Positions 1-55,065 of a stretch of 55,065 nucleotides of DNA are shown here, piece by piece. A program made the translations under genes and the position numbers. Position 1 is the first letter of the stretch. Each line of letters opens with the position of its first letter. The DNA lies in IMG/VR virus record IMGVR_UViG_3300021598_001004, positions 1 through 55,065 of that record; one strand, written 5' to 3'. The notes under the pieces are model-generated. The model was not told the origin of the DNA and made no database searches. It worked only from the letters and a program-made list of their open reading frames with translations. This stretch comes from a virus.

Positions 1-577
1 TGTCCTGTGAAGTAAGTGCAAGACTGCCTGACACTGAACTAACTTCAGCACCTTGTATTATTAGTTGATCGCCGCCCGTAATGGCAGGAAAAGTAACGAA
101 CGGATTAGCTCCACCAATTAAAATAACTTCATCACCGCTATTAGATAGTCTATCAAAGCTGGTAGGTATAGTTGGTTTATTTGTTAAGTCGTTGTAATTA
201 CCACTAAATTGTGAAGTAGTAACCCAACTTAAATTACCACTACCATCAGTCCTTAAAATCTGTCCAACAGTTCCGCCTGTGATTTTTATATTACCAACAG
301 CATTGTAAACAGGTCCAACGATTCTGTTCATTACTCCATCGACTAACAAACTGCTGTCATCACCAAATACACTACCAACAATGTCAGTTTTAAGATTACC
401 ATCAACAGGCTGTCCAACCGCGGTATATAATTCTGAAAAGTTGGAATCAATATTATCAATAGCATCATTTAATCTAGCAAATGCTGCCCGTAAACTGTCT
501 CCGTCTTTGCTGTTAGGTGCAGAACCAACGTTGATAAAATCCTGCGGTTGTTGTGTGTTTATAGTTTTTTTAGCCAT
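1..577 (-). CDS. Phage structural (tail-fibre-like) protein, C-terminus cut by window edge
   Basis: Open minus-strand frame from ATG at 577 running off the left edge; about 192 residues are visible. The N-terminus (MAKKTINTQQPQDFINVG) is followed by a segment with DGDSLRAAFARLNDAI and NFSELYTAVG. The neighbouring 2585-residue protein carries the equivalent segment (GDSIRDSFKKVNDNFQELY), so this is probably a shared virion-attachment or trimerisation segment. The rest is Gly/Thr/Ser/Asn-rich beta-type sequence typical of fibres. The ATG overlaps the upstream TAA by one base (TAATG), so translation is probably coupled. Exact virion position is unknown. Confidence 0.75.
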   Translation of the reverse strand, partial: MAKKTINTQQPQDFINVGSAPNSKDGDSLRAAFARLNDAIDNIDSNFSELYTAVGQPVDGNLKTDIVGSVFGDDSSLLVDGVMNRIVGPVYNAVGNIKITGGTVGQILRTDGSGNLSWVTTSQFSGNYNDLTNKPTIPTSFDRLSNSGDEVILIGGANPFVTFPAITGGDQLIIQGAEVSSVSGSLALTSQD

Positions 578-3500
578 TATGTTCTTCCCACTGAGACTTC
601 AACAGTTCCAATTCTGTCCGAATCGTAAGATCCAATGGCCTTACCTATCAACGTACCAACTTTGACGTCTCCAGTCGCTGCCATCGCCACACCTGGTATG
701 CCCGATGTGACAATTAGATCCCCTTTGTTTACTTTTCCTACTACCTTAACTGGTAATCGACCCTGTAGTGCTACGCAGGTCTTAATACCCGGACATGCTT
801 GATTCATTGTGTAGGCAGCAGTATTAGAAACAACACCTGCTACCCTGTGATCGTTTTTAACATTTGAAGTTGTAACTTCTTTGTCTCCGCCAAACACCAA
901 CACAGTGCCTACATCATATTCTCGATCTGCTTCATAGTATTCTGCCAAGTCAGCATAGGTAGCTTCAAATTTACTGTTACCATTCAATGTCCAGTTGCCG
1001 TAGACTTTGCCACCATTGTTATCTGCTAAATCTTCACCAGCTGATAGAGCTTTGGTTACAACAACACCGTCTTGAATACCGTCTGAACCAATAAACACAT
1101 GTTTATTGTTAAAATATTTGGTAATATCATTGCTAGTACCAGAGTCACTAACCTGAATAGTAATTCTTCCTTTAGCTACTGAACCTGCACCGTAGTAAGT
1201 TGCTGATTTAAAACCACTACCGGCGGTTATGGTTAATAATTTATAATCAGCGCCGCTGCCAATTGTTGATCTACTTAAGTATAGATCACCATCAAGAATT
1301 AAATCATTAAGTCCTACATTTCCATTGTTGTTTCTAGCAACTAAATTTTGAACACTGTTAGCTGTATTACTTGTAGTGTAAGTAGTTGATTCGGTTGGTA
1401 AAACAATAAAATCAGCATCATTTTGAGACCCTCCAACTTTGGCATAAAGTACACCAGCCGAGGTATATAATCCTTTGGTAATTCCGCCACCACCACTTAC
1501 AACAGCAGTTAGTGTAATTTCACCAACATCACCGGTTTGAGTAGCACCTGTATATCCCAATACTCGATTTTGATTAATCGGTACAAGTTTTCCTAATTGA
1601 ACACCGTTATTTTTAATTGACGCATAACCATTTGTTACAGTAAACTGTCCTCGGTCAAATGTGCTTACTCCTCTCTGTAGAGTAATTACACCTGTTGTCT
1701 GTCCACTTGAGATTACAGAAGGTGTTGTAGTTGCATTATATGTAAATGATGTACCTGAAGGAGTAGGACTTGAATTAACAGTGAATACACCATTTAAAGT
1801 ACTGTTAGCAAATCCGCTAATAATAACTCTATCACCTGCTGTTACAGGTACTGCTGAATTACCAGTTACAGAATCAGTTTGAGCGGAGTATGTAACTGTA
1901 ACTATACCACCAGTAGAAGTTGCCGACACATTACTAATTGATGAACTAGTAGTTGCTTTACTATTTGTGATATCTAATTTTCTTTGTTCAATTGCTGCCG
2001 ATGAATTAATATCAGAATTAACAACAGTTTCATTAACTAACTGGAAATTAATTGTTCTTAATGATTGATCAAGAGTGATATCGAGATCACCAGTTACCGC
2101 AGCATTTACAAAACCTTCTGTAGCAACGTTTGTTTCATTGATATCAGAATTATTTGTTCCGGTATAAACTAATAAGTTTCCTCGTCCAACCGAACTAATT
2201 TTTCCTCCAGTAGCAGGTCCACCAGAAGTAGTATTTGAATAAGTTAATCCTGTAGTGTTACATGTTAAAACAACAGCTTCGTCATTATTAAACCCGGCTA
2301 TTGAAAAACCTGTAATTCCTATCACCTGACCAGTAACAAACGGTGCACTTCCTTGAGTAGCACTAAATGTTACGGTTGCAGTAGTACCATTACCAACAAC
2401 TGAACAGTTGGGAATTGATACTGAACCAACATTTCCATTTAAGTGAGGAATACTAATCCAACGTCTTGTAGCCGCATCATTGTCTGATTGCGGATTCTTC
2501 ATGTTAATAATACGGCCAGCATTACCCATATTTAGGTTATTGGCCATTGCGTTATCGCCGTCAGTGTCAATGAACCCTGGACCAATACGGTCAACGGTTA
2601 ATGCTGCTGTTCCATCATGACCTAATCTTCTATCAATGTATAGCTTTGTGGCCAATTGAGTAGCTACAGTTCCGGCACTTGGACTGCTAAAATTTCCATC
2701 AGCTGAAAATTCTGAAATTGGCACACCTTGTGATAATTGTAAAGATGCAATATTTGTTAAGGAAATTCTAGCACTTAAAGTTGCCTCACCGGTTGATTGA
2801 TTTACTCCAAACAATTTACCAACTTTAAAGTTACCTTCTTGATCGATAGTTGTATAAAATACACGACCTTTTCCTACTTCAGCAGCTTCATTGTTAGGTT
2901 GGTTGGCATTAACTGGTGGCCCAAATATATTATTTGGGTAGTTAGTGTCTGCGTAACTTCCCGACCCAATATCTAACAGGTCAAACGCTGTAGCCCTTAA
3001 TGTGGAAATTTTAATGGTAATAGAACCAGTTTCTCCGTGTTTAGGTCCAACAAGAACTGTAATTTGACTATTGTAACCAGTTAACGGATGTTGTAATGTT
3101 CGATCTAATGTGACAAATGCTGCGGTTGGACTGTTTGGGGCAGTATATGATAGCACACGATATTGTACTCCATACCAATGGAAACAATATCTACCAGAAT
3201 TTAATTTAGCGATATCAAATGTGTTTGTAATAGTACTTACGGTTACATTAGTTGATCCAACAGATCCATAATAATCGTTACCTACCTTTCTTTGTACGTT
3301 AGCTGCGGTTAAATCAATATAACGATAGCCTTCTCTACAGGCTGCAATCACCTCTTCATTTGGACTAATTCTGTTTACTAGTCCGCCGGTAGTATACGAA
3401 ATAACATCGATAACATCAGTGGAAGGATTATCAGCGTTAAACAACAGTGCTGTTGATTTTTTAGCAGCGGAAGTATTGCTTACCCCGTTTAGCCATACCT

Positions 3501-6500
3501 GTCTAGACTGTCTAATAATTACAGGTTGACCGTCTTGAACACTGGCATAGAGTCCAGTCTCACCTGGTTGTGTAACCAGTGGTTCAAAAAACACTCTAGC
3601 AGTTCCATTTGGTATTCCACCAAAGCTTGAACCATCGCCGTAGTTAGCACTATTGATTGCATAGATTCTTCTAACTCCGGTTGCTCTAATCATTGCGTTT
3701 AGTGCTCCACCACTGGAATAAGTTCCGGGAGTAACTGCACCTAAACTATATGACACTGTAGTTTGCGTTACCGCAGTTACAACACCAAGCTCAGTATTAT
3801 AGCTAGGAGTTAAAACACCACCGGTTACATTGGTACCGGCTGTGGCATTACTGTAAGTTAACGTGGTTCTAGTACAACTTAATACTTGAGCTGTAGCATT
3901 ATTAAATCCACCAGTGGCAAAACTAGCAATTGAAATTATTTGACCAACTGCAAAAGGAACAGCTCTATCTGAATAGGTAATAGTTGCGATTCCAGTTGTT
4001 GTATTTCCTGTTACAGTTGCACCAGTAACGGTTCCAGCACCGCCGCTAACAGTAATACCACTGACTCTAATCTTTTGACCAGTAACATATGGATTTTGTG
4101 TTTGGCTAGCAAACGTTGCTGTAACTACTCCGTTAGAGAACGATATTGGACTAGTTAATGTAATACCAGGTGTAGCTAATGTTCCAACACTTGAAGCATC
4201 GATAGTTAAAGTTGTTGAGGTAACAGAATCAACTCTAAAAGTTCCGCTATCATTGGTACTAATTTTTTGATTGTAATTAAACACCGCCGCTTGACTGGCA
4301 CTCGATACAATGCCGTTAATTTGAACAAATTCTCTAGCCTGGAAATATTGATCGGCATTTGCAATACTTAAAACAGTTTTTGTTCCGCTCTGAGCAATTT
4401 GTGTAATTGGCAATCCGTCTGCTGCGGTAAGATTTCTATAATGAAGGATTTCTAATTCACTGTCAACTAATGGTTCGTACGGAAAATTAGTAACATAGAG
4501 TTCATTATCACCCCTAGCATTAGTGTATTGCCATTGAGAATACCCACTAGCGGTCATAATAAAATCTCTACCGACAATACATGCATCAGGAACTTCTTTA
4601 GGATCAGAACCTTCTGCTCTTAAAGCATACACACCGTGTGCTGCCGAACCTCCAACTGAACGGATTTGACCGCCATTTAAAGAATAGTATGCATTGTAGC
4701 AATAGTAGGTAAACATACCAACAGCTTCACTAATACCACCGTTGGTAACAAACAACCCGTAGCCCATGTCATTTAATTGGGTCCAGTCATTGCTTAATAA
4801 ACTTCTATATCCTGCTGTAATTAATTCAAAACTTTCCGCTACTGTTCCTCCACTACTTGAAACAGTTTCACCACTGAGCCACTCAACATAGGTAGTGGTA
4901 CAGGCTGTAACGGTCCATACGCCATTATATCCAACCGCAGTACTAACAAATCCGCTGACATCAATCATGTTTCCTACGGTAAACGGAGCACTAGCTCTGG
5001 CTAAAGGGAAAGTTAATCTAGCATAAGTTCCATCGCCTGTGACTGTACACGGAGTTATAATACCAGCTATAGCATTCGTATACGGAGTAGAACTATCTAA
5101 AACTAAAGTAGCAGCAGATCCATTTGCTCCCACACTGTAAACAAAATTACGTAGGTAGTTGACAATGTATGTTACACCCTCAACAGTAAAAGGACATGGT
5201 AATTGAGGTCTTCTATTAAGTTTGTCTACTTCAAAGACATAATTAGCTTCACTACCTGTTGTGGTTTTGCTGCGTATTCTCATCATTTGATTGCCGGAAT
5301 AACCGTCAACAAACATACCGCCCGCAAATCTTTGTTCATTGGTACTAGCTGAGAATACCGATCCCTGTTGAGAGTACGGTGATTTATTTAAAATTTGACC
5401 TTCTGGATCAAGAACCTGTGCAAACCCCCCGTGTCCTTGAATTGTAATTTGACGAAGAATATTAGCATCATTCATCATAAACACATCAAGTTCTCTATTA
5501 TCCTTGGGGAAATTTACCTGTTCTGGACTACCAAGCATTCCTAAAATAACATTTATTAAATTGTTCAGGATGCCTTCTGCAGCAGGTTCTCTTGTTAATG
5601 AAAAATTAATTTCTTGAAATGCCTCTGGATTAGTATTTGTTCTGGTTATAGGCTCATTTTTAATAACTTTTAATGTCAGCGTATTAAGATAAGATATTGC
5701 ACCTAAAGTGGGACCTTTCTGATTTCCCTGAGCTGGAAGATCAATAAATCCAGTCTCTGGAGTTCCGCTAATACCAATGGATAGTCTACCACTAGGACTT
5801 TGATAATATTTTAATGCAGCTTCGACAGTTCTACTATAGCCGCCATAGGTCATGTCATAAACAATAGCATCAATTATAAGACCTACATCTCTTTTACAAG
5901 TGGCCGTATTAAATGATGTAAAAGTTTTTATAACTTCATTTAAAACTTCTTCTTGTAAAAATGTTCTATTTCTTCTTAAAAGAGTTGCTGCATTAACTAA
6001 TCGACCAGTGTTTTCTAACAATGGCCAAATAGGTCTACTTGGATCAGATAGGTAATGATAACCGTATTCACTAACAGAATAAATTTGCCAGTTAGAAGCA
6101 AACATGGACGTTGCGTTAGTAATTTTAGAACCTCTACTAAGTTCGTAAGTTCCTGCCCCTCCAGTGGTTCCTGTTAACTGTCTTAATATACTAGTACCAA
6201 TATAAACGACTGTTGATCCAACAGCGTTTATCTCCATTCCTGCTGTCAACGACCCGCTTGTTGGCGGAGATAATACTGTTAAAGTAGTTCCAGAAATTGT
6301 AGCTGTAAATACTGCTCCGGCAGGAATAGTTGTGGTACCAGTTAAATCATCATGAATTCTAACTTGGAATTGTGTAGAATTAGTAATAGATAAAATTCTT
6401 CCTTCGCCTCGCAAACTAGATGATTTCCAAATTTTTCCGACCCAATTAGTGTTTGTTGACCCTGCACCCAAAGTGACAGTAATGTCTCCATTAATAGCAC

Positions 6501-8334
6501 TCGGTGTTGCTGTTGTGTCGATAGCATAATTAATACCAAATAAATTAGTAACTCTCATGTTATCAATGATCGGATCGCGTCTAAAATAAACCTGAGTATA
6601 AGGACTGGTACTAACTCCAGGTTTTGGTCTAATTAATGTTCTACGAAATTCTTCACCAATAATAGAAACGTTATTAGCAACTCTCAACGGATAGTTTTCT
6701 TCAAATGATCCCGATTCAATTTGAACAGTAAGTTGTTTTGTTTTGATTAATTCGCCATACAATAATTCTTCCCCGGGTATAAATTGTCCGCTAAGGATAC
6801 CTACATCAAAAATTTCGTTCTTACCAGTACCCGAAGGATATCCTCCCGCCGAATCGTCTAAAATAGCATTGTGCGATAGTATTTCTGCTACTGCTCCAGA
6901 GGTTGATCCTTTAATACCTAACCCTTCTCTAATATCTCTAGCTAGAGGATCGTTTGATGCTGAAAAATCTGTTCTAGCACCGTTGGTAAACACAAATAAT
7001 CTAGGAAGGTAAACTTCAACAGTAGGAAGAGAGGTGTACCCACTACCTGATTGTAATAGTGTGGTGCCAACAATTTGACCACTTGAAACAATAGCAGATG
7101 CAGCAGCACCACTACCTCCACCACCGGTGATAATGATACTAACCGGACCGTAGTTAGAACCTGCTGTGGTTATTGATAATTCTGATACTCTATACGTTAA
7201 ATTAAAGGTAGCACCAGCACCAACAGATCCTTGTTGCGCCACAGACAATGTGGTACCGACGTCGGAAACTCCAGGTAATCCGGTATAATTTCCGTTACCA
7301 ATAATTTCATATGTAAGTATAGCTCCATTTACATTACTAACACGAAGAATGCGTACACTTGCTCTGCTGGTAAATGTTCCAGGATTTGAAGCCAATCCCA
7401 TTTGTAAAATATCACCAGCTTTATAACCAGTACCGGAATTTCTTAGTGTAAAAGTGTCTACAGCTAATCGAGGAATGATTACACCGCCGGACCCTGCATT
7501 TAATGCTGGTTCAATTTTGGTTAAAGTACAAGGGATACCGTCACTGTACACTAATCTTTTTGCATATACGCTGAGTTCAAACGGACTGTCGGCAATAAGT
7601 TTTTCAGCTTCTTTTAAAGCCTTTTCGACAGTTCTGTATGCATATGCTGGTGATCTACCAATTCTATTTTCAGGAATATCATTTCTAGAATCCTGTCCTC
7701 CTCGGTTTACATACAATGAAGTTGTACTGGTAAAACTTGAAAGGTCAACATATCTTTTTGATGCTGCAACTAACCCGTCGTAATCTTCATCATCTGCAGT
7801 AATTGGATTTCTAGAAAGAACCAAAGGCCCAGTCATAGTTCCGTATGACTCATCATTTAATCCGGTTTCTGGGTTGATAGCATCAACACCTGCAACGGCT
7901 ATCTTACTATCTGAATATTTTTTAGTTGATGCATCAGAATCCGAAACTGGTGTGGGTAAATTTCTAATTCTGTTTTGTCTAGCATCTAATTCTCCACCTA
8001 GTTGTGGAGTTGTATCATTTATAATGTCTTGATTTAACGGTCTTAATGTAATAGTTCCGGCAGTGTCGTCAACATCAATAGCTAATTGTGCTGTACCTTG
8101 AATTCTTCTAAATTCAAGGCCGTCTTGTGTTTGATTAACAACTAACAGTTTTCCCTGTTGATTAAGATAGGATCCCGGAGCATCATCTAAATTAATAAAT
8201 CTAAGTCTTTCACCTAAACCAAGTGATGCATATAATTCTTGGAAGTTGTCGTTTACTTTCTTAAACGAATCGCGAATACTATCGCCTGTGCCGTCGTTGT
8301 TGGATAGGCCAACGTCAATTACTTTTCTTACCAT
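577..8334 (-). CDS. Giant phage tail/fibre protein, 2585 aa
   Basis: A 2585-residue Gly/Thr/Ser/Val-rich protein. The N-terminus contains GDSIRDSFKKVNDNFQELY, shared with the next gene. The middle is a long series of beta-type segments such as TVTGTTTTGIATITYS and VTGQxIxIxGF, which look like repeated Ig-like or beta-prism units. The C-terminus begins at a DLAEYYEADREYDVGTVLV-type motif and continues with a VAGVVS motif, as in the Peptidase_G2 / intramolecular-chaperone domains that trimerise and then cleave fibre proteins. That family assignment is from memory of the motif. An AATAAATA late-promoter-like box lies about 33 bases upstream of the ATG. It is probably a virion receptor-binding or baseplate-associated fibre. 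Confidence 0.85.
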   Translation of the reverse strand: MVRKVIDVGLSNNDGTGDSIRDSFKKVNDNFQELYASLGLGERLRFINLDDAPGSYLNQQGKLLVVNQTQDGLEFRRIQGTAQLAIDVDDTAGTITLRPLNQDIINDTTPQLGGELDARQNRIRNLPTPVSDSDASTKKYSDSKIAVAGVDAINPETGLNDESYGTMTGPLVLSRNPITADDEDYDGLVAASKRYVDLSSFTSTTSLYVNRGGQDSRNDIPENRIGRSPAYAYRTVEKALKEAEKLIADSPFELSVYAKRLVYSDGIPCTLTKIEPALNAGSGGVIIPRLAVDTFTLRNSGTGYKAGDILQMGLASNPGTFTSRASVRILRVSNVNGAILTYEIIGNGNYTGLPGVSDVGTTLSVAQQGSVGAGATFNLTYRVSELSITTAGSNYGPVSIIITGGGGSGAAASAIVSSGQIVGTTLLQSGSGYTSLPTVEVYLPRLFVFTNGARTDFSASNDPLARDIREGLGIKGSTSGAVAEILSHNAILDDSAGGYPSGTGKNEIFDVGILSGQFIPGEELLYGELIKTKQLTVQIESGSFEENYPLRVANNVSIIGEEFRRTLIRPKPGVSTSPYTQVYFRRDPIIDNMRVTNLFGINYAIDTTATPSAINGDITVTLGAGSTNTNWVGKIWKSSSLRGEGRILSITNSTQFQVRIHDDLTGTTTIPAGAVFTATISGTTLTVLSPPTSGSLTAGMEINAVGSTVVYIGTSILRQLTGTTGGAGTYELSRGSKITNATSMFASNWQIYSVSEYGYHYLSDPSRPIWPLLENTGRLVNAATLLRRNRTFLQEEVLNEVIKTFTSFNTATCKRDVGLIIDAIVYDMTYGGYSRTVEAALKYYQSPSGRLSIGISGTPETGFIDLPAQGNQKGPTLGAISYLNTLTLKVIKNEPITRTNTNPEAFQEINFSLTREPAAEGILNNLINVILGMLGSPEQVNFPKDNRELDVFMMNDANILRQITIQGHGGFAQVLDPEGQILNKSPYSQQGSVFSASTNEQRFAGGMFVDGYSGNQMMRIRSKTTTGSEANYVFEVDKLNRRPQLPCPFTVEGVTYIVNYLRNFVYSVGANGSAATLVLDSSTPYTNAIAGIITPCTVTGDGTYARLTFPLARASAPFTVGNMIDVSGFVSTAVGYNGVWTVTACTTTYVEWLSGETVSSSGGTVAESFELITAGYRSLLSNDWTQLNDMGYGLFVTNGGISEAVGMFTYYCYNAYYSLNGGQIRSVGGSAAHGVYALRAEGSDPKEVPDACIVGRDFIMTASGYSQWQYTNARGDNELYVTNFPYEPLVDSELEILHYRNLTAADGLPITQIAQSGTKTVLSIANADQYFQAREFVQINGIVSSASQAAVFNYNQKISTNDSGTFRVDSVTSTTLTIDASSVGTLATPGITLTSPISFSNGVVTATFASQTQNPYVTGQKIRVSGITVSGGAGTVTGATVTGNTTTGIATITYSDRAVPFAVGQIISIASFATGGFNNATAQVLSCTRTTLTYSNATAGTNVTGGVLTPSYNTELGVVTAVTQTTVSYSLGAVTPGTYSSGGALNAMIRATGVRRIYAINSANYGDGSSFGGIPNGTARVFFEPLVTQPGETGLYASVQDGQPVIIRQSRQVWLNGVSNTSAAKKSTALLFNADNPSTDVIDVISYTTGGLVNRISPNEEVIAACREGYRYIDLTAANVQRKVGNDYYGSVGSTNVTVSTITNTFDIAKLNSGRYCFHWYGVQYRVLSYTAPNSPTAAFVTLDRTLQHPLTGYNSQITVLVGPKHGETGSITIKISTLRATAFDLLDIGSGSYADTNYPNNIFGPPVNANQPNNEAAEVGKGRVFYTTIDQEGNFKVGKLFGVNQSTGEATLSARISLTNIASLQLSQGVPISEFSADGNFSSPSAGTVATQLATKLYIDRRLGHDGTAALTVDRIGPGFIDTDGDNAMANNLNMGNAGRIINMKNPQSDNDAATRRWISIPHLNGNVGSVSIPNCSVVGNGTTATVTFSATQGSAPFVTGQVIGITGFSIAGFNNDEAVVLTCNTTGLTYSNTTSGGPATGGKISSVGRGNLLVYTGTNNSDINETNVATEGFVNAAVTGDLDITLDQSLRTINFQLVNETVVNSDINSSAAIEQRKLDITNSKATTSSSISNVSATSTGGIVTVTYSAQTDSVTGNSAVPVTAGDRVIISGFANSTLNGVFTVNSSPTPSGTSFTYNATTTPSVISSGQTTGVITLQRGVSTFDRGQFTVTNGYASIKNNGVQLGKLVPINQNRVLGYTGATQTGDVGEITLTAVVSGGGGITKGLYTSAGVLYAKVGGSQNDADFIVLPTESTTYTTSNTANSVQNLVARNNNGNVGLNDLILDGDLYLSRSTIGSGADYKLLTITAGSGFKSATYYGAGSVAKGRITIQVSDSGTSNDITKYFNNKHVFIGSDGIQDGVVVTKALSAGEDLADNNGGKVYGNWTLNGNSKFEATYADLAEYYEADREYDVGTVLVFGGDKEVTTSNVKNDHRVAGVVSNTAAYTMNQACPGIKTCVALQGRLPVKVVGKVNKGDLIVTSGIPGVAMAATGDVKVGTLIGKAIGSYDSDRIGTVEVSVGRT

Positions 8335-8366
8335 GCTAAAGCCCCAATAAAATGTGGTTACCGTAA

Positions 8367-8374
8367 TATTTATT
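8367..8374 (-). promoter_or_regulatory. T4-type late promoter-like box AATAAATA
   Basis: Reads AATAAATA on the minus strand, one mismatch from the T4 late consensus TATAAATA, about 33 bases upstream of the 2585-residue tail gene. Plausible late promoter; no experimental support. Confidence 0.45.
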
Positions 8375-8407
8375 CAAAAAATCTATAAGCCTAACGTAAA
8401 TATTGTC

Positions 8408-8695
8408 ATGTATATCAAAAGTGAAATTGTAACAGTAATCTATCAGCGTCCTAGCAAATTGGGTACTGTTCACGAATACCAAAGAAAAAAGACCATTGCT
8501 CTTTTTATCTGTGATAACTGCGGAAAAAACTTTGAAAGAGAATTAAAAAAGATACAGACTAAACGTCTAAGTAATCACTATTTTCATTGTTGTGCTGAAT
8601 GCGATTCTAAAAAATTTGCTCAACGTAAAGGAGTTGAGCGTAAGAAAATCTGGGACATGCCCGCTAGCGTTGATATTCCGGTGGGAAAAGTTTAA
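8408..8695 (+). CDS. Small Cys4 zinc-ribbon-like phage protein
   Basis: 95 residues from ATG 8408 (MYIKSEIVTV); an in-frame GTG at 8354 would give 113 residues, but its extra residues do not look conserved. Two Cys pairs, CDNC and CAEC, are spaced like a zinc knuckle, with a basic Lys/Arg-rich stretch between them, and the C-terminus is Trp/Pro-containing (IWDMPASVD). This suggests a small metal-binding nucleic-acid protein; it could be a degenerate HNH-like protein, but no catalytic His is obvious. The 3' end overlaps the end of convergent iscA by 4 bases. Confidence 0.6.
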   Translation: MYIKSEIVTVIYQRPSKLGTVHEYQRKKTIALFICDNCGKNFERELKKIQTKRLSNHYFHCCAECDSKKFAQRKGVERKKIWDMPASVDIPVGKV

Positions 8696-9012
8696 ATTCT
8701 AAAGCTTTCGCCGCAGCCACAGCGATCACGTTCTTTAGGATTTACAAAATCAAATCCTTCGTTTAGACCTTTTCTAAACCAATCCATAGTCATTCCGTCT
8801 AGATACGGTAGTGCTTTTGGATCTACAAAGATATGAACACCCTCACTGACAAAACTCATATCTTCTTCTATAGGATTATCCACATACTCTAAAACATATG
8901 CAAAGCCAGAACATCCAGTAGTTTTTACTCCTACTTTAATTCCATAACCTTTACCTCTACGATCTAGATTTTGCTTGACTTTTTTAGCTGCTAACGGAGT
9001 TAGTGATATCAT
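8692..9012 (-). CDS. iscA: A-type iron-sulfur carrier (IscA/HesB family)
   Basis: 106 residues, normal length for the family. The three cluster-binding Cys are present: one in TTGCSGFAY near residue 34 and two in the C-terminal RCGCGESF motif. A-type carriers accept Fe-S clusters from the IscU scaffold and pass them to apo-enzymes in the cytoplasm. The gene starts inside the end of iscU (29-base overlap), so the two are co-translated. This phage encodes at least seven radical-SAM enzymes that need [4Fe-4S] clusters, a likely reason for the gene. The role in those enzymes is inference. Confidence 0.92.
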   Translation of the reverse strand: MISLTPLAAKKVKQNLDRRGKGYGIKVGVKTTGCSGFAYVLEYVDNPIEEDMSFVSEGVHIFVDPKALPYLDGMTMDWFRKGLNEGFDFVNPKERDRCGCGESFRI

Positions 9013-9379
9013 GTTTTTTCTTATAATCTTCTATGGCTGCTTTTATAGCATCTTCTGCAAGTATTGAACAATGTATTTTAACCGGTGGAAGGGCAAGTTC
9101 TTCAGCAATACTTGAATTAGTAATCTCTCTCGCTTCGTCAAGCGATTTGCCCTTGACCCATTCTGTGACAAGGCTCGAGCTTGCAATTGCTGATCCGCAT
9201 CCGTATGTTTTGAATTTGGCATCAGTTATTACTCCATTTTCTACTTTAATTTGTAACTTCATTACGTCGCCACAAGCAGGGGCTCCAACCATACCTGTGC
9301 CAATAGTTTCGTCAATATCAAACTTGCCCACATTGCGTGGATTTTCATAATGATCTATGACTTTATCTGAATATGCCAT
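8984..9379 (-). CDS. iscU: Iron-sulfur cluster scaffold IscU (NifU N-terminal type)
   Basis: 131 residues, the family's usual length. All three scaffold Cys are visible: APACGDVMK (about residue 35), YGCGSAIAS (about 61) and LPPVKIHCS (about 104), including the LPPVK chaperone-binding motif. The scaffold builds [2Fe-2S]/[4Fe-4S] clusters using sulfur from a cysteine desulfurase. No iscS is seen here, so the host enzyme would have to supply sulfur. Start chosen at ATG 9379 with a GGAG ribosome site 6 bases upstream. Lies between sod and iscA in one minus-strand block. Confidence 0.94.
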   Translation of the reverse strand: MAYSDKVIDHYENPRNVGKFDIDETIGTGMVGAPACGDVMKLQIKVENGVITDAKFKTYGCGSAIASSSLVTEWVKGKSLDEAREITNSSIAEELALPPVKIHCSILAEDAIKAAIEDYKKKHDITNSVSS

Positions 9380-9380
9380 A

Positions 9381-9935
9381 TTAAACTCCTAATCTAATAT
9401 CAACAACATCCCAGTTAATGATTCTCCAAATATTTGATAGATATTTGGCTTTATCCTGCTGATAGTCAAGAGCCCAAGCATGTTCCCAAGCATCTATTAA
9501 CAGTGCAATTTTCATACCTTTACGGTATTCGTGATTATGAATAGTATGTAGTTCACCGTCAGTGTCCATATAGATCCAATTAGATCCTTGTGCTGCCATG
9601 AACTCTTTTTCAACTGCTTCTTTAAACTTGTCAAAACTACTGTATTTTTCTTCTATTAAGGTTTTACTAATTCCTTCTGGTTTGTTTGCAGCTCTGGGAG
9701 GGGCCAGATTGCCAAAAAACAAATTATGTAAAACAGCGCCGCCGTAGTTAAAGTCAGCATCACCTTCTCCTTTATTATATCTCTCTGAATATTTTGCTGC
9801 TAGCCCGTCGTAGTGATACTTTACAGTATCTTCGCTCATCACAGGTGCAAGCTCATCTTTACCAAATTTAAGTTTGTCTTGGTAAATTTCTCTTCGATCT
9901 TTAGATTCTTGTAAACTTTTAATAAAATGTAGCAT
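9381..9935 (-). CDS. sodB: Superoxide dismutase (Fe/Mn family)
   Basis: 184 residues from ATG 9935; the open frame continues 10 codons upstream to a TTG, but that part overlaps promoter-like sequence. The four expected metal ligands are visible: His in VKYHYDGL, His in VLHNLFF, and Asp/His in IDAWEHAW. It would dismutate superoxide in the infected cell's cytoplasm. Fe versus Mn cannot be settled from sequence alone. It sits 1 base upstream of iscU, and protection of oxygen-sensitive Fe-S clusters is an obvious hypothesis. Confidence 0.92.
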   Translation of the reverse strand: MLHFIKSLQESKDRREIYQDKLKFGKDELAPVMSEDTVKYHYDGLAAKYSERYNKGEGDADFNYGGAVLHNLFFGNLAPPRAANKPEGISKTLIEEKYSSFDKFKEAVEKEFMAAQGSNWIYMDTDGELHTIHNHEYRKGMKIALLIDAWEHAWALDYQQDKAKYLSNIWRIINWDVVDIRLGV

Positions 9936-9949
9936 GTCTATATTTACCG

Positions 9950-9957
9950 TATAAATA
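9950..9957 (+). promoter_or_regulatory. T4-type late promoter TATAAATA
   Basis: Exact TATAAATA on the plus strand, 20 bases before the ATG at 9978 and with an AAGGAG ribosome site in between. Lies in the short divergent gap with sod; a weaker GGTAAATA box faces sod on the other strand. Confidence 0.7.
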
Positions 9958-9977
9958 AACCACAAGGAGATTTAACC

Positions 9978-10210
9978 ATGGAAATCGTACTTTTCGCAGT
10001 AGTTGTAGTAGCACTAGGTGCTTTCATTTATTACAATCGTAGGTAGAAGGTGTAAAAGCCACTGCCGATGTTAACAAGGATGGCAAGGTTGATTCTGCTG
10101 ATGTAGCAGTTGTAAAAGAAAAAGCCAAGACAGTTGCCAAAAAGACAACAGCCAAGGCTAAAGAAACTGTTAAGAAATCAGCTGGTCGTACCCCTAAATC
10201 AAAGGCCTAA
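9978..10210 (+). pseudogene. Frameshifted small membrane / EF-hand-like phage protein
   Basis: A late promoter and AAGGAG lead into an ATG (9978) encoding a 22-residue hydrophobic peptide (MEIVLFAVVVVALGAFIYYN then RR) that stops at TAG 10044. Directly after, in another frame from 10043, comes VEGVKATADVNKDGKVDSAD, a calcium-loop/dockerin-like motif, then a Lys/Ala-rich histone-tail-like C-terminus to TAA 10210. The two parts look like one protein with an N-terminal membrane anchor, a D-x-N-x-D-G acidic loop and a basic tail. No slippery heptamer is obvious at the join, so an indel or assembly error is more likely than programmed frameshifting. Ends 12 bases inside convergent uvdE. Confidence 0.6.
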
Positions 10211-11224
10211 TCTTTTAGCTTCTTCGTAGAGTGCGAACGATGCTAAATTTTTAGCTTTGCTCTCGCACATGATGTCGAAGTTTTCCCTAAAACTCAGTGC
10301 CCATTCATTCACTGCTGTATTCCAGTAGAAGTCTGAATGTGCTCTGAGTTTTGCTTTTTTATACCCACTTGAAAGTAAAGATTCCATGATTGGGAATTGA
10401 TCTCTTGTGTGTCCAACAAGAATATCTTCACGGCTAACGGAATAGTGCATAGCAGGACGAACACCGCGCCAACTATCGATGACCTTTTTGACGCTGGCAT
10501 CTGCTGGAGCAATATACTCACCTTCACGACACCAGTGATGATGTATGTCAAGCACCATAGGAACAACATCAGAAATACTAAGACAGTCATCTAACCCCCA
10601 TGCATTTTCTTCATTTTCAATAGTAATAGTATTACGTGCTTCTGGAGTTAACCGAAGTAACGCAGCACGAATTCCATCGGGGCCTCGTCTACCCGCGATA
10701 TGAACGTTGATTTTAAAGTCTTGAAACGTTTTACCATATTCCATCCAGCGAGCCATGTCCACATGATATTCAAATTCCTCTATTGAACGATTTACAATAT
10801 CGTCTGACTCAGATGCCAGCACAGTAAACTGACCAGGATGAAAACTAAGCCTAACATTATTCTTGCGGGCCACTTCGCCCACGGTTCGAAATGCTGTTTC
10901 GCAATAGGCTCGGACATCGGGAGTCCGCCAAAACCAACTCCAAGTTGGCTCAGTGTACACAGGAAGGATATCGCTACTGAGTCGTACCATTCTAAGATCT
11001 TCATCTAATTCTCCTACTCGTTGTACAAGTAAGCGGCACGATTCAATGTTCTGTTCCATAAGGGACCAGAGTTTTTCAGTAGCCACGTCTTTAGTCTGTC
11101 TATTTAACCAGGCTACGGTAGTACTACCGGTATTGTATTTTTTACAATCATCTTTGGGTTTGATCCCATCTACTTGTGTAGGAGAATCAATCCACTTGCA
11201 GGCAAAACCTATACGTTTAGTCAT
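10199..11224 (-). CDS. uvsE: UV damage endonuclease UvdE/UvsE
   Basis: 341 residues, full length for the family. It begins MTKRIGFACKW, has the LSFHPGQFTV motif (about residue 130), and several metal-ligand-type His/Glu/Asp: INVHIAG, TIENEEN, LDIHHHW and RAHSDFYW, as expected for a TIM-barrel endonuclease with a metal centre. It nicks DNA 5' of UV photoproducts and so starts an alternative excision repair. Common in aquatic phages exposed to sunlight. A sigma70-type promoter places the likely transcript start at or within a base or two of the ATG. Confidence 0.93.
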   Translation of the reverse strand: MTKRIGFACKWIDSPTQVDGIKPKDDCKKYNTGSTTVAWLNRQTKDVATEKLWSLMEQNIESCRLLVQRVGELDEDLRMVRLSSDILPVYTEPTWSWFWRTPDVRAYCETAFRTVGEVARKNNVRLSFHPGQFTVLASESDDIVNRSIEEFEYHVDMARWMEYGKTFQDFKINVHIAGRRGPDGIRAALLRLTPEARNTITIENEENAWGLDDCLSISDVVPMVLDIHHHWCREGEYIAPADASVKKVIDSWRGVRPAMHYSVSREDILVGHTRDQFPIMESLLSSGYKKAKLRAHSDFYWNTAVNEWALSFRENFDIMCESKAKNLASFALYEEAKRLGL

Positions 11225-11230
11225 GCAGTA

Positions 11231-11259
11231 ATTGTATACTCATTACCGCCAATTGTCAA
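11231..11259 (-). promoter_or_regulatory. sigma70-like promoter of uvsE (TTGACA-17-TACAAT)
   Basis: -35 TTGACA at 11254-11259 and -10 TACAAT at 11231-11236 on the minus strand, spacing 17. The start codon is 7 bases downstream of the -10 box, so the transcript would be essentially leaderless. Overlaps the end of the upstream glycosyltransferase gene. Confidence 0.7.
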
Positions 11260-11938
11260 CAATTACAGGATCCATTACTTCATGGGGATTAGGAGTACCG
11301 TGGAATGCCAGTACAGAAGTTTCTGTAGGAATAATTGGATTGGCAATATTTTTAAAGTTATAGCCGCTGCCTTGCCTAACCAATTCTTCGTGCTTTCTTA
11401 TTTCCCATTTATAACTGCGTATCCAATCTGCAGGAAAGAATTCAATTTGTTCTCTACATACACTCCAGATATAATCTTGATCTCCGTGAAATTTTTTACA
11501 GATACCAGGATCTTGTTCTATATTATTCCACAAATGTTCGTAGTGATCACCTTGCCATCTTAACACGGCACTTCCTAGTTTTGGAGGTCTTGTTCCCCAT
11601 ATGCGACCAACATCCTCAAGTCCTACAAATTTACCAGAATTATAATTTACAAAATGATCAATGTTCCTTACAATGACCATATCTAGATCAAAAAATAAGT
11701 TGATATCTTCCTTGTAAAAATGGCCGCGTTTAAAAATGTAAGGTTTCCACCACCAACCTTGAACAGGATTGTTTGGCAGTATTCTTACACTGATACTAGG
11801 ATTAAAGTCTGTAGGGTCATCTGTAAAACAGATAAAATTGTGCGGCACAGTTAGATGCCGTTGTATCATACTGTAAAGATTGTTTACGTAGTTGGCACCG
11901 TATTTTGTACCATGCTTGAGACAGATTACGTTTAACAT
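11243..11938 (-). CDS. Putative glycosyltransferase (GT-A fold, DxD)
   Basis: 231 residues. The N-terminus (MLNVICLKHGTKYGANYVNN) is followed by FICFTDD at about 40 and FFDLDMVI at about 85, a DxD-type metal/nucleotide-sugar motif as in GT8-like enzymes. WWWKPYIF and GDQDYIW are further features seen in this group of phage and bacterial glycosyltransferases. It could glycosylate virion proteins or a host surface glycan; donor and acceptor are unknown. ATG overlaps the upstream stop codon (TAATG). Confidence 0.75.
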   Translation of the reverse strand: MLNVICLKHGTKYGANYVNNLYSMIQRHLTVPHNFICFTDDPTDFNPSISVRILPNNPVQGWWWKPYIFKRGHFYKEDINLFFDLDMVIVRNIDHFVNYNSGKFVGLEDVGRIWGTRPPKLGSAVLRWQGDHYEHLWNNIEQDPGICKKFHGDQDYIWSVCREQIEFFPADWIRSYKWEIRKHEELVRQGSGYNFKNIANPIIPTETSVLAFHGTPNPHEVMDPVIVDNWR

Positions 11939-12129
11939 TACCAGTGTCTAATTACGTTGGCTATAATAAACAAACAGGTTACCACATGAATTATAACCCA
12001 AAAAGTTTTGAGAAACAATGCGATCCTCGCTTCACGTACAGTAAGAATTGGAACATCCGGACGATCTTCGTCTGTTTGTCCCATTAGATGCCCAGTTGCC
12101 CGAGCCCATATTTTTTCTAAACTATTCAT
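11938..12129 (-). CDS. Small single-pass membrane protein
   Basis: 63 residues: a charged N-terminal half and one hydrophobic segment (FWVIIHVVTCLFIIANVI, about residues 43-60) near the C-terminus. Start at ATG 12129 overlaps the end of the PTPS-like gene by 4 bases, and its stop overlaps the glycosyltransferase start. No family recognised. Confidence 0.6.
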   Translation of the reverse strand: MNSLEKIWARATGHLMGQTDEDRPDVPILTVREARIALFLKTFWVIIHVVTCLFIIANVIRHW

Positions 12130-12617
12130 CCTTCGTATACAGCTGAATTTCCTGCGTGTTCAAATACTTCTGCTGAACGAAGACGTACACCTTGTCCAAC
12201 AGGATAACGTGCTTCAAACACACGACCATCAGGATGTGTCCATCCTCTTCCTACAATTCTAAGATCGCACAAAGCCTTACGTTCATGAGGTTTAACATTT
12301 ACAATTGATCCTGTTCCTGATACAGGAGGATCTCCCAAGTGACTCATTTGCCTAAAAAAGCTTAAGTGGGGGTCATCGTTAGCAACCACCAGAGTGTGAT
12401 CAAATTGCCATTCTGACCATTCTTTGAATGCTTTGAGTCCACCAAAGTCCATGACCCAATTGCGATCATCTAAAGTTTCAGATTCGAAAACAAGTTTGAT
12501 TCCAATACTATATCCGTGGATTAATGAACAATGACTGTGCGTTGAACGCCATTGTCTAAAACAGCAACTAAGACCTCTGTCGTTGCCATATGTTTTTGTT
12601 GAAAGATAATTTGCCAT
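12126..12617 (-). CDS. 6-pyruvoyl-tetrahydropterin synthase / QueD-like protein
   Basis: 163 residues. The HSHCSLIHGYSIGIKL motif (about 27-42) carries the His/Cys zinc-site pattern of the PTPS/QueD family, followed by WVMDFGGLK and QFDHTLVV, both characteristic (the second holding a catalytic His/Asp). The C-terminus holds EARYPVGQGVRL. QueD makes 6-carboxy-tetrahydropterin for 7-deazaguanine synthesis, which some phages use for DNA modification; no queC, queE or transglycosylase is seen in this window, so a pterin role is also possible. Start has an AAGGAG site. Confidence 0.75.
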   Translation of the reverse strand: MANYLSTKTYGNDRGLSCCFRQWRSTHSHCSLIHGYSIGIKLVFESETLDDRNWVMDFGGLKAFKEWSEWQFDHTLVVANDDPHLSFFRQMSHLGDPPVSGTGSIVNVKPHERKALCDLRIVGRGWTHPDGRVFEARYPVGQGVRLRSAEVFEHAGNSAVYEG

Positions 12618-12705
12618 CTCTAGTCTCCTTATGAAAAATGAGCAAGTTTGATGACATGCAGAATTTATAAAGCGGGGTGAATGCCATTGAAGACCGCTGT
12701 GTGTT

Positions 12706-12740
12706 ATTATACAGAACTATTTATGAAGTTTGCAAGACCC
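12706..12740 (-). promoter_or_regulatory. Possible promoter of the PTPS-like gene
   Basis: Minus-strand TATAAT at 12706-12711 with TTGCAA 18 bases upstream, and a CATAAATA late-like box at 12718-12725. Either could serve the gene starting at 12617; evidence is moderate. Confidence 0.4.
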
Positions 12741-13303
12741 TGTAAATTTTCTTTACTGACATTGGGCAATTGCCACTCTCTAGGCAATTGCCATTCATCT
12801 TCATTGTAAATTTTAAATGTTTTCTTTGGATTGCATTCAAACACACGACCTATTTGATAAACCCAATAACTGGGATCTACTTTGGGTTTATCCGCAGTAA
12901 GATAATTTTTAGTGTCTTTATAGACATTATTAACTAATCCGTCTTTGCTGTAAAGATCAAACCCTATTAGATTAATTTCATCGTGTCTATTAGTAGCCAA
13001 CAACACAGCATATGGACCACTACCCCAATGCCATGGATCGTCGGGCCTTGCATTACCTTTATATGGTAAATCTGGTACTAGTCGCACATGTGAATGCTGT
13101 TGATATTGATTAATCCAATTGTGTCTAGTATAAATTAACAACTGGGATCTTAATGCTTCATCGACCATTCTACTGTCAACACAGATTAAATGATCAACAT
13201 GTAGATCTCTATGTATAGCATTACATCCATATTTGACACAGTTAATTTTACTGATATCTATAGATTTACGGCTTTCGCCATTGCCAATTACTAGAGACTG
13301 CAT
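12707..13303 (-). CDS. Conserved phage protein, possible DUF115/sugar-transferase-like
   Basis: 198 residues. The N-terminus (MQSLVIGNGESRKSIDIS) has a Gly-rich VIGNGES loop, followed by KYGCNAIHRD and HLICVDSRM. This pattern is seen in phage and bacterial proteins related to the DUF115 / sialyltransferase-like group, but I cannot assign a reaction. GSGPYAVLLAT and INLIGFDLY are further conserved-looking segments. It directly follows the fibre-like genes on the minus strand, abutting the 289-residue protein, so a role in fibre modification is possible. Confidence 0.6.
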   Translation of the reverse strand: MQSLVIGNGESRKSIDISKINCVKYGCNAIHRDLHVDHLICVDSRMVDEALRSQLLIYTRHNWINQYQQHSHVRLVPDLPYKGNARPDDPWHWGSGPYAVLLATNRHDEINLIGFDLYSKDGLVNNVYKDTKNYLTADKPKVDPSYWVYQIGRVFECNPKKTFKIYNEDEWQLPREWQLPNVSKENLQGLANFINSSV

Positions 13304-14173
13304 TTATGATGGTTGAATTTGTCCAAACGGTAGCCATTGACCAGGAATGCCGGATTGAACACATACCCAACCAATAAAGCTGTTGATTGCTGGTTGTGAA
13401 TTCCAAACAATGTCACCTACTGAATGATTGCCGCCACTAGGAGGTTCAGTGCCGCGTAGATGTAGTGTGTTATTGAATTTTATAGCACCACTGACCTGTA
13501 ATTCTGCTCTAGGATCTACTTGGGAAACATTGATCCCTAATTTACCATTAACAGTTACTTTGCTGGGTCCAAAGTTTTTATTTCCTAATTCAATGTCTCC
13601 GCTGCCGCTTACTGAAATTCTTGCAGTATTATCAGTAACAATATCAAAGTCGTTGGCAGCATATGTACCCACAGCTCCTCTACTATGTTCAGTGGTTCCT
13701 AACATTACTTCAACACCATTTTCTAAAATACTGAACATGGCATTAGGAGCATCTGTTCCAAGGCCTAATCTGTCTGATGAACTATCGTAAAACAAGTATT
13801 GATTAATTTGTAGATCGCCATCAACAATTAATCCTTTTAATCTACCAACTTCTTTTAAATTACTTTTTGTTACAGTTGGTCCTAATTCTTTTTCATTTAA
13901 TACAGGAACGTTGTTAATACTAAAATTTTTATCTTTGCCTAGGTCAATTGAATCAGTACTGAAAAATCTATCTGGACCTGTGGTAGCAACAAATTGTTTA
14001 GTTACCAGACCATTGCCAGTCCAAAGTAACCCTTTGCCTACAACAGTGCCTTCCTTGCCTGCTTTGAATTCCACATGCTGTATATTGACCAGACTGACTT
14101 CTTGAAATTCTTCTTGTAGTAATAATTTCAGTGCGTCAGTGACTGCGGTAATTTTTTGATCTACATTGCTCAT
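13304..14173 (-). CDS. Fibre-like structural protein, paralogue B
   Basis: 289 residues. From about residue 45 it is a clear paralogue of the next gene upstream: TKQFVATTGPDRFFSTDSID, SINNVPVLNEKELGPTVTKS, FYDSSSDRLGLGTDAPNA and NSQPAINSFIGWVC all have matched partners there. The C-terminus (GWVCVQSGIPGQWLPFG) resembles fibre-tip segments. Its ATG overlaps the end of the paralogue (4 bases). It lacks the paralogue's longer N-terminal region. Confidence 0.75.
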   Translation of the reverse strand: MSNVDQKITAVTDALKLLLQEEFQEVSLVNIQHVEFKAGKEGTVVGKGLLWTGNGLVTKQFVATTGPDRFFSTDSIDLGKDKNFSINNVPVLNEKELGPTVTKSNLKEVGRLKGLIVDGDLQINQYLFYDSSSDRLGLGTDAPNAMFSILENGVEVMLGTTEHSRGAVGTYAANDFDIVTDNTARISVSGSGDIELGNKNFGPSKVTVNGKLGINVSQVDPRAELQVSGAIKFNNTLHLRGTEPPSGGNHSVGDIVWNSQPAINSFIGWVCVQSGIPGQWLPFGQIQPS

Positions 14174-15312
14174 ACGTTAACTATTGCTCCAAATGCAGCC
14201 CAACGACCGGGGTTACCACTGGCAGTGCAGATCCAACCAGCATGTGATCCAACTTGTGGATTAGTATTCCAAACAACATCGCCCTTGACATATTCGCCTG
14301 CTGATGGTGCAACTTCACCATACATATGAATATGTCCGTGATATCTAATTGGACCAGCTACATGCAAATCTACTTCAGGATCTGGATTTTTAACTTTGAT
14401 AGCTAATTTTCCATGCACTGAAATTTGCACAGGCGCCTGTGTAGTATTGCCTAATTTAATATCGCCATTTTGCTCTACGCTGATTCTTGGTCTGTTATCA
14501 GTAACAATATCAAAAGGTAAGCTGGCATAAGTTCCAACCATACCTCTGGAACTTTCTCTGGTGCCTAACACTACTTCTATGGCATCTTCTGCTACGCTAA
14601 GTGCAGCATGAGGAGTATCGGTGCCTAGTCCTAATCTATCACTGGTTGAATCATAGAACATGTATTGATTAACAATAATGTCTCCATCTACTGTTAATCC
14701 TCTTAGTCTACCTAATTCTTTAATGTTACTTTTAGTAACACTAGGTCCTAGTTCGTTTTCGTTTAGTACAGTCACATTGTTTATAGACAAGTGACGATCT
14801 TTTGCCAAGTCTAAATTTTCTGTGGAAAATAAACGATCTGGATTAGCACTCATAACAAACTGTTTGGTAATTTTACCACCAGTCCAAATAATACCTTTAC
14901 CGTAGTATGTGTCCTCTGATGTTGATTTAAACTCTAAAGGACTGAACTTTTCTAATTTTACATCGGCTCTAATTTCGTCAACTTGTAATAGTCCTGCTTT
15001 GAGCAAACCAGCCACTTCCATACTTTGAGCAGTGATGTTACCTTCTACAGCAAGATTATCTTTGACTGTGTTTACACGTAGATTATCAACTGCAATTTCT
15101 TGATCTGTAATAGTTAGCTGAGTTTTTGTAGCACGATCAGCGATACCAGTGCTGGCAAAATTAACAATCTTGCCTCCATTAATATGGTCCCCACTCAGGG
15201 AACGTTTTGGAAGATTTTGAAGAAAATGTTCAACGTTTACATTGGCTGCAGCCTGTGATTTTATGGCTGTGCCCAGTAATTCTAATGCTTGATCTACGGT
15301 AGTTTTGTTCAT
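14170..15312 (-). CDS. Fibre-like structural protein, paralogue A
   Basis: 380 residues; the N-terminal 90-residue region (helical MNKTTVDQALELLGTAIKSQ, then beta-type sequence) is absent from paralogue B. The rest matches paralogue B: TKQFVMSANPDRLFSTENLD, SINNVTVLNENELGPSVTKS, FYDSTSDRLGLGTDTPHA, GWICTASGNPGRWAAFG. Probably a tail-fibre or neck structural protein. A GATAAATA late-like box lies 7 bases upstream of the ATG. Confidence 0.75.
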   Translation of the reverse strand: MNKTTVDQALELLGTAIKSQAAANVNVEHFLQNLPKRSLSGDHINGGKIVNFASTGIADRATKTQLTITDQEIAVDNLRVNTVKDNLAVEGNITAQSMEVAGLLKAGLLQVDEIRADVKLEKFSPLEFKSTSEDTYYGKGIIWTGGKITKQFVMSANPDRLFSTENLDLAKDRHLSINNVTVLNENELGPSVTKSNIKELGRLRGLTVDGDIIVNQYMFYDSTSDRLGLGTDTPHAALSVAEDAIEVVLGTRESSRGMVGTYASLPFDIVTDNRPRISVEQNGDIKLGNTTQAPVQISVHGKLAIKVKNPDPEVDLHVAGPIRYHGHIHMYGEVAPSAGEYVKGDVVWNTNPQVGSHAGWICTASGNPGRWAAFGAIVNV

Positions 15313-15319
15313 GATTTAA

Positions 15320-15327
15320 TATTTATC
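15320..15327 (-). promoter_or_regulatory. Late promoter-like box GATAAATA
   Basis: One mismatch from TATAAATA on the minus strand, 7 bases before the ATG at 15312. Confidence 0.5.
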
Positions 15328-15337
15328 TACCTATATT

Positions 15338-15598
15338 TTATTCAGGATTGGGCGTGTTAAAAGAAGTGTGTTCTTTGTTAACAAATTCTAAAACCTGCTG
15401 ATCTGCAGAAAGAATCTGCACACAATTTTCTTCTGTAAGATTTTCAAAATGATCAAATGATTTTAAAATTTTGTGTCCTGGATCTAGAGGATTTATTACA
15501 TAAATTTCAGTGCGTTCACTGTATTTTCTTATTTCAATAGATTTTCCGTTTATATTTTGATTAGTTCTAAACAATAAATCTTTTTTATTACCAAGCAT
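15338..15598 (-). CDS. Small phage protein of unknown function
   Basis: 86 residues (MLGNKKDLLFRTNQNINGKS at the N-terminus), with mixed charge and no signal peptide or membrane segment. Starts 11 bases inside the 3' end of the 999-residue fibre gene, so it is probably co-translated and may be a fibre chaperone or assembly factor. That role is a guess from position. Confidence 0.55.
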   Translation of the reverse strand: MLGNKKDLLFRTNQNINGKSIEIRKYSERTEIYVINPLDPGHKILKSFDHFENLTEENCVQILSADQQVLEFVNKEHTSFNTPNPE

Positions 15599-18587
15599 AG
15601 AATACCTCCGCTCTCCATGACCAACGAGTTAATGAACTAGTTGATGGACTGTTTCTGTTTATAAATCTTAATATTACGCTAGATCCTGAAGCTACAATTA
15701 ATGCTTTTCCAGCATTAACTGCTCCTGCTGGAAAGTTAGTAGAATCCGTATTAAATGCACCGTGTTCTAACGCTGCACCTTCAATAGTCCAGGTTGAGGT
15801 TGCATCGTTATACCAAAGTCCTTGGATCCAAGATTTATGCAATCTAGCTCTAGCTGTCGGAGCACCAAAATCATTTTCGTATATGGCAATGCAACTAATC
15901 CTTACAAAGCTGTACCCGTTACTAAATGGCCATAATTCTGAAGTGATATCAAAATCTGTTTGAGTATCAGTATTAAATTGACTGAAGGCATCGACAAAAA
16001 CCGAGAATCCAGCGATGCCCTGTCTTAATCCACCGCCAACACCGCTGGAAAAAGTATATGTATTACTACTAAGTGAAGATGTACTAATTGAGGTAGAGCC
16101 ATTAATTGCTCCGCCCACTCTTAATGCTCCGCTGATTCCTACTCCACCAGTTACCACTAATGTTCCAGTTGTTGTGTTAGTACTTGCAAAGCCTGCGGTG
16201 AATCTGGTCTGTCCGTTAGATTCAAGAGTTGTAAAATTACCTGCTGCTCTAGTTGTAACACCAATACTCATTCTATTAATTGAACCTGCGGTAGCTGGGT
16301 TGATAGTAACAGTGCCAGTCCCTGTTGGTGCTAACGATAAGTTAGCATTTGCTGGATCTAATGTCACTGTACTTGATGCAGATATTGTTGAAGCATTGAT
16401 AGCAGCACTAATTGTTCCTGCGCTAAAATTTCCAGTTACCGCTTCTCTAAATACTAATGTACCAGCAGTGTTTGCAGAAGTAGCGTTAGACGTAATAGTA
16501 TAAGATGTTCCGTCAGCAGCATTTGGTGCAGTTGCTGATAAACCACTACCGCTAACACCGACTGTAATAGCATACTGACCAACGGTGCTGGTCCCTAGTG
16601 TAATAACATCAAGACCGGAAGTTGTACTTATGGTTATGTCTTGTGTTCCGTCAAAACTTGCAGTTCCTGTAATAAATCCAGACAGTCCAATGTTTCTAGC
16701 TGTGTGTAACTTACTGGCACTATTGGCCTGTAAATTGTTAACCTTGGTAGTTGATACAACTGTAAATGGTGCAGTACCATCTGCTATAGTGGATTCAACA
16801 GTTGTAAATCTTCCTGTGGCTGCGGTCGTAGCACCAACTGTCATGTTATTAATAGAACCAGTAGCCCCAGATGACATGGTAATTGCACCAGCACCTGTGG
16901 TAGTATAACTTTGATTATTAGTTGTGGTGTCTATGTTTATTGTACTATTTGCACCCAATGTAGTAAACGCACCAGTACCTCTAGTACTTGCACCGATGTT
17001 TGTATTATTAATGTTACCGGCAGTAGTTGGATTAACAGTTAAACCACCCGCTGGTTGTATTGTAACTGTTCCAGTACCAGTCGGAGACAATGTTGTATTA
17101 ACATTGGCACCATTTACATCGACTGCTCCTGTTAAAGTTGTTGTGCTGTTGGCAGCTAGAGTAGTAAATGCACCAGTACCTCTAGTTGAGGCTCCAACAT
17201 TCATATTGTCAATAGAACCAACTGTTCCAGAACTAATTGTTAGGACGCCTGCACCTGTGGTAGTAAATGATGAATTATTAGCACCTGCCGAAAGCGTGAC
17301 AGCATTATTGGCAGCTAAGGTAGTAAATGCACCAGTTCCTCTAGTTGAGGCACCGACATTCATATTGTCAATAGAACCAACTGTGCCGGAACTTACAGTG
17401 ATAGTACCTGCTCCAGTCGTTGTATAACTTTGATTATTGGTAGTTGTATTAAAAGTTACAACACCGGTGAAAGTTGCAGTACTATTGGCACCTAATGTAG
17501 TAAATGCACCAGTACCTCTAGTACTTGCACCAATATTGATATTATTGATGTTACCGGCAGTTGTGGGATTAATTGTAACAGTTCCAGTACCAGTTGGACT
17601 AATGGTCACATTAGCATCTAAAGGACTTAATCCAACAGTTGAATTGGCATCTAATGTAGTAAACGCACCAGTTCCTCTTGTACTTGCACCGATATTTGTA
17701 TTATTGATATTACCAGCGGTAGTTGGATTAATAGTTAAACCACCCACTGGTTGTATTGTGACAGTACCAGAACCAGTCGGACTAATAGTTACATTGGCAT
17801 TTGATGGACTAAGACCAACAGTTGAATTGGCATCTAACGTAGTAAATGCACCAGTACCTCTTGTACTTGCACCAATGTTTGTATTATTAATGTTACCAGC
17901 GGTAGTTGGATTAACAGTTAACCCGCCAGCTGGTTGTATTGTGACGGTACCAGTTCCTGTAGGCGAAATTGTAGTGTTGACATTACTGCCGTTGATGTCA
18001 ACTGCACCAGTTAGCGTAGTTGTACTATTAGCGGCTAGTGTAGTAAATGCACCAGTTCCTCTTGTACTGGCTCCAATACTCATATTATTAATAGTACCAG
18101 CAGTGGCTGGATTGATTACTACGGAACCAGTTCCTAATGGACTAATCGTAGTAGTAACATCAAGACCGTTAATGTTAACAGTGCCTTCTAATGTAGTTGT
18201 TCCGGTGGCAGTCAGTGTGGTAAATCCGCCTGTGGCTTTTGTTACAGATCCAACCGGTGTTGCCTGTATACTACTAGCATATATCGCACCACCTACTCCG
18301 AGTCCTCCGGTAATTCTCACTGCACCTGAAGTAGTATTAGTAGCTGCCTGACTGTTTTGAAAGTTTGTTACTAGGGGAACATTGCCGCCTTCAAAGGCAG
18401 CAGAAATAGTAGAGTTAGCATTTATTTGAATAGCGTCGCCTGCTTCATTAGGCACGAATTCAATGAAGTTGCCCGCGGTTAAAGTTAAACCGTCATCAAC
18501 ATCATCAGCTGAAATAGTTACATTATTTGGTTGGAGGATGATGCGTCTAAAAGCATCTGCTACGGCAACTCGCCCAATATCAGGCAT
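15588..18587 (-). CDS. Repetitive tail-fibre protein, 999 aa
   Basis: 999 residues, Thr/Asn/Gly/Ala-rich. The motif GASTRGTGAFTTL occurs seven times exactly, plus about three degenerate copies (for example GVTTRAAGNFTTLES), in units of roughly 30-55 residues joined by NPTTAGNINN and SPTGTGTVTIQP segments. Such beta-repeat arrays are typical of phage fibre shafts. The N-terminal MPDIGRVAVADAFRRIILQP differs from the repeats and is probably the attachment end; the last 150 residues (from about GVGGGLRQGIAGF) are non-repetitive and likely form the receptor-binding tip. GATAAATA and AAGGAG precede the ATG. Confidence 0.85.
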   Translation of the reverse strand: MPDIGRVAVADAFRRIILQPNNVTISADDVDDGLTLTAGNFIEFVPNEAGDAIQINANSTISAAFEGGNVPLVTNFQNSQAATNTTSGAVRITGGLGVGGAIYASSIQATPVGSVTKATGGFTTLTATGTTTLEGTVNINGLDVTTTISPLGTGSVVINPATAGTINNMSIGASTRGTGAFTTLAANSTTTLTGAVDINGSNVNTTISPTGTGTVTIQPAGGLTVNPTTAGNINNTNIGASTRGTGAFTTLDANSTVGLSPSNANVTISPTGSGTVTIQPVGGLTINPTTAGNINNTNIGASTRGTGAFTTLDANSTVGLSPLDANVTISPTGTGTVTINPTTAGNINNINIGASTRGTGAFTTLGANSTATFTGVVTFNTTTNNQSYTTTGAGTITVSSGTVGSIDNMNVGASTRGTGAFTTLAANNAVTLSAGANNSSFTTTGAGVLTISSGTVGSIDNMNVGASTRGTGAFTTLAANSTTTLTGAVDVNGANVNTTLSPTGTGTVTIQPAGGLTVNPTTAGNINNTNIGASTRGTGAFTTLGANSTINIDTTTNNQSYTTTGAGAITMSSGATGSINNMTVGATTAATGRFTTVESTIADGTAPFTVVSTTKVNNLQANSASKLHTARNIGLSGFITGTASFDGTQDITISTTSGLDVITLGTSTVGQYAITVGVSGSGLSATAPNAADGTSYTITSNATSANTAGTLVFREAVTGNFSAGTISAAINASTISASSTVTLDPANANLSLAPTGTGTVTINPATAGSINRMSIGVTTRAAGNFTTLESNGQTRFTAGFASTNTTTGTLVVTGGVGISGALRVGGAINGSTSISTSSLSSNTYTFSSGVGGGLRQGIAGFSVFVDAFSQFNTDTQTDFDITSELWPFSNGYSFVRISCIAIYENDFGAPTARARLHKSWIQGLWYNDATSTWTIEGAALEHGAFNTDSTNFPAGAVNAGKALIVASGSSVILRFINRNSPSTSSLTRWSWRAEVFYAW
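16170..18240 (-). repeat. Tandem internal repeats of the fibre gene
   Basis: Imperfect DNA repeats, roughly 90-160 bp each, encode the GASTRGTGAFTTL units. Near-identical stretches recur many times, which favours recombination-driven change in repeat number and may cause assembly collapse. Confidence 0.7.
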
Positions 18588-18610
18588 GGATAAACACTCC
18601 TTATTTGGAG

Positions 18611-18618
18611 TATTTATC
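18611..18618 (-). promoter_or_regulatory. Late promoter-like box GATAAATA of the 999-aa fibre gene
   Basis: Minus-strand GATAAATA, 23 bases before the ATG at 18587, with an AAGGAG ribosome site at 18597-18602 in between. Confidence 0.6.
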
Positions 18619-18636
18619 CGCCTATATTTACATTGA

Positions 18637-19803
18637 TTATGCTACTTTTAGTAGAATCACATCTTCATTAATGCGTCCGTTCATTTTAGTGTCTGTAGCA
18701 TTAATATCATCTAAAAACTTGCGCAATGCTACTTTACCAGCAGCCTTAAACTCTTTGAGTTTTTCTTCAGGTTTGCGAATAGTTTTTTGAATGCTGGTGT
18801 TTTCGTTAAACCCTGTAATTGACGTTCCTTTGACACTTAACTCCATGTATTCGTTAGCAACATACTTGCCAAGTTTACGTGTTTTAGTGTTAAAAATCCA
18901 CAATTCCTTGCTACCAATAATGTCAGCAGGATTAATACTTACAAGTTTCAAAGGCTCATCAGTCTTTTTAAATTTAAGTTTAGCAACAATTTTATCCTTG
19001 GGAACAACTTTGGCTTTACGTGGTTTACGATTAATTTTGGCTTCTTGTGCCAACATATCGCAAGCACTGAGAATTTCATGGTAAAATGCTACAATTTTTT
19101 TGACCTGTGCTTTAGTCAAATGACTGTAACCTTCTTTAAGTTGTTCGTCTTTACCTTCTTGTAAGTCAAGATATTCGTCATACTGACGTTGATAAAAATC
19201 TTTAATAATACGAGCGTGTGCAGCTTTAGCGTCTTTGCCTCGCAACAAATTCATGACCTTAAATGCTTTTGGATCAAAAGATTCTGGATCTTGAGAAAAG
19301 TTTTCTAGAGCATCTTCAATCTCTTCAGTCATTTTAAAACTAGCTTCTCGAACACGTTCTTGGATTGTAATTTGAGGAATTACAGGTTTTGCTTCGTCAA
19401 TTTCTTCATCCTCAACGTCATTTTTACCTTCAATAACAATCTTTTGAATTGCTTCACCTAACCATTGTGCAGTGTTGCGCCCCTCGTTAAAGTCTGCACG
19501 AACCGGCGGCATTCCTTTTAATAGGTTGGCTGCAATAGCACCCATAGTGACATTACAACGATTATCGCGGGTCTTTTTAAATTGTGCAATCTGATCTTTG
19601 CTATATCCTGCTTGACTCATCCAGTTGATAATTTTTGGTTTTAATTCCCTGCCAGAATGCTCTAAGCGATAGTATTCCATAGAGATACGAAACTGTCTGT
19701 TGAATTGTTCAGCAGACCAACTTTCGTGACCATCCCATTTTGGACTAACATCACGTTTTGAATTTTCACGAATAGCTACGGATTTACTTTTAGTTGTTGC
19801 CAC
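18637..19803 (-). CDS. Lys/Glu-rich phage protein of unknown function, 388 aa
   Basis: 388 residues, starting at a GTG (MATTKSKSVAIREN) with AGGAG 8 bases upstream. Highly charged. The first 80 residues hold WDGHESWSAEQFNRQFR and DNRCNVTMGAIAANLL, and the middle is acidic and probably helical. A basic stretch (RKPRKAKVVPKDKIVAKLKF) at about 265 suggests nucleic-acid or virion contact. No family recognised. A strong sigma70-like promoter suggests early expression. Confidence 0.65.
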   Translation of the reverse strand: MATTKSKSVAIRENSKRDVSPKWDGHESWSAEQFNRQFRISMEYYRLEHSGRELKPKIINWMSQAGYSKDQIAQFKKTRDNRCNVTMGAIAANLLKGMPPVRADFNEGRNTAQWLGEAIQKIVIEGKNDVEDEEIDEAKPVIPQITIQERVREASFKMTEEIEDALENFSQDPESFDPKAFKVMNLLRGKDAKAAHARIIKDFYQRQYDEYLDLQEGKDEQLKEGYSHLTKAQVKKIVAFYHEILSACDMLAQEAKINRKPRKAKVVPKDKIVAKLKFKKTDEPLKLVSINPADIIGSKELWIFNTKTRKLGKYVANEYMELSVKGTSITGFNENTSIQKTIRKPEEKLKEFKAAGKVALRKFLDDINATDTKMNGRINEDVILLKVA

Positions 19804-19836
19804 AATTATCTCCTGTGTGTGTTATAAAACAAATAC

Positions 19837-19865
19837 AGTATAGCACCATTTTTTGGATTTGTCAA
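19837..19865 (-). promoter_or_regulatory. sigma70-like promoter TTGACA-17-TATACT
   Basis: Minus-strand -35 TTGACA at 19860-19865 and -10 TATACT at 19837-19842 with 17-base spacing, upstream of the 388-residue gene. Confidence 0.8.
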
Positions 19866-20059
19866 TCTGCATAAAATCGCTCTATGGTAATTAAATCACC
19901 ATCTGGATTTTCTTGATATATTACGGTAGAAGCATATTCACCTTCTTCTAATGCTTTTTTGGCAAGAGTAAGTGCTTCAGTTCTGCTTTTGGTAGTTTCA
20001 ACCAATTCTTCGTGACCGTCATCATCTTCGGCCCAGACCTCGTAGAATTCCCAGGTCAT
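19862..20059 (-). CDS. Small acidic phage protein
   Basis: 65 residues, acidic (MTWEFYEVWAEDDDGHEELV), no recognised domain. Last gene of a minus-strand run beginning at 22075; the next gene has its own promoter overlapping its 3' end. Confidence 0.55.
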   Translation of the reverse strand: MTWEFYEVWAEDDDGHEELVETTKSRTEALTLAKKALEEGEYASTVIYQENPDGDLITIERFYAD

Positions 20060-20084
20060 GATATATTATTAATCTCCTATTAAG

Positions 20085-20639
20085 TTAAACAAATTTTTCC
20101 CAATCTCCACCAGGCACCACTGCCCAGCCAAGACGTTGGAGATCATTCCGGATCTCGTCGGTTACCATGCCTTCTGGCACATATCCTTTAATTCCATCAG
20201 CATCGCCGTTACCTAATCCATCTCCAATACCAGAGCAGTACCAATCGATGTAGTCACCTTCCTGTCGCATGTCTGCAATAATTCCACCTGCTGATCTCCA
20301 TGAAGCTGACCAATAGTCTTTGTCTGGATCTTGTCTAAGAATTGGAACAACTTCTAGTTTTATAAAATCGTTGTTACATATTGACGCATATAAATTTTGG
20401 GCATAAGTTTCGCTGGCACGAACTTTTTCCAAAATCCAATCAGTGGTTACTAGATCGTATTCCATATTATTAACGTGGCTAGCGGGATCATCAAATTTAT
20501 GATCGTGATGGTCGATTATTTTTTCAAAATAATCAAGATAATCTTCGTTAACTGATTCGCCCTTTTCTGCCTGACGCTTAACATATCCTTCCTTTTGGAA
20601 AGAAAAACGATCGGGACTTTTAGACACAGTCTTGCTCAT
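20085..20639 (-). CDS. Phage protein of unknown function, 184 aa
   Basis: 184 residues. Charged N-terminal part (SPDRFSFQKEGYVKRQAEKG), then WSASWRSAGGIIADMRQEGD and YCSGIGDGLGNGDADGIKGY. No catalytic signature that I can name. Overlaps the upstream gene by 20 bases, so it is co-translated within the 22075-19862 run. Confidence 0.6.
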   Translation of the reverse strand: MSKTVSKSPDRFSFQKEGYVKRQAEKGESVNEDYLDYFEKIIDHHDHKFDDPASHVNNMEYDLVTTDWILEKVRASETYAQNLYASICNNDFIKLEVVPILRQDPDKDYWSASWRSAGGIIADMRQEGDYIDWYCSGIGDGLGNGDADGIKGYVPEGMVTDEIRNDLQRLGWAVVPGGDWEKFV

Positions 20640-21009
20640 TTGCTTCTTTTAAAACTTTTTTGTTTTCTTTTTTAGACAATCGTTGATTGCGAAAATTTGT
20701 TGTATCAACTATAGCAGACTTTAAAGTTTCTGCATAATTTAATGCAGTTTGTTCATTCATTGTTAATACAGTTTCGTGTTCAAGATAGCCCTTAGTTAAG
20801 AGAGTCCAAATCTGTTTGAAACGATTTGTAGACCACCAAGGCGATTTTACAGTAGCATAGATAGTTACACTGATACCAATATCCTCTGCTTCTACCCAAA
20901 GATTATGAGTGTGATCGTCTGAACCACAGTCACAGACAACGTGATACATTTTAGTATCACCCCAATCATTCTTTTTAAGAATACCTTCTGCTGGTGTCTG
21001 TAATTTCAT
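20620..21009 (-). CDS. Phage protein of unknown function, 129 aa
   Basis: 129 residues. CDCGSDDHTHNLWVEAED has a Cys/His cluster (CxCx4HxH) that could bind a metal. The C-terminus is basic. Similar small proteins occur in T4-like aquatic phages, as far as I recall. Function unknown. Stop of the preceding 86-residue gene and this gene's ATG share a base (21009). Confidence 0.55.
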   Translation of the reverse strand: MKLQTPAEGILKKNDWGDTKMYHVVCDCGSDDHTHNLWVEAEDIGISVTIYATVKSPWWSTNRFKQIWTLLTKGYLEHETVLTMNEQTALNYAETLKSAIVDTTNFRNQRLSKKENKKVLKEANEQDCV

Positions 21010-21269
21010 TAATGTAAAATTCCTTCGTCCTTGATATTAAATTTATTAATTTGATCTCTACTGTCGTATATAAAAGAACAAATTTTTTCAAAGTCTTGTT
21101 CTGACAAACTAGTTTTATATATCTCTAAACCTAACTTAATTAAGATAGGTGCAACTTCTAAACCAGAATATCCTTCACCTAAAGATTTATCCGTTAAATC
21201 TAAAAAGGATTTATACAACTGAATTAGTTTTTGTTCTCGTTCTGAATCAACAGTTTTCATTAGGTCCAT
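21009..21269 (-). CDS. Small helical phage protein
   Basis: 86 residues, predominantly helical by composition (REQKLIQLYKSFLDLTDKSL). No family recognised. Overlaps the 271-residue upstream gene by 10 bases and its own stop meets the next ATG. Confidence 0.55.
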   Translation of the reverse strand: MDLMKTVDSEREQKLIQLYKSFLDLTDKSLGEGYSGLEVAPILIKLGLEIYKTSLSEQDFEKICSFIYDSRDQINKFNIKDEGILH

Positions 21270-22075
21270 AAGCTTTCTCTTACTTTAATCAAACGAATCA
21301 TCATTGCTTCATCTTCATCATTGTAGGCTTTTTCAATCTCTTGACTCTTAGCCAGGGCAATTTTACACATTTCTGCTTCTTCCTTGTTTTTATCTTCCAT
21401 ATCAAGAAGATGATACCCTTTTTCGCGACGCATGTCACAGTAAGCACTCCATCCGCTGGCATCATAAACATCTGGACGCTTTGGATAGATTTCCTTCCAC
21501 CAAGTATATAGTTCTAGTATTTCTTTAGCAGCTTTGGCCTGATAGGTAGGCTCTGCTAGATGCTTTTGATCTTCGTCTAAAAATTCTTCGTTGGTTAGAG
21601 TCATTGCCCATTCTAGATAAGCAATGCCTGCTTCGGGGCAACGCCAGTTACGATACCAACGACGCCACCATGGATAATCGTATTTTTTCTTATCCTCATC
21701 ACTCCAAACGCAATGATGCCATGCCTGTTCTATTTCAACAAAGTCAACAAGCTCATTAAAAAGACATGGAAGAAAACGGTTGCCAACATCACGCCACTCG
21801 CCGCGAGGAATGTCGCTTGGGTGAGCAGTAAGAGCGTGGGCTTTAGTAACCCAGCGATTGTTGATATAGTAGCGTACATCATTGATCCTTTCTGGAATCC
21901 AACACCAAACATCTTGAATGCGATCTAAACCTTCCTCAGCAATCCACCAACGGATTGGATACTTGGCTTTAGCAGCCTCTTCCCATTCGCGCCATTCTTT
22001 TCCTGTGCCGCACTTTAACTTAGTGGTGCCACGGATCCAATCAGCAAATGGGGAACAGGTCCAATAATTTCTCAT
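21260..22075 (-). CDS. Trp-rich phage protein of unknown function, 271 aa
   Basis: 271 residues, unusually rich in Trp (about 22), with WWRRWYRNWRCPE around residue 143 and YPIRWWIAEEG near 40. No membrane segments. Comparable Trp-rich proteins are known in T4-like marine phages but their function is not established. First gene of an early run with a perfect-consensus sigma70 promoter immediately upstream. Confidence 0.6.
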   Translation of the reverse strand: MRNYWTCSPFADWIRGTTKLKCGTGKEWREWEEAAKAKYPIRWWIAEEGLDRIQDVWCWIPERINDVRYYINNRWVTKAHALTAHPSDIPRGEWRDVGNRFLPCLFNELVDFVEIEQAWHHCVWSDEDKKKYDYPWWRRWYRNWRCPEAGIAYLEWAMTLTNEEFLDEDQKHLAEPTYQAKAAKEILELYTWWKEIYPKRPDVYDASGWSAYCDMRREKGYHLLDMEDKNKEEAEMCKIALAKSQEIEKAYNDEDEAMMIRLIKVRESLWT

Positions 22076-22113
22076 ATATAATTCCTTTTCAGACTTAGTA
22101 GTCGAACACTTTA

Positions 22114-22142
22114 ATTATATGATCTTTTTAAAAACCTGTCAA
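22114..22142 (-). promoter_or_regulatory. Perfect sigma70 consensus promoter (TTGACA-17-TATAAT)
   Basis: Minus-strand TTGACA at 22137-22142 and TATAAT at 22114-22119, spacing exactly 17. Drives the gene starting at 22075 and the run behind it. Confidence 0.88.
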
Positions 22143-22159
22143 TATGGCAAAAAAATGAA

Positions 22160-22378
22160 TCAAAATTTTCTTTGGTATCCTGCCAAGTTAAGCATAATTG
22201 AATACTGCTCATAGGCTTTTTTTACCGCAGGATTGATATTTCGATAATTTGCTTCTTCTCTTTCTTTGTCCATTAGAGTTTGAAACATATCAATTTCGCC
22301 TTTGCTGTGTCGTTGCCATTTGAAGAAACGCTTTTCTAATTCTATTAGAGTACGTAATCTGCCTTCTGGAATTTCCAT
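22160..22378 (-). CDS. Small phage protein, probably extended upstream
   Basis: 72 residues from ATG 22378 (MEIPEGRLRTLIELEKRFF). The frame stays open upstream to 22504 and that 42-codon stretch reads like protein (RRARYHPPKFFTDPERAD), but has no ATG, GTG or TTG. The natural protein is probably about 114 residues, starting by frameshift or an unusual codon near the end of thyX, where ATGACTGAG is followed by a repeated AG. Function unknown. Confidence 0.55.
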   Translation of the reverse strand: MEIPEGRLRTLIELEKRFFKWQRHSKGEIDMFQTLMDKEREEANYRNINPAVKKAYEQYSIMLNLAGYQRKF

Positions 22379-22491
22379 AGTAATTACACGCTCTGTTTCA
22401 TATTCAACAACATCGTTGCGAATAATATCAGCACGTTCTGGGTCTGTAAAAAACTTTGGAGGATGGTATCGTGCCCTGCGTTTAGAATCGT

Positions 22492-23169
22492 TTAGATTAG
22501 ACTCTCAGTCATCGGGAAGATCGCAGCAATTGCTTTAGCACAGGCCAGAGCCACTAATTGATGTTCTTTCTGTGTGCCGTTGGCTGATCGTAATTCAATA
22601 AAATGTACCCAAGACCGTAACGTGCCATTCATGTAAAGTTTACTTTCAATGTTACCTTCTGGCAGTACAGCACGAGCTTGTTCTTTGGCTAGGCCGTTCG
22701 AGACAGCCCAAGTGTAGGCTTCCTTAGAGGCTCTAATGACAGCCTGTTGTTTTTCTTCCCATAGACGTGCAAGCTCTCTCTGCTCAGGGTCTGCCATGTC
22801 CAATTCAACAGAATTTTGTCTGTTTCTGGTGTCCTGCAACCGTGCTTCTCTAGTGATGAAGTTAAGATCTTTTGTAGGGTCAGCGTATCGTTGACTAAAC
22901 TCTTGGAAGGAAAAGCTTCTGTGTCGTAGAATTTGTCTTGCAATGTCTCTTGTGGTTGTGATTTCAACACAGGCTGAAACCATTTCCAAGGGACTCCAGT
23001 GTGCGTGTTTAACAAGATATCGAATAAGCTTCTCTGATGTCTCTGTATTGAATTGGTTGTTTGGGTTGCTGACACGGGCGCAATACGCAATGAGTTCTTG
23101 TGCATCTCCGATTCCCATGTTGGCAAATTCTGCTGTTGGTTGTGAGTAGGATACGAGTTTAACATTCAT
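22492..23169 (-). CDS. thyX: Flavin-dependent thymidylate synthase ThyX
   Basis: 225 residues, typical length. Contains the ThyX signature RHRSFSFQEFSQRY (RHRxxSxxxxSxR, about residue 82), HWSPLEMV upstream of it, and LRSWVHFIELR in the C-terminal part. It makes dTMP from dUMP using FAD and methylene-tetrahydrofolate, supporting phage DNA synthesis. ThyX is the usual form in marine T4-like phages. Overlaps the upstream gene by 4 bases. Confidence 0.95.
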   Translation of the reverse strand: MNVKLVSYSQPTAEFANMGIGDAQELIAYCARVSNPNNQFNTETSEKLIRYLVKHAHWSPLEMVSACVEITTTRDIARQILRHRSFSFQEFSQRYADPTKDLNFITREARLQDTRNRQNSVELDMADPEQRELARLWEEKQQAVIRASKEAYTWAVSNGLAKEQARAVLPEGNIESKLYMNGTLRSWVHFIELRSANGTQKEHQLVALACAKAIAAIFPMTESLI

Positions 23170-23666
23170 TTATTTTCTTCTTTCTCTTCATCAAAGCATA
23201 AACTTTCCATAGTCTTGTAATGTTCATATGCTTTTTTGAGTGCTTCAAATTTTTCTAATTTTTTTGGATCCGGAACCAAAATAGCCAATCGTTCTTCCAT
23301 TTTATCCATGAAAGCCTTTAGGCTTTTTCCATCTACTTTAATATCAGTACCTGGAGCCATATCGATTCCATTGGTTCCTATAGTTACTGTCGATGGACTA
23401 CTAGTCCAGGTATTAGACACTGTATAAGTACCAGACGATGTAGTTGTCCAGTTATATGGACTATAATTTGTTGTGGGAATAGTTACTGAACTAGAAAAAT
23501 TATTAAGACCGGACAAATCAATTGATTCTATAGGAAGGGGATCTATTGTGATATAATCGACGCCCCCGCCACCAGTAACATGCATGGTATCTCCGCCGAC
23601 GTCGATTTTATCAAGATCTAAAATTATATCATCTAATGATATAGCTGGTAGATCCTTACTGTTCAT
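23166..23666 (-). CDS. Phage protein with acidic N-terminus and coiled C-terminus
   Basis: 166 residues from ATG 23666 (MNSKDLPAISLDDIILDLDK); the open frame extends to 23717, but this ATG sits 1 base after the upstream stop and is preferred. An acidic N-terminus, a Thr/Ser-rich centre and a helical C-terminus (KSLKAFMDKMEERLAILVPD, then KKLEKFEALKKAYEHYK) resemble small conserved cyanophage-type proteins, perhaps structural. Function unknown. Confidence 0.6.
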   Translation of the reverse strand: MNSKDLPAISLDDIILDLDKIDVGGDTMHVTGGGGVDYITIDPLPIESIDLSGLNNFSSSVTIPTTNYSPYNWTTTSSGTYTVSNTWTSSPSTVTIGTNGIDMAPGTDIKVDGKSLKAFMDKMEERLAILVPDPKKLEKFEALKKAYEHYKTMESLCFDEEKEENK

Positions 23667-23667
23667 A

Positions 23668-23862
23668 TTAAGCTGCCTTGGCTTCTTTACGAGCGTTCTT
23701 TTCTTCTGTAATTTCATTGCGGCGAGCTTTGATTAGTTTGCTCATTTCAGCTAATGCTTTACGAGCACGAGTTCCAGCTGCACCATTGCCGCTGGTAAAT
23801 TTTGCATCTTCTGCCAAAAATGCTTCCATTGCTGATTTAATTTGTTCTACTGTGTTTGACAT
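23668..23862 (-). CDS. Small basic, histone-like phage protein
   Basis: 64 residues, helical, Lys/Arg/Ala-rich (GTRARKALAEMSKLIKARRN). Resembles small basic proteins common in T4-like aquatic phages and could bind nucleic acid; this is from composition, not a named domain. Has a GGAG ribosome site. Confidence 0.55.
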   Translation of the reverse strand: MSNTVEQIKSAMEAFLAEDAKFTSGNGAAGTRARKALAEMSKLIKARRNEITEEKNARKEAKAA

Positions 23863-23919
23863 ATAGTCTCCTTTATTTGTCTTTTACTTATAGGCAACCT
23901 AGTCTATAGCGTAAAAATC

Positions 23920-24013
23920 TGGTGTGGTCGGTAGGATTCGAACCTACAAAGGCTGTGACTAAGTCGGCGCCCCATTCCCAAGTGCGTTTCGCAACGGACC
24001 GGAGGTCTGCAGT
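23920..24013 (-). other. tRNA-like 3' end (T-arm plus CCA) without matching 5' half
   Basis: A perfect T-arm (GTAGG-TTCGAAT-CCTAC, 23931-23947), a 7-base acceptor strand and ACCA (from 23920) are present on the minus strand. The complementary 5' acceptor strand (GTGGTCG) and a normal anticodon arm are missing upstream; the 5' side instead has other small hairpins. It is either a decayed tRNA or part of a different structured RNA. Confidence 0.5.
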
Positions 24014-24014
24014 C

Positions 24015-24041
24015 AAAAAAATAGGGCACCAAAGTGCCCTA
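24015..24041 (-). terminator. Rho-independent terminator after the metallophosphoesterase gene
   Basis: Minus-strand stem AGGGCAC/GTGCCCT with a 4-base loop followed by seven T's, just beyond the stop codon at 24049. Confidence 0.85.
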
Positions 24042-24048
24042 AATGTAG

Positions 24049-24654
24049 TTAATCAACTATTGGTCCGTTGCCATTTTTAAAACCAACCGATCCGCCTTCT
24101 GCTTCAATACGTTTGATAACATCTTCAAACAAGATTGGAGCAAAGTCTGGGATTTGTTCTACGCATACGCAATGATATCTAACATCAATCTCATCTCCGT
24201 ATAATACAGCACCGGTTCTAGCATCTACACCACGTGCTTTCTTAACTCTGTTAGAGTGTAAGTGACCATGGATGTTAACACCAAAGCGACCTAAACTTGC
24301 TTCGTGGACTGGAATATGACTTAAGATCATTCCGTTCATAATATGATACGCACGAAGCTCACGGAAGTACTCGTTATATTCTGTATCACGAAAAATGTCG
24401 TGATTACCACGAATTAATACTTTGTCGCCATTTAATCTACTTAAAGTTTTTAATGCTTTGCGATTAATAACAACGTCACCTAAGTGATAGACCTTGTCAG
24501 TAGGCTTGACTCTTTCGTTCCAAGCCTCGATCATTGCTTCATCCATTTCATCTGGATCATCCCACGGCCTTAACTTAGTTCCATCATCACGCAAAAATCG
24601 GCACACGCCAGCGTGGCCAAAGTGCGTGTCGCTAACTAAAAATACGCTAGGCAT
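24049..24654 (-). CDS. Calcineurin-like metallophosphoesterase
   Basis: 201 residues. All diagnostic blocks are visible: DTHFGH (about 9), GDVV (about 59), GNHD (about 83), an ILSHIPVH block (about 109) and GHLH (about 129), giving the two-metal phosphoesterase site. It likely hydrolyses a phosphodiester or phosphomonoester; substrate unknown (nucleotides or RNA ends are common in phages). An AAGGAGG ribosome site lies before the ATG and a strong terminator follows. Confidence 0.9.
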   Translation of the reverse strand: MPSVFLVSDTHFGHAGVCRFLRDDGTKLRPWDDPDEMDEAMIEAWNERVKPTDKVYHLGDVVINRKALKTLSRLNGDKVLIRGNHDIFRDTEYNEYFRELRAYHIMNGMILSHIPVHEASLGRFGVNIHGHLHSNRVKKARGVDARTGAVLYGDEIDVRYHCVCVEQIPDFAPILFEDVIKRIEAEGGSVGFKNGNGPIVD

Positions 24655-24669
24655 AGTGCCCTCCTTTTT

Positions 24670-24861
24670 TTACCAATTTTCTACGCCAGAAATGTCAAAA
24701 GTGATATCAGCATCTCTGCCCATAACCTTTGTTGTTACAATTAACTTTAGAATAGATCCAATGCCACTGGAACTATCACTTTCTAATTTAAAAGTTTCCA
24801 CCTCTGGAAACTCTGCTAAAATTTCACTGATTAGTTTTAAATCTTCTTTATGTAGATACAT
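24670..24861 (-). CDS. Small phage protein of unknown function
   Basis: 63 residues from ATG 24861 (MYLHKEDLKLISEILAEFPE), which overlaps the upstream TGA (TGATG). Mixed helical and beta pattern; no domain recognised. Between a phosphatase and a phosphoesterase. Confidence 0.55.
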   Translation of the reverse strand: MYLHKEDLKLISEILAEFPEVETFKLESDSSSGIGSILKLIVTTKVMGRDADITFDISGVENW

Positions 24862-25427
24862 CAAATATCTCCTTCACGCTCTCTACGTTCACGACGTTCT
24901 GCCGCTAACATAAAGACTTTTTCATTATCGTTAGTCCAATCTACTGTTTTGGTGGGAATTATAATTCCGCTAGATAAAGTCACACCATTGATAGTATGGG
25001 GTTCATTTTCATCATAGGTCCAACCTAAACATTTCATCATACGGTGCTTGACTAGCAAGTTTGGACTACGAAATGCTTCTGCATCACGGAAGCCCAACAT
25101 AACACCAACTTCTGCTACTGCACCAGAACGACAAACACCTGCATGGCAATGCACTACAACATTCATCTTATTTTCAAGAGCATGTTGTAAGAGTCCGACC
25201 AGTTCGCTGGCCTGTTTCTGGCTGCAACGCATAGACTCGTCTAATACTTGATCTTTTTCTTCAACATCTAAAAACTTAAATTGATGTTTCTCGCGAAATT
25301 GATATTTTGGCTGGGGGAATTCCATATCCGGATCCACAATTTGAATCAACATAGAATTTACGCCCGCATCTATATGAAATCCGTTACGAACATCGGCTAG
25401 CGATACATTTTGAATCCACGGTGTCAT
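24861..25427 (-). CDS. Tyrosine/dual-specificity protein phosphatase-like
   Basis: 188 residues. The P-loop signature HCHAGVCRSGAVAEVG (about 93-108) fits HCx5R, with catalytic Cys and Arg. A candidate general-acid Asp lies in the FLDVEEKD segment. Such phosphatases remove phosphate from Tyr/Ser/Thr proteins or from nucleic-acid ends. A role in reprogramming host signalling is possible but not shown. Confidence 0.82.
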   Translation of the reverse strand: MTPWIQNVSLADVRNGFHIDAGVNSMLIQIVDPDMEFPQPKYQFREKHQFKFLDVEEKDQVLDESMRCSQKQASELVGLLQHALENKMNVVVHCHAGVCRSGAVAEVGVMLGFRDAEAFRSPNLLVKHRMMKCLGWTYDENEPHTINGVTLSSGIIIPTKTVDWTNDNEKVFMLAAERRERREREGDI

Positions 25428-25443
25428 AATTTATCCTTTATAT

Positions 25444-25472
25444 ATTATATTATAAACCCACTTAAAATGCAA
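25444..25472 (-). promoter_or_regulatory. sigma70-like promoter TTGCAT-17-TATAAT
   Basis: Minus-strand -35 TTGCAT (25467-25472) and -10 TATAAT (25444-25449), spacing 17, upstream of the phosphatase gene. Confidence 0.65.
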
Positions 25473-25479
25473 GGAAAAT

Positions 25480-25561
25480 TGGTACCCCTGCCCGGACTCG
25501 AACCGGGAACATCTAACACTCCTTTTGAGAGAGCTGCCTTTACCAATTTGGCCACAGGGGC
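25480..25561 (-). tRNA. tRNA-Leu (anticodon CAA)
   Basis: Seven-base acceptor GCCCCTG/CAGGGGT, T-arm CCCGG-TTCGAGT-CCGGG, anticodon loop CTCAAAA, encoded CCA. The variable region of about 10 bases is short for Leu. Confidence 0.9.
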
Positions 25562-25569
25562 AATAAATA
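25562..25569 (+). promoter_or_regulatory. Late promoter-like box AATAAATA
   Basis: One mismatch from TATAAATA on the plus strand, 29 bases before the ATG at 25599, abutting the 5' end of tRNA-Leu(CAA). Confidence 0.5.
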
Positions 25570-25598
25570 GCATTGAACCATTAGGAGCGAACTAATGA

Positions 25599-26372
25599 AT
25601 GGATCCAGTAACGCTATTTGCACTAGCTAACGGAGCAGTTAAGCTAGTAAAAGAAGGGTGTAAACTCTATAAAGATATAAAGGGTGCCGCGGGCGACGTT
25701 AAAGACGTGCTCAAGGATCTGGATGACCAATTCCATAACAGATACAAAGATCGTACGCCTACAGTTGCAGAAAGAAATCAATATGTAACCGAGCGTAATC
25801 GAGTAGTTGAATTAAACAAAAAAGGTGGAGAAACGACTAATATCTATCAAGAAATTGGTCAACATCTAGGGGCCTATTTTGACAACTATTACAAATGTCT
25901 AGCAATATTTGAAGAAGAAGAACGCCGTAACAAAACAGAAGTTTATACTGGCGAAGATAGTCTTGGTAAACGTGCTCTACAACGTGTTCTAATGAAAAAA
26001 CAATTGGAACACATGTCTTCTGAACTTCGAGAAATCATGGTGTATCAGTCTCCTCCAGAATTAGGTGCATTGTGGAGTGATGTTGAAGAAATGATGCAAA
26101 CGGTTGGAAAGGAACAAAGAGTTGCTATTACCAATCAAATGCGCAGATACGAAATAGAGCAGCGCAGAAAAAAAGCCAGGAAAGATAAAATGACACATCA
26201 AGCAGTTATTGGTATATCTATCTTAACCTGTATATTTTTAGTTTCTTATATGTTCTTGGTAATCATACAAGGAAGAATCGAGCGTGACCCAGAACTTGGA
26301 AATTGTTGGGTTCCTAAAGGTTCATATCTTTATAAAAAGTGGACTAATACCGTTTGGGCTACTTGTGAATAA
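25599..26372 (+). CDS. Phage membrane-anchored coiled protein, 257 aa
   Basis: 257 residues. The N-terminus (MDPVTLFALANGAVKLVKEG) is followed by a long charged helical region to about 200, then one clear membrane segment (VIGISILTCIFLVSYMFLVI, about 207-226) and a short Cys-containing tail outside. Similar proteins occur in marine T4-like phages, probably virion or envelope associated. A ribosome site (AGGAG) lies 13 bases upstream. Converges on and abuts the 80-residue gene, which is also membrane-anchored with a Cys-containing tail. Confidence 0.65.
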   Translation: MDPVTLFALANGAVKLVKEGCKLYKDIKGAAGDVKDVLKDLDDQFHNRYKDRTPTVAERNQYVTERNRVVELNKKGGETTNIYQEIGQHLGAYFDNYYKCLAIFEEEERRNKTEVYTGEDSLGKRALQRVLMKKQLEHMSSELREIMVYQSPPELGALWSDVEEMMQTVGKEQRVAITNQMRRYEIEQRRKKARKDKMTHQAVIGISILTCIFLVSYMFLVIIQGRIERDPELGNCWVPKGSYLYKKWTNTVWATCE

Positions 26373-26615
26373 TTATAAATCGTTGGCATCTATACAAGTG
26401 CCGCCTTTAAATACATAAACATCTGAATCCATACGCAACTGTTCAAATACATGATTGTTTACACACTTGTAAGGATCTTTTTTATTCTGAACAAAATAAT
26501 AAACGCCGTAACCTAAACCTGCTAATAGCATGAGGATAGGAATATATTTTAAAAAGGAAATGATTTGCGGCATCATTCCTAATATCTGCGGCAGCTTTTC
26601 CAGTAGCTCTTTCAT
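26373..26615 (-). CDS. Small membrane protein with Cys-containing C-terminal domain
   Basis: 80 residues. A hydrophobic segment (YIPILMLLAGLGYGVYYFV, about 24-42) is followed by NKKDPYKCVNNHVFEQLRMD and a second Cys (GGTCIDAND), so a disulfide outside the membrane is possible. A homologue-like architecture is known in cyanophages. An AATAAATA box is 5 bases upstream of the ATG. Confidence 0.65.
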   Translation of the reverse strand: MKELLEKLPQILGMMPQIISFLKYIPILMLLAGLGYGVYYFVQNKKDPYKCVNNHVFEQLRMDSDVYVFKGGTCIDANDL

Positions 26616-26620
26616 ACTGT

Positions 26621-26628
26621 TATTTATT
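26621..26628 (-). promoter_or_regulatory. Late promoter-like box AATAAATA
   Basis: Minus strand, one mismatch from TATAAATA, ending 5 bases before the ATG at 26615. It almost touches the CCA end of tRNA-Thr(GGT). Confidence 0.5.
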
Positions 26629-26704
26629 TGGTGCTGATGAGCGGGATCGAACCGCTGACCTCATTCTTACCAAGAATGTGCGCTACCTACTGTGCCACAT
26701 CAGC
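26629..26704 (-). tRNA. tRNA-Thr (anticodon GGT)
   Basis: Acceptor GCTGATG/CATCAGC, anticodon arm CATTC-TTGGTAA-GAATG, T-loop TTCGATC, encoded CCA. Confidence 0.95.
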
Positions 26705-26711
26705 TAGTAAA

Positions 26712-26786
26712 TGGCCCGGCTGCTAGGAATCGAACCTAGATTTAGGGTTTAGAAGACCCTTGTTCTATCCATTGAACTACAGCCAG
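26712..26786 (-). tRNA. tRNA-Arg (anticodon TCT)
   Basis: Acceptor CTGGCTG/CAGCCGG, anticodon arm AGGGT-CTTCTAA-ACCCT, T-arm CTAGG-TTCGATT-CCTAG, encoded CCA. Confidence 0.94.
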
Positions 26787-26791
26787 AAACT

Positions 26792-26865
26792 TGGAGCGGA
26801 ATATCGGAATCGAACCGATGACTAGAGCTTGGAAGGCTTTCGTTTTACCATTAAACTAATCCCGC
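26792..26865 (-). tRNA. tRNA-Gly (anticodon TCC)
   Basis: Acceptor GCGGGAT/ATTCCGC, anticodon loop CTTCCAA with one mismatch in the stem, T-arm ATCGG-TTCGATT-CCGAT, encoded CCA. Confidence 0.92.
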
Positions 26866-26883
26866 ATGAAAAACATTATACAG

Positions 26884-27279
26884 TCATTTTGTTTTTGCTG
26901 CAATCTCTTTATAACCTGCTCCGGTGGGGTGAACACCATCTTTTTGTAATTTAGTAATTGGAATTATAACATCATTATAATCTTTTGCAACTAGTTCGAC
27001 CATCTTTTGTATATGCGGTTTGATAGCTGGCATTATCCAATATACTTTATCTGCATTTACTCTGTTTCTTAACTGTTGTAATTCCCAGAGTGTGCGAACG
27101 CCAGAATGATCGTTAGATCCAAGACTGATTATTACAGTTTTAGCTGCTACGGGATTGTCACGATTCTTTTTATTCCAGTCATGACTGTTAATACCGCCTT
27201 TACTCAAACTTACACATTCTGGTCTGAACTGAGCAGTACCAACAGCAATACTATCACCTACAATTAAACATTCTAACAT
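26884..27279 (-). CDS. SGNH/GDSL-type hydrolase
   Basis: 131 residues, compact. Block I CLIVGDSIAVG (Ser about 10), block III SLGSNDHSG (Asn about 55) and block V DGVHPTGAGY (Asp/His about 114-117) give the SGNH catalytic set. Likely an esterase or acetylesterase acting on a glycan or lipid; substrate unknown. Sits inside the tRNA region. Confidence 0.82.
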   Translation of the reverse strand: MLECLIVGDSIAVGTAQFRPECVSLSKGGINSHDWNKKNRDNPVAAKTVIISLGSNDHSGVRTLWELQQLRNRVNADKVYWIMPAIKPHIQKMVELVAKDYNDVIIPITKLQKDGVHPTGAGYKEIAAKTK

Positions 27280-27290
27280 TTAATATCCTT

Positions 27291-27366
27291 TGGAGCGGGT
27301 GAACAGTCTCGAACTGTCGACCTTAACTTTGGCAAAGTTACGCTCTACCAACTGAGCTACACCCGC
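27291..27366 (-). tRNA. tRNA-Gly (anticodon GCC)
   Basis: Acceptor GCGGGTG/CACCCGC, anticodon arm TAACT-TTGCCAA-AGTTA, canonical D-arm, encoded CCA. Confidence 0.95.
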
Positions 27367-27416
27367 ATTAAATGACACACTACTTATCTCATTGTACGCC
27401 ATGTGTCAGGGCGAAA

Positions 27417-27569
27417 TTAACTTGGTACCACATGAGGAATGTAAGGTACTGCTCTAGGACCACCATACAGTTGTTCAAAAAGTTTTTTAGCCTCTTGCGG
27501 TGTATCTGCATAGATTCTTTTCTTTTCCTCACCACCGGATGTTCTTACAGTTGTTTCATACATTGGCAT
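27417..27569 (-). CDS. Small conserved phage protein, 50 aa
   Basis: 50 residues from ATG 27569 (MPMYETTVRTSGGEEKKRIY); a longer frame runs back into tRNA-Pro and is rejected. AGGAG lies 6 bases upstream. Resembles short proteins in T4-like aquatic phages (ADTPQEAKKLFEQLYG segment). Function unknown. Confidence 0.7.
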   Translation of the reverse strand: MPMYETTVRTSGGEEKKRIYADTPQEAKKLFEQLYGGPRAVPYIPHVVPS

Positions 27570-27585
27570 GTCATACTCCTTAATA

Positions 27586-27664
27586 TGGTCCGGGAAGTGG
27601 GATTCGAACTCACGATCTCCTGCTCCCAAAGCAGGCGCTTTAAGCCAGACTAAGCTACACCCGG
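27586..27664 (-). tRNA. tRNA-Pro (anticodon TGG)
   Basis: Anticodon arm CCTGC-TTTGGGA-GCAGG, T-arm GTGAG-TTCGAAT-CCCAC, encoded CCA; the acceptor stem has one T-T mismatch. Confidence 0.9.
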
Positions 27665-27669
27665 GTAAT

Positions 27670-27745
27670 TGGTTGCAGAGGCAGGATTCGAACCTGCGAT
27701 TCCCGGCTTATGAGACCGGACGGATGACCACTTCCATACTCTGCG
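27670..27745 (-). tRNA. tRNA-Met (anticodon CAT), initiator-like
   Basis: Anticodon arm CCGGT-CTCATAA-GCCGG, T-arm GCAGG-TTCGAAT-CCTGC, encoded CCA. Position 1 C faces 72 A, the unpaired end characteristic of bacterial initiator tRNA. A modified Ile-decoding CAT tRNA cannot be excluded. Confidence 0.88.
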
Positions 27746-28116
27746 TCAAACTTTTATTGATAGTACTCAAGCCTTATAGGACTGAGCAAATTTCTGAGTG
27801 GAGTTCGATTCTCCTCATAAGCCATTGCCCGCAGTTTTATCAGAAGAGAAAGATGGCCCTATTCTTCATGAGTCTGTGCGTCCACAAACGATACCTGCAG
27901 AGTGCTATCAATAAAAGTGTCTAGCCACGGTTCCCTGTCCGCCCTAGACTGAGTTGTTACCCTGTCCACTGTATTCTGCTTCTGGCGCCGTTACAGTTCG
28001 TACCTAGGATTTCTCAAGTCGCTCCTAAAGAGAGCCTTGCGGTAGATCCTAAACACCGTACCTTCTATCGCTTGGTAATGGCGCACTTTCTTCCTGAAAA
28101 GTGTAACAGGGGTCTG
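27746..28116. ncRNA. Non-coding structured island with long inverted repeat
   Basis: About 370 bases with no credible gene. A 19-base inverted repeat (27750-27768 with 27900-27918) encloses 131 bases containing a T-arm-like GGAG-TTCGATT-CTCC on the plus strand (about 27800-27815). The single imperfect pair is G-U if read as plus-strand RNA but A-C on the other strand. Downstream to 28116 are further hairpins, for example GTCTAG/CTAGAC at 27918-27948 and a GCTC/GAGC stem near 28025. Function unknown. Confidence 0.5.
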
Positions 28117-28689
28117 TTAGATCAAACCTTCTATTTGAAGGACTTGAGCTGCTTCGTCACTGAGTGGAATCTCAGTTTTAATATTAAGCTCAAGAATTTC
28201 GTCATTGAGCTTTTGTTTTTGTTTTTTAAGATTTTTAATCTCGGATTGAATTGCTTCAATCTTTTCCTGTGTCAGTACAGAAGTTGTTACAGTGTCGCCG
28301 TAACCATAAATGCGACTACGTGCTTCGTCTTTGAGACTTTTGATTTTCTCAAGTTTACCTTTAAGTACGTCAAGGCTGGTTACTGCATTGCTGTTAGCAA
28401 CAGCATCAAGTTGACTAATTCTCTTGTCAACATAGGCTGCACGAGCCAACTTAAGATCAATGCCGCTTTCGGCATTAGCTTGACCAACTAGGCCGCGAAT
28501 GTTGTAGAGTACAACCAACAACTTTTCACGACGAAGATCAGCTTCTTCTAGTTTTTTTTGTGCAGCAGCAATCTCTGCTTCTACATTTTGAAACTCGTTG
28601 AGTTCAAGATTAGTTTCAATCTTGATATGTTTGATTGCTTCATTGATGCTGTTTTGTACAGCACTTGCTTTACGTAGTGTGATATTCAT
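28117..28689 (-). CDS. Coiled-coil phage protein, 190 aa
   Basis: 190 residues, almost wholly helical with heptad patterns (about 35-75 and 140-170, for example [20 protein letters not shown] and [19 protein letters not shown]). No catalytic motif. Overlaps the end of rpoZ by 20 bases and is co-transcribed with it. Perhaps a scaffold or a nucleoid or transcription partner; this is only a guess. Confidence 0.65.
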
Positions 28690-28915
28690 CTGTTTCTTTC
28701 CTTTTTTTGCCTTTAACTTTGCTCAAATAATCTTTCCAAGTATATTTGCCTTGTTCAATTTCTCTTAGTGCAGTTACAGTTGTTGAGGCATCCTTTCCTT
28801 CTACACGTTGCATAGAACCATTTTTTAATTCTCTTGCACGTTGTGATGCCGCTAGCACTAAATTAAATCTGTTTCCAATTTGTTCTACTGCTTTTTCTGA
28901 TGTTACTTTTGCCAT
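28670..28915 (-). CDS. rpoZ: RNA polymerase omega subunit homologue
   Basis: 81 residues from ATG 28915 with AAGGAG upstream; the longer open frame to 29095 is not protein-like. The sequence [20 protein letters not shown], then [11 protein letters not shown] and [16 protein letters not shown], follows the omega family closely (E. coli: [20 protein letters not shown] and TTVIALREIEEG). Omega helps fold beta' and modulates initiation and (p)ppGpp binding. A phage copy could mark host polymerase for late transcription, alongside the T4-like late promoters seen here. Promoter TTGACC-17-TATAAT precedes it. Confidence 0.9.
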
Positions 28916-28927
28916 TGCTCGCTCCTT

Positions 28928-28956
28928 ATTATAATGACGGTTCGGTAAAAGGTCAA
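28928..28956 (-). promoter_or_regulatory. sigma70-like promoter of rpoZ (TTGACC-17-TATAAT)
   Basis: Minus strand, -35 TTGACC 28951-28956, -10 TATAAT 28928-28933, spacing 17. Confidence 0.82.
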
Positions 28957-29217
28957 GTAATAGACCGGACAATTGACAGACAGGATAGCGTATGAGGCAT
29001 TTCCTTCTACAACGTGCAACAAACAGGCTACAGAGGCCTGAATATTTCCGATCAGCAATTGACAGTCTAATAAAAGATATTTGGAATCGGTTCACTCAAG
29101 CACGACACTTTTCAAGAGTGTTTGCCAGATTAAGTCATTGCGGCATGAAGCCACAATATGTCTATTCTCATCTACCTTTTACTTCACCGGTTGCAACATT
29201 TCTGTTACAACAAAACT
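28957..29217 (-). ncRNA. Putative promoter-driven non-coding RNA
   Basis: A strong minus-strand promoter (TTGACT-17-TATACT) fires into about 255 bases without a credible gene before the rpoZ promoter. The transcript can form hairpins GTTG...CAAC (about 29192-29213), TTGTGGC-TTCAT-GCCGCAA (about 29138-29157), ACACT...AGTGT (about 29105-29121) and CAGGC-CTCTGTA-GCCTG (about 29023-29039). It might instead be a long structured leader of rpoZ. Confidence 0.5.
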
Positions 29218-29246
29218 AGTATATGATAAAAAAAGACTTTAGTCAA
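29218..29246 (-). promoter_or_regulatory. sigma70-like promoter TTGACT-17-TATACT
   Basis: Minus strand, -35 at 29241-29246 and -10 at 29218-29223, spacing 17. The -35 box lies inside an A/T-flanked hairpin. Confidence 0.8.
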
Positions 29247-29254
29247 GTCTTTTT
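29230..29254. terminator. Bidirectional terminator-like hairpin
   Basis: AAAAAGACTT (29230-29239) pairs with AAGTCTTTTT (29245-29254), giving a U-tract in both directions. A second perfect inverted repeat, GACAATCTT/AAGATTGTC, lies just beyond at 29263-29271 and 29284-29292. Terminator strength is modest because the stem is AT-rich. Confidence 0.5.
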
Positions 29255-29292
29255 GAAAAAGTGACAATCTTTTTTGTGTCAGGAAGATTGTC

Positions 29293-29368
29293 AAACCCCG
29301 TGAGCGCAGCCCATCCTGTTTTCGCGTCAGCGGAGGCGGAATATGGTTACAGGTCCGCCTTAGATATT
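29293..29368. other. Short GC-richer non-coding stretch
   Basis: No gene; it is more GC-rich than its surroundings and contains GGCGGA/TCCGCC complementary blocks (about 29332-29359), so it can fold. Nothing identifiable. Confidence 0.3.
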
Positions 29369-29443
<75 letters not shown>

Positions 29444-29449
29444 ATATTC

Positions 29450-30148
29450 TTAATTATAATCTTTTTTAAAACTATTGTAAAGTTCTTTAGCTATTAATTT
29501 ATGACCTTCTATGTTTGGATGGCCGCATTTATATTGAAATATTTTATGATGATCTAACATTGAACTAAATTCATCAACCCATTTTAAATTATTTTTATAA
29601 TAGTCTGGAATAGGCGGACTAGGATTAATTCTAGTAAATCTATAATTTATATTCCATTTGTCAAAAAACGATGCTAGAGAATTAAGATGAACTAAAAATT
29701 CTGAAATAAACAGTTCATCAGATTCGTAAAATCTATTTTGTAAGTACTCGTATCTATTTTGTTTAACATTAGGAATTACAACATCTAATTTTATTAAATT
29801 AAATCTATCAAATTTTTCATCATAAATTTCATATCTTGATGGTTCAGTCCATTGTATAACTGCAACCCAGTCTGATAAATTTTCGTTATTTTTTATTTTA
29901 TCTATAAAAAAATCAAACGTTGTTCTAACTATTCTTTGATTTGATCCACACCCAATTGCAAAATTAACTGTTTCTGTACAATTTAATAAATTTGATAAAT
30001 GAGATGGCCATACAGAAGACAGCCGATAATTTTTTTTATCTTGTTCTTCTTTATTAAAAAAACTAGGCCATAATACTCCATCAAAACCTTGTTCTTCTAA
30101 GATTCCGCCGCCCCATGTGTGGCTGCATCCATTTGCAAATAACTTCAT
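29450..30148 (-). CDS. SGNH-like hydrolase, 232 aa
   Basis: 232 residues from ATG 30148 (MKLFANGCSHTWGGGI). The first block GCSHTWGGG carries the candidate nucleophile Ser (about 9), GCGSNQRI (about 67-74) resembles an SGNH block with Asn, and CGHPNIEGHKLIA near the C-terminus supplies His. Proteins of this shape are widespread in phages but their substrates are unknown. Begins 8 bases after the CCA end of tRNA-Thr(TGT). Confidence 0.72.
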   Translation of the reverse strand: MKLFANGCSHTWGGGILEEQGFDGVLWPSFFNKEEQDKKNYRLSSVWPSHLSNLLNCTETVNFAIGCGSNQRIVRTTFDFFIDKIKNNENLSDWVAVIQWTEPSRYEIYDEKFDRFNLIKLDVVIPNVKQNRYEYLQNRFYESDELFISEFLVHLNSLASFFDKWNINYRFTRINPSPPIPDYYKNNLKWVDEFSSMLDHHKIFQYKCGHPNIEGHKLIAKELYNSFKKDYN

Positions 30149-30155
30149 AGACAAT

Positions 30156-30231
30156 TGGTGCTGGAGAAAGGATTCGAACCCTCGACCGCCTGATTACAAA
30201 TCAGGAGCTCTACCAACTGAGCTACTCCAGC
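30156..30231 (-). tRNA. tRNA-Thr (anticodon TGT)
   Basis: Acceptor GCTGGAG, anticodon arm CCTGA-TTTGTAA-TCAGG, T-loop TTCGAAT, encoded CCA. Confidence 0.95.
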
Positions 30232-30236
30232 GTTTT

Positions 30237-30398
30237 TTACTTACTGCTCGATTCTAATTGTTTAATACGATTACGAATCTTTGCTTTATCTTTTGGTCTG
30301 CTAGATTTCTCTAACATGTCATTGAGTTGCGCAAGATTTAAAGGACCAAGGCGTGTTTTTCCTGTCTTGGTTTTCATTGGATCACCTTTCTCGCCCAT
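30237..30398 (-). CDS. Small basic phage protein, 53 aa
   Basis: 53 residues (MGEKGDPMKTKTGKTRLGPL, then LNDMLEKSSRPKDKAKIRNR). Basic and helical, with a pattern I recall from T4-like cyanophages. ATG at 30398, 2 bases after the stop of the next tiny gene. Function unknown. Confidence 0.7.
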   Translation of the reverse strand: MGEKGDPMKTKTGKTRLGPLNLAQLNDMLEKSSRPKDKAKIRNRIKQLESSSK

Positions 30399-30400
30399 AA

Positions 30401-30529
30401 TTATCGTCCTTGTCCTCTATATGCTTTGCGAGTTTTATTACTCTTATTCGCAGTAGATGTCTTACTACCATTTTGACAAGTATTTTTGTGAACTCTTTTA
30501 TGAGTACCTGCTTGACCTTTAACTGCCAT
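30401..30529 (-). CDS. Small basic phage protein, 42 aa
   Basis: 42 residues (MAVKGQAGTHKRVHKNTCQN...), Lys/Arg/Asn/Ser-rich. Start has an AAGGAA site. Probably nucleic-acid or virion associated, from composition only. Confidence 0.6.
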   Translation of the reverse strand: MAVKGQAGTHKRVHKNTCQNGSKTSTANKSNKTRKAYRGQGR

Positions 30530-30549
30530 AATGTTTCCTTTTTGTTATT

Positions 30550-30625
30550 TGGTGGACCAGACAGGACTTGAACCCGCCACCTTGACCTTGCAAAGGTCCT
30601 GCTCTCCCAGATGAGCTACTGGCCC
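30550..30625 (-). tRNA. tRNA-Ala (anticodon TGC)
   Basis: Anticodon loop TTTGCAA, acceptor GGGCCAG/CTGGTCC with the G3-U70 pair that identifies alanine tRNA, encoded CCA. Confidence 0.95.
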
Positions 30626-30630
30626 TAATT

Positions 30631-30834
30631 TCATTTACCGAAATGTTTATCTAACACTTCTAATTTATCTTCATATTCAGCAATGTGTGCTATTTCATTT
30701 TCCATTGCAGTCATCCAATCTGTGTGATCATGTATAGCAATTGGATTATTTAACATTACTTCTACATTCATGCGATGCTTTTCAACATGACTTTTGAAGT
30801 GTGCTTTTGCAGCTTTGAGTAATTGTTCTCTCAC
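30631..30834 (-). CDS. Small helical phage protein, 67 aa
   Basis: 67 residues, helical with several His (MREQLLKAAKAHFKSHVEKH, then IHDHTDWMTAMENEIAHIAE). Similar short proteins occur in cyanophage-type myoviruses. Function unknown. Confidence 0.65.
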   Translation of the reverse strand: MREQLLKAAKAHFKSHVEKHRMNVEVMLNNPIAIHDHTDWMTAMENEIAHIAEYEDKLEVLDKHFGK

Positions 30835-30844
30835 GATAGTTTCC

Positions 30845-31093
30845 TTAGGATTGTTGTACTGCTTTAGATTCTGCTAAACGTTTTTGATACTCTGATTCGG
30901 ACAATGAATGCCATCCGATGCACTTTCCAGTTGGACTACGACCGCAGCCACATTTACCAACTTCATTATCGTTTTCTTGCAATTTAGGTGTCATAGTGTT
31001 CTTTCTAAAAATATTATCGTAGTTATCTCTGTAAGATTTTGATGCTGACTTAGTCTGAATGGAATCCCCAGTGACATCATTCTTTGCTACCAT
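30845..31093 (-). CDS. Two-part small protein with CDGSH-like Cys/His motif
   Basis: 82 residues. The first 32 (AKNDVTGDSIQTKS, then YRDNYDNIF) match the pattern of a common small phage protein. The second part holds KCGCGRSPTGKCIGWHSLSE (about 47-66): CxC, then Cys and His, resembling the CDGSH iron-sulfur motif but with shortened spacing. An internal ATG at 30994 could start the second part separately. A 3Cys-1His cluster is possible; not established. Confidence 0.6.
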   Translation of the reverse strand: MVAKNDVTGDSIQTKSASKSYRDNYDNIFRKNTMTPKLQENDNEVGKCGCGRSPTGKCIGWHSLSESEYQKRLAESKAVQQS

Positions 31094-31268
31094 TATCCCT
31101 AGATCCTTCGTTTCGTTTACCTTTTTCTCTCTTGGGCTGAATAGCTGCTGCTAATTCTGCTTGAATAGCACTACGTTTAAATGCGCCACGTTCGTGATTA
31201 TCAATAATAGTTGCTATCAATCTTTTGGACTGCTTACTTAACTTAAAGTTTGGACCTGCTTTTAACAT
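31077..31268 (-). CDS. Small basic phage protein, 63 aa
   Basis: 63 residues from ATG 31268 (MLKAGPNFKLSKQSKRLIAT), ending in a disordered Lys/Arg/Glu tail. The longer frame back to 31466 runs through two tRNAs and is rejected. Overlaps the next gene by 17 bases. Confidence 0.6.
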   Translation of the reverse strand: MLKAGPNFKLSKQSKRLIATIIDNHERGAFKRSAIQAELAAAIQPKREKGKRNEGSRDNGSKE

Positions 31269-31288
31269 TATTTTTCCTTTTATAAACT

Positions 31289-31376
31289 TGGCGGAGAGTA
31301 TAGGATTCGAACCTATGCGCCACTTTCGCAACGACGGTTTAGCAAACCGCTGCCTTAACCACTCGGCCAACTCTCC
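31289..31376 (-). tRNA. tRNA-Ser (anticodon GCT)
   Basis: Class II with a long variable arm, acceptor GGAGAGT/ACTCTCC, anticodon arm GCGGT-TTGCTAA-ACCGT, encoded CCA. Confidence 0.95.
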
Positions 31377-31381
31377 AATTC

Positions 31382-31481
31382 TGGTGCCTCTGGCAGGACT
31401 CGAACCTGCACACGCCGGCTTATCTGGCCGGTGCTTTGGGGAGATATAAGCTCCCGTCTTTACCAATTAAGCTACAGAGGC
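31382..31481 (-). tRNA. Atypical tRNA with two anticodon-like arms (Ile TAT or GAT)
   Basis: 100 bases. Acceptor GCCTCTG/CAGAGGC, T-arm GCAGG-TTCGAGT-CCTGC and CCA are perfect. By position the anticodon arm is GGGAG-CTTATAT-CTCCC (anticodon TAT), followed by about 29 bases containing a second arm CCGGC-CAGATAA-GCCGG (anticodon GAT but A at position 33). Removing about 24 bases bounded by repeated AAAG restores a perfect GCTT/AAGC D-stem, so the first arm may be an insertion or intron. Confidence 0.7.
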
Positions 31482-31490
31482 CTGATACGC

Positions 31491-31565
31491 TGGTGCATCG
31501 TAATGGAGTCGAACCACTGACATTCGCCTTGTAAGGGCGACGTTCTACCGCTGAACTAACGATGC
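31491..31565 (-). tRNA. tRNA-Val (anticodon TAC)
   Basis: Acceptor GCATCGT/ACGATGC, anticodon arm TCGCC-CTTACAA-GGCGA, encoded CCA. Confidence 0.94.
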
Positions 31566-31566
31566 A

Positions 31567-31779
31567 TTAATTTCTTTCTACAACTAATTTATCTAAGTAA
31601 ACTTTAACTTCATCAAAGTTTTGAAAAAACACAGTTTGTCCATCAATGTCGAGTTGCCAAACTTCATCGCCTTCCTGAGGTCCTGGTTTTTGTTCTATAG
31701 AAAATTCTATTCCACCAAGAGCTTGTTCATATTTCTGCATTAATTCTGCAAATTCAAAAAAGTCAATATCTTCTTCCAT
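31567..31779 (-). CDS. Small acidic phage protein, 70 aa
   Basis: 70 residues from ATG 31779 (MEEDIDFFEFAELMQKYEQA) with AAGGAA upstream; the longer frame runs through tRNA-Leu(TAG). Acidic, alpha/beta pattern. Function unknown; ends 2 bases from tRNA-Val. Confidence 0.65.
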   Translation of the reverse strand: MEEDIDFFEFAELMQKYEQALGGIEFSIEQKPGPQEGDEVWQLDIDGQTVFFQNFDEVKVYLDKLVVERN

Positions 31780-31788
31780 AATATTCCT

Positions 31789-31865
31789 TGGTGCCCCAGA
31801 GGAGACTCGAACTCCTAAAATTTGGCTTCTAAGACCAACACGTATACCAATTCCGTCACCGGGGC
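31789..31865 (-). tRNA. tRNA-Leu (anticodon TAG)
   Basis: Acceptor GCCCCGG/CTGGGGC, anticodon arm TTGGT-CTTAGAA-GCCAA, T-arm AGGAG-TTCGAGT-CTCCT, encoded CCA. The variable region is only about 5 bases, unusual for Leu. Confidence 0.9.
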
Positions 31866-31888
31866 ATAAAAATTTAATTATTGCAGAA

Positions 31889-32074
31889 TTACTTAGTCTT
31901 GTCAACAACTTTTCCTATTTTTTCTAATGCATCTTTACGCATAAGGAATTGTCTTTCTTGTCCTGGTCGATGAACAACAAGATATTCCACTCCATCTATA
32001 GTTTGAACAACCTTAGGATCATTACAATAAAATTGTTCACTGTTCATACGATTTTTGAATAATAAGGTTTTCAT
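31889..32074 (-). CDS. Small phage protein, 61 aa
   Basis: 61 residues (MKTLLFKNRMNSEQFYCNDP, then YLVVHRPGQERQFLMRKDAL). Basic with a beta-rich middle; a similar pattern occurs in T4-like aquatic phages. GGAG ribosome site. Function unknown. Confidence 0.65.
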   Translation of the reverse strand: MKTLLFKNRMNSEQFYCNDPKVVQTIDGVEYLVVHRPGQERQFLMRKDALEKIGKVVDKTK

Positions 32075-32090
32075 GTTAATCTCCTTGTTC

Positions 32091-32167
32091 TGGTACGGAT
32101 GGAGGGACTCGAACCCTCAGGACTCAGATTTTAAGTCTGATATGTATACCAATTCCATCACATCCGC
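32091..32167 (-). tRNA. tRNA-Leu (anticodon TAA)
   Basis: Acceptor GCGGATG/CATCCGT, anticodon arm TCAGA-CTTAAAA-TCTGA, T-loop TTCGAGT, encoded CCA; short variable region. Confidence 0.92.
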
Positions 32168-32170
32168 ATA

Positions 32171-32246
32171 TGGTGCTGCCTCTAGGAATCGAACCTAGTT
32201 CAACGGCTCTTCAGACCGCCGCTATGACCACATCAGCTAAAGCAGC
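32171..32246 (-). tRNA. tRNA-Phe (anticodon GAA)
   Basis: Acceptor GCTGCTT/AGGCAGC, anticodon loop CTGAAGA, T-arm CTAGG-TTCGATT-CCTAG, encoded CCA. Confidence 0.94.
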
Positions 32247-32248
32247 AT

Positions 32249-32324
32249 TGGGGTGTCCTACGAGTATCGATCTCGTACTTCCAGTTTCACAGACTAGTAT
32301 GCAGGCCACTACATTAAGGACACC
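32249..32324 (-). tRNA. tRNA-His (anticodon GTG)
   Basis: Anticodon arm CTAGT-CTGTGAA-ACTGG. An extra 5' G (32324) can pair with C73, the histidine tRNA identity feature; the T-loop reads ATCGATA. Encoded CCA. Confidence 0.93.
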
Positions 32325-32326
32325 AT

Positions 32327-32402
32327 TGGCTGGGGATGATGGACTCGAACCACCGAATGCCGGAATCAAAATCCGGTGCCTTACCAACTTGGCGAATCCC
32401 CA
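32327..32402 (-). tRNA. tRNA-Gln (anticodon TTG)
   Basis: Acceptor TGGGGAT/ATCCCCA, anticodon arm CCGGA-TTTTGAT-TCCGG, encoded CCA. Confidence 0.93.
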
Positions 32403-32407
32403 ATAAC

Positions 32408-32484
32408 TGGCCGGTCCTGCAGGATTTGAACCCACAACCTCCTGTTTCGAAGACAGGTAGTCTCTCCAGTTGACGTAAGGACCG
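32408..32484 (-). tRNA. tRNA-Arg (anticodon TCG)
   Basis: Acceptor CGGTCCT/AGGACCG, anticodon arm CCTGT-CTTCGAA-ACAGG, T-loop TTCAAAT, encoded CCA. Confidence 0.94.
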
Positions 32485-32719
32485 ATTAAATTGAATTGTA
32501 GCCCAGTGTCCTCAGGTTTATCACTAGTGTTTACGCATACAGAGCCGGACTTCCTTATGCGGAGGTTTTCCAGGACATGTCACTTGAGATACTTAACCAG
32601 CGGCAACCAATCTGCGCGGATCTTCCGATCCGCTGGGAGTTGAACCCACATCTGCTTTACACTGTATTAAGTTTCGAACCTCTCAACAATGTGTTTTTCT
32701 CTTGCTGACGCTACAAACT
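32485..32719 (-). ncRNA. Non-coding structured island between tRNAs
   Basis: About 235 bases with no credible gene. Minus strand shows a T-arm-like GGG-TTCAACT-CCC directly followed by a perfect 7-bp stem GCGGATC/GATCCGC capped by a GGAA (GNRA) tetraloop (about 32616-32633), a second GGTTCGAAACT sequence 30 bases away, and ATGTCCT/AGGACA complementary blocks (about 32508-32580). Perhaps a decayed or permuted tRNA, or another structured RNA. Confidence 0.45.
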
Positions 32720-32794
32720 TGGTGCCTGTTCGTGGGAACGATCCACGGACCCTCGCCTTATCAAGACGATGCTCTACCACTGAGCTAAACAGGC
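32720..32794 (-). tRNA. tRNA-Ile (anticodon GAT)
   Basis: Acceptor GCCTGTT/AACAGGC, anticodon arm TCGTC-TTGATAA-GGCGA, encoded CCA. T-arm CGTGG-ATCGTTC-CCACG: the loop departs from the usual TTCRANY. Confidence 0.92.
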
Positions 32795-32795
32795 A

Positions 32796-32870
32796 TGGTG
32801 GTAATGGAAAGAGTTGAACTTTCACTGAACACCGTATGAAGGTGCTGCACTACCGTTATGCTACATTACC
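32796..32870 (-). tRNA. tRNA-Met (anticodon CAT), elongator-like
   Basis: Fully paired acceptor GGTAATG/CATTACC, anticodon arm GCACC-TTCATAC-GGTGT, T-loop TTCAACT, encoded CCA. Paired position 1-72 suggests the elongator, or an Ile-decoding CAT tRNA. Confidence 0.9.
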
Positions 32871-32947
32871 ATATAGAAACACACGAACAACAATGTGCTA
32901 TGCACCCTGCTTCTATGTGTGCAGGCTGTGGTTAATATGTTTTTATA

Positions 32948-33022
32948 TGGTAGGAGCACAGGGATTTGAACCCTGGACCAACGGATTAAAAGTCCGCTGC
33001 TCTACCGCTGAGCTATACTCCC
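32948..33022 (-). tRNA. tRNA-Lys (anticodon TTT)
   Basis: Acceptor GGGAGTA/TGCTCCT, anticodon arm GCGGA-CTTTTAA-TCCGT, T-loop TTCAAAT, encoded CCA. Confidence 0.95.
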
Positions 33023-33084
33023 ATATAGTCCGTATTAAGTTGATTTACTGTGCCAACCTGGACCATACGGGATTCCAGGCGACA

Positions 33085-33105
33085 CTACTGTTTACCTCGT
33101 TTCAT
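33085..33105 (-). other. Six-codon micro-ORF with strong ribosome site
   Basis: AAGGAG (33112-33117) precedes an ATG coding MKRGKQ and a stop, just downstream of a sigma70 promoter and upstream of the Lys/Met/Ile tRNAs. A second micro-ORF (MGRSQLLLC, 33174-33203) has an equivalent AAGGAGAAC leader. Either regulatory peptides or remnants. Confidence 0.35.
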
Positions 33106-33126
33106 GTCGTTCTCCTTTGTGAACAT

Positions 33127-33155
33127 AATTTACTTTCATTTAAGATTCTTGTCAA
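33127..33155 (-). promoter_or_regulatory. sigma70-like promoter TTGACA-17-TAAATT inside the tRNA array
   Basis: Minus strand, -35 33150-33155 and -10 33127-33132, spacing 17. Points into the Lys-Met-Ile part of the tRNA array. Confidence 0.68.
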
Positions 33156-33221
33156 TATACAATATTAACACTACTAACATAATAATAACTGCGATCGCCC
33201 CATTTTGAGTTCTCCTTATTG

Positions 33222-33296
33222 TGGCGGTCCCAAGGGGTAACGATCCCCTTCTTCAAGCGTGACAGGCTTGTGTGCGTCCATAAACACTTTGAGACC
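33222..33296 (-). tRNA. tRNA-Asp (anticodon GTC)
   Basis: Acceptor GGTCTCA/TGGGACC, anticodon arm CAAGC-CTGTCAC-GCTTG, encoded CCA. T-arm AGGGG-ATCGTTA-CCCCT with an atypical loop, and D-arm GTGTTTATGGACGCAC. Confidence 0.9.
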
Positions 33297-33300
33297 TTAT

Positions 33301-33390
33301 TGGCGGAAGCGGTGAGATTTGAACTCACGGACCATTTCTGATCGTCTGTTTTCAAGACAGGTGCAATAAACCGGACTCTGCCACACTTCC
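33301..33390 (-). tRNA. tRNA-Ser (anticodon TGA)
   Basis: Class II with long variable arm, acceptor GGAAGTG/CGCTTCC, anticodon arm CCTGT-CTTGAAA-ACAGA, encoded CCA. Its 5' end overlaps the stop codon of the next gene by one base. Confidence 0.95.
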
Positions 33391-33851
33391 TAGATTTTGT
33401 ATTTTGTTAAATCTTCAACACGCCAACGATAGGCGTATCCTTTACCATACTCATTATTGAAGTAGAGTCTTAATGATGGAGGGTGATCCACATCAAGAAT
33501 ATAAACATGAGTTGAATCATATATAGGATCATTGAATCCTATATAAACTTTTGTGTTACATTTACGAGCTATGTTTGTATAGCTGGTGTAAAATTTTTCA
33601 TCAAATCCAAAATAATTAACGCCTCGGATATTATAGACATTTCTTTTTTTAGCATCAATAAAACAGGCTTTGTCTGATTGAACATTGTGTAAAACGTAAT
33701 CAGGAATCTGATCGTCGTCGCTGTCTCTATGAATATCCCTAGTGTCGTGAATAGTCCAATTGGTTTTTGCAAAATGTCTTTGCATCCAATCTTCCATCTT
33801 AGTTTCCCAAGTTTCACCAATTTTAAGGCTTTCTAAAAATCTTTGTCCCAT
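33390..33851 (-). CDS. Possible PD-(D/E)XK nuclease-like phage protein
   Basis: 153 residues. IPDYVLHNVQSDKACFIDAK (about 49-68) fits a PD-(x)n-DxK pattern: PD at about 50, then a hydrophobic strand with D-A-K-K. MEDWMQRHFA lies in the N-terminal helix and supplies an upstream acidic residue. The arrangement suggests a small restriction-like or Holliday-type nuclease fold, but a catalytic role is not certain. Its sigma70 promoter (TTGACA-17-TATTAT) begins at the 3' end of tRNA-Cys. Confidence 0.62.
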   Translation of the reverse strand: MGQRFLESLKIGETWETKMEDWMQRHFAKTNWTIHDTRDIHRDSDDDQIPDYVLHNVQSDKACFIDAKKRNVYNIRGVNYFGFDEKFYTSYTNIARKCNTKVYIGFNDPIYDSTHVYILDVDHPPSLRLYFNNEYGKGYAYRWRVEDLTKYKI

Positions 33852-33856
33852 ACCTT

Positions 33857-33885
33857 ATAATATAGAAAAAAAATATAAATGTCAA
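33857..33885 (-). promoter_or_regulatory. sigma70-like promoter TTGACA-17-TATTAT
   Basis: Minus strand, -35 33880-33885 directly abutting the CCA end of tRNA-Cys, -10 33857-33862. The ATG at 33851 follows 5 bases after the -10 box, so the leader would be minimal. Confidence 0.78.
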
Positions 33886-33963
33886 TGGAGTGAGGAGTCG
33901 GATTTGAACCGACGGTTTTAGAGTTTTGCAGACTCTTGCATTGGGCCTCTCTGCCATCCTCAC
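33886..33963 (-). tRNA. tRNA-Cys (anticodon GCA)
   Basis: Acceptor GTGAGGA/TCCTCAC, anticodon arm AGAGT-CTGCAAA-ACTCT, T-arm GTCGG-TTCAAAT-CCGAC, encoded CCA. Confidence 0.94.
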
Positions 33964-33969
33964 ATTATA

Positions 33970-34044
33970 TGGTACACGGTAGGGGAATCGAACCCCTCTT
34001 ACCTGCGTGAAAGGCGGGTGTCCTAACCGATAGACGAACCGTGC
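33970..34044 (-). tRNA. tRNA-Glu (anticodon TTC)
   Basis: Acceptor GCACGGT/ACCGTGT, anticodon arm CCCGC-CTTTCAC-GCAGG, T-loop TTCGATT, encoded CCA. Confidence 0.94.
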
Positions 34045-34098
34045 ATAAAAAGAACCTTTGTGTAGATCTATGACCTAGAGACAAAGGCCGTGTTTCAA

Positions 34099-34173
34099 TG
34101 GCATACCCCGAGGGATTCGAACCCCCACCAGCGGTTTTGGAGACCGTCATGCTGCCGTTAACACCAGGGATAC
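34099..34173 (-). tRNA. tRNA-Trp (anticodon CCA)
   Basis: Anticodon arm ACGGT-CTCCAAA-ACCGC, T-loop TTCGAAT, acceptor GTATCCC/GGGGTAT, encoded CCA. Confidence 0.92.
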
Positions 34174-34177
34174 ACAG

Positions 34178-34265
34178 TGGTGGATGGAGTAGGATTCGAA
34201 CCTACAGCGTTTCTTATGTGGCGGATTTACAGTCCGTTGCCTTCAACCATTCGGCACACCCATCC
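34178..34265 (-). tRNA. tRNA-Tyr (anticodon GTA)
   Basis: Class II with long variable arm, anticodon arm ACGGA-CTGTAAA-TCCGC, T-arm GTAGG-TTCGAATCCTAC, encoded CCA. Confidence 0.94.
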
Positions 34266-34275
34266 ATAACAAATA

Positions 34276-34398
34276 ACACTCTCCTAATTGTAACCATTCA
34301 TTCCTTTTTTTGAAATGATTAGGAGAGTGTGTAGTTAAGTATTCTCCGCTATGCTTTTAGACGCCGTCGTAGGGCGAATGGTGAATACTTAACTACAC
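34276..34398. repeat. Two adjoining long hairpins
   Basis: A perfect 13-base inverted repeat (34276-34288 with 34318-34330) runs straight into a perfect 16-base inverted repeat (34329-34344 with 34383-34398). They enclose 29 and 38 bases. The intervals hold no gene. Could be RNA processing sites upstream of the tRNA array or a structured RNA; 34399-34515 next to it has no gene either. Confidence 0.7.
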
Positions 34399-34515
34399 TT
34401 GGTTTTTACACATCTGCGTTATCGCCACAGACTTCTCATCCCCAAGGCCGCCCTCATTAGTAGCAAGATGTTTATAGTGCCCTGCAGGGTCGCGTTCCCT
34501 ATTACACTTCGCGTT

Positions 34516-34674
34516 CTACGAAAGGTTTTCCCTACGTTCCCGCACTTTGTCCAGCGAGTAAAGTGCTTTGTTTCTTTCAACTTTAGACTCAATTAGTTTT
34601 TTAAACTGGTCTTCAGTTAAAACAAAACCTTCACTGTGCTCTACTTTATAACTGTCTTCAATATCAAATTTCAT
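34516..34674 (-). CDS. Small acidic/basic phage protein, 52 aa
   Basis: 52 residues (MKFDIEDSYKVEHSEGFVLT, then helical KLIESKVERNKALYSLDKVR). AAGGAT ribosome site. Follows a terminator hairpin at 34693-34720. No family recognised. Confidence 0.6.
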   Translation of the reverse strand: MKFDIEDSYKVEHSEGFVLTEDQFKKLIESKVERNKALYSLDKVRERRENLS

Positions 34675-34692
34675 TTTATCCTTGCTACAAAC

Positions 34693-34720
34693 AAAAACCC
34701 CAGGGTTTTTAATCCTGGGG
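34693..34720 (-). terminator. Rho-independent terminator
   Basis: Minus-strand CCCCAGG/CCTGGGG stem, 9-base loop, then a run of T's. It would end or attenuate transcripts from the strong promoter at 34935-34963 before the tRNA array. Confidence 0.85.
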
Positions 34721-34749
34721 TCCTTTTGAAGTTTGAGTTTACTTTTTCG

Positions 34750-34890
34750 TTAACTCGTGATCTTCACGGACCCCTTACCTGGCACACGATCATTAGATAG
34801 GCTAATTGTCTCGCATGACCAATAGGTGGGCATAAAGCCTGCCTGTTTGGCTATCGATCTAAATTGTCCATGTAATGACGTTAATTTCAT
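34750..34890 (-). CDS. Small phage protein, 46 aa
   Basis: 46 residues (MKLTSLHGQFRSIAKQAGFM, then PTYWSCETISLSNDR). Lies between a perfect sigma70 promoter and a terminator, which supports it as an expressed early gene. The ribosome site (AAGGAT) is rather distant, 13 bases or so. Function unknown. Confidence 0.55.
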   Translation of the reverse strand: MKLTSLHGQFRSIAKQAGFMPTYWSCETISLSNDRVPGKGSVKITS

Positions 34891-34934
34891 TTGCTTCTAT
34901 ATCCTTTTTAGGCTGCACCATGCAGCGTTTAATA

Positions 34935-34963
34935 ATTATATGGTATGTTTATTTAGCTGTCAA
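34935..34963 (-). promoter_or_regulatory. Perfect sigma70 consensus promoter (TTGACA-17-TATAAT)
   Basis: Minus strand, -35 34958-34963, -10 34935-34940, spacing exactly 17. Reads toward the small genes and the tRNA array. Confidence 0.9.
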
Positions 34964-35048
34964 CAAAAATTTTGCACTCAAATGTGGCAATTTCGCCAAA
35001 TTCTAAAATCTCACTAGCAAAAAAATAACTCACTAAATATTCTAACTT

Positions 35049-35056
35049 TATTTATA
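35049..35056 (-). promoter_or_regulatory. T4-type late promoter TATAAATA, leftward
   Basis: Exact TATAAATA on the minus strand directly in front of the plus-strand radical-SAM gene, pointing away from it toward the small genes and tRNAs. It would let late transcription enter the tRNA array. Confidence 0.55.
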
Positions 35057-35057
35057 T

Positions 35058-36044
35058 ATGTCAGAATTTCAAAAAATACCTTTTGAGCAAGTTGTAAGAT
35101 TTGGTCAACGTACAATGTTAGACACTAATCTGTTTTCTGTGAGTTGGATCCTAGGAAGATTTTGTAACTACAGTTGTTCCTATTGTTGGCCCTATGCACA
35201 CAGTGACAAACCCGATCACCAAACCATTGAAGTTTACAAGAATACAATCGATCAAATAAAAAGTCAAGCCCGTAATAATGGATTTAATCGTTTTCATTGG
35301 AGTTTCAGTGGCGGAGAACCCACAGCCTACAAAGATCTGTTGCAATTAATACAACATCTTGACGATGGTCCAACTACACCGTACCAAAGTGTACACATGA
35401 CTACCAATCTCAGCCCGAGCATCAATTGGTGGAAAAGTTGGGCCAATGCTGTTAGTATGTTGCAGAGAAAGAGTGTTACAGCCAGTTACCATGTAGAACA
35501 TGCTAAAGAATCAGATTTCGTTAACAAATGCTTAAAATTAATGAACGAATATGTTTATGTTACTGTCAATCAAGTAATGGTACCTGAAAAGTTTTACGAA
35601 TTATATGAACGCTGCGAGAGGTTTCATAAGAAAGGCATTAATGTAACTTTAAAACCTCAGAGCGATCCTACTGCTAGTTTTGTAGTAAGTGGTTACACTG
35701 AGGAAATGATCAATCTAATGCAAACAGGATTTCCACAAACAGTAGAGGGAGAACAACTATATCAGATTGCTCTGTACGATCAAGAAGGCAGAGAATATCT
35801 GTTTGATCAAGCAGAAAGATTTAATGCATTTGGGTTTAACAAATTTAAAGATTGGAAATGTAATTCAGGATACCAAAGTGTCATTATACGAGGTAATGAA
35901 GTAAAAAGAGGATACAGTTGCAGAGATTTAAGATTGGGAACTTTAGAACAGGGATTTAGTTTATTTGGAAATCCTGTTTCGTGCATAACAGAAACTTGTG
36001 TAAGTTCTGCAGACAGCAAAATACCAAAAGAAAAAAATGTTTAA
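35058..36044 (+). CDS. Radical SAM protein 1
   Basis: 328 residues. The CxxxCxxC cluster motif is C36-C40-C43 (RFCNYSCSYCW), followed by FSGGEPTAY (about 105), the SAM-binding GGE motif. The C-terminal quarter has WKCNSGYQSV, GYSCRDL and ITETCVSSAD, suggesting an auxiliary Fe-S cluster. Radical-SAM enzymes use a [4Fe-4S] cluster to make 5'-deoxyadenosyl radicals for C-H chemistry. It is the closest neighbour in architecture to radical SAM 4 (39870-40787). No ribosome site is obvious before the ATG. Substrate unknown. Confidence 0.85.
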   Translation: MSEFQKIPFEQVVRFGQRTMLDTNLFSVSWILGRFCNYSCSYCWPYAHSDKPDHQTIEVYKNTIDQIKSQARNNGFNRFHWSFSGGEPTAYKDLLQLIQHLDDGPTTPYQSVHMTTNLSPSINWWKSWANAVSMLQRKSVTASYHVEHAKESDFVNKCLKLMNEYVYVTVNQVMVPEKFYELYERCERFHKKGINVTLKPQSDPTASFVVSGYTEEMINLMQTGFPQTVEGEQLYQIALYDQEGREYLFDQAERFNAFGFNKFKDWKCNSGYQSVIIRGNEVKRGYSCRDLRLGTLEQGFSLFGNPVSCITETCVSSADSKIPKEKNV

Positions 36045-37092
36045 TTTTTCAAATTTAAAACAAATTCATCTTGAAATTACAAACAATTGTCAAGCTAGTT
36101 GCCCTATGTGTAATAGAAATATAAATGGAGGAATAGACAATCCATTGATCAAAATAAAAAATTGGACTATTGATGATTTTAAAAAAGTAATAACTTTAGA
36201 AGTATTGCAACAACTTAGTAGTTATTATTTTTGTGGCAACTTTGGAGATCCAATTCTTAATAACGATCTAATAAAAATGTGTGAATATAGCAATAATCAT
36301 TCGCCAAATACCGGAATTGTAATCCACACTAACGGTAGTGCTAGATCTGTTGATTGGTGGAAAACTTTAGCGAATGTCCTACCAAAAAATCATAGAGTAG
36401 TGTTTGCATTAGATGGTCTATTCGATACTCATCAATTATACAGAATAGGAACCAAGTTTGAAACTGTTTTAGAAAATGCCAAAACATTTATTGAAGCCGG
36501 GGGTATTGCCGAATGGGTTTTTATAAAATTTAAACACAATGAACATCAAGTTGACGAAGCAAGATTACTATCTCAACAATTAGGTTTTAAATATTTTACT
36601 CTTAAAAATTCTAGTAGATTCATATTAGAACCTAAAATAAATGTAATGAATAAACAAAAGAAAATAACCCATTTTATAGAACCAGCATCAGATGTACCTT
36701 TAAAATTTATAGATAAAAAGATAATTGATAATTATCAACAAATAGTTGACAAATCTATCATTAGTTGCAAGTCTAAAAATGATAAAGAAGTTTACATTGA
36801 TGCATATGGAGATCTTTTTCCATGTTGTTGGTTAGCTAGCGTTCCGTACAGTTATATTAATCCAGATGAGGCGTTAGCAGTAAGGCAAAAGATGAGAGAG
36901 CAACACGATGAATTGGTAAAGAAATTAGGATCTGTTAATACTTTTGAAAGATCAATCAAAGAGATCATAGAAAGCCATGCGTATCAAACTGTATGGGATG
37001 ATTTTTGGTCTATCAATAAACTAGTGACTTGTGCTAGAACCTGTGGCACAAATACTGATTTTATAAAACCAAGAGACCAAATTGTTCAATAA
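36037..37092 (+). CDS. Radical SAM protein 2 (SPASM-like C-terminus)
   Basis: 351 residues. C18-C22-C25 (NCQASCPMCNR) is the radical-SAM motif; YYFCGNFGDPIL replaces the usual GGE and is shared by the 54020 paralogue. The C-terminus has Cys in SCKSKND, IDAYGDLFPCCW and CARTCGT, as in SPASM/twitch auxiliary-cluster domains. Such enzymes modify peptides or sugars. Starts 8 bases inside radical SAM 1, so translation is coupled. Confidence 0.87.
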   Translation: MFNFSNLKQIHLEITNNCQASCPMCNRNINGGIDNPLIKIKNWTIDDFKKVITLEVLQQLSSYYFCGNFGDPILNNDLIKMCEYSNNHSPNTGIVIHTNGSARSVDWWKTLANVLPKNHRVVFALDGLFDTHQLYRIGTKFETVLENAKTFIEAGGIAEWVFIKFKHNEHQVDEARLLSQQLGFKYFTLKNSSRFILEPKINVMNKQKKITHFIEPASDVPLKFIDKKIIDNYQQIVDKSIISCKSKNDKEVYIDAYGDLFPCCWLASVPYSYINPDEALAVRQKMREQHDELVKKLGSVNTFERSIKEIIESHAYQTVWDDFWSINKLVTCARTCGTNTDFIKPRDQIVQ

Positions 37093-38380
37093 AACATTTT
37101 GTCCATTACCATGGATCCATTTAGCTACTAGACCTAACGGCGATGTCCGTTTATGTTGCACTGCTAACGCATCTGGTGCGGGTACCGCAGACAAAGAATC
37201 AGGCCTTGTTAAAGATAATGGCGTAAACATGAACTTACAATCACACTCAATTGAGCAAGTGTGGAACAGCAGTTTTATGAAGCAGACACGGCTACAAATG
37301 CTTAATGGAGAACAACCATACAGTTGTACCAAATGTTATCAAGAAGAACTCAACGGTATTGTTAGTAAACGCCAATGGGAAACTGTTGTGTGGAAAGAAC
37401 GATTAAACCTTGATGCCGTTGTGTCTAGAACAACCCCCGACGGAACTTTGCCTGTAGACATTCCTTACTTTGATTTACGCCTGGGGAATATGTGCCAGTT
37501 AAAGTGTATTATGTGTAGTCCACACGATTCAAGTAGTTGGATTAAAGAATGGAAAGCACAGTATCCAAAATACAAAACAATAGAACTTAAACAAGATCAA
37601 GGATGGAACATTGACTTTGACTACACTTGGTATCAAAAAGGTGAATTCTTATCAAGTTTAAGAACGCAATCACACAATATCAAAGAGTTGTACTTTGCAG
37701 GTGGTGAACCGTTGCTTATACCAGAACACTATAAAATATTAGAGTTTATGGTTGAAACAGGTAATGCTAAGAACTGTGTACTACGTTATAACAGCAACGG
37801 CATGGAACTGCCGGAGAAGTTATTTGAGTTGTGGAATTATTTTAAGCAGGTTAAATTTAACTTTAGTGTAGATGCTTTTGGCCAACGTAACGATTATATT
37901 CGTTATCCTAGTAAATGGAATAATGTTGTTACTAACTTAGAAAGATTAGACGACACACCCGATAACATTATTATTAATATTGCTTGTGCTGTACAGTTGC
38001 TTAACGTATCAAGCATACCAGAATTAGCCAATTGGAAGATTAGCAAGAACTTTAAAAAGATTAATTTGCCACCGCATGGCGCTGGCATTATTGGAACACA
38101 CTTAGTCTACTTGCCCGATTACTTAAATGTACGTGTTCTACCAAAAGAAATTAAAGATCAAGTAGCAAAACGCATTGAATATTTTTGTGCTAAACATATG
38201 GGCTACAAAGACTTTGCTACAGACCCATATGGTGCTCAACGTTGGATGGGATTAATCAAATACATGAATTCAGCAGACTGGACTGATAAAATTCCTACAC
38301 TACTAGATTATTTAGAAACCACAGATACACAGCGTGGAACTAATTATCGAGATGTATTTCCAGAGTTGAGCGTTTTGTAA
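37082..38380 (+). CDS. Twitch-domain radical SAM protein 3
   Basis: 432 residues from a TTG start. An N-terminal Cys-rich module (CPLPWIHLATRPNGDVRLCC, then CTKC at 82-85) precedes the radical-SAM motif C138-C142-C145 (MCQLKCIMC) and YFAGGEPLLI (about 208). This order, with a SPASM/twitch-like cluster domain at the N-terminus, matches radical SAM 5 (40780-42042). Substrate unknown. Overlaps radical SAM 2 by 11 bases and the convergent gene by 37 bases. Confidence 0.85.
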   Translation: MFNKTFCPLPWIHLATRPNGDVRLCCTANASGAGTADKESGLVKDNGVNMNLQSHSIEQVWNSSFMKQTRLQMLNGEQPYSCTKCYQEELNGIVSKRQWETVVWKERLNLDAVVSRTTPDGTLPVDIPYFDLRLGNMCQLKCIMCSPHDSSSWIKEWKAQYPKYKTIELKQDQGWNIDFDYTWYQKGEFLSSLRTQSHNIKELYFAGGEPLLIPEHYKILEFMVETGNAKNCVLRYNSNGMELPEKLFELWNYFKQVKFNFSVDAFGQRNDYIRYPSKWNNVVTNLERLDDTPDNIIINIACAVQLLNVSSIPELANWKISKNFKKINLPPHGAGIIGTHLVYLPDYLNVRVLPKEIKDQVAKRIEYFCAKHMGYKDFATDPYGAQRWMGLIKYMNSADWTDKIPTLLDYLETTDTQRGTNYRDVFPELSVL

Positions 38381-39207
38381 TAACGGCTGTTTCTAAAACG
38401 TTCAAACCAAGATGGTTTAAATCTTACAACAGGTGTTTTAAATCCTAGTTGGTTAAGCCAAACATTAATAGCCGCAAGTTGTTCGTCAGTTGCGGCATAG
38501 CGTACATATCTGTGGAACCCCATAACTTTAACGTAATCTGTATTATAGGTATCTTGTAAAACAGTTTCGTTAACTGTTTCTCCCCTCCAGAATATTCTAG
38601 CAAATTTACGAGGAACAAATGACTCGTCAACTAGATGATTAGCAAGATATGAATACAATACTAGTTCACCACACTTACCTTTTAAATACCAGCTACAAAA
38701 CTTTTCAATATCACCTAAACTTTTAACTAGTTCAGTACGCCATACAAACGGACATTCTGACGCAAACTGTTTTTCTCTTACAGGGTCTACATTAAAGTAT
38801 TCAGCAAATCGTTTAATAACTGGTTCCCAGTTAGAATCATAAGCGATCCAACCGCAACCTAGTACACCTGCCCAGTCAGTCGTACTGCAAGGTTTAACAA
38901 AAAAGTCTTTAGGGTCTAAACATAAAAACTCTTCGTCTTTTATATAGTTGACCATTTTAAGTTTATAAACTTGGTGGCGCTCAAATCCATCAGGGACATG
39001 CAAGTATTCGTACCATTTAGGAAATAATAAAACAAGTTTATGTTTTGTGTAGTATGGCTCTAACATGTCCTTCCAGCGTTGCTTATCTGGAAAACGTTCG
39101 TTAATAGTAACCCAATGTGTACATGGCTGTAGAAACTTACTGATGCTTTCGGCCTGTAGTCGCATTACATCAAAATCTTGCTCACACGCAATAGTTACTA
39201 AATCCAT
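38344..39207 (-). CDS. Glycosyltransferase-like protein (DUF6492-type pattern)
   Basis: 287 residues from ATG 39207, 1 base after the PIG-L stop; the longer frame upstream lies inside the PIG-L gene. MDLVTIACEQDFDVMRLQAE at the N-terminus, and FLCLDPKDFFVKP (about 95) as a possible metal/sugar-nucleotide site, resemble phage and bacterial GT-like proteins. The C-terminus is basic. The enzymatic role is an inference. Forms one minus-strand operon with PIG-L and two radical-SAM genes. Confidence 0.55.
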   Translation of the reverse strand: MDLVTIACEQDFDVMRLQAESISKFLQPCTHWVTINERFPDKQRWKDMLEPYYTKHKLVLLFPKWYEYLHVPDGFERHQVYKLKMVNYIKDEEFLCLDPKDFFVKPCSTTDWAGVLGCGWIAYDSNWEPVIKRFAEYFNVDPVREKQFASECPFVWRTELVKSLGDIEKFCSWYLKGKCGELVLYSYLANHLVDESFVPRKFARIFWRGETVNETVLQDTYNTDYVKVMGFHRYVRYAATDEQLAAINVWLNQLGFKTPVVRFKPSWFERFRNSRYYKTLNSGNTSR

Positions 39208-39208
39208 C

Positions 39209-39895
39209 TTATATCCTATGGTAGTATTGGTAAAATGCTTCTGCGTATTCACAACGTGCTTCGATACCCCGGTATTTTGCCCAATCAAGCATGCCTTTAC
39301 TAGACAAGTAGTTGTCTTGTGGACGCACTTGCGATTTAAAAATTTTAGCAAATGAATCAATTTTTTCTTGTACTACTTGCTCAGTTAATTCTACATATAC
39401 ATTCGGAGTGTCATAATCTGTTTTATATAACTTATGCACATACGTTGGGTTTTCCAGTATGTACATAGTCTTAGGACAGTAGTTAAACGTTGGACGAGTT
39501 GCCGCTATCACTGCTTCATAGACAGTAGTGTGATCAATGTGAAAACTAGGACCCATGGTCATAATGATATCTGGCGTAATTTCCATAATGGCATTTTCTA
39601 CTAATTTGACTAGTTTAGAACGAGGAAACAAATCTAACTTGGAATCAAAGTCTAATGGCAATTGAAACTCGCCAGTTGTGGGACGTACCCATGTACCATT
39701 AGCCCATTTAACAAATTGTTGATACTCTGCTAGACGTTCTTCTCTAGTTACAGTTTTGTGATGTAGTTCTATATCCGAAGCCGCAACTAAACAAAAGTAA
39801 AAATCATACTGATCTCGATTCTTTAAAAAGAATCCACCGGCACCTATATAACTGTCATCACTATGCGGCTCAATTATTAGAACTTTTTGTTTCAT
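39209..39895 (-). CDS. PIG-L/LmbE-family deacetylase
   Basis: 228 residues. The metal-site signature is complete: EPHSDDSYIG (about 9-18; usual form PHPDD), REERLAEY with Arg/Glu, and HIDHTTVY (about 119). Family members remove N-acetyl groups from GlcNAc-containing substrates or other amides, as in mycothiol and aminoglycoside synthesis. Overlaps the radical SAM 4 gene by 26 bases. Substrate unknown, but an amino-sugar would fit the glycosyltransferase next door. Confidence 0.86.
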   Translation of the reverse strand: MKQKVLIIEPHSDDSYIGAGGFFLKNRDQYDFYFCLVAASDIELHHKTVTREERLAEYQQFVKWANGTWVRPTTGEFQLPLDFDSKLDLFPRSKLVKLVENAIMEITPDIIMTMGPSFHIDHTTVYEAVIAATRPTFNYCPKTMYILENPTYVHKLYKTDYDTPNVYVELTEQVVQEKIDSFAKIFKSQVRPQDNYLSSKGMLDWAKYRGIEARCEYAEAFYQYYHRI

Positions 39896-40787
39896 TTTTA
39901 TTCTCTTTAGTTAGCGGAATGTCTGCGGCACATGTACACCAGTCTCTAGTGCAATCAACAGGTTGATTGGGTACAGTAAAGGTGTCTTGATAGATATTAC
40001 CTAAACTTCCACCAACACGGCAGGTAGCACGATGTACTTCTCCATCCCAATTGATCATGAGACTTTCGAGACCTGCATTACATTGCCATCCTTTGAATTG
40101 ATTTAGATGTTGTTTGATTACATCGTTGGCATGAATGATCTGTTCATCGTCTATGCGGCAATTGGGTTTAGCTGTGGCATTCTTGTTTAATATCCACTCA
40201 AGATCTTGACCTTCGTATCTAAGATCATCAAACACATTGTGATCTCCTTCTGTCCAACGGATACGCCGTACAGCATATCTAATACCTAGTTCATCAAACT
40301 TTTTAACCACTGTACGAACACCGTGCATGTGTTTATAGTGTGCCATTACATTAACATGAAAGTCACGCTCAGTACTGTCATAAAATTTCATTATATTATC
40401 AAATATTCTCATCCATTCCTGTTCAAAGTGCAGACTGAACACGATGTGATTATAAAACATTTCATGATTTAAATACCATTGATATCCTCTAGTTCCATTG
40501 GTAGTTAAGTTTACCCAAAAAATATCTTTGCGTTTGAAATATTCTAATAAGTCTTCTATATCTGGATGCACACAGGGTTCCCCTCCCGTGAGGCTAATAC
40601 GCAAAGGTTTACCTATTTCGCAGAGTCTATCTACGGCTCGTTCTAATAAATTTATATCCGTATGCGGACTAAAGTTATCATGTATCTCTGCAGGGCAATA
40701 TGAGCAATCGTAGTTACAGCGTTTACCAAGATTCCACTCGATCTTGATTTGATCTTGATGTGGCCATACTGAGGTTATTTTATACAT
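39870..40787 (-). CDS. Radical SAM protein 4
   Basis: 305 residues. C24-C28-C31 (RCNYDCSYCPA) and SLTGGEPCVH (about 65) define the core. The C-terminus has WQCNAGLESL, RATCRVGGSLG and DCTRDWCTCAADIPLTK, a Cys-rich set close to that of radical SAM 1. The two are probably paralogues acting in parallel branches. Overlaps radical SAM 5 by 8 bases. Confidence 0.86.
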   Translation of the reverse strand: MYKITSVWPHQDQIKIEWNLGKRCNYDCSYCPAEIHDNFSPHTDINLLERAVDRLCEIGKPLRISLTGGEPCVHPDIEDLLEYFKRKDIFWVNLTTNGTRGYQWYLNHEMFYNHIVFSLHFEQEWMRIFDNIMKFYDSTERDFHVNVMAHYKHMHGVRTVVKKFDELGIRYAVRRIRWTEGDHNVFDDLRYEGQDLEWILNKNATAKPNCRIDDEQIIHANDVIKQHLNQFKGWQCNAGLESLMINWDGEVHRATCRVGGSLGNIYQDTFTVPNQPVDCTRDWCTCAADIPLTKENKNETKSSNN

Positions 40788-42042
40788 AGGCAGTAAATTC
40801 CGGAGTCACTTCTTCAAATCGTTGTTCTCTTGTGACATCAAGTCTATGATTAAATTCTACGCAGTCTTTCCACAGATGGCTTTCGTCTTTAGAATTAAGA
40901 AAATTGATAACACCTTGTATTTGTCCCATAGTTAAATTATAAAGCATTGGATGTTCTTTTATTAATTTAAATTTTTCAATCCGAGGTTTAACATTTTCTA
41001 ATCTTTCTATAGCTTGAGTTTTTAGTTCTGGAGGAAGTGTTTGAATAGATAGAACTTTAGGATACTTTACCATATTGGTATAGAATACGATTCCTAAATC
41101 ATTTAAAAAGTATTCTATCATTTCATCCAGTATTAATACATTACTAATCTGTACAGCTACAGCGCCTACTATTCTACTGACATTAGGAATAGTCTGTATC
41201 TGTTTAATATTGTTAATTAATTCTGACCAACTTGCGTTTCCACGAATGTACTCATAACTTGAACCAATACCATCAATAGAAACATTTACAGCTACACTTT
41301 TAAATTTAGGCCAATATTCCCAAATAGTGCGATTGCTTTTACCTAAAATATTCAGGTTAGTGGCATACTTAATTTCTATTTGATTTCCGTAAGGAGCTAG
41401 CATATCTAGTATGCGATAATGCTGTGGATCCATTAGTGGTTCACCACCAGCAAATTCTACTCGTCTAAAGTAAGGAAGTAATTTTTTAAAAGAATTCCAC
41501 CAGTTAGGATTATCCTCAAATTTATCCAAGTAGGGTTTGTTTATAAGATTAAGTTTTCTTACATTTTTAGAAATAAAATTTCCTTCTTTGTCGTAAAATT
41601 CCTCAACCTGTTTCCAATCATTCCAACTAGTGCTATCTGTAGGGTTGCACATTCGACATTTTAAATTGCAAAGATTATTCAATTTAATCTCTATTGTTGG
41701 AATTTCGAAAGGCATTGTAAAATCTTGATCCATTTTCTTTAATGAATTAGGATAAAGATTAATACGTGCTTCTGGAATTTCTCCTTTAATGTGTCGCTGT
41801 CTTAAACTTTCAACCCCTTGATCTTCTAAACTAAAACAAGGTTCACACTCCGGAGGACGTTCTCCGTTTAAAACTTGTTTACGAATGCGTCTCATAGTAT
41901 CATTATTCCAATGATCTTCTAAAGAAGCATCTTGTATAAATCCAATAGGATAACTGCGACAACAAACTTTAATTGCGCCGTCTTCACGTGTTGCTAATCC
42001 TGTAAAAGGATGCATACAAAATGTATTATGATTATAGTTCAT
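40780..42042 (-). CDS. Twitch-domain radical SAM protein 5
   Basis: 420 residues. The N-terminal module has C9 (FCMHPFTGLATREDG), C27-C28 and C66-C69, then C125-C129-C132 (LCNLKCRMC) and EFAGGEPLMD (about 195). Same architecture as radical SAM 3. Starts at ATG 42042, back-to-back with the oxygenase operon. Confidence 0.86.
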   Translation of the reverse strand: MNYNHNTFCMHPFTGLATREDGAIKVCCRSYPIGFIQDASLEDHWNNDTMRRIRKQVLNGERPPECEPCFSLEDQGVESLRQRHIKGEIPEARINLYPNSLKKMDQDFTMPFEIPTIEIKLNNLCNLKCRMCNPTDSTSWNDWKQVEEFYDKEGNFISKNVRKLNLINKPYLDKFEDNPNWWNSFKKLLPYFRRVEFAGGEPLMDPQHYRILDMLAPYGNQIEIKYATNLNILGKSNRTIWEYWPKFKSVAVNVSIDGIGSSYEYIRGNASWSELINNIKQIQTIPNVSRIVGAVAVQISNVLILDEMIEYFLNDLGIVFYTNMVKYPKVLSIQTLPPELKTQAIERLENVKPRIEKFKLIKEHPMLYNLTMGQIQGVINFLNSKDESHLWKDCVEFNHRLDVTREQRFEEVTPEFTAYV

Positions 42043-42069
42043 GAACTATTTAACTGGGTTATAGTAGCA

Positions 42070-42077
42070 TATAAATA
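42070..42077 (+). promoter_or_regulatory. T4-type late promoter TATAAATA, 4 bases from ATG
   Basis: Exact TATAAATA on the plus strand, with only TTTC before the ATG at 42082. T4 late transcripts start about 6 bases beyond the box, so this mRNA should begin at the start codon. Confidence 0.72.
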
Positions 42078-42081
42078 TTTC

Positions 42082-42747
42082 ATGTTAACAAAAACTAACT
42101 ATCAAGTTTCTTTAGATTTAATCGAAATTGCATTGAAAGAAATTCCCAGTGATAACTTTAGATATACAATCAATCAACCAACAGATTCTTTCTTTTATGA
42201 TCCTTGGAAAATTAAAGAGGAATTTAAAAATACTATTTGGGAATCTATTTTAAAAACAATCAATGAACCGATCGGTGAAGCTAGGATAATAATTTTAGAA
42301 CCTGGTAAATGTTACCAGGGACACGCTGATATAGATGATCGGTATCATCTAAATTTATGTTCTGATGAATCGTTTTTGATAGATTTAGAAAACAACGTGT
42401 TGTATAAGTTAACAACAGACGGATTTTGGTACAACATGAATGCCGGGATTAGGCATACAGCGATGAATGTTGGACGAGTCACAAGAATACAATTAGTTGT
42501 TAGACAGTTATTAAAAAACAATATTCTTAAAAACAGCGTTCCGGTATGCATTAAGTTTAATGATATTACTGACGAACATGCGAGGTTTATTTTTGATGAG
42601 AAATTAAGTCCGTTATTAAATCATTTTGATAAGAGTGGGCTTATAAATAAGTTTGAGTATGGGAAAACATTTGTTAAATTTAATATCGAAAAAGAATCTA
42701 AAGACACACTTAATAAAATGCTTCCAGAAAACTTTGAATTATTATGA
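42082..42747 (+). CDS. Fe(II)/2OG oxygenase-like protein 1 (Asp/Asn hydroxylase-type)
   Basis: 221 residues from ATG 42082; the longer frame to 42010 crosses the promoter. HxD ligands H81-D83 (GHADIDD), distal H125 and Arg132 (GIRHTAMNVGR) give the 2-His-1-carboxylate plus 2-oxoglutarate Arg of an aspartyl/asparaginyl-hydroxylase-type barrel. It would hydroxylate a C-H bond with O2 and 2-oxoglutarate. First gene of an oxygenase operon. Confidence 0.76.
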   Translation: MLTKTNYQVSLDLIEIALKEIPSDNFRYTINQPTDSFFYDPWKIKEEFKNTIWESILKTINEPIGEARIIILEPGKCYQGHADIDDRYHLNLCSDESFLIDLENNVLYKLTTDGFWYNMNAGIRHTAMNVGRVTRIQLVVRQLLKNNILKNSVPVCIKFNDITDEHARFIFDEKLSPLLNHFDKSGLINKFEYGKTFVKFNIEKESKDTLNKMLPENFELL

Positions 42748-43388
42748 TAATATACACTCCCATTGATATTAAATGTAAAATTCCTGATCAAGATTTACTC
42801 ATAGAATATGTTAAGAAGAATTATTTGGATAAAAATATTATACCTAATGCTTTATTATGTCCATTAGTTGTTAGAAAGGCAGTGACCGATTGGAGAGATG
42901 CTTCTCAAATTTTTACAGAAGATAAACTTCAAGATCTCACCGATAACGATCCAACTTACTATCGACCCGGAATCAAAGAATTAATGCCAGAATTAATAGA
43001 AATTTTAGAATCTTTGCCATTTAAACAAATTATCGGGGGAGGCCTATATCTTCAAACAGGTCCGGTCGATGCTCATCATGATATAACTATTGACTTCACA
43101 TATCCTAAAAGTCCGGAAAGATATAATGTTTTATTAACTCCTCATTACGATCAAGATTCTTTTTATATTGCAAAAGAGATAACTGGGGAAAAAATATATC
43201 CTAAGATATTAAAAGATTACCCAATTTATGCATTTAATGATCAGAAGATGTTTCATGGAGCAGATCCTGTTTTAGAAAATAGAGTCATTATGATCTGTGC
43301 AGGATTGATAGATCATGAAAAACATGAAAATCTTATAGAAAGAAGTGCAAATAAATTTAAAGAATATGTAATAAGATATGAGGATTAA
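42744..43388 (+). CDS. Fe(II)/2OG oxygenase-like protein 2
   Basis: 214 residues. H111-H112-D113 (DAHHDITID), H171 (KMFHGAD) and Arg180 (ENRVIMI) fit the double-stranded beta-helix pattern, and GGGLYLQTG precedes the first strand. ATGA overlap with the gene upstream. Divergent from proteins 1 and 3, so probably a different substrate. Confidence 0.68.
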   Translation: MIIYTPIDIKCKIPDQDLLIEYVKKNYLDKNIIPNALLCPLVVRKAVTDWRDASQIFTEDKLQDLTDNDPTYYRPGIKELMPELIEILESLPFKQIIGGGLYLQTGPVDAHHDITIDFTYPKSPERYNVLLTPHYDQDSFYIAKEITGEKIYPKILKDYPIYAFNDQKMFHGADPVLENRVIMICAGLIDHEKHENLIERSANKFKEYVIRYED

Positions 43389-43934
43389 ATGTCAATTAAG
43401 TTTATAGGTAATTTTTTTGCAGGAAAATGGGATAGTATAATTGACTCTTTATGTATTGAAGAAGGCGATCGGAGAGCGTTTGGTGTAGACTTTTATAAGA
43501 ACTTTGATGGTCGATTTGACAATAACATCCAAATGTTGATTGATGCGGGCTATAATAAAGTTGACACTGTTGAGTGGTTTAATTATTATCCTATAAAACA
43601 TTTTGATAATTCGTGTGTTATAGAATTTGAAAAATTTGTTGGAATGAAATGTGCTAGAGCATGGATTAGTAAAATACGTCCAGGAAAATATGCTCCAATA
43701 CATCAAGACATCGATGATAACATTGAAGAATATCTATCTCAGGGAGAAGTAATTCGGTTCAGTACTTTTATCAGTCACCCTTATCCGGGAGGAGTTTTTG
43801 TTTGTAAAAATCAATGTTTTCATTGCGAACTTTCTGGTAATACATATCAGTGGGACCATTACTTAGATTATCATGCAGGTGGTAACTGCGGGCTCCATGA
43901 TCAATTTATGTTTCATTTTTTAGGAATAAAGTGA
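43389..43934 (+). CDS. Oxygenase-like protein 3 (pair with 4)
   Basis: 181 residues. PGKYAPIHQDID gives H105-D107, and a distal YHAGGNC (H162) near the end. Paralogous to protein 4: both have GY(N/D)K...A/V.W, an FxxW/KxxxxF segment, an IxPGxYxPxHxD strand and a closing F(H/N)F-G. The C-terminal half has extra Cys, including NQCFHCE. Probably Fe(II)/2OG-type, less certain than protein 1. Confidence 0.62.
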   Translation: MSIKFIGNFFAGKWDSIIDSLCIEEGDRRAFGVDFYKNFDGRFDNNIQMLIDAGYNKVDTVEWFNYYPIKHFDNSCVIEFEKFVGMKCARAWISKIRPGKYAPIHQDIDDNIEEYLSQGEVIRFSTFISHPYPGGVFVCKNQCFHCELSGNTYQWDHYLDYHAGGNCGLHDQFMFHFLGIK

Positions 43935-44494
43935 TGGCCACATACATTGGAAATTCAAATAAAACAATGAAATGGGAAGATTTAATAAATCATCTTAAAT
44001 TAATACCTCCTAGATTAAGAGGAAACGATCAGGAAGATGATATACATTTAGGAAATCCCAAAGTAGAAAAACTAATTAAGATTTGGGAAAATGCAGGTTA
44101 TGATAAAAATAATGCCGCAGCAAAATGGATTGATTATTTGCCTTATGAGCATTTTTCTAATGTATGGGTTGAAAATTTTTCTAAATGGATAAATTGTGAA
44201 CCTGCAGGCTGTTGGGTTAGTGCCGTTCCTCCAGGGTATATAGTTCCTTGGCATCCCGATTATAAGATGCCCAACCAGGAAAAAGAATGGTTATCAAAAG
44301 GACCAATTGTTCATTATACTTGCTATATATGCGAGCCTAGCTTTGGTCAGGTATCAATAATTGAAAATCATGCTATATACGATCCTAAACAAGGAGATGT
44401 TTATCGTTGGGATGATTGGCAAAATTGGCATGGCGGACTGAATATGGGACTTGAAACAAAATATATGTTTAATTTCTTTGGATGGCAAAAGTGA
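43934..44494 (+). CDS. Oxygenase-like protein 4 (pair with 3)
   Basis: 186 residues from ATG 43934, which overlaps the upstream TGA. PGYIVPWHPDYK gives H107-D109 and NWHGGLNMG gives H166; GWQK closes the protein. The same framework as protein 3 at modest identity indicates tandem duplication. Confidence 0.62.
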   Translation: MATYIGNSNKTMKWEDLINHLKLIPPRLRGNDQEDDIHLGNPKVEKLIKIWENAGYDKNNAAAKWIDYLPYEHFSNVWVENFSKWINCEPAGCWVSAVPPGYIVPWHPDYKMPNQEKEWLSKGPIVHYTCYICEPSFGQVSIIENHAIYDPKQGDVYRWDDWQNWHGGLNMGLETKYMFNFFGWQK

Positions 44495-45060
44495 ACACTA
44501 ATTATGCTATCGATTTATCTATACCGATATCTCATCCGTTAGTAAACCCTGCTATATTAAATCAAACAGGCGACCAAACAGAAATATGGTTTGCTAATCA
44601 TAGTGACGTATCTGATGAGTTTCGATCCTGGCTTGATAGTTTAGGATTAGTAATAACTTATCCTCCTCTTATTTTTTACACACCTAAAGGCAAGCAATGC
44701 GGTATACACATTGACGGACATTCTCCTGACGCAGACCGTGCTGTTATGAATTGGTGTGTACAGGGTGCTGGTAGTATGATGCATTGGTACAAACTTAAAG
44801 AGGGCGAGCAACCATTTGAAACTACGGATACCCAAGCAGGTACACCTTACATACAATACCACCCTAACCAAGTTAATCATTTATATTCTCACGTGGTTAA
44901 ATGGCCTACAATCGTGCAAACTGGCATTCCACATAACATTCACAATAATGTTTGGGAACCGCGTTGGTTAATTAGTTGTGACATTAGTAGGAAAGAGAAT
45001 CCAGAAGCGGGACTAACAATAGCAGAATCTTTAGAAATTTTTAAATCATGGATAGCATAG
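44482..45060 (+). CDS. Fe(II)/2OG oxygenase-like protein 5
   Basis: 192 residues. CGIHIDGHS gives H76-D78, and GIPHNIHN with EPRWLISCDI gives H151 and Arg161. MNWCVQGAGSMMHWYKL is the barrel middle. Overlaps the gene upstream by 13 bases. Substrate unknown. Confidence 0.7.
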   Translation: MAKVNTNYAIDLSIPISHPLVNPAILNQTGDQTEIWFANHSDVSDEFRSWLDSLGLVITYPPLIFYTPKGKQCGIHIDGHSPDADRAVMNWCVQGAGSMMHWYKLKEGEQPFETTDTQAGTPYIQYHPNQVNHLYSHVVKWPTIVQTGIPHNIHNNVWEPRWLISCDISRKENPEAGLTIAESLEIFKSWIA

Positions 45061-45695
45061 AACAAGCACGTAAAATATTAAGATCAGATATACCTTGGTT
45101 AGAATTAGATATTTCTTTTAATGCAGATATCTGGAAACAACAGGCATTAGAAGCAGAGCCTCATTATCAAGAATATAGAGAAGGATATAGCGAAGGATGG
45201 AGCGGTTGTTGTTTACACGGATTGGGTATTGATAAAACATACACTGCCGACAGGTATGGTTATAATGAATATCATGCTCCTTATCAATATACTGATCTAG
45301 CATACAAGTGTCCTGTAATTACAGATTTTTGGAAGAATCAATTTCCTGCAGAAAGATATACAAGAATACGTTTTATGAAATTGGCACCGTGGAGTAATAT
45401 AAACTGGCACACCGACGGCGAGATTCCACTGGATATGGATCCATTATTATCTATTCTACCAATTAATATTGCTATAGCTCATCCAAATAATTGCGAGATG
45501 TTTATAGAAGATAAGAAAGTTCCTTGGAAAGAAGGAAAGATAATTATGATCAATATAAGCAAAAAACATGCCGTTTTTAATCGTAGCAGTAAACCAAGAG
45601 TGCATATGATTGCTAACATTATATTGGGACATAGAACTGCCGAGTTTTGTGAAATGTTAGTAAGATGTTATAATAATCAATATGGTAAAATTTAA
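45048..45695 (+). CDS. Fe(II)/2OG oxygenase-like protein 6 (Asp/Asn hydroxylase-type)
   Basis: 215 residues. NINWHTDGEIP gives H121-D123, KKHAVFNRS gives H174, and KPRVHMIA gives Arg184, the aspartyl/asparaginyl beta-hydroxylase ligand set. The N-terminal 100 residues are a separate Trp/Tyr-rich region. Overlaps its neighbours by 13 and 14 bases. Confidence 0.75.
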   Translation: MDSIEQARKILRSDIPWLELDISFNADIWKQQALEAEPHYQEYREGYSEGWSGCCLHGLGIDKTYTADRYGYNEYHAPYQYTDLAYKCPVITDFWKNQFPAERYTRIRFMKLAPWSNINWHTDGEIPLDMDPLLSILPINIAIAHPNNCEMFIEDKKVPWKEGKIIMINISKKHAVFNRSSKPRVHMIANIILGHRTAEFCEMLVRCYNNQYGKI

Positions 45696-47016
45696 TACAC
45701 CGGCAGGATCGCCGGACATAGTCTATATATTTTTAGATAGAATTAGTCAGTGCCAAACTAAATGGACTGCCGAATTGGTAAGGAACATGTCGGATTATGT
45801 TCTTAGTAAGATTCTTGGTCACGGATTTAATATTATTCAAGGATTAGATGAAGATGCTATGTTACAAGAAGCCGCCAAAGAATATACACATGCAGTTGTA
45901 TTAAGTACAGGCACAGAGTTCATCAACGGTGATGAATTTTTCCATGAAGTCGAAAAGGAAGTCTACAGCGGCAAAGAATTTTTTATCTGGGGTCATATAC
46001 CAGATAGGGATGATGGTTATTATGAATTACACGAACAATGCTACATAATCAATCTAAAAACTTACAAAGAATTAGGTTGTCCTGTTATAGGAAAATTTGA
46101 ATATTATTCAGCTCATACACAGATAGCACCCAGACGCAGTGAAGAAAATATTCACGACGATTATACTCCTATCTGGGTAACCGGTGGCGATACCGAACGT
46201 CAATATAAACACAAATGGCACGGCTGGAACATTCTTAGTGTTGCGTTTGCTAATAATAAATTTGTGAAACCATTTGCAGATCGTTTCAGAAAAAACAAAA
46301 GATACTATTATCCTAATTATGAACCTGCGTTTATAAAATCGTGCGATTATCTATACGGCAAAAACGAGGTTGCCTCACAAACATTATTCTATCCTTACAA
46401 TACAGAAGAAGTTATAAAAATTAATTGTAGTACACCAATACAACAATTAGTAATTCAAGCAAGTGGATTGCAGTTTATAGAATATCTTTTAGAATATGGA
46501 TATGATAAAAATACCGTTGTTCGTTTTGTAGATTATAATTTGTTTGCTTTAGAGTGTATGGAATATATTATAAAGAATTGGGACGGGTTGAATTATTTAG
46601 AATTTGTAAAAACGTATGTTAATAAAAGATCAAGTTTTTTAAAAAATAAAAAACAAGAGTGGATAACGTTAACTGGTGTTGAACAACGGATTGATCCTGT
46701 AATTTGGAGTGACATTAGTAAAGTCGTTAAATTCGAATTTTCTCATCAAGATTTAGTTCTTAACAAAAATCTCGAAGTAAGCGATTGGCTAGATGCAGTG
46801 CCTTCTACTATTGTGCATCTTAGTCATATTTTTAATTACGATCCCGTAGCACCTTTTGTTCCATTAAGACACAGAATATATAATGAGAATCTATTGTTCA
46901 AAAAAATTAAAGAATATAATCCCAATGCCATTATTGTTACTGTAAATAAGGCATCGGAGATTTATAAAGATTCACTTCCTTCGTGGCACATGGATGGAGA
47001 GTGGAATGATCTATGA
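45682..47016 (+). CDS. Large protein of unknown function in the oxygenase operon
   Basis: 444 residues; no family recognised. The N-terminal 230 residues have alternating hydrophobic strands (DIVYIFLD, HAVVLSTGTEF, FFIWGHIPDRDD) and could be a Rossmann- or GT-like domain. The C-terminal part has STIVHLSHIFNYDPVAPFVP near 380, reminiscent of a methyltransferase or nucleotide-binding strand. Overlaps both neighbours, so it is part of the same pathway. Its size and position make it a candidate substrate-binding or transfer enzyme. Confidence 0.6.
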   Translation: MVKFNTPAGSPDIVYIFLDRISQCQTKWTAELVRNMSDYVLSKILGHGFNIIQGLDEDAMLQEAAKEYTHAVVLSTGTEFINGDEFFHEVEKEVYSGKEFFIWGHIPDRDDGYYELHEQCYIINLKTYKELGCPVIGKFEYYSAHTQIAPRRSEENIHDDYTPIWVTGGDTERQYKHKWHGWNILSVAFANNKFVKPFADRFRKNKRYYYPNYEPAFIKSCDYLYGKNEVASQTLFYPYNTEEVIKINCSTPIQQLVIQASGLQFIEYLLEYGYDKNTVVRFVDYNLFALECMEYIIKNWDGLNYLEFVKTYVNKRSSFLKNKKQEWITLTGVEQRIDPVIWSDISKVVKFEFSHQDLVLNKNLEVSDWLDAVPSTIVHLSHIFNYDPVAPFVPLRHRIYNENLLFKKIKEYNPNAIIVTVNKASEIYKDSLPSWHMDGEWNDL

Positions 47017-47539
47017 CATAAACAAATTTATTTTTAAAGATAAAATTAATAAATTTATACCAAAATTAAAAAATGAATTTGTGACTGTTCACGGTTACGA
47101 TACTGGTAACATTCCCCTCTACAGCGAATATATTGGAAACAGTTTAGATCCTCAAAATAAATGGAAAATGCTTGTAATTAAAATTATGGGCAAATGGGAA
47201 GATAAAAATTTATCTCGATACCCAATATTAACTGAACTAGTTAAAAGTTTTGGTGATACTTGTCGTAGTGCAGGTTACAGTGTTTTAGACGCAGGCGGAG
47301 TTGTTCCGATGCACACTGATACAGAAGAAGGTCACGAAAATTATGTTATTTGTCACGTTCCTCTAATTATTCCTCTCGGAGATGTCGGATTCTCAGAAGG
47401 AGATTATCGAGGAAGATGGTTCGAGGGGGAATGTTTTTTATTAGATGTAGAAACTCCTCATTCGGTTTGGAATCACACATCATCTCCTAGAGTTGTTGTG
47501 TTATTAGAACTTCTTAAGGAAGATGTTTATGAAATTTAA
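47006..47539 (+). CDS. Fe(II)/2OG oxygenase-like protein 7 (Asp/Asn hydroxylase-type)
   Basis: 177 residues from ATG 47006, with GGAG 6 bases upstream; an ATG at 46994 is also possible. VPMHTDTEEGH gives H103-D105, ETPHSVWNH gives H152, and SPRVVVLLE gives Arg162. ICHVPLIIPLGD between them is the typical central strand. Best match to the aspartyl/asparaginyl hydroxylase family in this cluster. Confidence 0.8.
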   Translation: MIYDINKFIFKDKINKFIPKLKNEFVTVHGYDTGNIPLYSEYIGNSLDPQNKWKMLVIKIMGKWEDKNLSRYPILTELVKSFGDTCRSAGYSVLDAGGVVPMHTDTEEGHENYVICHVPLIIPLGDVGFSEGDYRGRWFEGECFLLDVETPHSVWNHTSSPRVVVLLELLKEDVYEI

Positions 47540-48140
47540 TAATATAGCAATTACTGGTCATACCAGCGGGATTGGCAAAGGATTATATGATTATTTTCTT
47601 AATTTAAATTGTAGAGTTAAAGGATTTAGCAAAGACAACGGTTTCGATATCGGTGATAGATCTAATCAAGATATTATTATTTCTTATACAAAAGATTGTG
47701 ATTTGTTTATCAATAATGCCTATCATTATTATTCTCAAGTAGAACTAATGAAATTATGGCACCAACAACATTGGAATGATCCTCATTTTATTATAAGTAC
47801 AAGTTCTATAGCTGCAGAACCATTAGCAGATATACCTAAAAATTTTCCATGGCTTAAAAACTACGGAGAAGAAAAATATGCTATTAATAAAGTCAGCTGG
47901 GATATAAATCATAGCGGTAGTAAATGTAAAAGCATAGTTATTATGCCAGGTGTTTGTCAAACTAATTTTTATAATCCCTATGACACAGAAAATCAGAATG
48001 GTATAGAATTATATAATAAGGTAATGGATACCAATAGCATAATTACAATTGAAGATCTTACAAAGACTGTTGATTTAATTTTACAGAGTATCAATGGTAG
48101 AAACTTTATTTCAAGTATAACGGTACAAAATGGATATTGA
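47529..48140 (+). CDS. Short-chain dehydrogenase/reductase
   Basis: 203 residues from ATG 47529 (an ATG at 47523 is in frame but too near the ribosome site). TGHTSGIGKG (Gly-rich NAD(P) loop), FINNAYHY, STSSIAA (catalytic Ser) and YAINK (Tyr-xxx-Lys) are all in order, so it should be an active oxidoreductase on an alcohol/ketone. Short but complete. Confidence 0.88.
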   Translation: MKFNNIAITGHTSGIGKGLYDYFLNLNCRVKGFSKDNGFDIGDRSNQDIIISYTKDCDLFINNAYHYYSQVELMKLWHQQHWNDPHFIISTSSIAAEPLADIPKNFPWLKNYGEEKYAINKVSWDINHSGSKCKSIVIMPGVCQTNFYNPYDTENQNGIELYNKVMDTNSIITIEDLTKTVDLILQSINGRNFISSITVQNGY

Positions 48141-48549
48141 CAATTGGATTGATCGTATTACCCAACCTAGAGATGAACTTGGTGGATTTAGCATTTGTCC
48201 GTATGCTAAAGGTTCTAAGTATGAAATTATTGAAACTGATGGATCAGATATCGATCCACCTCCTTGGAATTTTGAGCTCATCATTTATAAATTACCGAAT
48301 GACTATTCCGAAGAAGAAATATTTAAAATTGCGAAAGAATATAACAGCATTTATCCAGAGATGGTTTTCTTACCAGATCCTAAAAATAGAATAACCTACA
48401 TTAATGGTATACAAACTAATAATGGAGAACACAATTTAATTCTGTGCCAGTGGAGAGACGAACTGAATAAAGCGAGAGATAAATTATCTAAATCTAGTTA
48501 TTATACGCACTGGAGTGAAGAATATTTAAAAGAGATTTTAGAAACATGA
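48130..48549 (+). CDS. Unknown small protein in pathway operon
   Basis: 139 residues. GGFSICPYAKGSKYEII is a notable conserved-looking motif and INGIQTNNGEHNLILCQW another. No domain recognised. Overlaps SDR by 11 bases and the next radical-SAM gene by 4 (ATGA), so it is an integral pathway member. Confidence 0.6.
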   Translation: MDIDNWIDRITQPRDELGGFSICPYAKGSKYEIIETDGSDIDPPPWNFELIIYKLPNDYSEEEIFKIAKEYNSIYPEMVFLPDPKNRITYINGIQTNNGEHNLILCQWRDELNKARDKLSKSSYYTHWSEEYLKEILET

Positions 48550-49991
48550 ATCACGCATTAATTTTTTGTGTTCACGACTTGGCATTAAGGAGATTGGCAG
48601 GCCCATATAGGATAGCCACATTTCTTCGCGAACACGAATGGGATGTAGAGGTAATAGATTACGTTAAATCATTCACGCTAGAAGAATTAAAAGAAGTAGC
48701 TAAAATGCGTATAAGTTCTAAAACTATTTTTATTGGTTTCAGTTCTTTTTTTAATGCATGGAGCGACGACGTTGATATTTTTATTGACTGGATTAAATCT
48801 TCTTATCCTTACATTAGAATAATTGTAGGAGGACAAAGTAAACCTCTAATTAATACTAAAAAAGTCGATTACTATATTCACGGCTACGGAGAATTAGCAG
48901 TATTAGAACTTGCCAGATCTTTTGTAGGAAATTCGAATAATAAAATAACCCTTGATCCGTTATATCTTGGAAAGAAAAAAGTTATTAGCGCAAATAAACA
49001 TTATCCTGCTTTTCCTATGAATCGCCTCACAATAAAATATCAAGATCGAGATGATCTACAACCCTGGGAATGGTTGACGATAGAGTGCTCTAGAGGTTGT
49101 AAATTTCAATGTCCATATTGTAATCATCCGGTTCTTGGTGTTAAGGGAGATTATACTCGATCGGCAGAAGATTTTAAGGAAGATATGAAAGAAAATTGGG
49201 AAAGGTGGGGAATCAAAAATTACTACATGGCCGATGAAACTTTTAATGATCATAGTGAAAAAATAGAAAAATATTCAGATGCTATACAACAATTAAATCT
49301 TGATACTATTTTTGCAGGATTTATTCGTGCAGACCTTTTAGTTTCTAGAAGAAGAGATTGGGAACCTTTATTAAAGATGGGATTTGTTGGACATTTTTAT
49401 GGTATAGAAACTATGAATTATGAAACAGCAAAATTTATTGGAAAGGGAATGAGACCGGAAAAACTCGGAGATGGATTAATCGAAGTAAAAAATTATTTTT
49501 TAAGCAATGGTCCTTACAGAGGGGCACTCGGAATAGTAGTAGGACTTCCGCACGAAACATTAGAAAGTCAGATAAAAACTTTTAATTGGATTGAAAAAAA
49601 TTGGCAAGGTGAATGTGTCCATGCATTTCCTTTAGAAATACACGGATCAGAAACTAATGATGTGCAATCTACTATATCAAAAGATATGGGAAAATATGGG
49701 TATCGACATTCAGATATACCCGAGCCAGAACCTCCAGAGGAAGTCAAATTTTTTGGATCGGCCGAAACACGAGTGAAGCAAGCTAACGATAAAGTTATAT
49801 GGGAAAATGATAACATGACTTATGCAGATGCGTGTAAAATAGTCGATGACTTTTATGTTAAAATTGTAAGAGATGAGATTATAATGAAATCTAGCATCTG
49901 GACTTTTGCTGATTATACCTATCCCGATATTCCTCTTCAAGAAGTATTAGATAAAGTAAAATATTTTGATCCTCCAAATGATTTATACTAA
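48546..49991 (+). CDS. B12-binding-type radical SAM protein 6
   Basis: 481 residues. The N-terminal 150 residues (RRLAGPYRIATFLREHEWDV, IFIGFSSFFNAW, IIVGGQSKP, YYIHGYGELAV) have the strand pattern of a cobalamin-binding domain, although the His-on ligand motif DxHxxG is not seen. The radical-SAM motif is C185-C189-C192 (RGCKFQCPYC). YYMADETFND and GIETMN follow, as in the B12-radical-SAM class, which includes methylases, cyclases and hopanoid-type enzymes. Confidence 0.85.
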   Translation: MNHALIFCVHDLALRRLAGPYRIATFLREHEWDVEVIDYVKSFTLEELKEVAKMRISSKTIFIGFSSFFNAWSDDVDIFIDWIKSSYPYIRIIVGGQSKPLINTKKVDYYIHGYGELAVLELARSFVGNSNNKITLDPLYLGKKKVISANKHYPAFPMNRLTIKYQDRDDLQPWEWLTIECSRGCKFQCPYCNHPVLGVKGDYTRSAEDFKEDMKENWERWGIKNYYMADETFNDHSEKIEKYSDAIQQLNLDTIFAGFIRADLLVSRRRDWEPLLKMGFVGHFYGIETMNYETAKFIGKGMRPEKLGDGLIEVKNYFLSNGPYRGALGIVVGLPHETLESQIKTFNWIEKNWQGECVHAFPLEIHGSETNDVQSTISKDMGKYGYRHSDIPEPEPPEEVKFFGSAETRVKQANDKVIWENDNMTYADACKIVDDFYVKIVRDEIIMKSSIWTFADYTYPDIPLQEVLDKVKYFDPPNDLY

Positions 49992-51018
49992 TTGGGATCC
50001 GCTTAAAGAAATTATAGTAGGTAACTGTTTTGTTGATCATAGTCGAAATAAATTATCTCAAATTTTTATCGAAACTAAAGAAGATTTAGATAATCTAGCA
50101 GACTATTTGATTAAAATGGGAATTAAAGTATATCGTCCCGATGTAACCTATTTTAAAGAAGATATTGATCTAAGCAATTTTAAAATTAAATATGCAACTG
50201 CTCCTATTGTTCCCCGAGATCAATATCTAGTTTATGGAAATACCATCTATCAAACATATACTAGTATGCCTGATAGATATTTAGACAGCATAAATTACAC
50301 ACATATTTTTAAGGAATTTTTTGATAGAGGTTATAATTGGATAAGCATGCCTCCACCAAAATTAGATACACTAGTAGATAGATGGTGGGCAAACGGTGAA
50401 TATGTCTATCACGAGCAATTAAAGAATCAAGTTCTATGGCATACAGCTACAATGTTTAAGTGCGGAGACAAATTAATTACTAATATCAAAGGACCGGGAA
50501 ATACTCTTGGACTCGAATGGATGAAACGTAATCTTCCAGAAAATACTATTATTGATGCAGGCAATACACATCAGAAAGGTTTTGGACACATAGATCACGG
50601 ATGGTTTATGACTAACGATGATCTAATTTTTTGCGTAAACAAAACTTGGGTACCAGAACCGTTGCATAATAAGCAGATAGTAGAGCTACAAGATCATTTT
50701 GAGAAATTCGACGATACAAAATTTATCAATGACTATCGAAACACAACAGGCAAATTTAGTGATGCTTGGATCGATAAGTGGCTAACCGAATGGAAAGGGT
50801 ATGCACAAGAAGTGTTTTTTGATAGTAATGTTTTAGTTATTGACAGCAACAATGTTTTATTCAGCAATCATCAGCCCGGTATTTTTAAAGTCATGGAACG
50901 TTACAGCATTAACTGTCATGTAGTACCACAACGCCACGGATTATTCTGGGAAGCAGGAATCCACTGTTTAACTTTGGATCTATCTCGTGAGGGTAGAAAT
51001 CGATCTGTAATCAGTTAA
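49978..51018 (+). CDS. Amidinotransferase (glycine/inosamine amidinotransferase-like)
   Basis: 346 residues from ATG 49978, 14 bases inside the radical SAM 6 gene. PIVPRDQYLVYGN (about 80), FGHIDHGWFM (about 200) and LFWEAGIHCLTLDLSREG (about 320-337) carry the Asp, His and catalytic Cys expected of the AGAT/StrB1 family. It would transfer an amidino group from arginine to an amine, forming a guanidino product. The C-terminus overlaps the convergent aminotransferase by 39 bases. Confidence 0.85.
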   Translation: MIYTNWDPLKEIIVGNCFVDHSRNKLSQIFIETKEDLDNLADYLIKMGIKVYRPDVTYFKEDIDLSNFKIKYATAPIVPRDQYLVYGNTIYQTYTSMPDRYLDSINYTHIFKEFFDRGYNWISMPPPKLDTLVDRWWANGEYVYHEQLKNQVLWHTATMFKCGDKLITNIKGPGNTLGLEWMKRNLPENTIIDAGNTHQKGFGHIDHGWFMTNDDLIFCVNKTWVPEPLHNKQIVELQDHFEKFDDTKFINDYRNTTGKFSDAWIDKWLTEWKGYAQEVFFDSNVLVIDSNNVLFSNHQPGIFKVMERYSINCHVVPQRHGLFWEAGIHCLTLDLSREGRNRSVIS

Positions 51019-52164
51019 GGCTTGTAAAAATCGATATTCAATGTCTTCAAACCAATCGGAAGGTGCATCGAGAGGAATAACAAACAAAACTCCAGTTCCA
51101 CCTTCGTTCCACATTCCGGCATTAATCCCATATTGATATAAAAATCTTTCAAATGTACTGTCCATGGGCTTTTCGTTTAGTAATACTAGATTAAATAAAA
51201 GTCCATAATTATTATAATCCTTAATTAATTCTTTGTCTTTAAATCGCTGACACATTAATTTCCCCCATCTTTCTAATTTAGGTTGATTAATTAATAACTG
51301 TTCTCGATCTAATATATTCATATATTCTAATGCAGAATAAATCCCACTTAGATTGAAACTGTAACTAAAGCCATGCACAAAAACATCATATTTAATTTTA
51401 TCAAATATTTTTTGATTAGCACAAACGGCACTGAGAGGAAAATAACCTCCGGTTAATGCTTTACCCATTGTAAAAATATCTGGAATTATTCTTCCAGTCC
51501 AACCAAAAAAAGAACCAGTCTTTCCTCCGCACACGGCGATGTCATCAACAATAAGAACTATATTTTTGCGAGTGCATTCTTCTCTAAGCCCGTTCCAAAA
51601 GTTTTCACCAGGATCGTATAATCCGTTTTGCCAACTGGCAGTTTCTACAACTACGGCACATAAATCTTCAGTAATCATCTCTAAGTTGTAATCGCTGATG
51701 ACACATCTTGAATCTTTTCCGAATACATCTGTCATATAAGTAGCATCACTGACACTGCTACTTAAAAATGTACTTCCATGATAAGATTTTCGAAATCCCA
51801 AAAATTTATTTTTTTTGTTATACATTTGAGCTAACCTTAGTGCTCCTTCGATCGCATCGCTTCCACTCAATGCAAATGCACTTTTGTATCCTCCGCTCAT
51901 TTTACTAATTCGATCGGTTAATTCTAACACAGCATCATTTGTTGTGTAGAATTCTCCGCCGCAAAATGGATTATTGATCATTCTAAGAGATACGAAATCA
52001 ATAATGTCTTTTCTTTTAAATCCTAGGGGAAAACAACCGCAGGCACCCAAACTTAGATCTAAATACTGATTACCATTTTCGATAAACCCATAGTCAGTAT
52101 ATTCTTCTATTTTACGAATCGGTTGTTGATTATTTTTTGAATAGGGAAATATAATATTGGTCAT
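50980..52164 (-). CDS. Class-III PLP aminotransferase
   Basis: 394 residues. ALSGSDAIEGALRLAQ (about 100), SYHGSTFLSS (about 128), VDDIAVCGGKTG (PLP-binding Asp about 208) and MGKALTGGYFPLSAV (PLP Lys about 233) are ordered as in the ornithine/GSA/omega-transaminase fold. Normally DEV(Q)TG; here DDIAVCGG, so its substrate range may differ. Overlaps 52161-52793 by 4 bases. Confidence 0.9.
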   Translation of the reverse strand: MTNIIFPYSKNNQQPIRKIEEYTDYGFIENGNQYLDLSLGACGCFPLGFKRKDIIDFVSLRMINNPFCGGEFYTTNDAVLELTDRISKMSGGYKSAFALSGSDAIEGALRLAQMYNKKNKFLGFRKSYHGSTFLSSSVSDATYMTDVFGKDSRCVISDYNLEMITEDLCAVVVETASWQNGLYDPGENFWNGLREECTRKNIVLIVDDIAVCGGKTGSFFGWTGRIIPDIFTMGKALTGGYFPLSAVCANQKIFDKIKYDVFVHGFSYSFNLSGIYSALEYMNILDREQLLINQPKLERWGKLMCQRFKDKELIKDYNNYGLLFNLVLLNEKPMDSTFERFLYQYGINAGMWNEGGTGVLFVIPLDAPSDWFEDIEYRFLQALTDYRSISTLTR

Positions 52165-52793
52165 AAAAAACTCAGTGACAACGAAATTCTTTTTTTATGT
52201 GGATCTAAATTTTCTACACTATGAATAGTTTTAGTATCTAGTTTGTGCCAGGCGCATTCTTTTATTTTAATTTTTTCTACTAAATCTAATCTGTCATATG
52301 GAAATACTGTTTGAGCATATGTTTTTAAATGACTGTATTCTACCTTTGGAGTCCAAAAACATGTGGAGGTTTTATCTCCTCCTGTTTCTATGATATAATT
52401 GTAAGCGTAATTTCTCATTTCATCAATGTGTGGGGTGATTGTTTTTCCACTATGCATTGATTGTATGCTAATGTGTATTACATCAAGATCGATATTCTCT
52501 CTAACCCATTTTTTAATTTCATCGTTAACTTCTAAAAAATCAAAATTTGCTAGATCATCAAAATATTTGAAAGCATCAGATAAATGATAACCCAAAGAAT
52601 CCTGCGAATTATATTCTATACCAACAATAGCATCAATAATTTCTTGGCTTGCTTCTATGTTTAGATTTTTTCTAGCATATTCGACGAATGATGCCGAGTT
52701 TTGAAAATTATGAATAGGGTGTTCTACTATGTGAATTATTTGATCTCTAATATATTTTGGTACGGGCGGTAAGTCAACATAAGTAAGATACAT
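52161..52793 (-). CDS. Fe(II)/2OG oxygenase-like protein 8
   Basis: 210 residues. ITPHIDEMRN gives H122-D124, and KTIHSVENLDPHKKRISL gives H191 and Arg202. A TATAAATA late promoter lies 4 bases before the ATG, and the AAA-type transaminase is translated from the same mRNA. Confidence 0.72.
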   Translation of the reverse strand: MYLTYVDLPPVPKYIRDQIIHIVEHPIHNFQNSASFVEYARKNLNIEASQEIIDAIVGIEYNSQDSLGYHLSDAFKYFDDLANFDFLEVNDEIKKWVRENIDLDVIHISIQSMHSGKTITPHIDEMRNYAYNYIIETGGDKTSTCFWTPKVEYSHLKTYAQTVFPYDRLDLVEKIKIKECAWHKLDTKTIHSVENLDPHKKRISLSLSFL

Positions 52794-52797
52794 GCGG

Positions 52798-52805
52798 TAT
52801 TTATA
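52798..52805 (-). promoter_or_regulatory. T4-type late promoter TATAAATA, 4 bases from ATG
   Basis: Exact TATAAATA on the minus strand with CCGC before the ATG at 52793, the same 4-base spacing as at 42070. The mRNA should be leaderless. Confidence 0.72.
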
Positions 52806-52810
52806 GACTT

Positions 52811-53413
52811 ATGCCAACTAAAGAAATTTTTCCCATACTGATTCATACAGCAGAGTATTCTGGAGATATTAAACAACTTCAGAATATGTTATTCCCTAAG
52901 ATACAACCGTGGTTTGAAGAAACCAAAAAGAATAATCAATCGAGCATACGCGGAAAAGGTATATGTTCATATAACATAAAACGAGATTTAAATTTAGATC
53001 CATCCTTTATTGAATTAACTGAATTTATAAACAAAGAAGCAGGAACATATTGGAACAGATTAGGATATAGTAAATCAGGTAAACCAGGTGTTTATGAAAT
53101 GTGGGTGAATCGATACGAACAAGAATCATTTATTGATATGCATAATCATAGTCCTATACACATGACTGCTAGTTTTTATCTTCAGCATCCTACAAATGGT
53201 GGAAATATTATATTCGAACATCCCAATGCTATCTTGCTAAAACACCAGCCATATGATTTTGATCGAATGCGTTACAAATCATTTGAGCAAGAAATTACCG
53301 TGAAAACAGGAATGTTAATAATATTTCCCGGGTATATAAATCATAAAACTCAACCCAATCTTTCGAATGAAGATAGAATTATTATAGGATCCAATATATG
53401 CAACGTCATTTAG
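52811..53413 (+). CDS. Fe(II)/2OG oxygenase-like protein 9 (TIGR02466-type pattern)
   Basis: 200 residues. MWVNRYEQESFIDMHNHSPI, SFYLQHP, GGNIIFEHP, then TGMLIIFPGYINHKTQPN with H178 and Arg189, matches the pattern of the 'putative 2OG-Fe(II) oxygenase' family in marine bacteria and phages. H111/H113 are proximal ligand candidates; an HxD is not seen, so it may use a variant site. Confidence 0.72.
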   Translation: MPTKEIFPILIHTAEYSGDIKQLQNMLFPKIQPWFEETKKNNQSSIRGKGICSYNIKRDLNLDPSFIELTEFINKEAGTYWNRLGYSKSGKPGVYEMWVNRYEQESFIDMHNHSPIHMTASFYLQHPTNGGNIIFEHPNAILLKHQPYDFDRMRYKSFEQEITVKTGMLIIFPGYINHKTQPNLSNEDRIIIGSNICNVI

Positions 53414-54036
53414 AACCAGAAATAATGAATGAAAAAAATCAAGTATTGGCGTTTCATCACGGTAGTAGAGATTATGGAATCAAGGGATTTCTTGACTTTT
53501 ATAAAAAATATGTCAATCTCAAAAAAGGTAAAGTAGTCGATTTGGGATGTGGTACTGGATCGTATCTATTTGCATTAGAGACGCAATATCCAGACCTATT
53601 AATAACCGGCTATGACGCGAGTGAGTATATGATAGAACTTGGACAAACTATTGTAGAAAATATCAGTAGTGGAGTACGATTAAGATGCGAATATTTTAAA
53701 AATGTTAAAGATTCTGCTGATTGCGTAATATCAACTAATACACTTCATCACATACATGATTCTAATATTTTTTGGAACTGTGTAAAGAATATTTCAAACA
53801 ATGTATTCATTATGGATTTGGTTCGTCCTAAAAACAAAGATATTGCAAAAAAAATTGTTGGTCAATTGGCTGAAAAAGATAGCGAATTATTTAAAAACGA
53901 TTATTACAATTCGCTCTTAGCAGCATTCAATGCCGACGAATTAAGACAGCAGATTTTAGATACAAAATTAAATCTAATTATCGAGGGAAATACTGATTTT
54001 CTACAAGTAGCAATTATATATGGCCAAATACAATAA
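53398..54036 (+). CDS. SAM-dependent methyltransferase
   Basis: 212 residues. VVDLGCGTGSYLFAL (motif I, about 47) and GYDASEYMI (acidic ribose-binding Asp) with TNTLHHIHD form a class I Rossmann methyltransferase. Small-molecule type by resemblance. Overlaps its neighbours by 16 and 17 bases. Confidence 0.88.
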   Translation: MQRHLEPEIMNEKNQVLAFHHGSRDYGIKGFLDFYKKYVNLKKGKVVDLGCGTGSYLFALETQYPDLLITGYDASEYMIELGQTIVENISSGVRLRCEYFKNVKDSADCVISTNTLHHIHDSNIFWNCVKNISNNVFIMDLVRPKNKDIAKKIVGQLAEKDSELFKNDYYNSLLAAFNADELRQQILDTKLNLIIEGNTDFLQVAIIYGQIQ

Positions 54037-55065
54037 AATTAAAAATATACAAATTGAAACTAGCACGATTTGTAATGCTGCCTGTCCACAATGTCTCAGA
54101 GAATGGTACGAAGGAGATCATAGCTTTTTTAAACAAACTTATATCCCAACAGAATTCTATGAAGAAAGAATACCAGATCAAATTTATAATGATTTAGAAA
54201 GAATAAATTTTTGTGGAACAATGGGAGATCCGTGTGCGGCACCTAATTTTATAGATGTTTGCAGAATAATAAAAAAGAAAAATCCGAATATAAAATTAAC
54301 TATAGCAACAAACGGAGGATTGAGATCCGTCGAATGGTGGAAAGAATTAGCATCTGTATTAGATCGGACTGATATAGTTATTTTTGGCATTGACGGGCTA
54401 GAAAATACAAATTGGATTTATCGAGTAAATGTGAAGTGGAATAAATTAATGGAGAATGTGAAAGCATTTATTGATGCAGGCGGACATGCCTGGTGGCAAT
54501 TTATTGTTTTTAAACATAACGAAAAACAAATTGAAGAAGCTAGAAATTTTTCTCAACAAATGGGATTTAAGAATTTCTTTACTATCTATAATAATAGATT
54601 CTTTGTTGAAGAACTTTTTGGAAGAGAAACGTTTGGTGCCGACGGAAAAAGATTAGAACCTCCAACCATAGAAGAAGAAAAATCAATACTGCTAAAACTT
54701 GATAAAAAATCAACTGAAGAGTGGGGAGAGAATTCCGAGAAGTCTTGTATAAAATGTCAGTCATTAGAAAAGGACGAATTATACATTGATGCCGACACAC
54801 ATCTATTACCGTGTTGTTTTATAGCAGGCGCAAAATTTACATTGAACCCGACAGATCCGGACGGGTACTATAAATTATGGACAACCTACGGAGGAGATAA
54901 GTTAAAATTATCTTCGCACAACTGGAATGATATTTTAAACAGTGAATTTTATCTAGAACTAGAAAGGAGTTGGACTAAGAAATTTTCAGAAGGAAGATTG
55001 CTTGTTTGCTCCGGAGCATGTTCAGTTGACTTGGAAGCAAAATTTACCTTATATGTAAACACAAA
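54020..55065 (+). CDS. Radical SAM protein 7 (SPASM-like), 3' end beyond window
   Basis: 348 residues are visible and the frame is open at the right edge. C18-C22-C25 (ICNAACPQCLR) and NFCGTMGDPCAA correspond to the same positions of radical SAM 2, as do ATNGGLRSVEWW, VFGIDGLENT-type, FKHNEKQIEEARNFSQQMGF and ELYIDADTHLLPCCF. A C-terminal CSGAC echoes CARTC there. The two are clear paralogues, at opposite ends of the cluster. Confidence 0.87.
   Translation, partial: MAKYNKIKNIQIETSTICNAACPQCLREWYEGDHSFFKQTYIPTEFYEERIPDQIYNDLERINFCGTMGDPCAAPNFIDVCRIIKKKNPNIKLTIATNGGLRSVEWWKELASVLDRTDIVIFGIDGLENTNWIYRVNVKWNKLMENVKAFIDAGGHAWWQFIVFKHNEKQIEEARNFSQQMGFKNFFTIYNNRFFVEELFGRETFGADGKRLEPPTIEEEKSILLKLDKKSTEEWGENSEKSCIKCQSLEKDELYIDADTHLLPCCFIAGAKFTLNPTDPDGYYKLWTTYGGDKLKLSSHNWNDILNSEFYLELERSWTKKFSEGRLLVCSGACSVDLEAKFTLYVNT

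Follow-up and report, generated by a model that had tools for sequence, protein, structure and literature searches.

Positions 35058-55065 of the window, by which we mean the whole stretch of 55,065 nucleotides analysed, are read here, at slightly less than even confidence, as the left two thirds of a ~32-kb mobile cassette for a tailoring pathway. The cluster is carried by an uncultured T4-like phage (IMG/VR record IMGVR_UViG_3300021598_001004), and the cassette recurs as one conserved collinear unit at various sites in various phages. The window ends inside the cluster, with about one third of the cassette lying beyond its end. A preliminary description had proposed looking for the remainder past position 55065, and a 99.9% identical contig indeed extended the cluster by 11.9 kb, adding four radical-SAM genes, a tenth oxygenase candidate and genes for SpeD-like, GNAT-like, SGNH-like and kinase-like proteins (the last, families 89/93, with a weak match at E 5e-4). 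The part in the window and the extension together gave a full cassette of ~32 kb and ~34 genes, of which 11 encode radical-SAM enzymes and 10 encode probable iron oxygenases. The SpeD-like and Tes-like genes were initially picked from sequence and checked afterwards. Megablast of positions 35000-55065 against the phages collection returned no match.

At positions 35058-55065, 24 tightly packed genes were counted (Table 1), instead of the 21 proteins first listed. Most neighbouring genes overlap by 4-39 bases, as described earlier. The overlap at 49966-49991, where two other contigs carry 48 extra bases, probably results from a 48-base deletion or an assembly loss in this record, and the 3' end of the family 71 gene (48546..49991) has probably been altered by the same loss. 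Earlier calls of a PIG-L protein, a class-III aminotransferase and a methyltransferase were confirmed by Pfam, and that of an amidinotransferase by profile matches; the SDR and the GT-like protein at 38344 had sub-threshold matches alone (Epimerase and DUF6492, respectively). The proposal that all these genes form one complete pathway stands in so far as they are a co-inherited mobile gene set, but not as to completeness, given the third of the cassette beyond the window.

Table 1. Genes encoded at positions 35058-55065 of the window
Feature	Position	Strand	Evidence and remarks
Radical-SAM protein (family 47)	35058..36044	+	PF04055 E 1.6e-11; one cassette end
Radical-SAM/SPASM protein (family 48)	36037..37092	+	PF04055 and PF13186
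Twitch-domain radical-SAM protein (family 51)	37082..38380	+	NF033640 421 bits, above cut-off
GT-A-like protein, DUF6492 (weak)	38344..39210	-	PF20102 E 0.002, below cut-off
PIG-L-type N-deacetylase	39209..39895	-	PF02585 E 4e-8; phrog_11796
Radical-SAM protein (family 53/54)	39870..40787	-	PF04055 E 1.7e-13
Twitch-domain radical-SAM protein (family 50)	40780..42042	-	NF033640 342 bits, above cut-off
AspH-like Fe/2OG oxygenase (family 55/56)	42082..42747	+	Profile match 7v4f E 4e-17
Putative Fe/2OG oxygenase (family 57/58)	42744..43388	+	Motif alone: invariant H111-D113-H171
AspH-like Fe/2OG oxygenase (family 60)	43389..43934	+	Predicted fold; invariant H105-D107-H162
Paralogue of family 60 gene (family 59)	43931..44494	+	Alignment; hhalign probability 100%
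Putative Fe/2OG oxygenase (family 61/62)	44482..45060	+	Motif alone: invariant H76-D78-H151-R161
Asp/Asn beta-hydroxylase-family oxygenase (family 63)	45048..45695	+	PF05118 E 5e-14
444-aa protein (family 65)	45682..47016	+	AlphaFold pLDDT 80; weak Foldseek matches
Asp/Asn beta-hydroxylase-family oxygenase (family 67)	46994..47539	+	PF05118 E 1e-21
SDR-like protein (family 69)	47523..48140	+	PF01370 (Epimerase) E 0.005, below cut-off
Small protein C70	48130..48549	+	phrog_10325 E 9e-28; invariant C23 and C106
B12-binding radical-SAM protein (family 71)	48546..49991	+	PF04055 E 8e-12; PF02310 below cut-off
Pentein amidinotransferase (family 74)	49966..51018	+	Profile matches to HsvA, StrB1, AGAT and SxtG
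Class-III aminotransferase (family 75)	50980..52164	-	PF00202 E 2e-40
Putative Fe/2OG oxygenase (family 77/78)	52161..52793	-	Motif alone: invariant H122-D124-H191-R202
Fe/2OG oxygenase (family 80)	52811..53413	+	PF13759 E 7e-16; phrog_81
SAM-dependent methyltransferase	53398..54036	+	PF13649 E 9e-12
Radical-SAM protein (family 49)	54020..55063	+	PF04055 E 1.7e-12; truncated by window end

Comparison with 13 related contigs showed that between 24 and 32 of the 37 reference gene families recur with order and strand kept. The genes are collinear in related phages rather than scattered, so that the first refuting outcome named in the preliminary description did not occur. Order correlation (|tau|) ranged from 0.69 to 1.00 and was at least 0.84 in 12 contigs; each contig reached the permutation floor of p <= 0.0005, although the contigs are related and hence not independent. 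The flanks of the cassette differed between phages (families 25-29, 262-271 or 285-293). Since the ordered block is the same while its genome positions differ, it is a mobile unit, an exchangeable block among related phages.

All seven radical-SAM proteins proposed earlier for positions 35058-55065 (genes at 35058, 36037, 37082, 39870, 40780, 48546 and 54020) scored over the Pfam cut-off for PF04055, and the CX3CX2C motif was intact in all members of each of the 14 radical-SAM families examined, placing these proteins in the radical SAM superfamily. Family 47 was present in 15 of 17 contigs compared, and the family 49 gene is intact in contig G001 (35643-36704). Viperin membership was rejected, the best score being 45 bits versus a cut-off of 180.

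Among the nine oxygenase-like proteins of the preliminary description, Fe/2OG family or fold was recognisable in six (three by Pfam, one by PDB profile and two by predicted fold, the fold match of 43389/43931 being partial at TM 0.45), while those at 42744, 44482 and 52161 were supported by motif alone; the radical-SAM and most of the oxygenase assignments held. The HxD...H metal triad was invariant in families 55-62 and 77/78, which the alignments cover. The 42082..42747 product, with a weak PF05118 match alongside that to the beta-hydroxylase 7v4f, has an invariant H81-D83-H125-R135, and the family 60 model (43389..43934; AlphaFold pLDDT 92.7) matched AspH in Foldseek (E 6e-6, TM ~0.45). A Pfam search with 42744..43388 found no match, and PDB profile searches with 44482..45060 and 52161..52793 found nothing meaningful. 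Applied to a reduced pair set, hhalign joined orthologue pairs, the paralogous families 59 and 60, and family 67 to families 63/64; it made no confident link among the remaining oxygenase families.

Glycosyl-transfer assignments of the 38344 and 45682 genes are weak. The former (38344..39210, minus strand) probably has its true start near 39210. The latter, family 65, weakly matched the PBCV-1 capsid GT 2p73 (E 7e-4) and NNMT (E 2e-3) in Foldseek, and its model may possibly combine a GT-A-like N-half with a methyltransferase-like C-half; tblastn in the phages collection found no match to it.

The amidinotransferase was homologous at profile level to HsvA (best, E 4e-36), StrB1, AGAT and SxtG (E 4e-36 to 3e-24), and retains the conserved His and Cys of pentein amidinotransferases; H208 and C334 are presumably the catalytic residues. 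The phage proteins stand apart from these homologues as a separate family, so far seen in phages, with relatives at 195 or more IMG/VR loci. A scan of GTDB genomes with two short peptide patterns gave 25 pattern matches and no relatives, which suggests that the family is missing from bacteria as far as two peptides can tell. The amidinotransferase gene is also found by itself or accompanied by few cassette genes, with the others not close by. In relatives, C70 often lies immediately 5' of it (a PDB profile search with C70 found nothing meaningful), and an aminotransferase homologue was close to it in 63 of 90 loci. Within the phages collection, the sequences matching the aminotransferase look like cellular DNA in phage records and were set aside. 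Outside the window, family 97 is homologous to SpeD/AdoMetDC-type pyruvoyl decarboxylases (E 2e-5), with Ser, His and Cys conserved in most members.

Smaller relatives of the cluster, on which the preliminary description was silent, have already been reported: the nearest known case is a module shared by CP220 and CPt10, two Campylobacter phages, in which five radical-SAM genes and a glycine amidinotransferase lie in one exchanged block, the genomes holding 11-12 radical-SAM genes each (Timms et al. 2010, PMC2853527). As in that module, several radical-SAM genes stand beside the amidinotransferase in the cassette; the two amidinotransferases are homologous (E 4e-42), and family 48 (36037..37092) is homologous to three CP220 radical-SAM proteins (E 2e-22 to 3e-26). 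However, the CP220 block has 12 genes, including two for GT-like proteins, against ~34 in the cassette of the window phage, and of the cassette profiles only those for radical-SAM proteins and amidinotransferase matched it, with no oxygenase, aminotransferase, C70 or SpeD. Sister cassettes carry VirX1-type halogenases (6qgm match, E 3e-87), which the window's own cassette lacks, unlike the VirX1 locus of cyanophage Syn10. Syn10 and S-RIM44 have two halogenases and oxygenase homologues, including those of family 80 (52811..53413), downstream of fibre-like genes; the oxygenase homologues adjoin the halogenases as in the cassette family, and neither stretch gave an amidinotransferase or radical-SAM profile match. 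In cyanophage S-SCSM2R, the amidinotransferase adjoins KdsA, KdsB and glycosyltransferases.

The outer cassette end often adjoins a tail-fibre-like gene. In nine contigs, the gene directly outside the B12-radical-SAM end encodes an Mtd_N (tropism-determinant) fibre protein, over the Pfam cut-off in all nine and in each the sole protein on its contig fitting the motif search. A wider scan of family 72, a B12-radical-SAM family, identified an Mtd_N-type neighbour by motif in 11 loci, including the newly included contig L236, and radical-SAM family 47 in place of the fibre neighbour in four. The corresponding protein of the window's phage is fibre-like without Mtd_N and shares a C-terminal tip motif. 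Six compared contigs have no Mtd_N neighbour (G004, G007, G011, G012, G033 and G034, of which G007 is cut there). Fibre-gene adjacency by itself is no proof that the fibre is the substrate.

The reading that we favour, while giving it somewhat less than an even chance, is that this tailoring pathway decorates the virion, the fibre encoded beside the cassette being the likeliest site. It is preferred because the cassette is collinear in 13 contigs with differing flanks and conserved catalytic motifs, because the amidinotransferase was confirmed and an Mtd_N neighbour is present in nine contigs, and because of the cyanophage halogenase and oxygenase genes near fibre-like genes and the KdsA/KdsB context in S-SCSM2R. 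Counting against it are the six contigs with no Mtd_N neighbour, the four loci with family 47 in that place, the amidinotransferase genes that stand apart from most of the cassette, and the weakness of the glycosyl-transfer assignments. The product could tentatively be pictured as a guanidinylated, oxidised and C-methylated group on the virion fibre. Judging from the protein families, the aminotransferase would supply an amine and the amidinotransferase would next add a guanidino group to a carrier, which radical-SAM enzymes, B12 methyltransferase-like enzymes and oxygenases, with halogenases in sister phages, would further modify; GT-like, acetyltransferase-like, SGNH-like and PIG-L proteins would attach or trim groups. 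A fibre decorated in this way may bind its receptor differently or be shielded.

Alternatively, the cassette could make a diffusible small molecule resembling a natural product, bearing a guanidino group and possibly derived from a polyamine or amino acid, that acts inside or close to the infected cell, perhaps on rival phages or bacteria; we consider this rather unlikely. The secondary-metabolite-like mix (KedN5-like B12 methyltransferase, Trp-halogenase-like proteins, SxtG/StrB1/HsvA-like amidinotransferase) would suit it, as would T4-like phage contig L037, which holds C70, amidinotransferase, SpeD-like and class-III aminotransferase genes with no radical-SAM match, and the fact that some phage SpeD homologues act as ornithine or arginine decarboxylases (PMC9992855). 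However, searches with cassette proteins recognised none as an NRPS/PKS, an exporter or a resistance protein, and the fibre-gene linkage would be left without explanation.

Proteusin-type RiPP clusters such as that for polytheonamide combine several radical-SAM enzymes, B12-radical-SAM methyltransferases, an Fe/2OG oxygenase and a methyltransferase, a combination common to the cassette. A viral maturation system, in which radical-SAM and beta-hydroxylase-like enzymes would hypermodify the neighbouring tail-fibre chain post-translationally by RiPP-like chemistry on an adhesin, is conceivable, if unlikely; no RiPP precursor peptide gene was recognised among cassette ORFs of at least 70 aa. Alteration of the infected host's envelope or surface glycan, for instance as a superinfection block, would draw on the PIG-L, weak GT-like and SGNH-like proteins and on the S-SCSM2R context, but is quite improbable, the cassette having no recognised nucleotide-sugar synthesis, flippase or polymerase. 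Multi-enzyme base modification is known in phages, and a thymidylate-synthase homologue is encoded at 22492; that enzyme is, however, common among phages and lies outside the cassette here, and no base hydroxymethylase (such as hydroxymethylpyrimidine synthase), base kinase or base (glycosyl)transferase was recognised among cassette proteins, making DNA or RNA hypermodification very unlikely. Least probable is an auxiliary metabolic role raising host metabolism, as proposed for the smaller CP220/CPt10 module (PMC2853527), since the libraries used place these enzymes in no central pathway and a dedicated product better fits whole-cassette conservation and the fibre linkage.

Collectively, these results join scattered odd phage genes, namely the radical-SAM and amidinotransferase genes of Campylobacter phages and the halogenase and oxygenases of cyanophages, into a single mobile unit for biosynthesis that recurs with its gene order fixed and repeatedly has a fibre gene next to it. 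Should the pathway act on the virion, the cassette would add a previously undescribed level to the surface chemistry of phages, bearing on host recognition, and would hint at where to seek the compound on which the phage halogenase VirX1 naturally acts.

Twenty-four genes were located between position 35058 and the end of the window, a linear IMG/VR record of 55,065 bases, with overlaps of 4-39 bases between most neighbours. All seven radical-SAM (rSAM) proteins claimed in the preliminary description carried PF04055 above the curated Pfam cut-off, and two of them, twitch-domain proteins, also scored over the NCBIfam cut-off. The nine oxygenase-like proteins reported there stood in part: six were supported by Pfam over cut-off (three proteins), by a strong beta-hydroxylase hit among PDB profiles (one protein) or by an AlphaFold model matching AspH (two proteins, at a modest TM-score of about 0.45), while three are putative oxygenases identified by an invariant HxD..H motif. 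Structural evidence in this study consisted of two AlphaFold models, the remainder being sequence. Sequence profiles place the amidinotransferase firmly with HsvA, StrB1, AGAT and SxtG; a 444-aa protein in the window was weakly assigned.

The rest of the cluster, sought beyond position 55065, was recovered in G001 (IMGVR_UViG_3300032093_008018), a contig with ~99.9% identity to the window across the shared 36 kb which then extends past it; the cluster reaches G001 position 48596. Window and G001 together gave a cassette of about 32 kb, with about 34 genes and 11 rSAM proteins. Compared with G001, the window record lacked ~48 bases at three places (about 22491, 24010 and 49975). The third stretch, lying where the B12-rSAM gene meets the amidinotransferase gene, was present in two other assemblies, making a deletion or assembly loss in the window record likely.

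Features of the cassette, its surroundings and related loci
Feature	Location	Remark
tRNA array adjoining the cassette	window 25480-34265	27 genes, all 20 amino acids covered
B12-rSAM gene	window 48546-49991	3' end probably shifted by the ~48-base loss
Two SGNH-like proteins	G001 extension	
417-aa protein	G001 extension	
KedN5-like B12-rSAM protein	G001 extension	
Kinase-like proteins	G001 extension	
Tenth oxygenase candidate	G001 extension	invariant H177-D179-H233
GNAT-like protein	G001 extension	by eye only
Tes/HMPTM-like rSAM	G001 extension	
SpeD-like protein	G001 extension	
Two B12-type rSAM proteins	G001 extension	
SpeD-like family 97	L062:4374-4727 and relatives	Ser, His and Cys kept in most members
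VirX1-type flavin halogenase homologues (families 223-225)	e.g. L008:12801-14384, L029:12833-15725	within sister cassettes

Synteny proved to be conserved: of 15 further contigs read over long stretches, 13 shared 24-32 of 37 reference families, with gene order and relative orientation preserved. Absolute tau lay at 0.84-1.00 in twelve of these and at 0.69 in the thirteenth, G011; every value reached the permutation floor, in tests that are not independent because the contigs are related. The exceptions were G033, which was shuffled, and G034, with only eight families in common. Cassette flanks varied from one phage group to another, and four loci (L203, L209, L212 and L213) displayed a rotated order, with the rSAM families of the two cassette ends directly adjoining (47 after 72), an arrangement suggestive of a circular intermediate. 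With its conserved gene order, differing flanks and rotated versions, the cassette thus behaves as a mobile unit.

At least 195 relatives of the amidinotransferase were counted among viral contigs, and none was found in GTDB genomes scanned with two short peptide patterns. Its commonest partners across 90 loci were a class-III aminotransferase (63), the small protein C70 (48) and a Tes-like rSAM (44). The Campylobacter phages CP220 and CPt10 were described as differing wholesale in a block that combines five rSAM genes with one for an amidinotransferase (Timms et al. 2010, PMC2853527). Proteins of CP220 are homologous to those of the present cassette, which is a far larger variant; no description of it was found in the open-licence PMC papers searched.

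T4-type portal and Gp23 genes were present in two long relatives (269,730 and 289,070 bases); the portal of the former found its closest matches, at 51-53% identity, in large phages of Pseudomonas (PA5oct-like) and Sinorhizobium. Since the window holds no portal gene, we infer the T4-like nature of its phage from the related phage G004. Single ORFs of about 4,700-4,900 aa were seen in G004 (L085-L086) and in G016 (L070), another related phage.

The enzyme families suggest which chemical steps might occur: amination by the aminotransferase, guanidination by the amidinotransferase, C-H chemistry by rSAM enzymes, methylation by B12-rSAM proteins, hydroxylation by the oxygenases and deacetylation by PIG-L. 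Sister phages would add halogenation; VirX1-type halogenases were absent from the window's phage. SpeD homologues decarboxylating ornithine or arginine are known in phages (PMC9992855), and in L037, a T4-like contig without rSAM genes, a family 97 relative adjoins an amidinotransferase.

B12-rSAM family 72 was bordered on its outer side, in nine contigs, by a gene whose product was the contig's sole match to an Mtd_N (tropism-determinant fibre domain) motif search, confirmed by Pfam in 9/9. A family-72 scan placed such a neighbour, by motif, at 11 loci, one from a new contig (L236) and most others from contigs that had been compared before. The window's phage has at this place a 309-aa protein without Mtd_N which shares the C-terminal tip motif. 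An Mtd_N neighbour was absent in six of the contigs compared, so the cassette-fibre link is strong, not universal. In the cultured cyanophages Syn10 and S-RIM44, the stretch downstream of fibre-like genes holds oxygenase homologues and two halogenases that share homology with the sister-cassette enzymes. The main rival reading, that the cassette makes a free small molecule, seems less likely; given the neighbouring fibre gene and the way the cyanophage loci are arranged, we tentatively favour the reading that the cassette may make a virion decoration.
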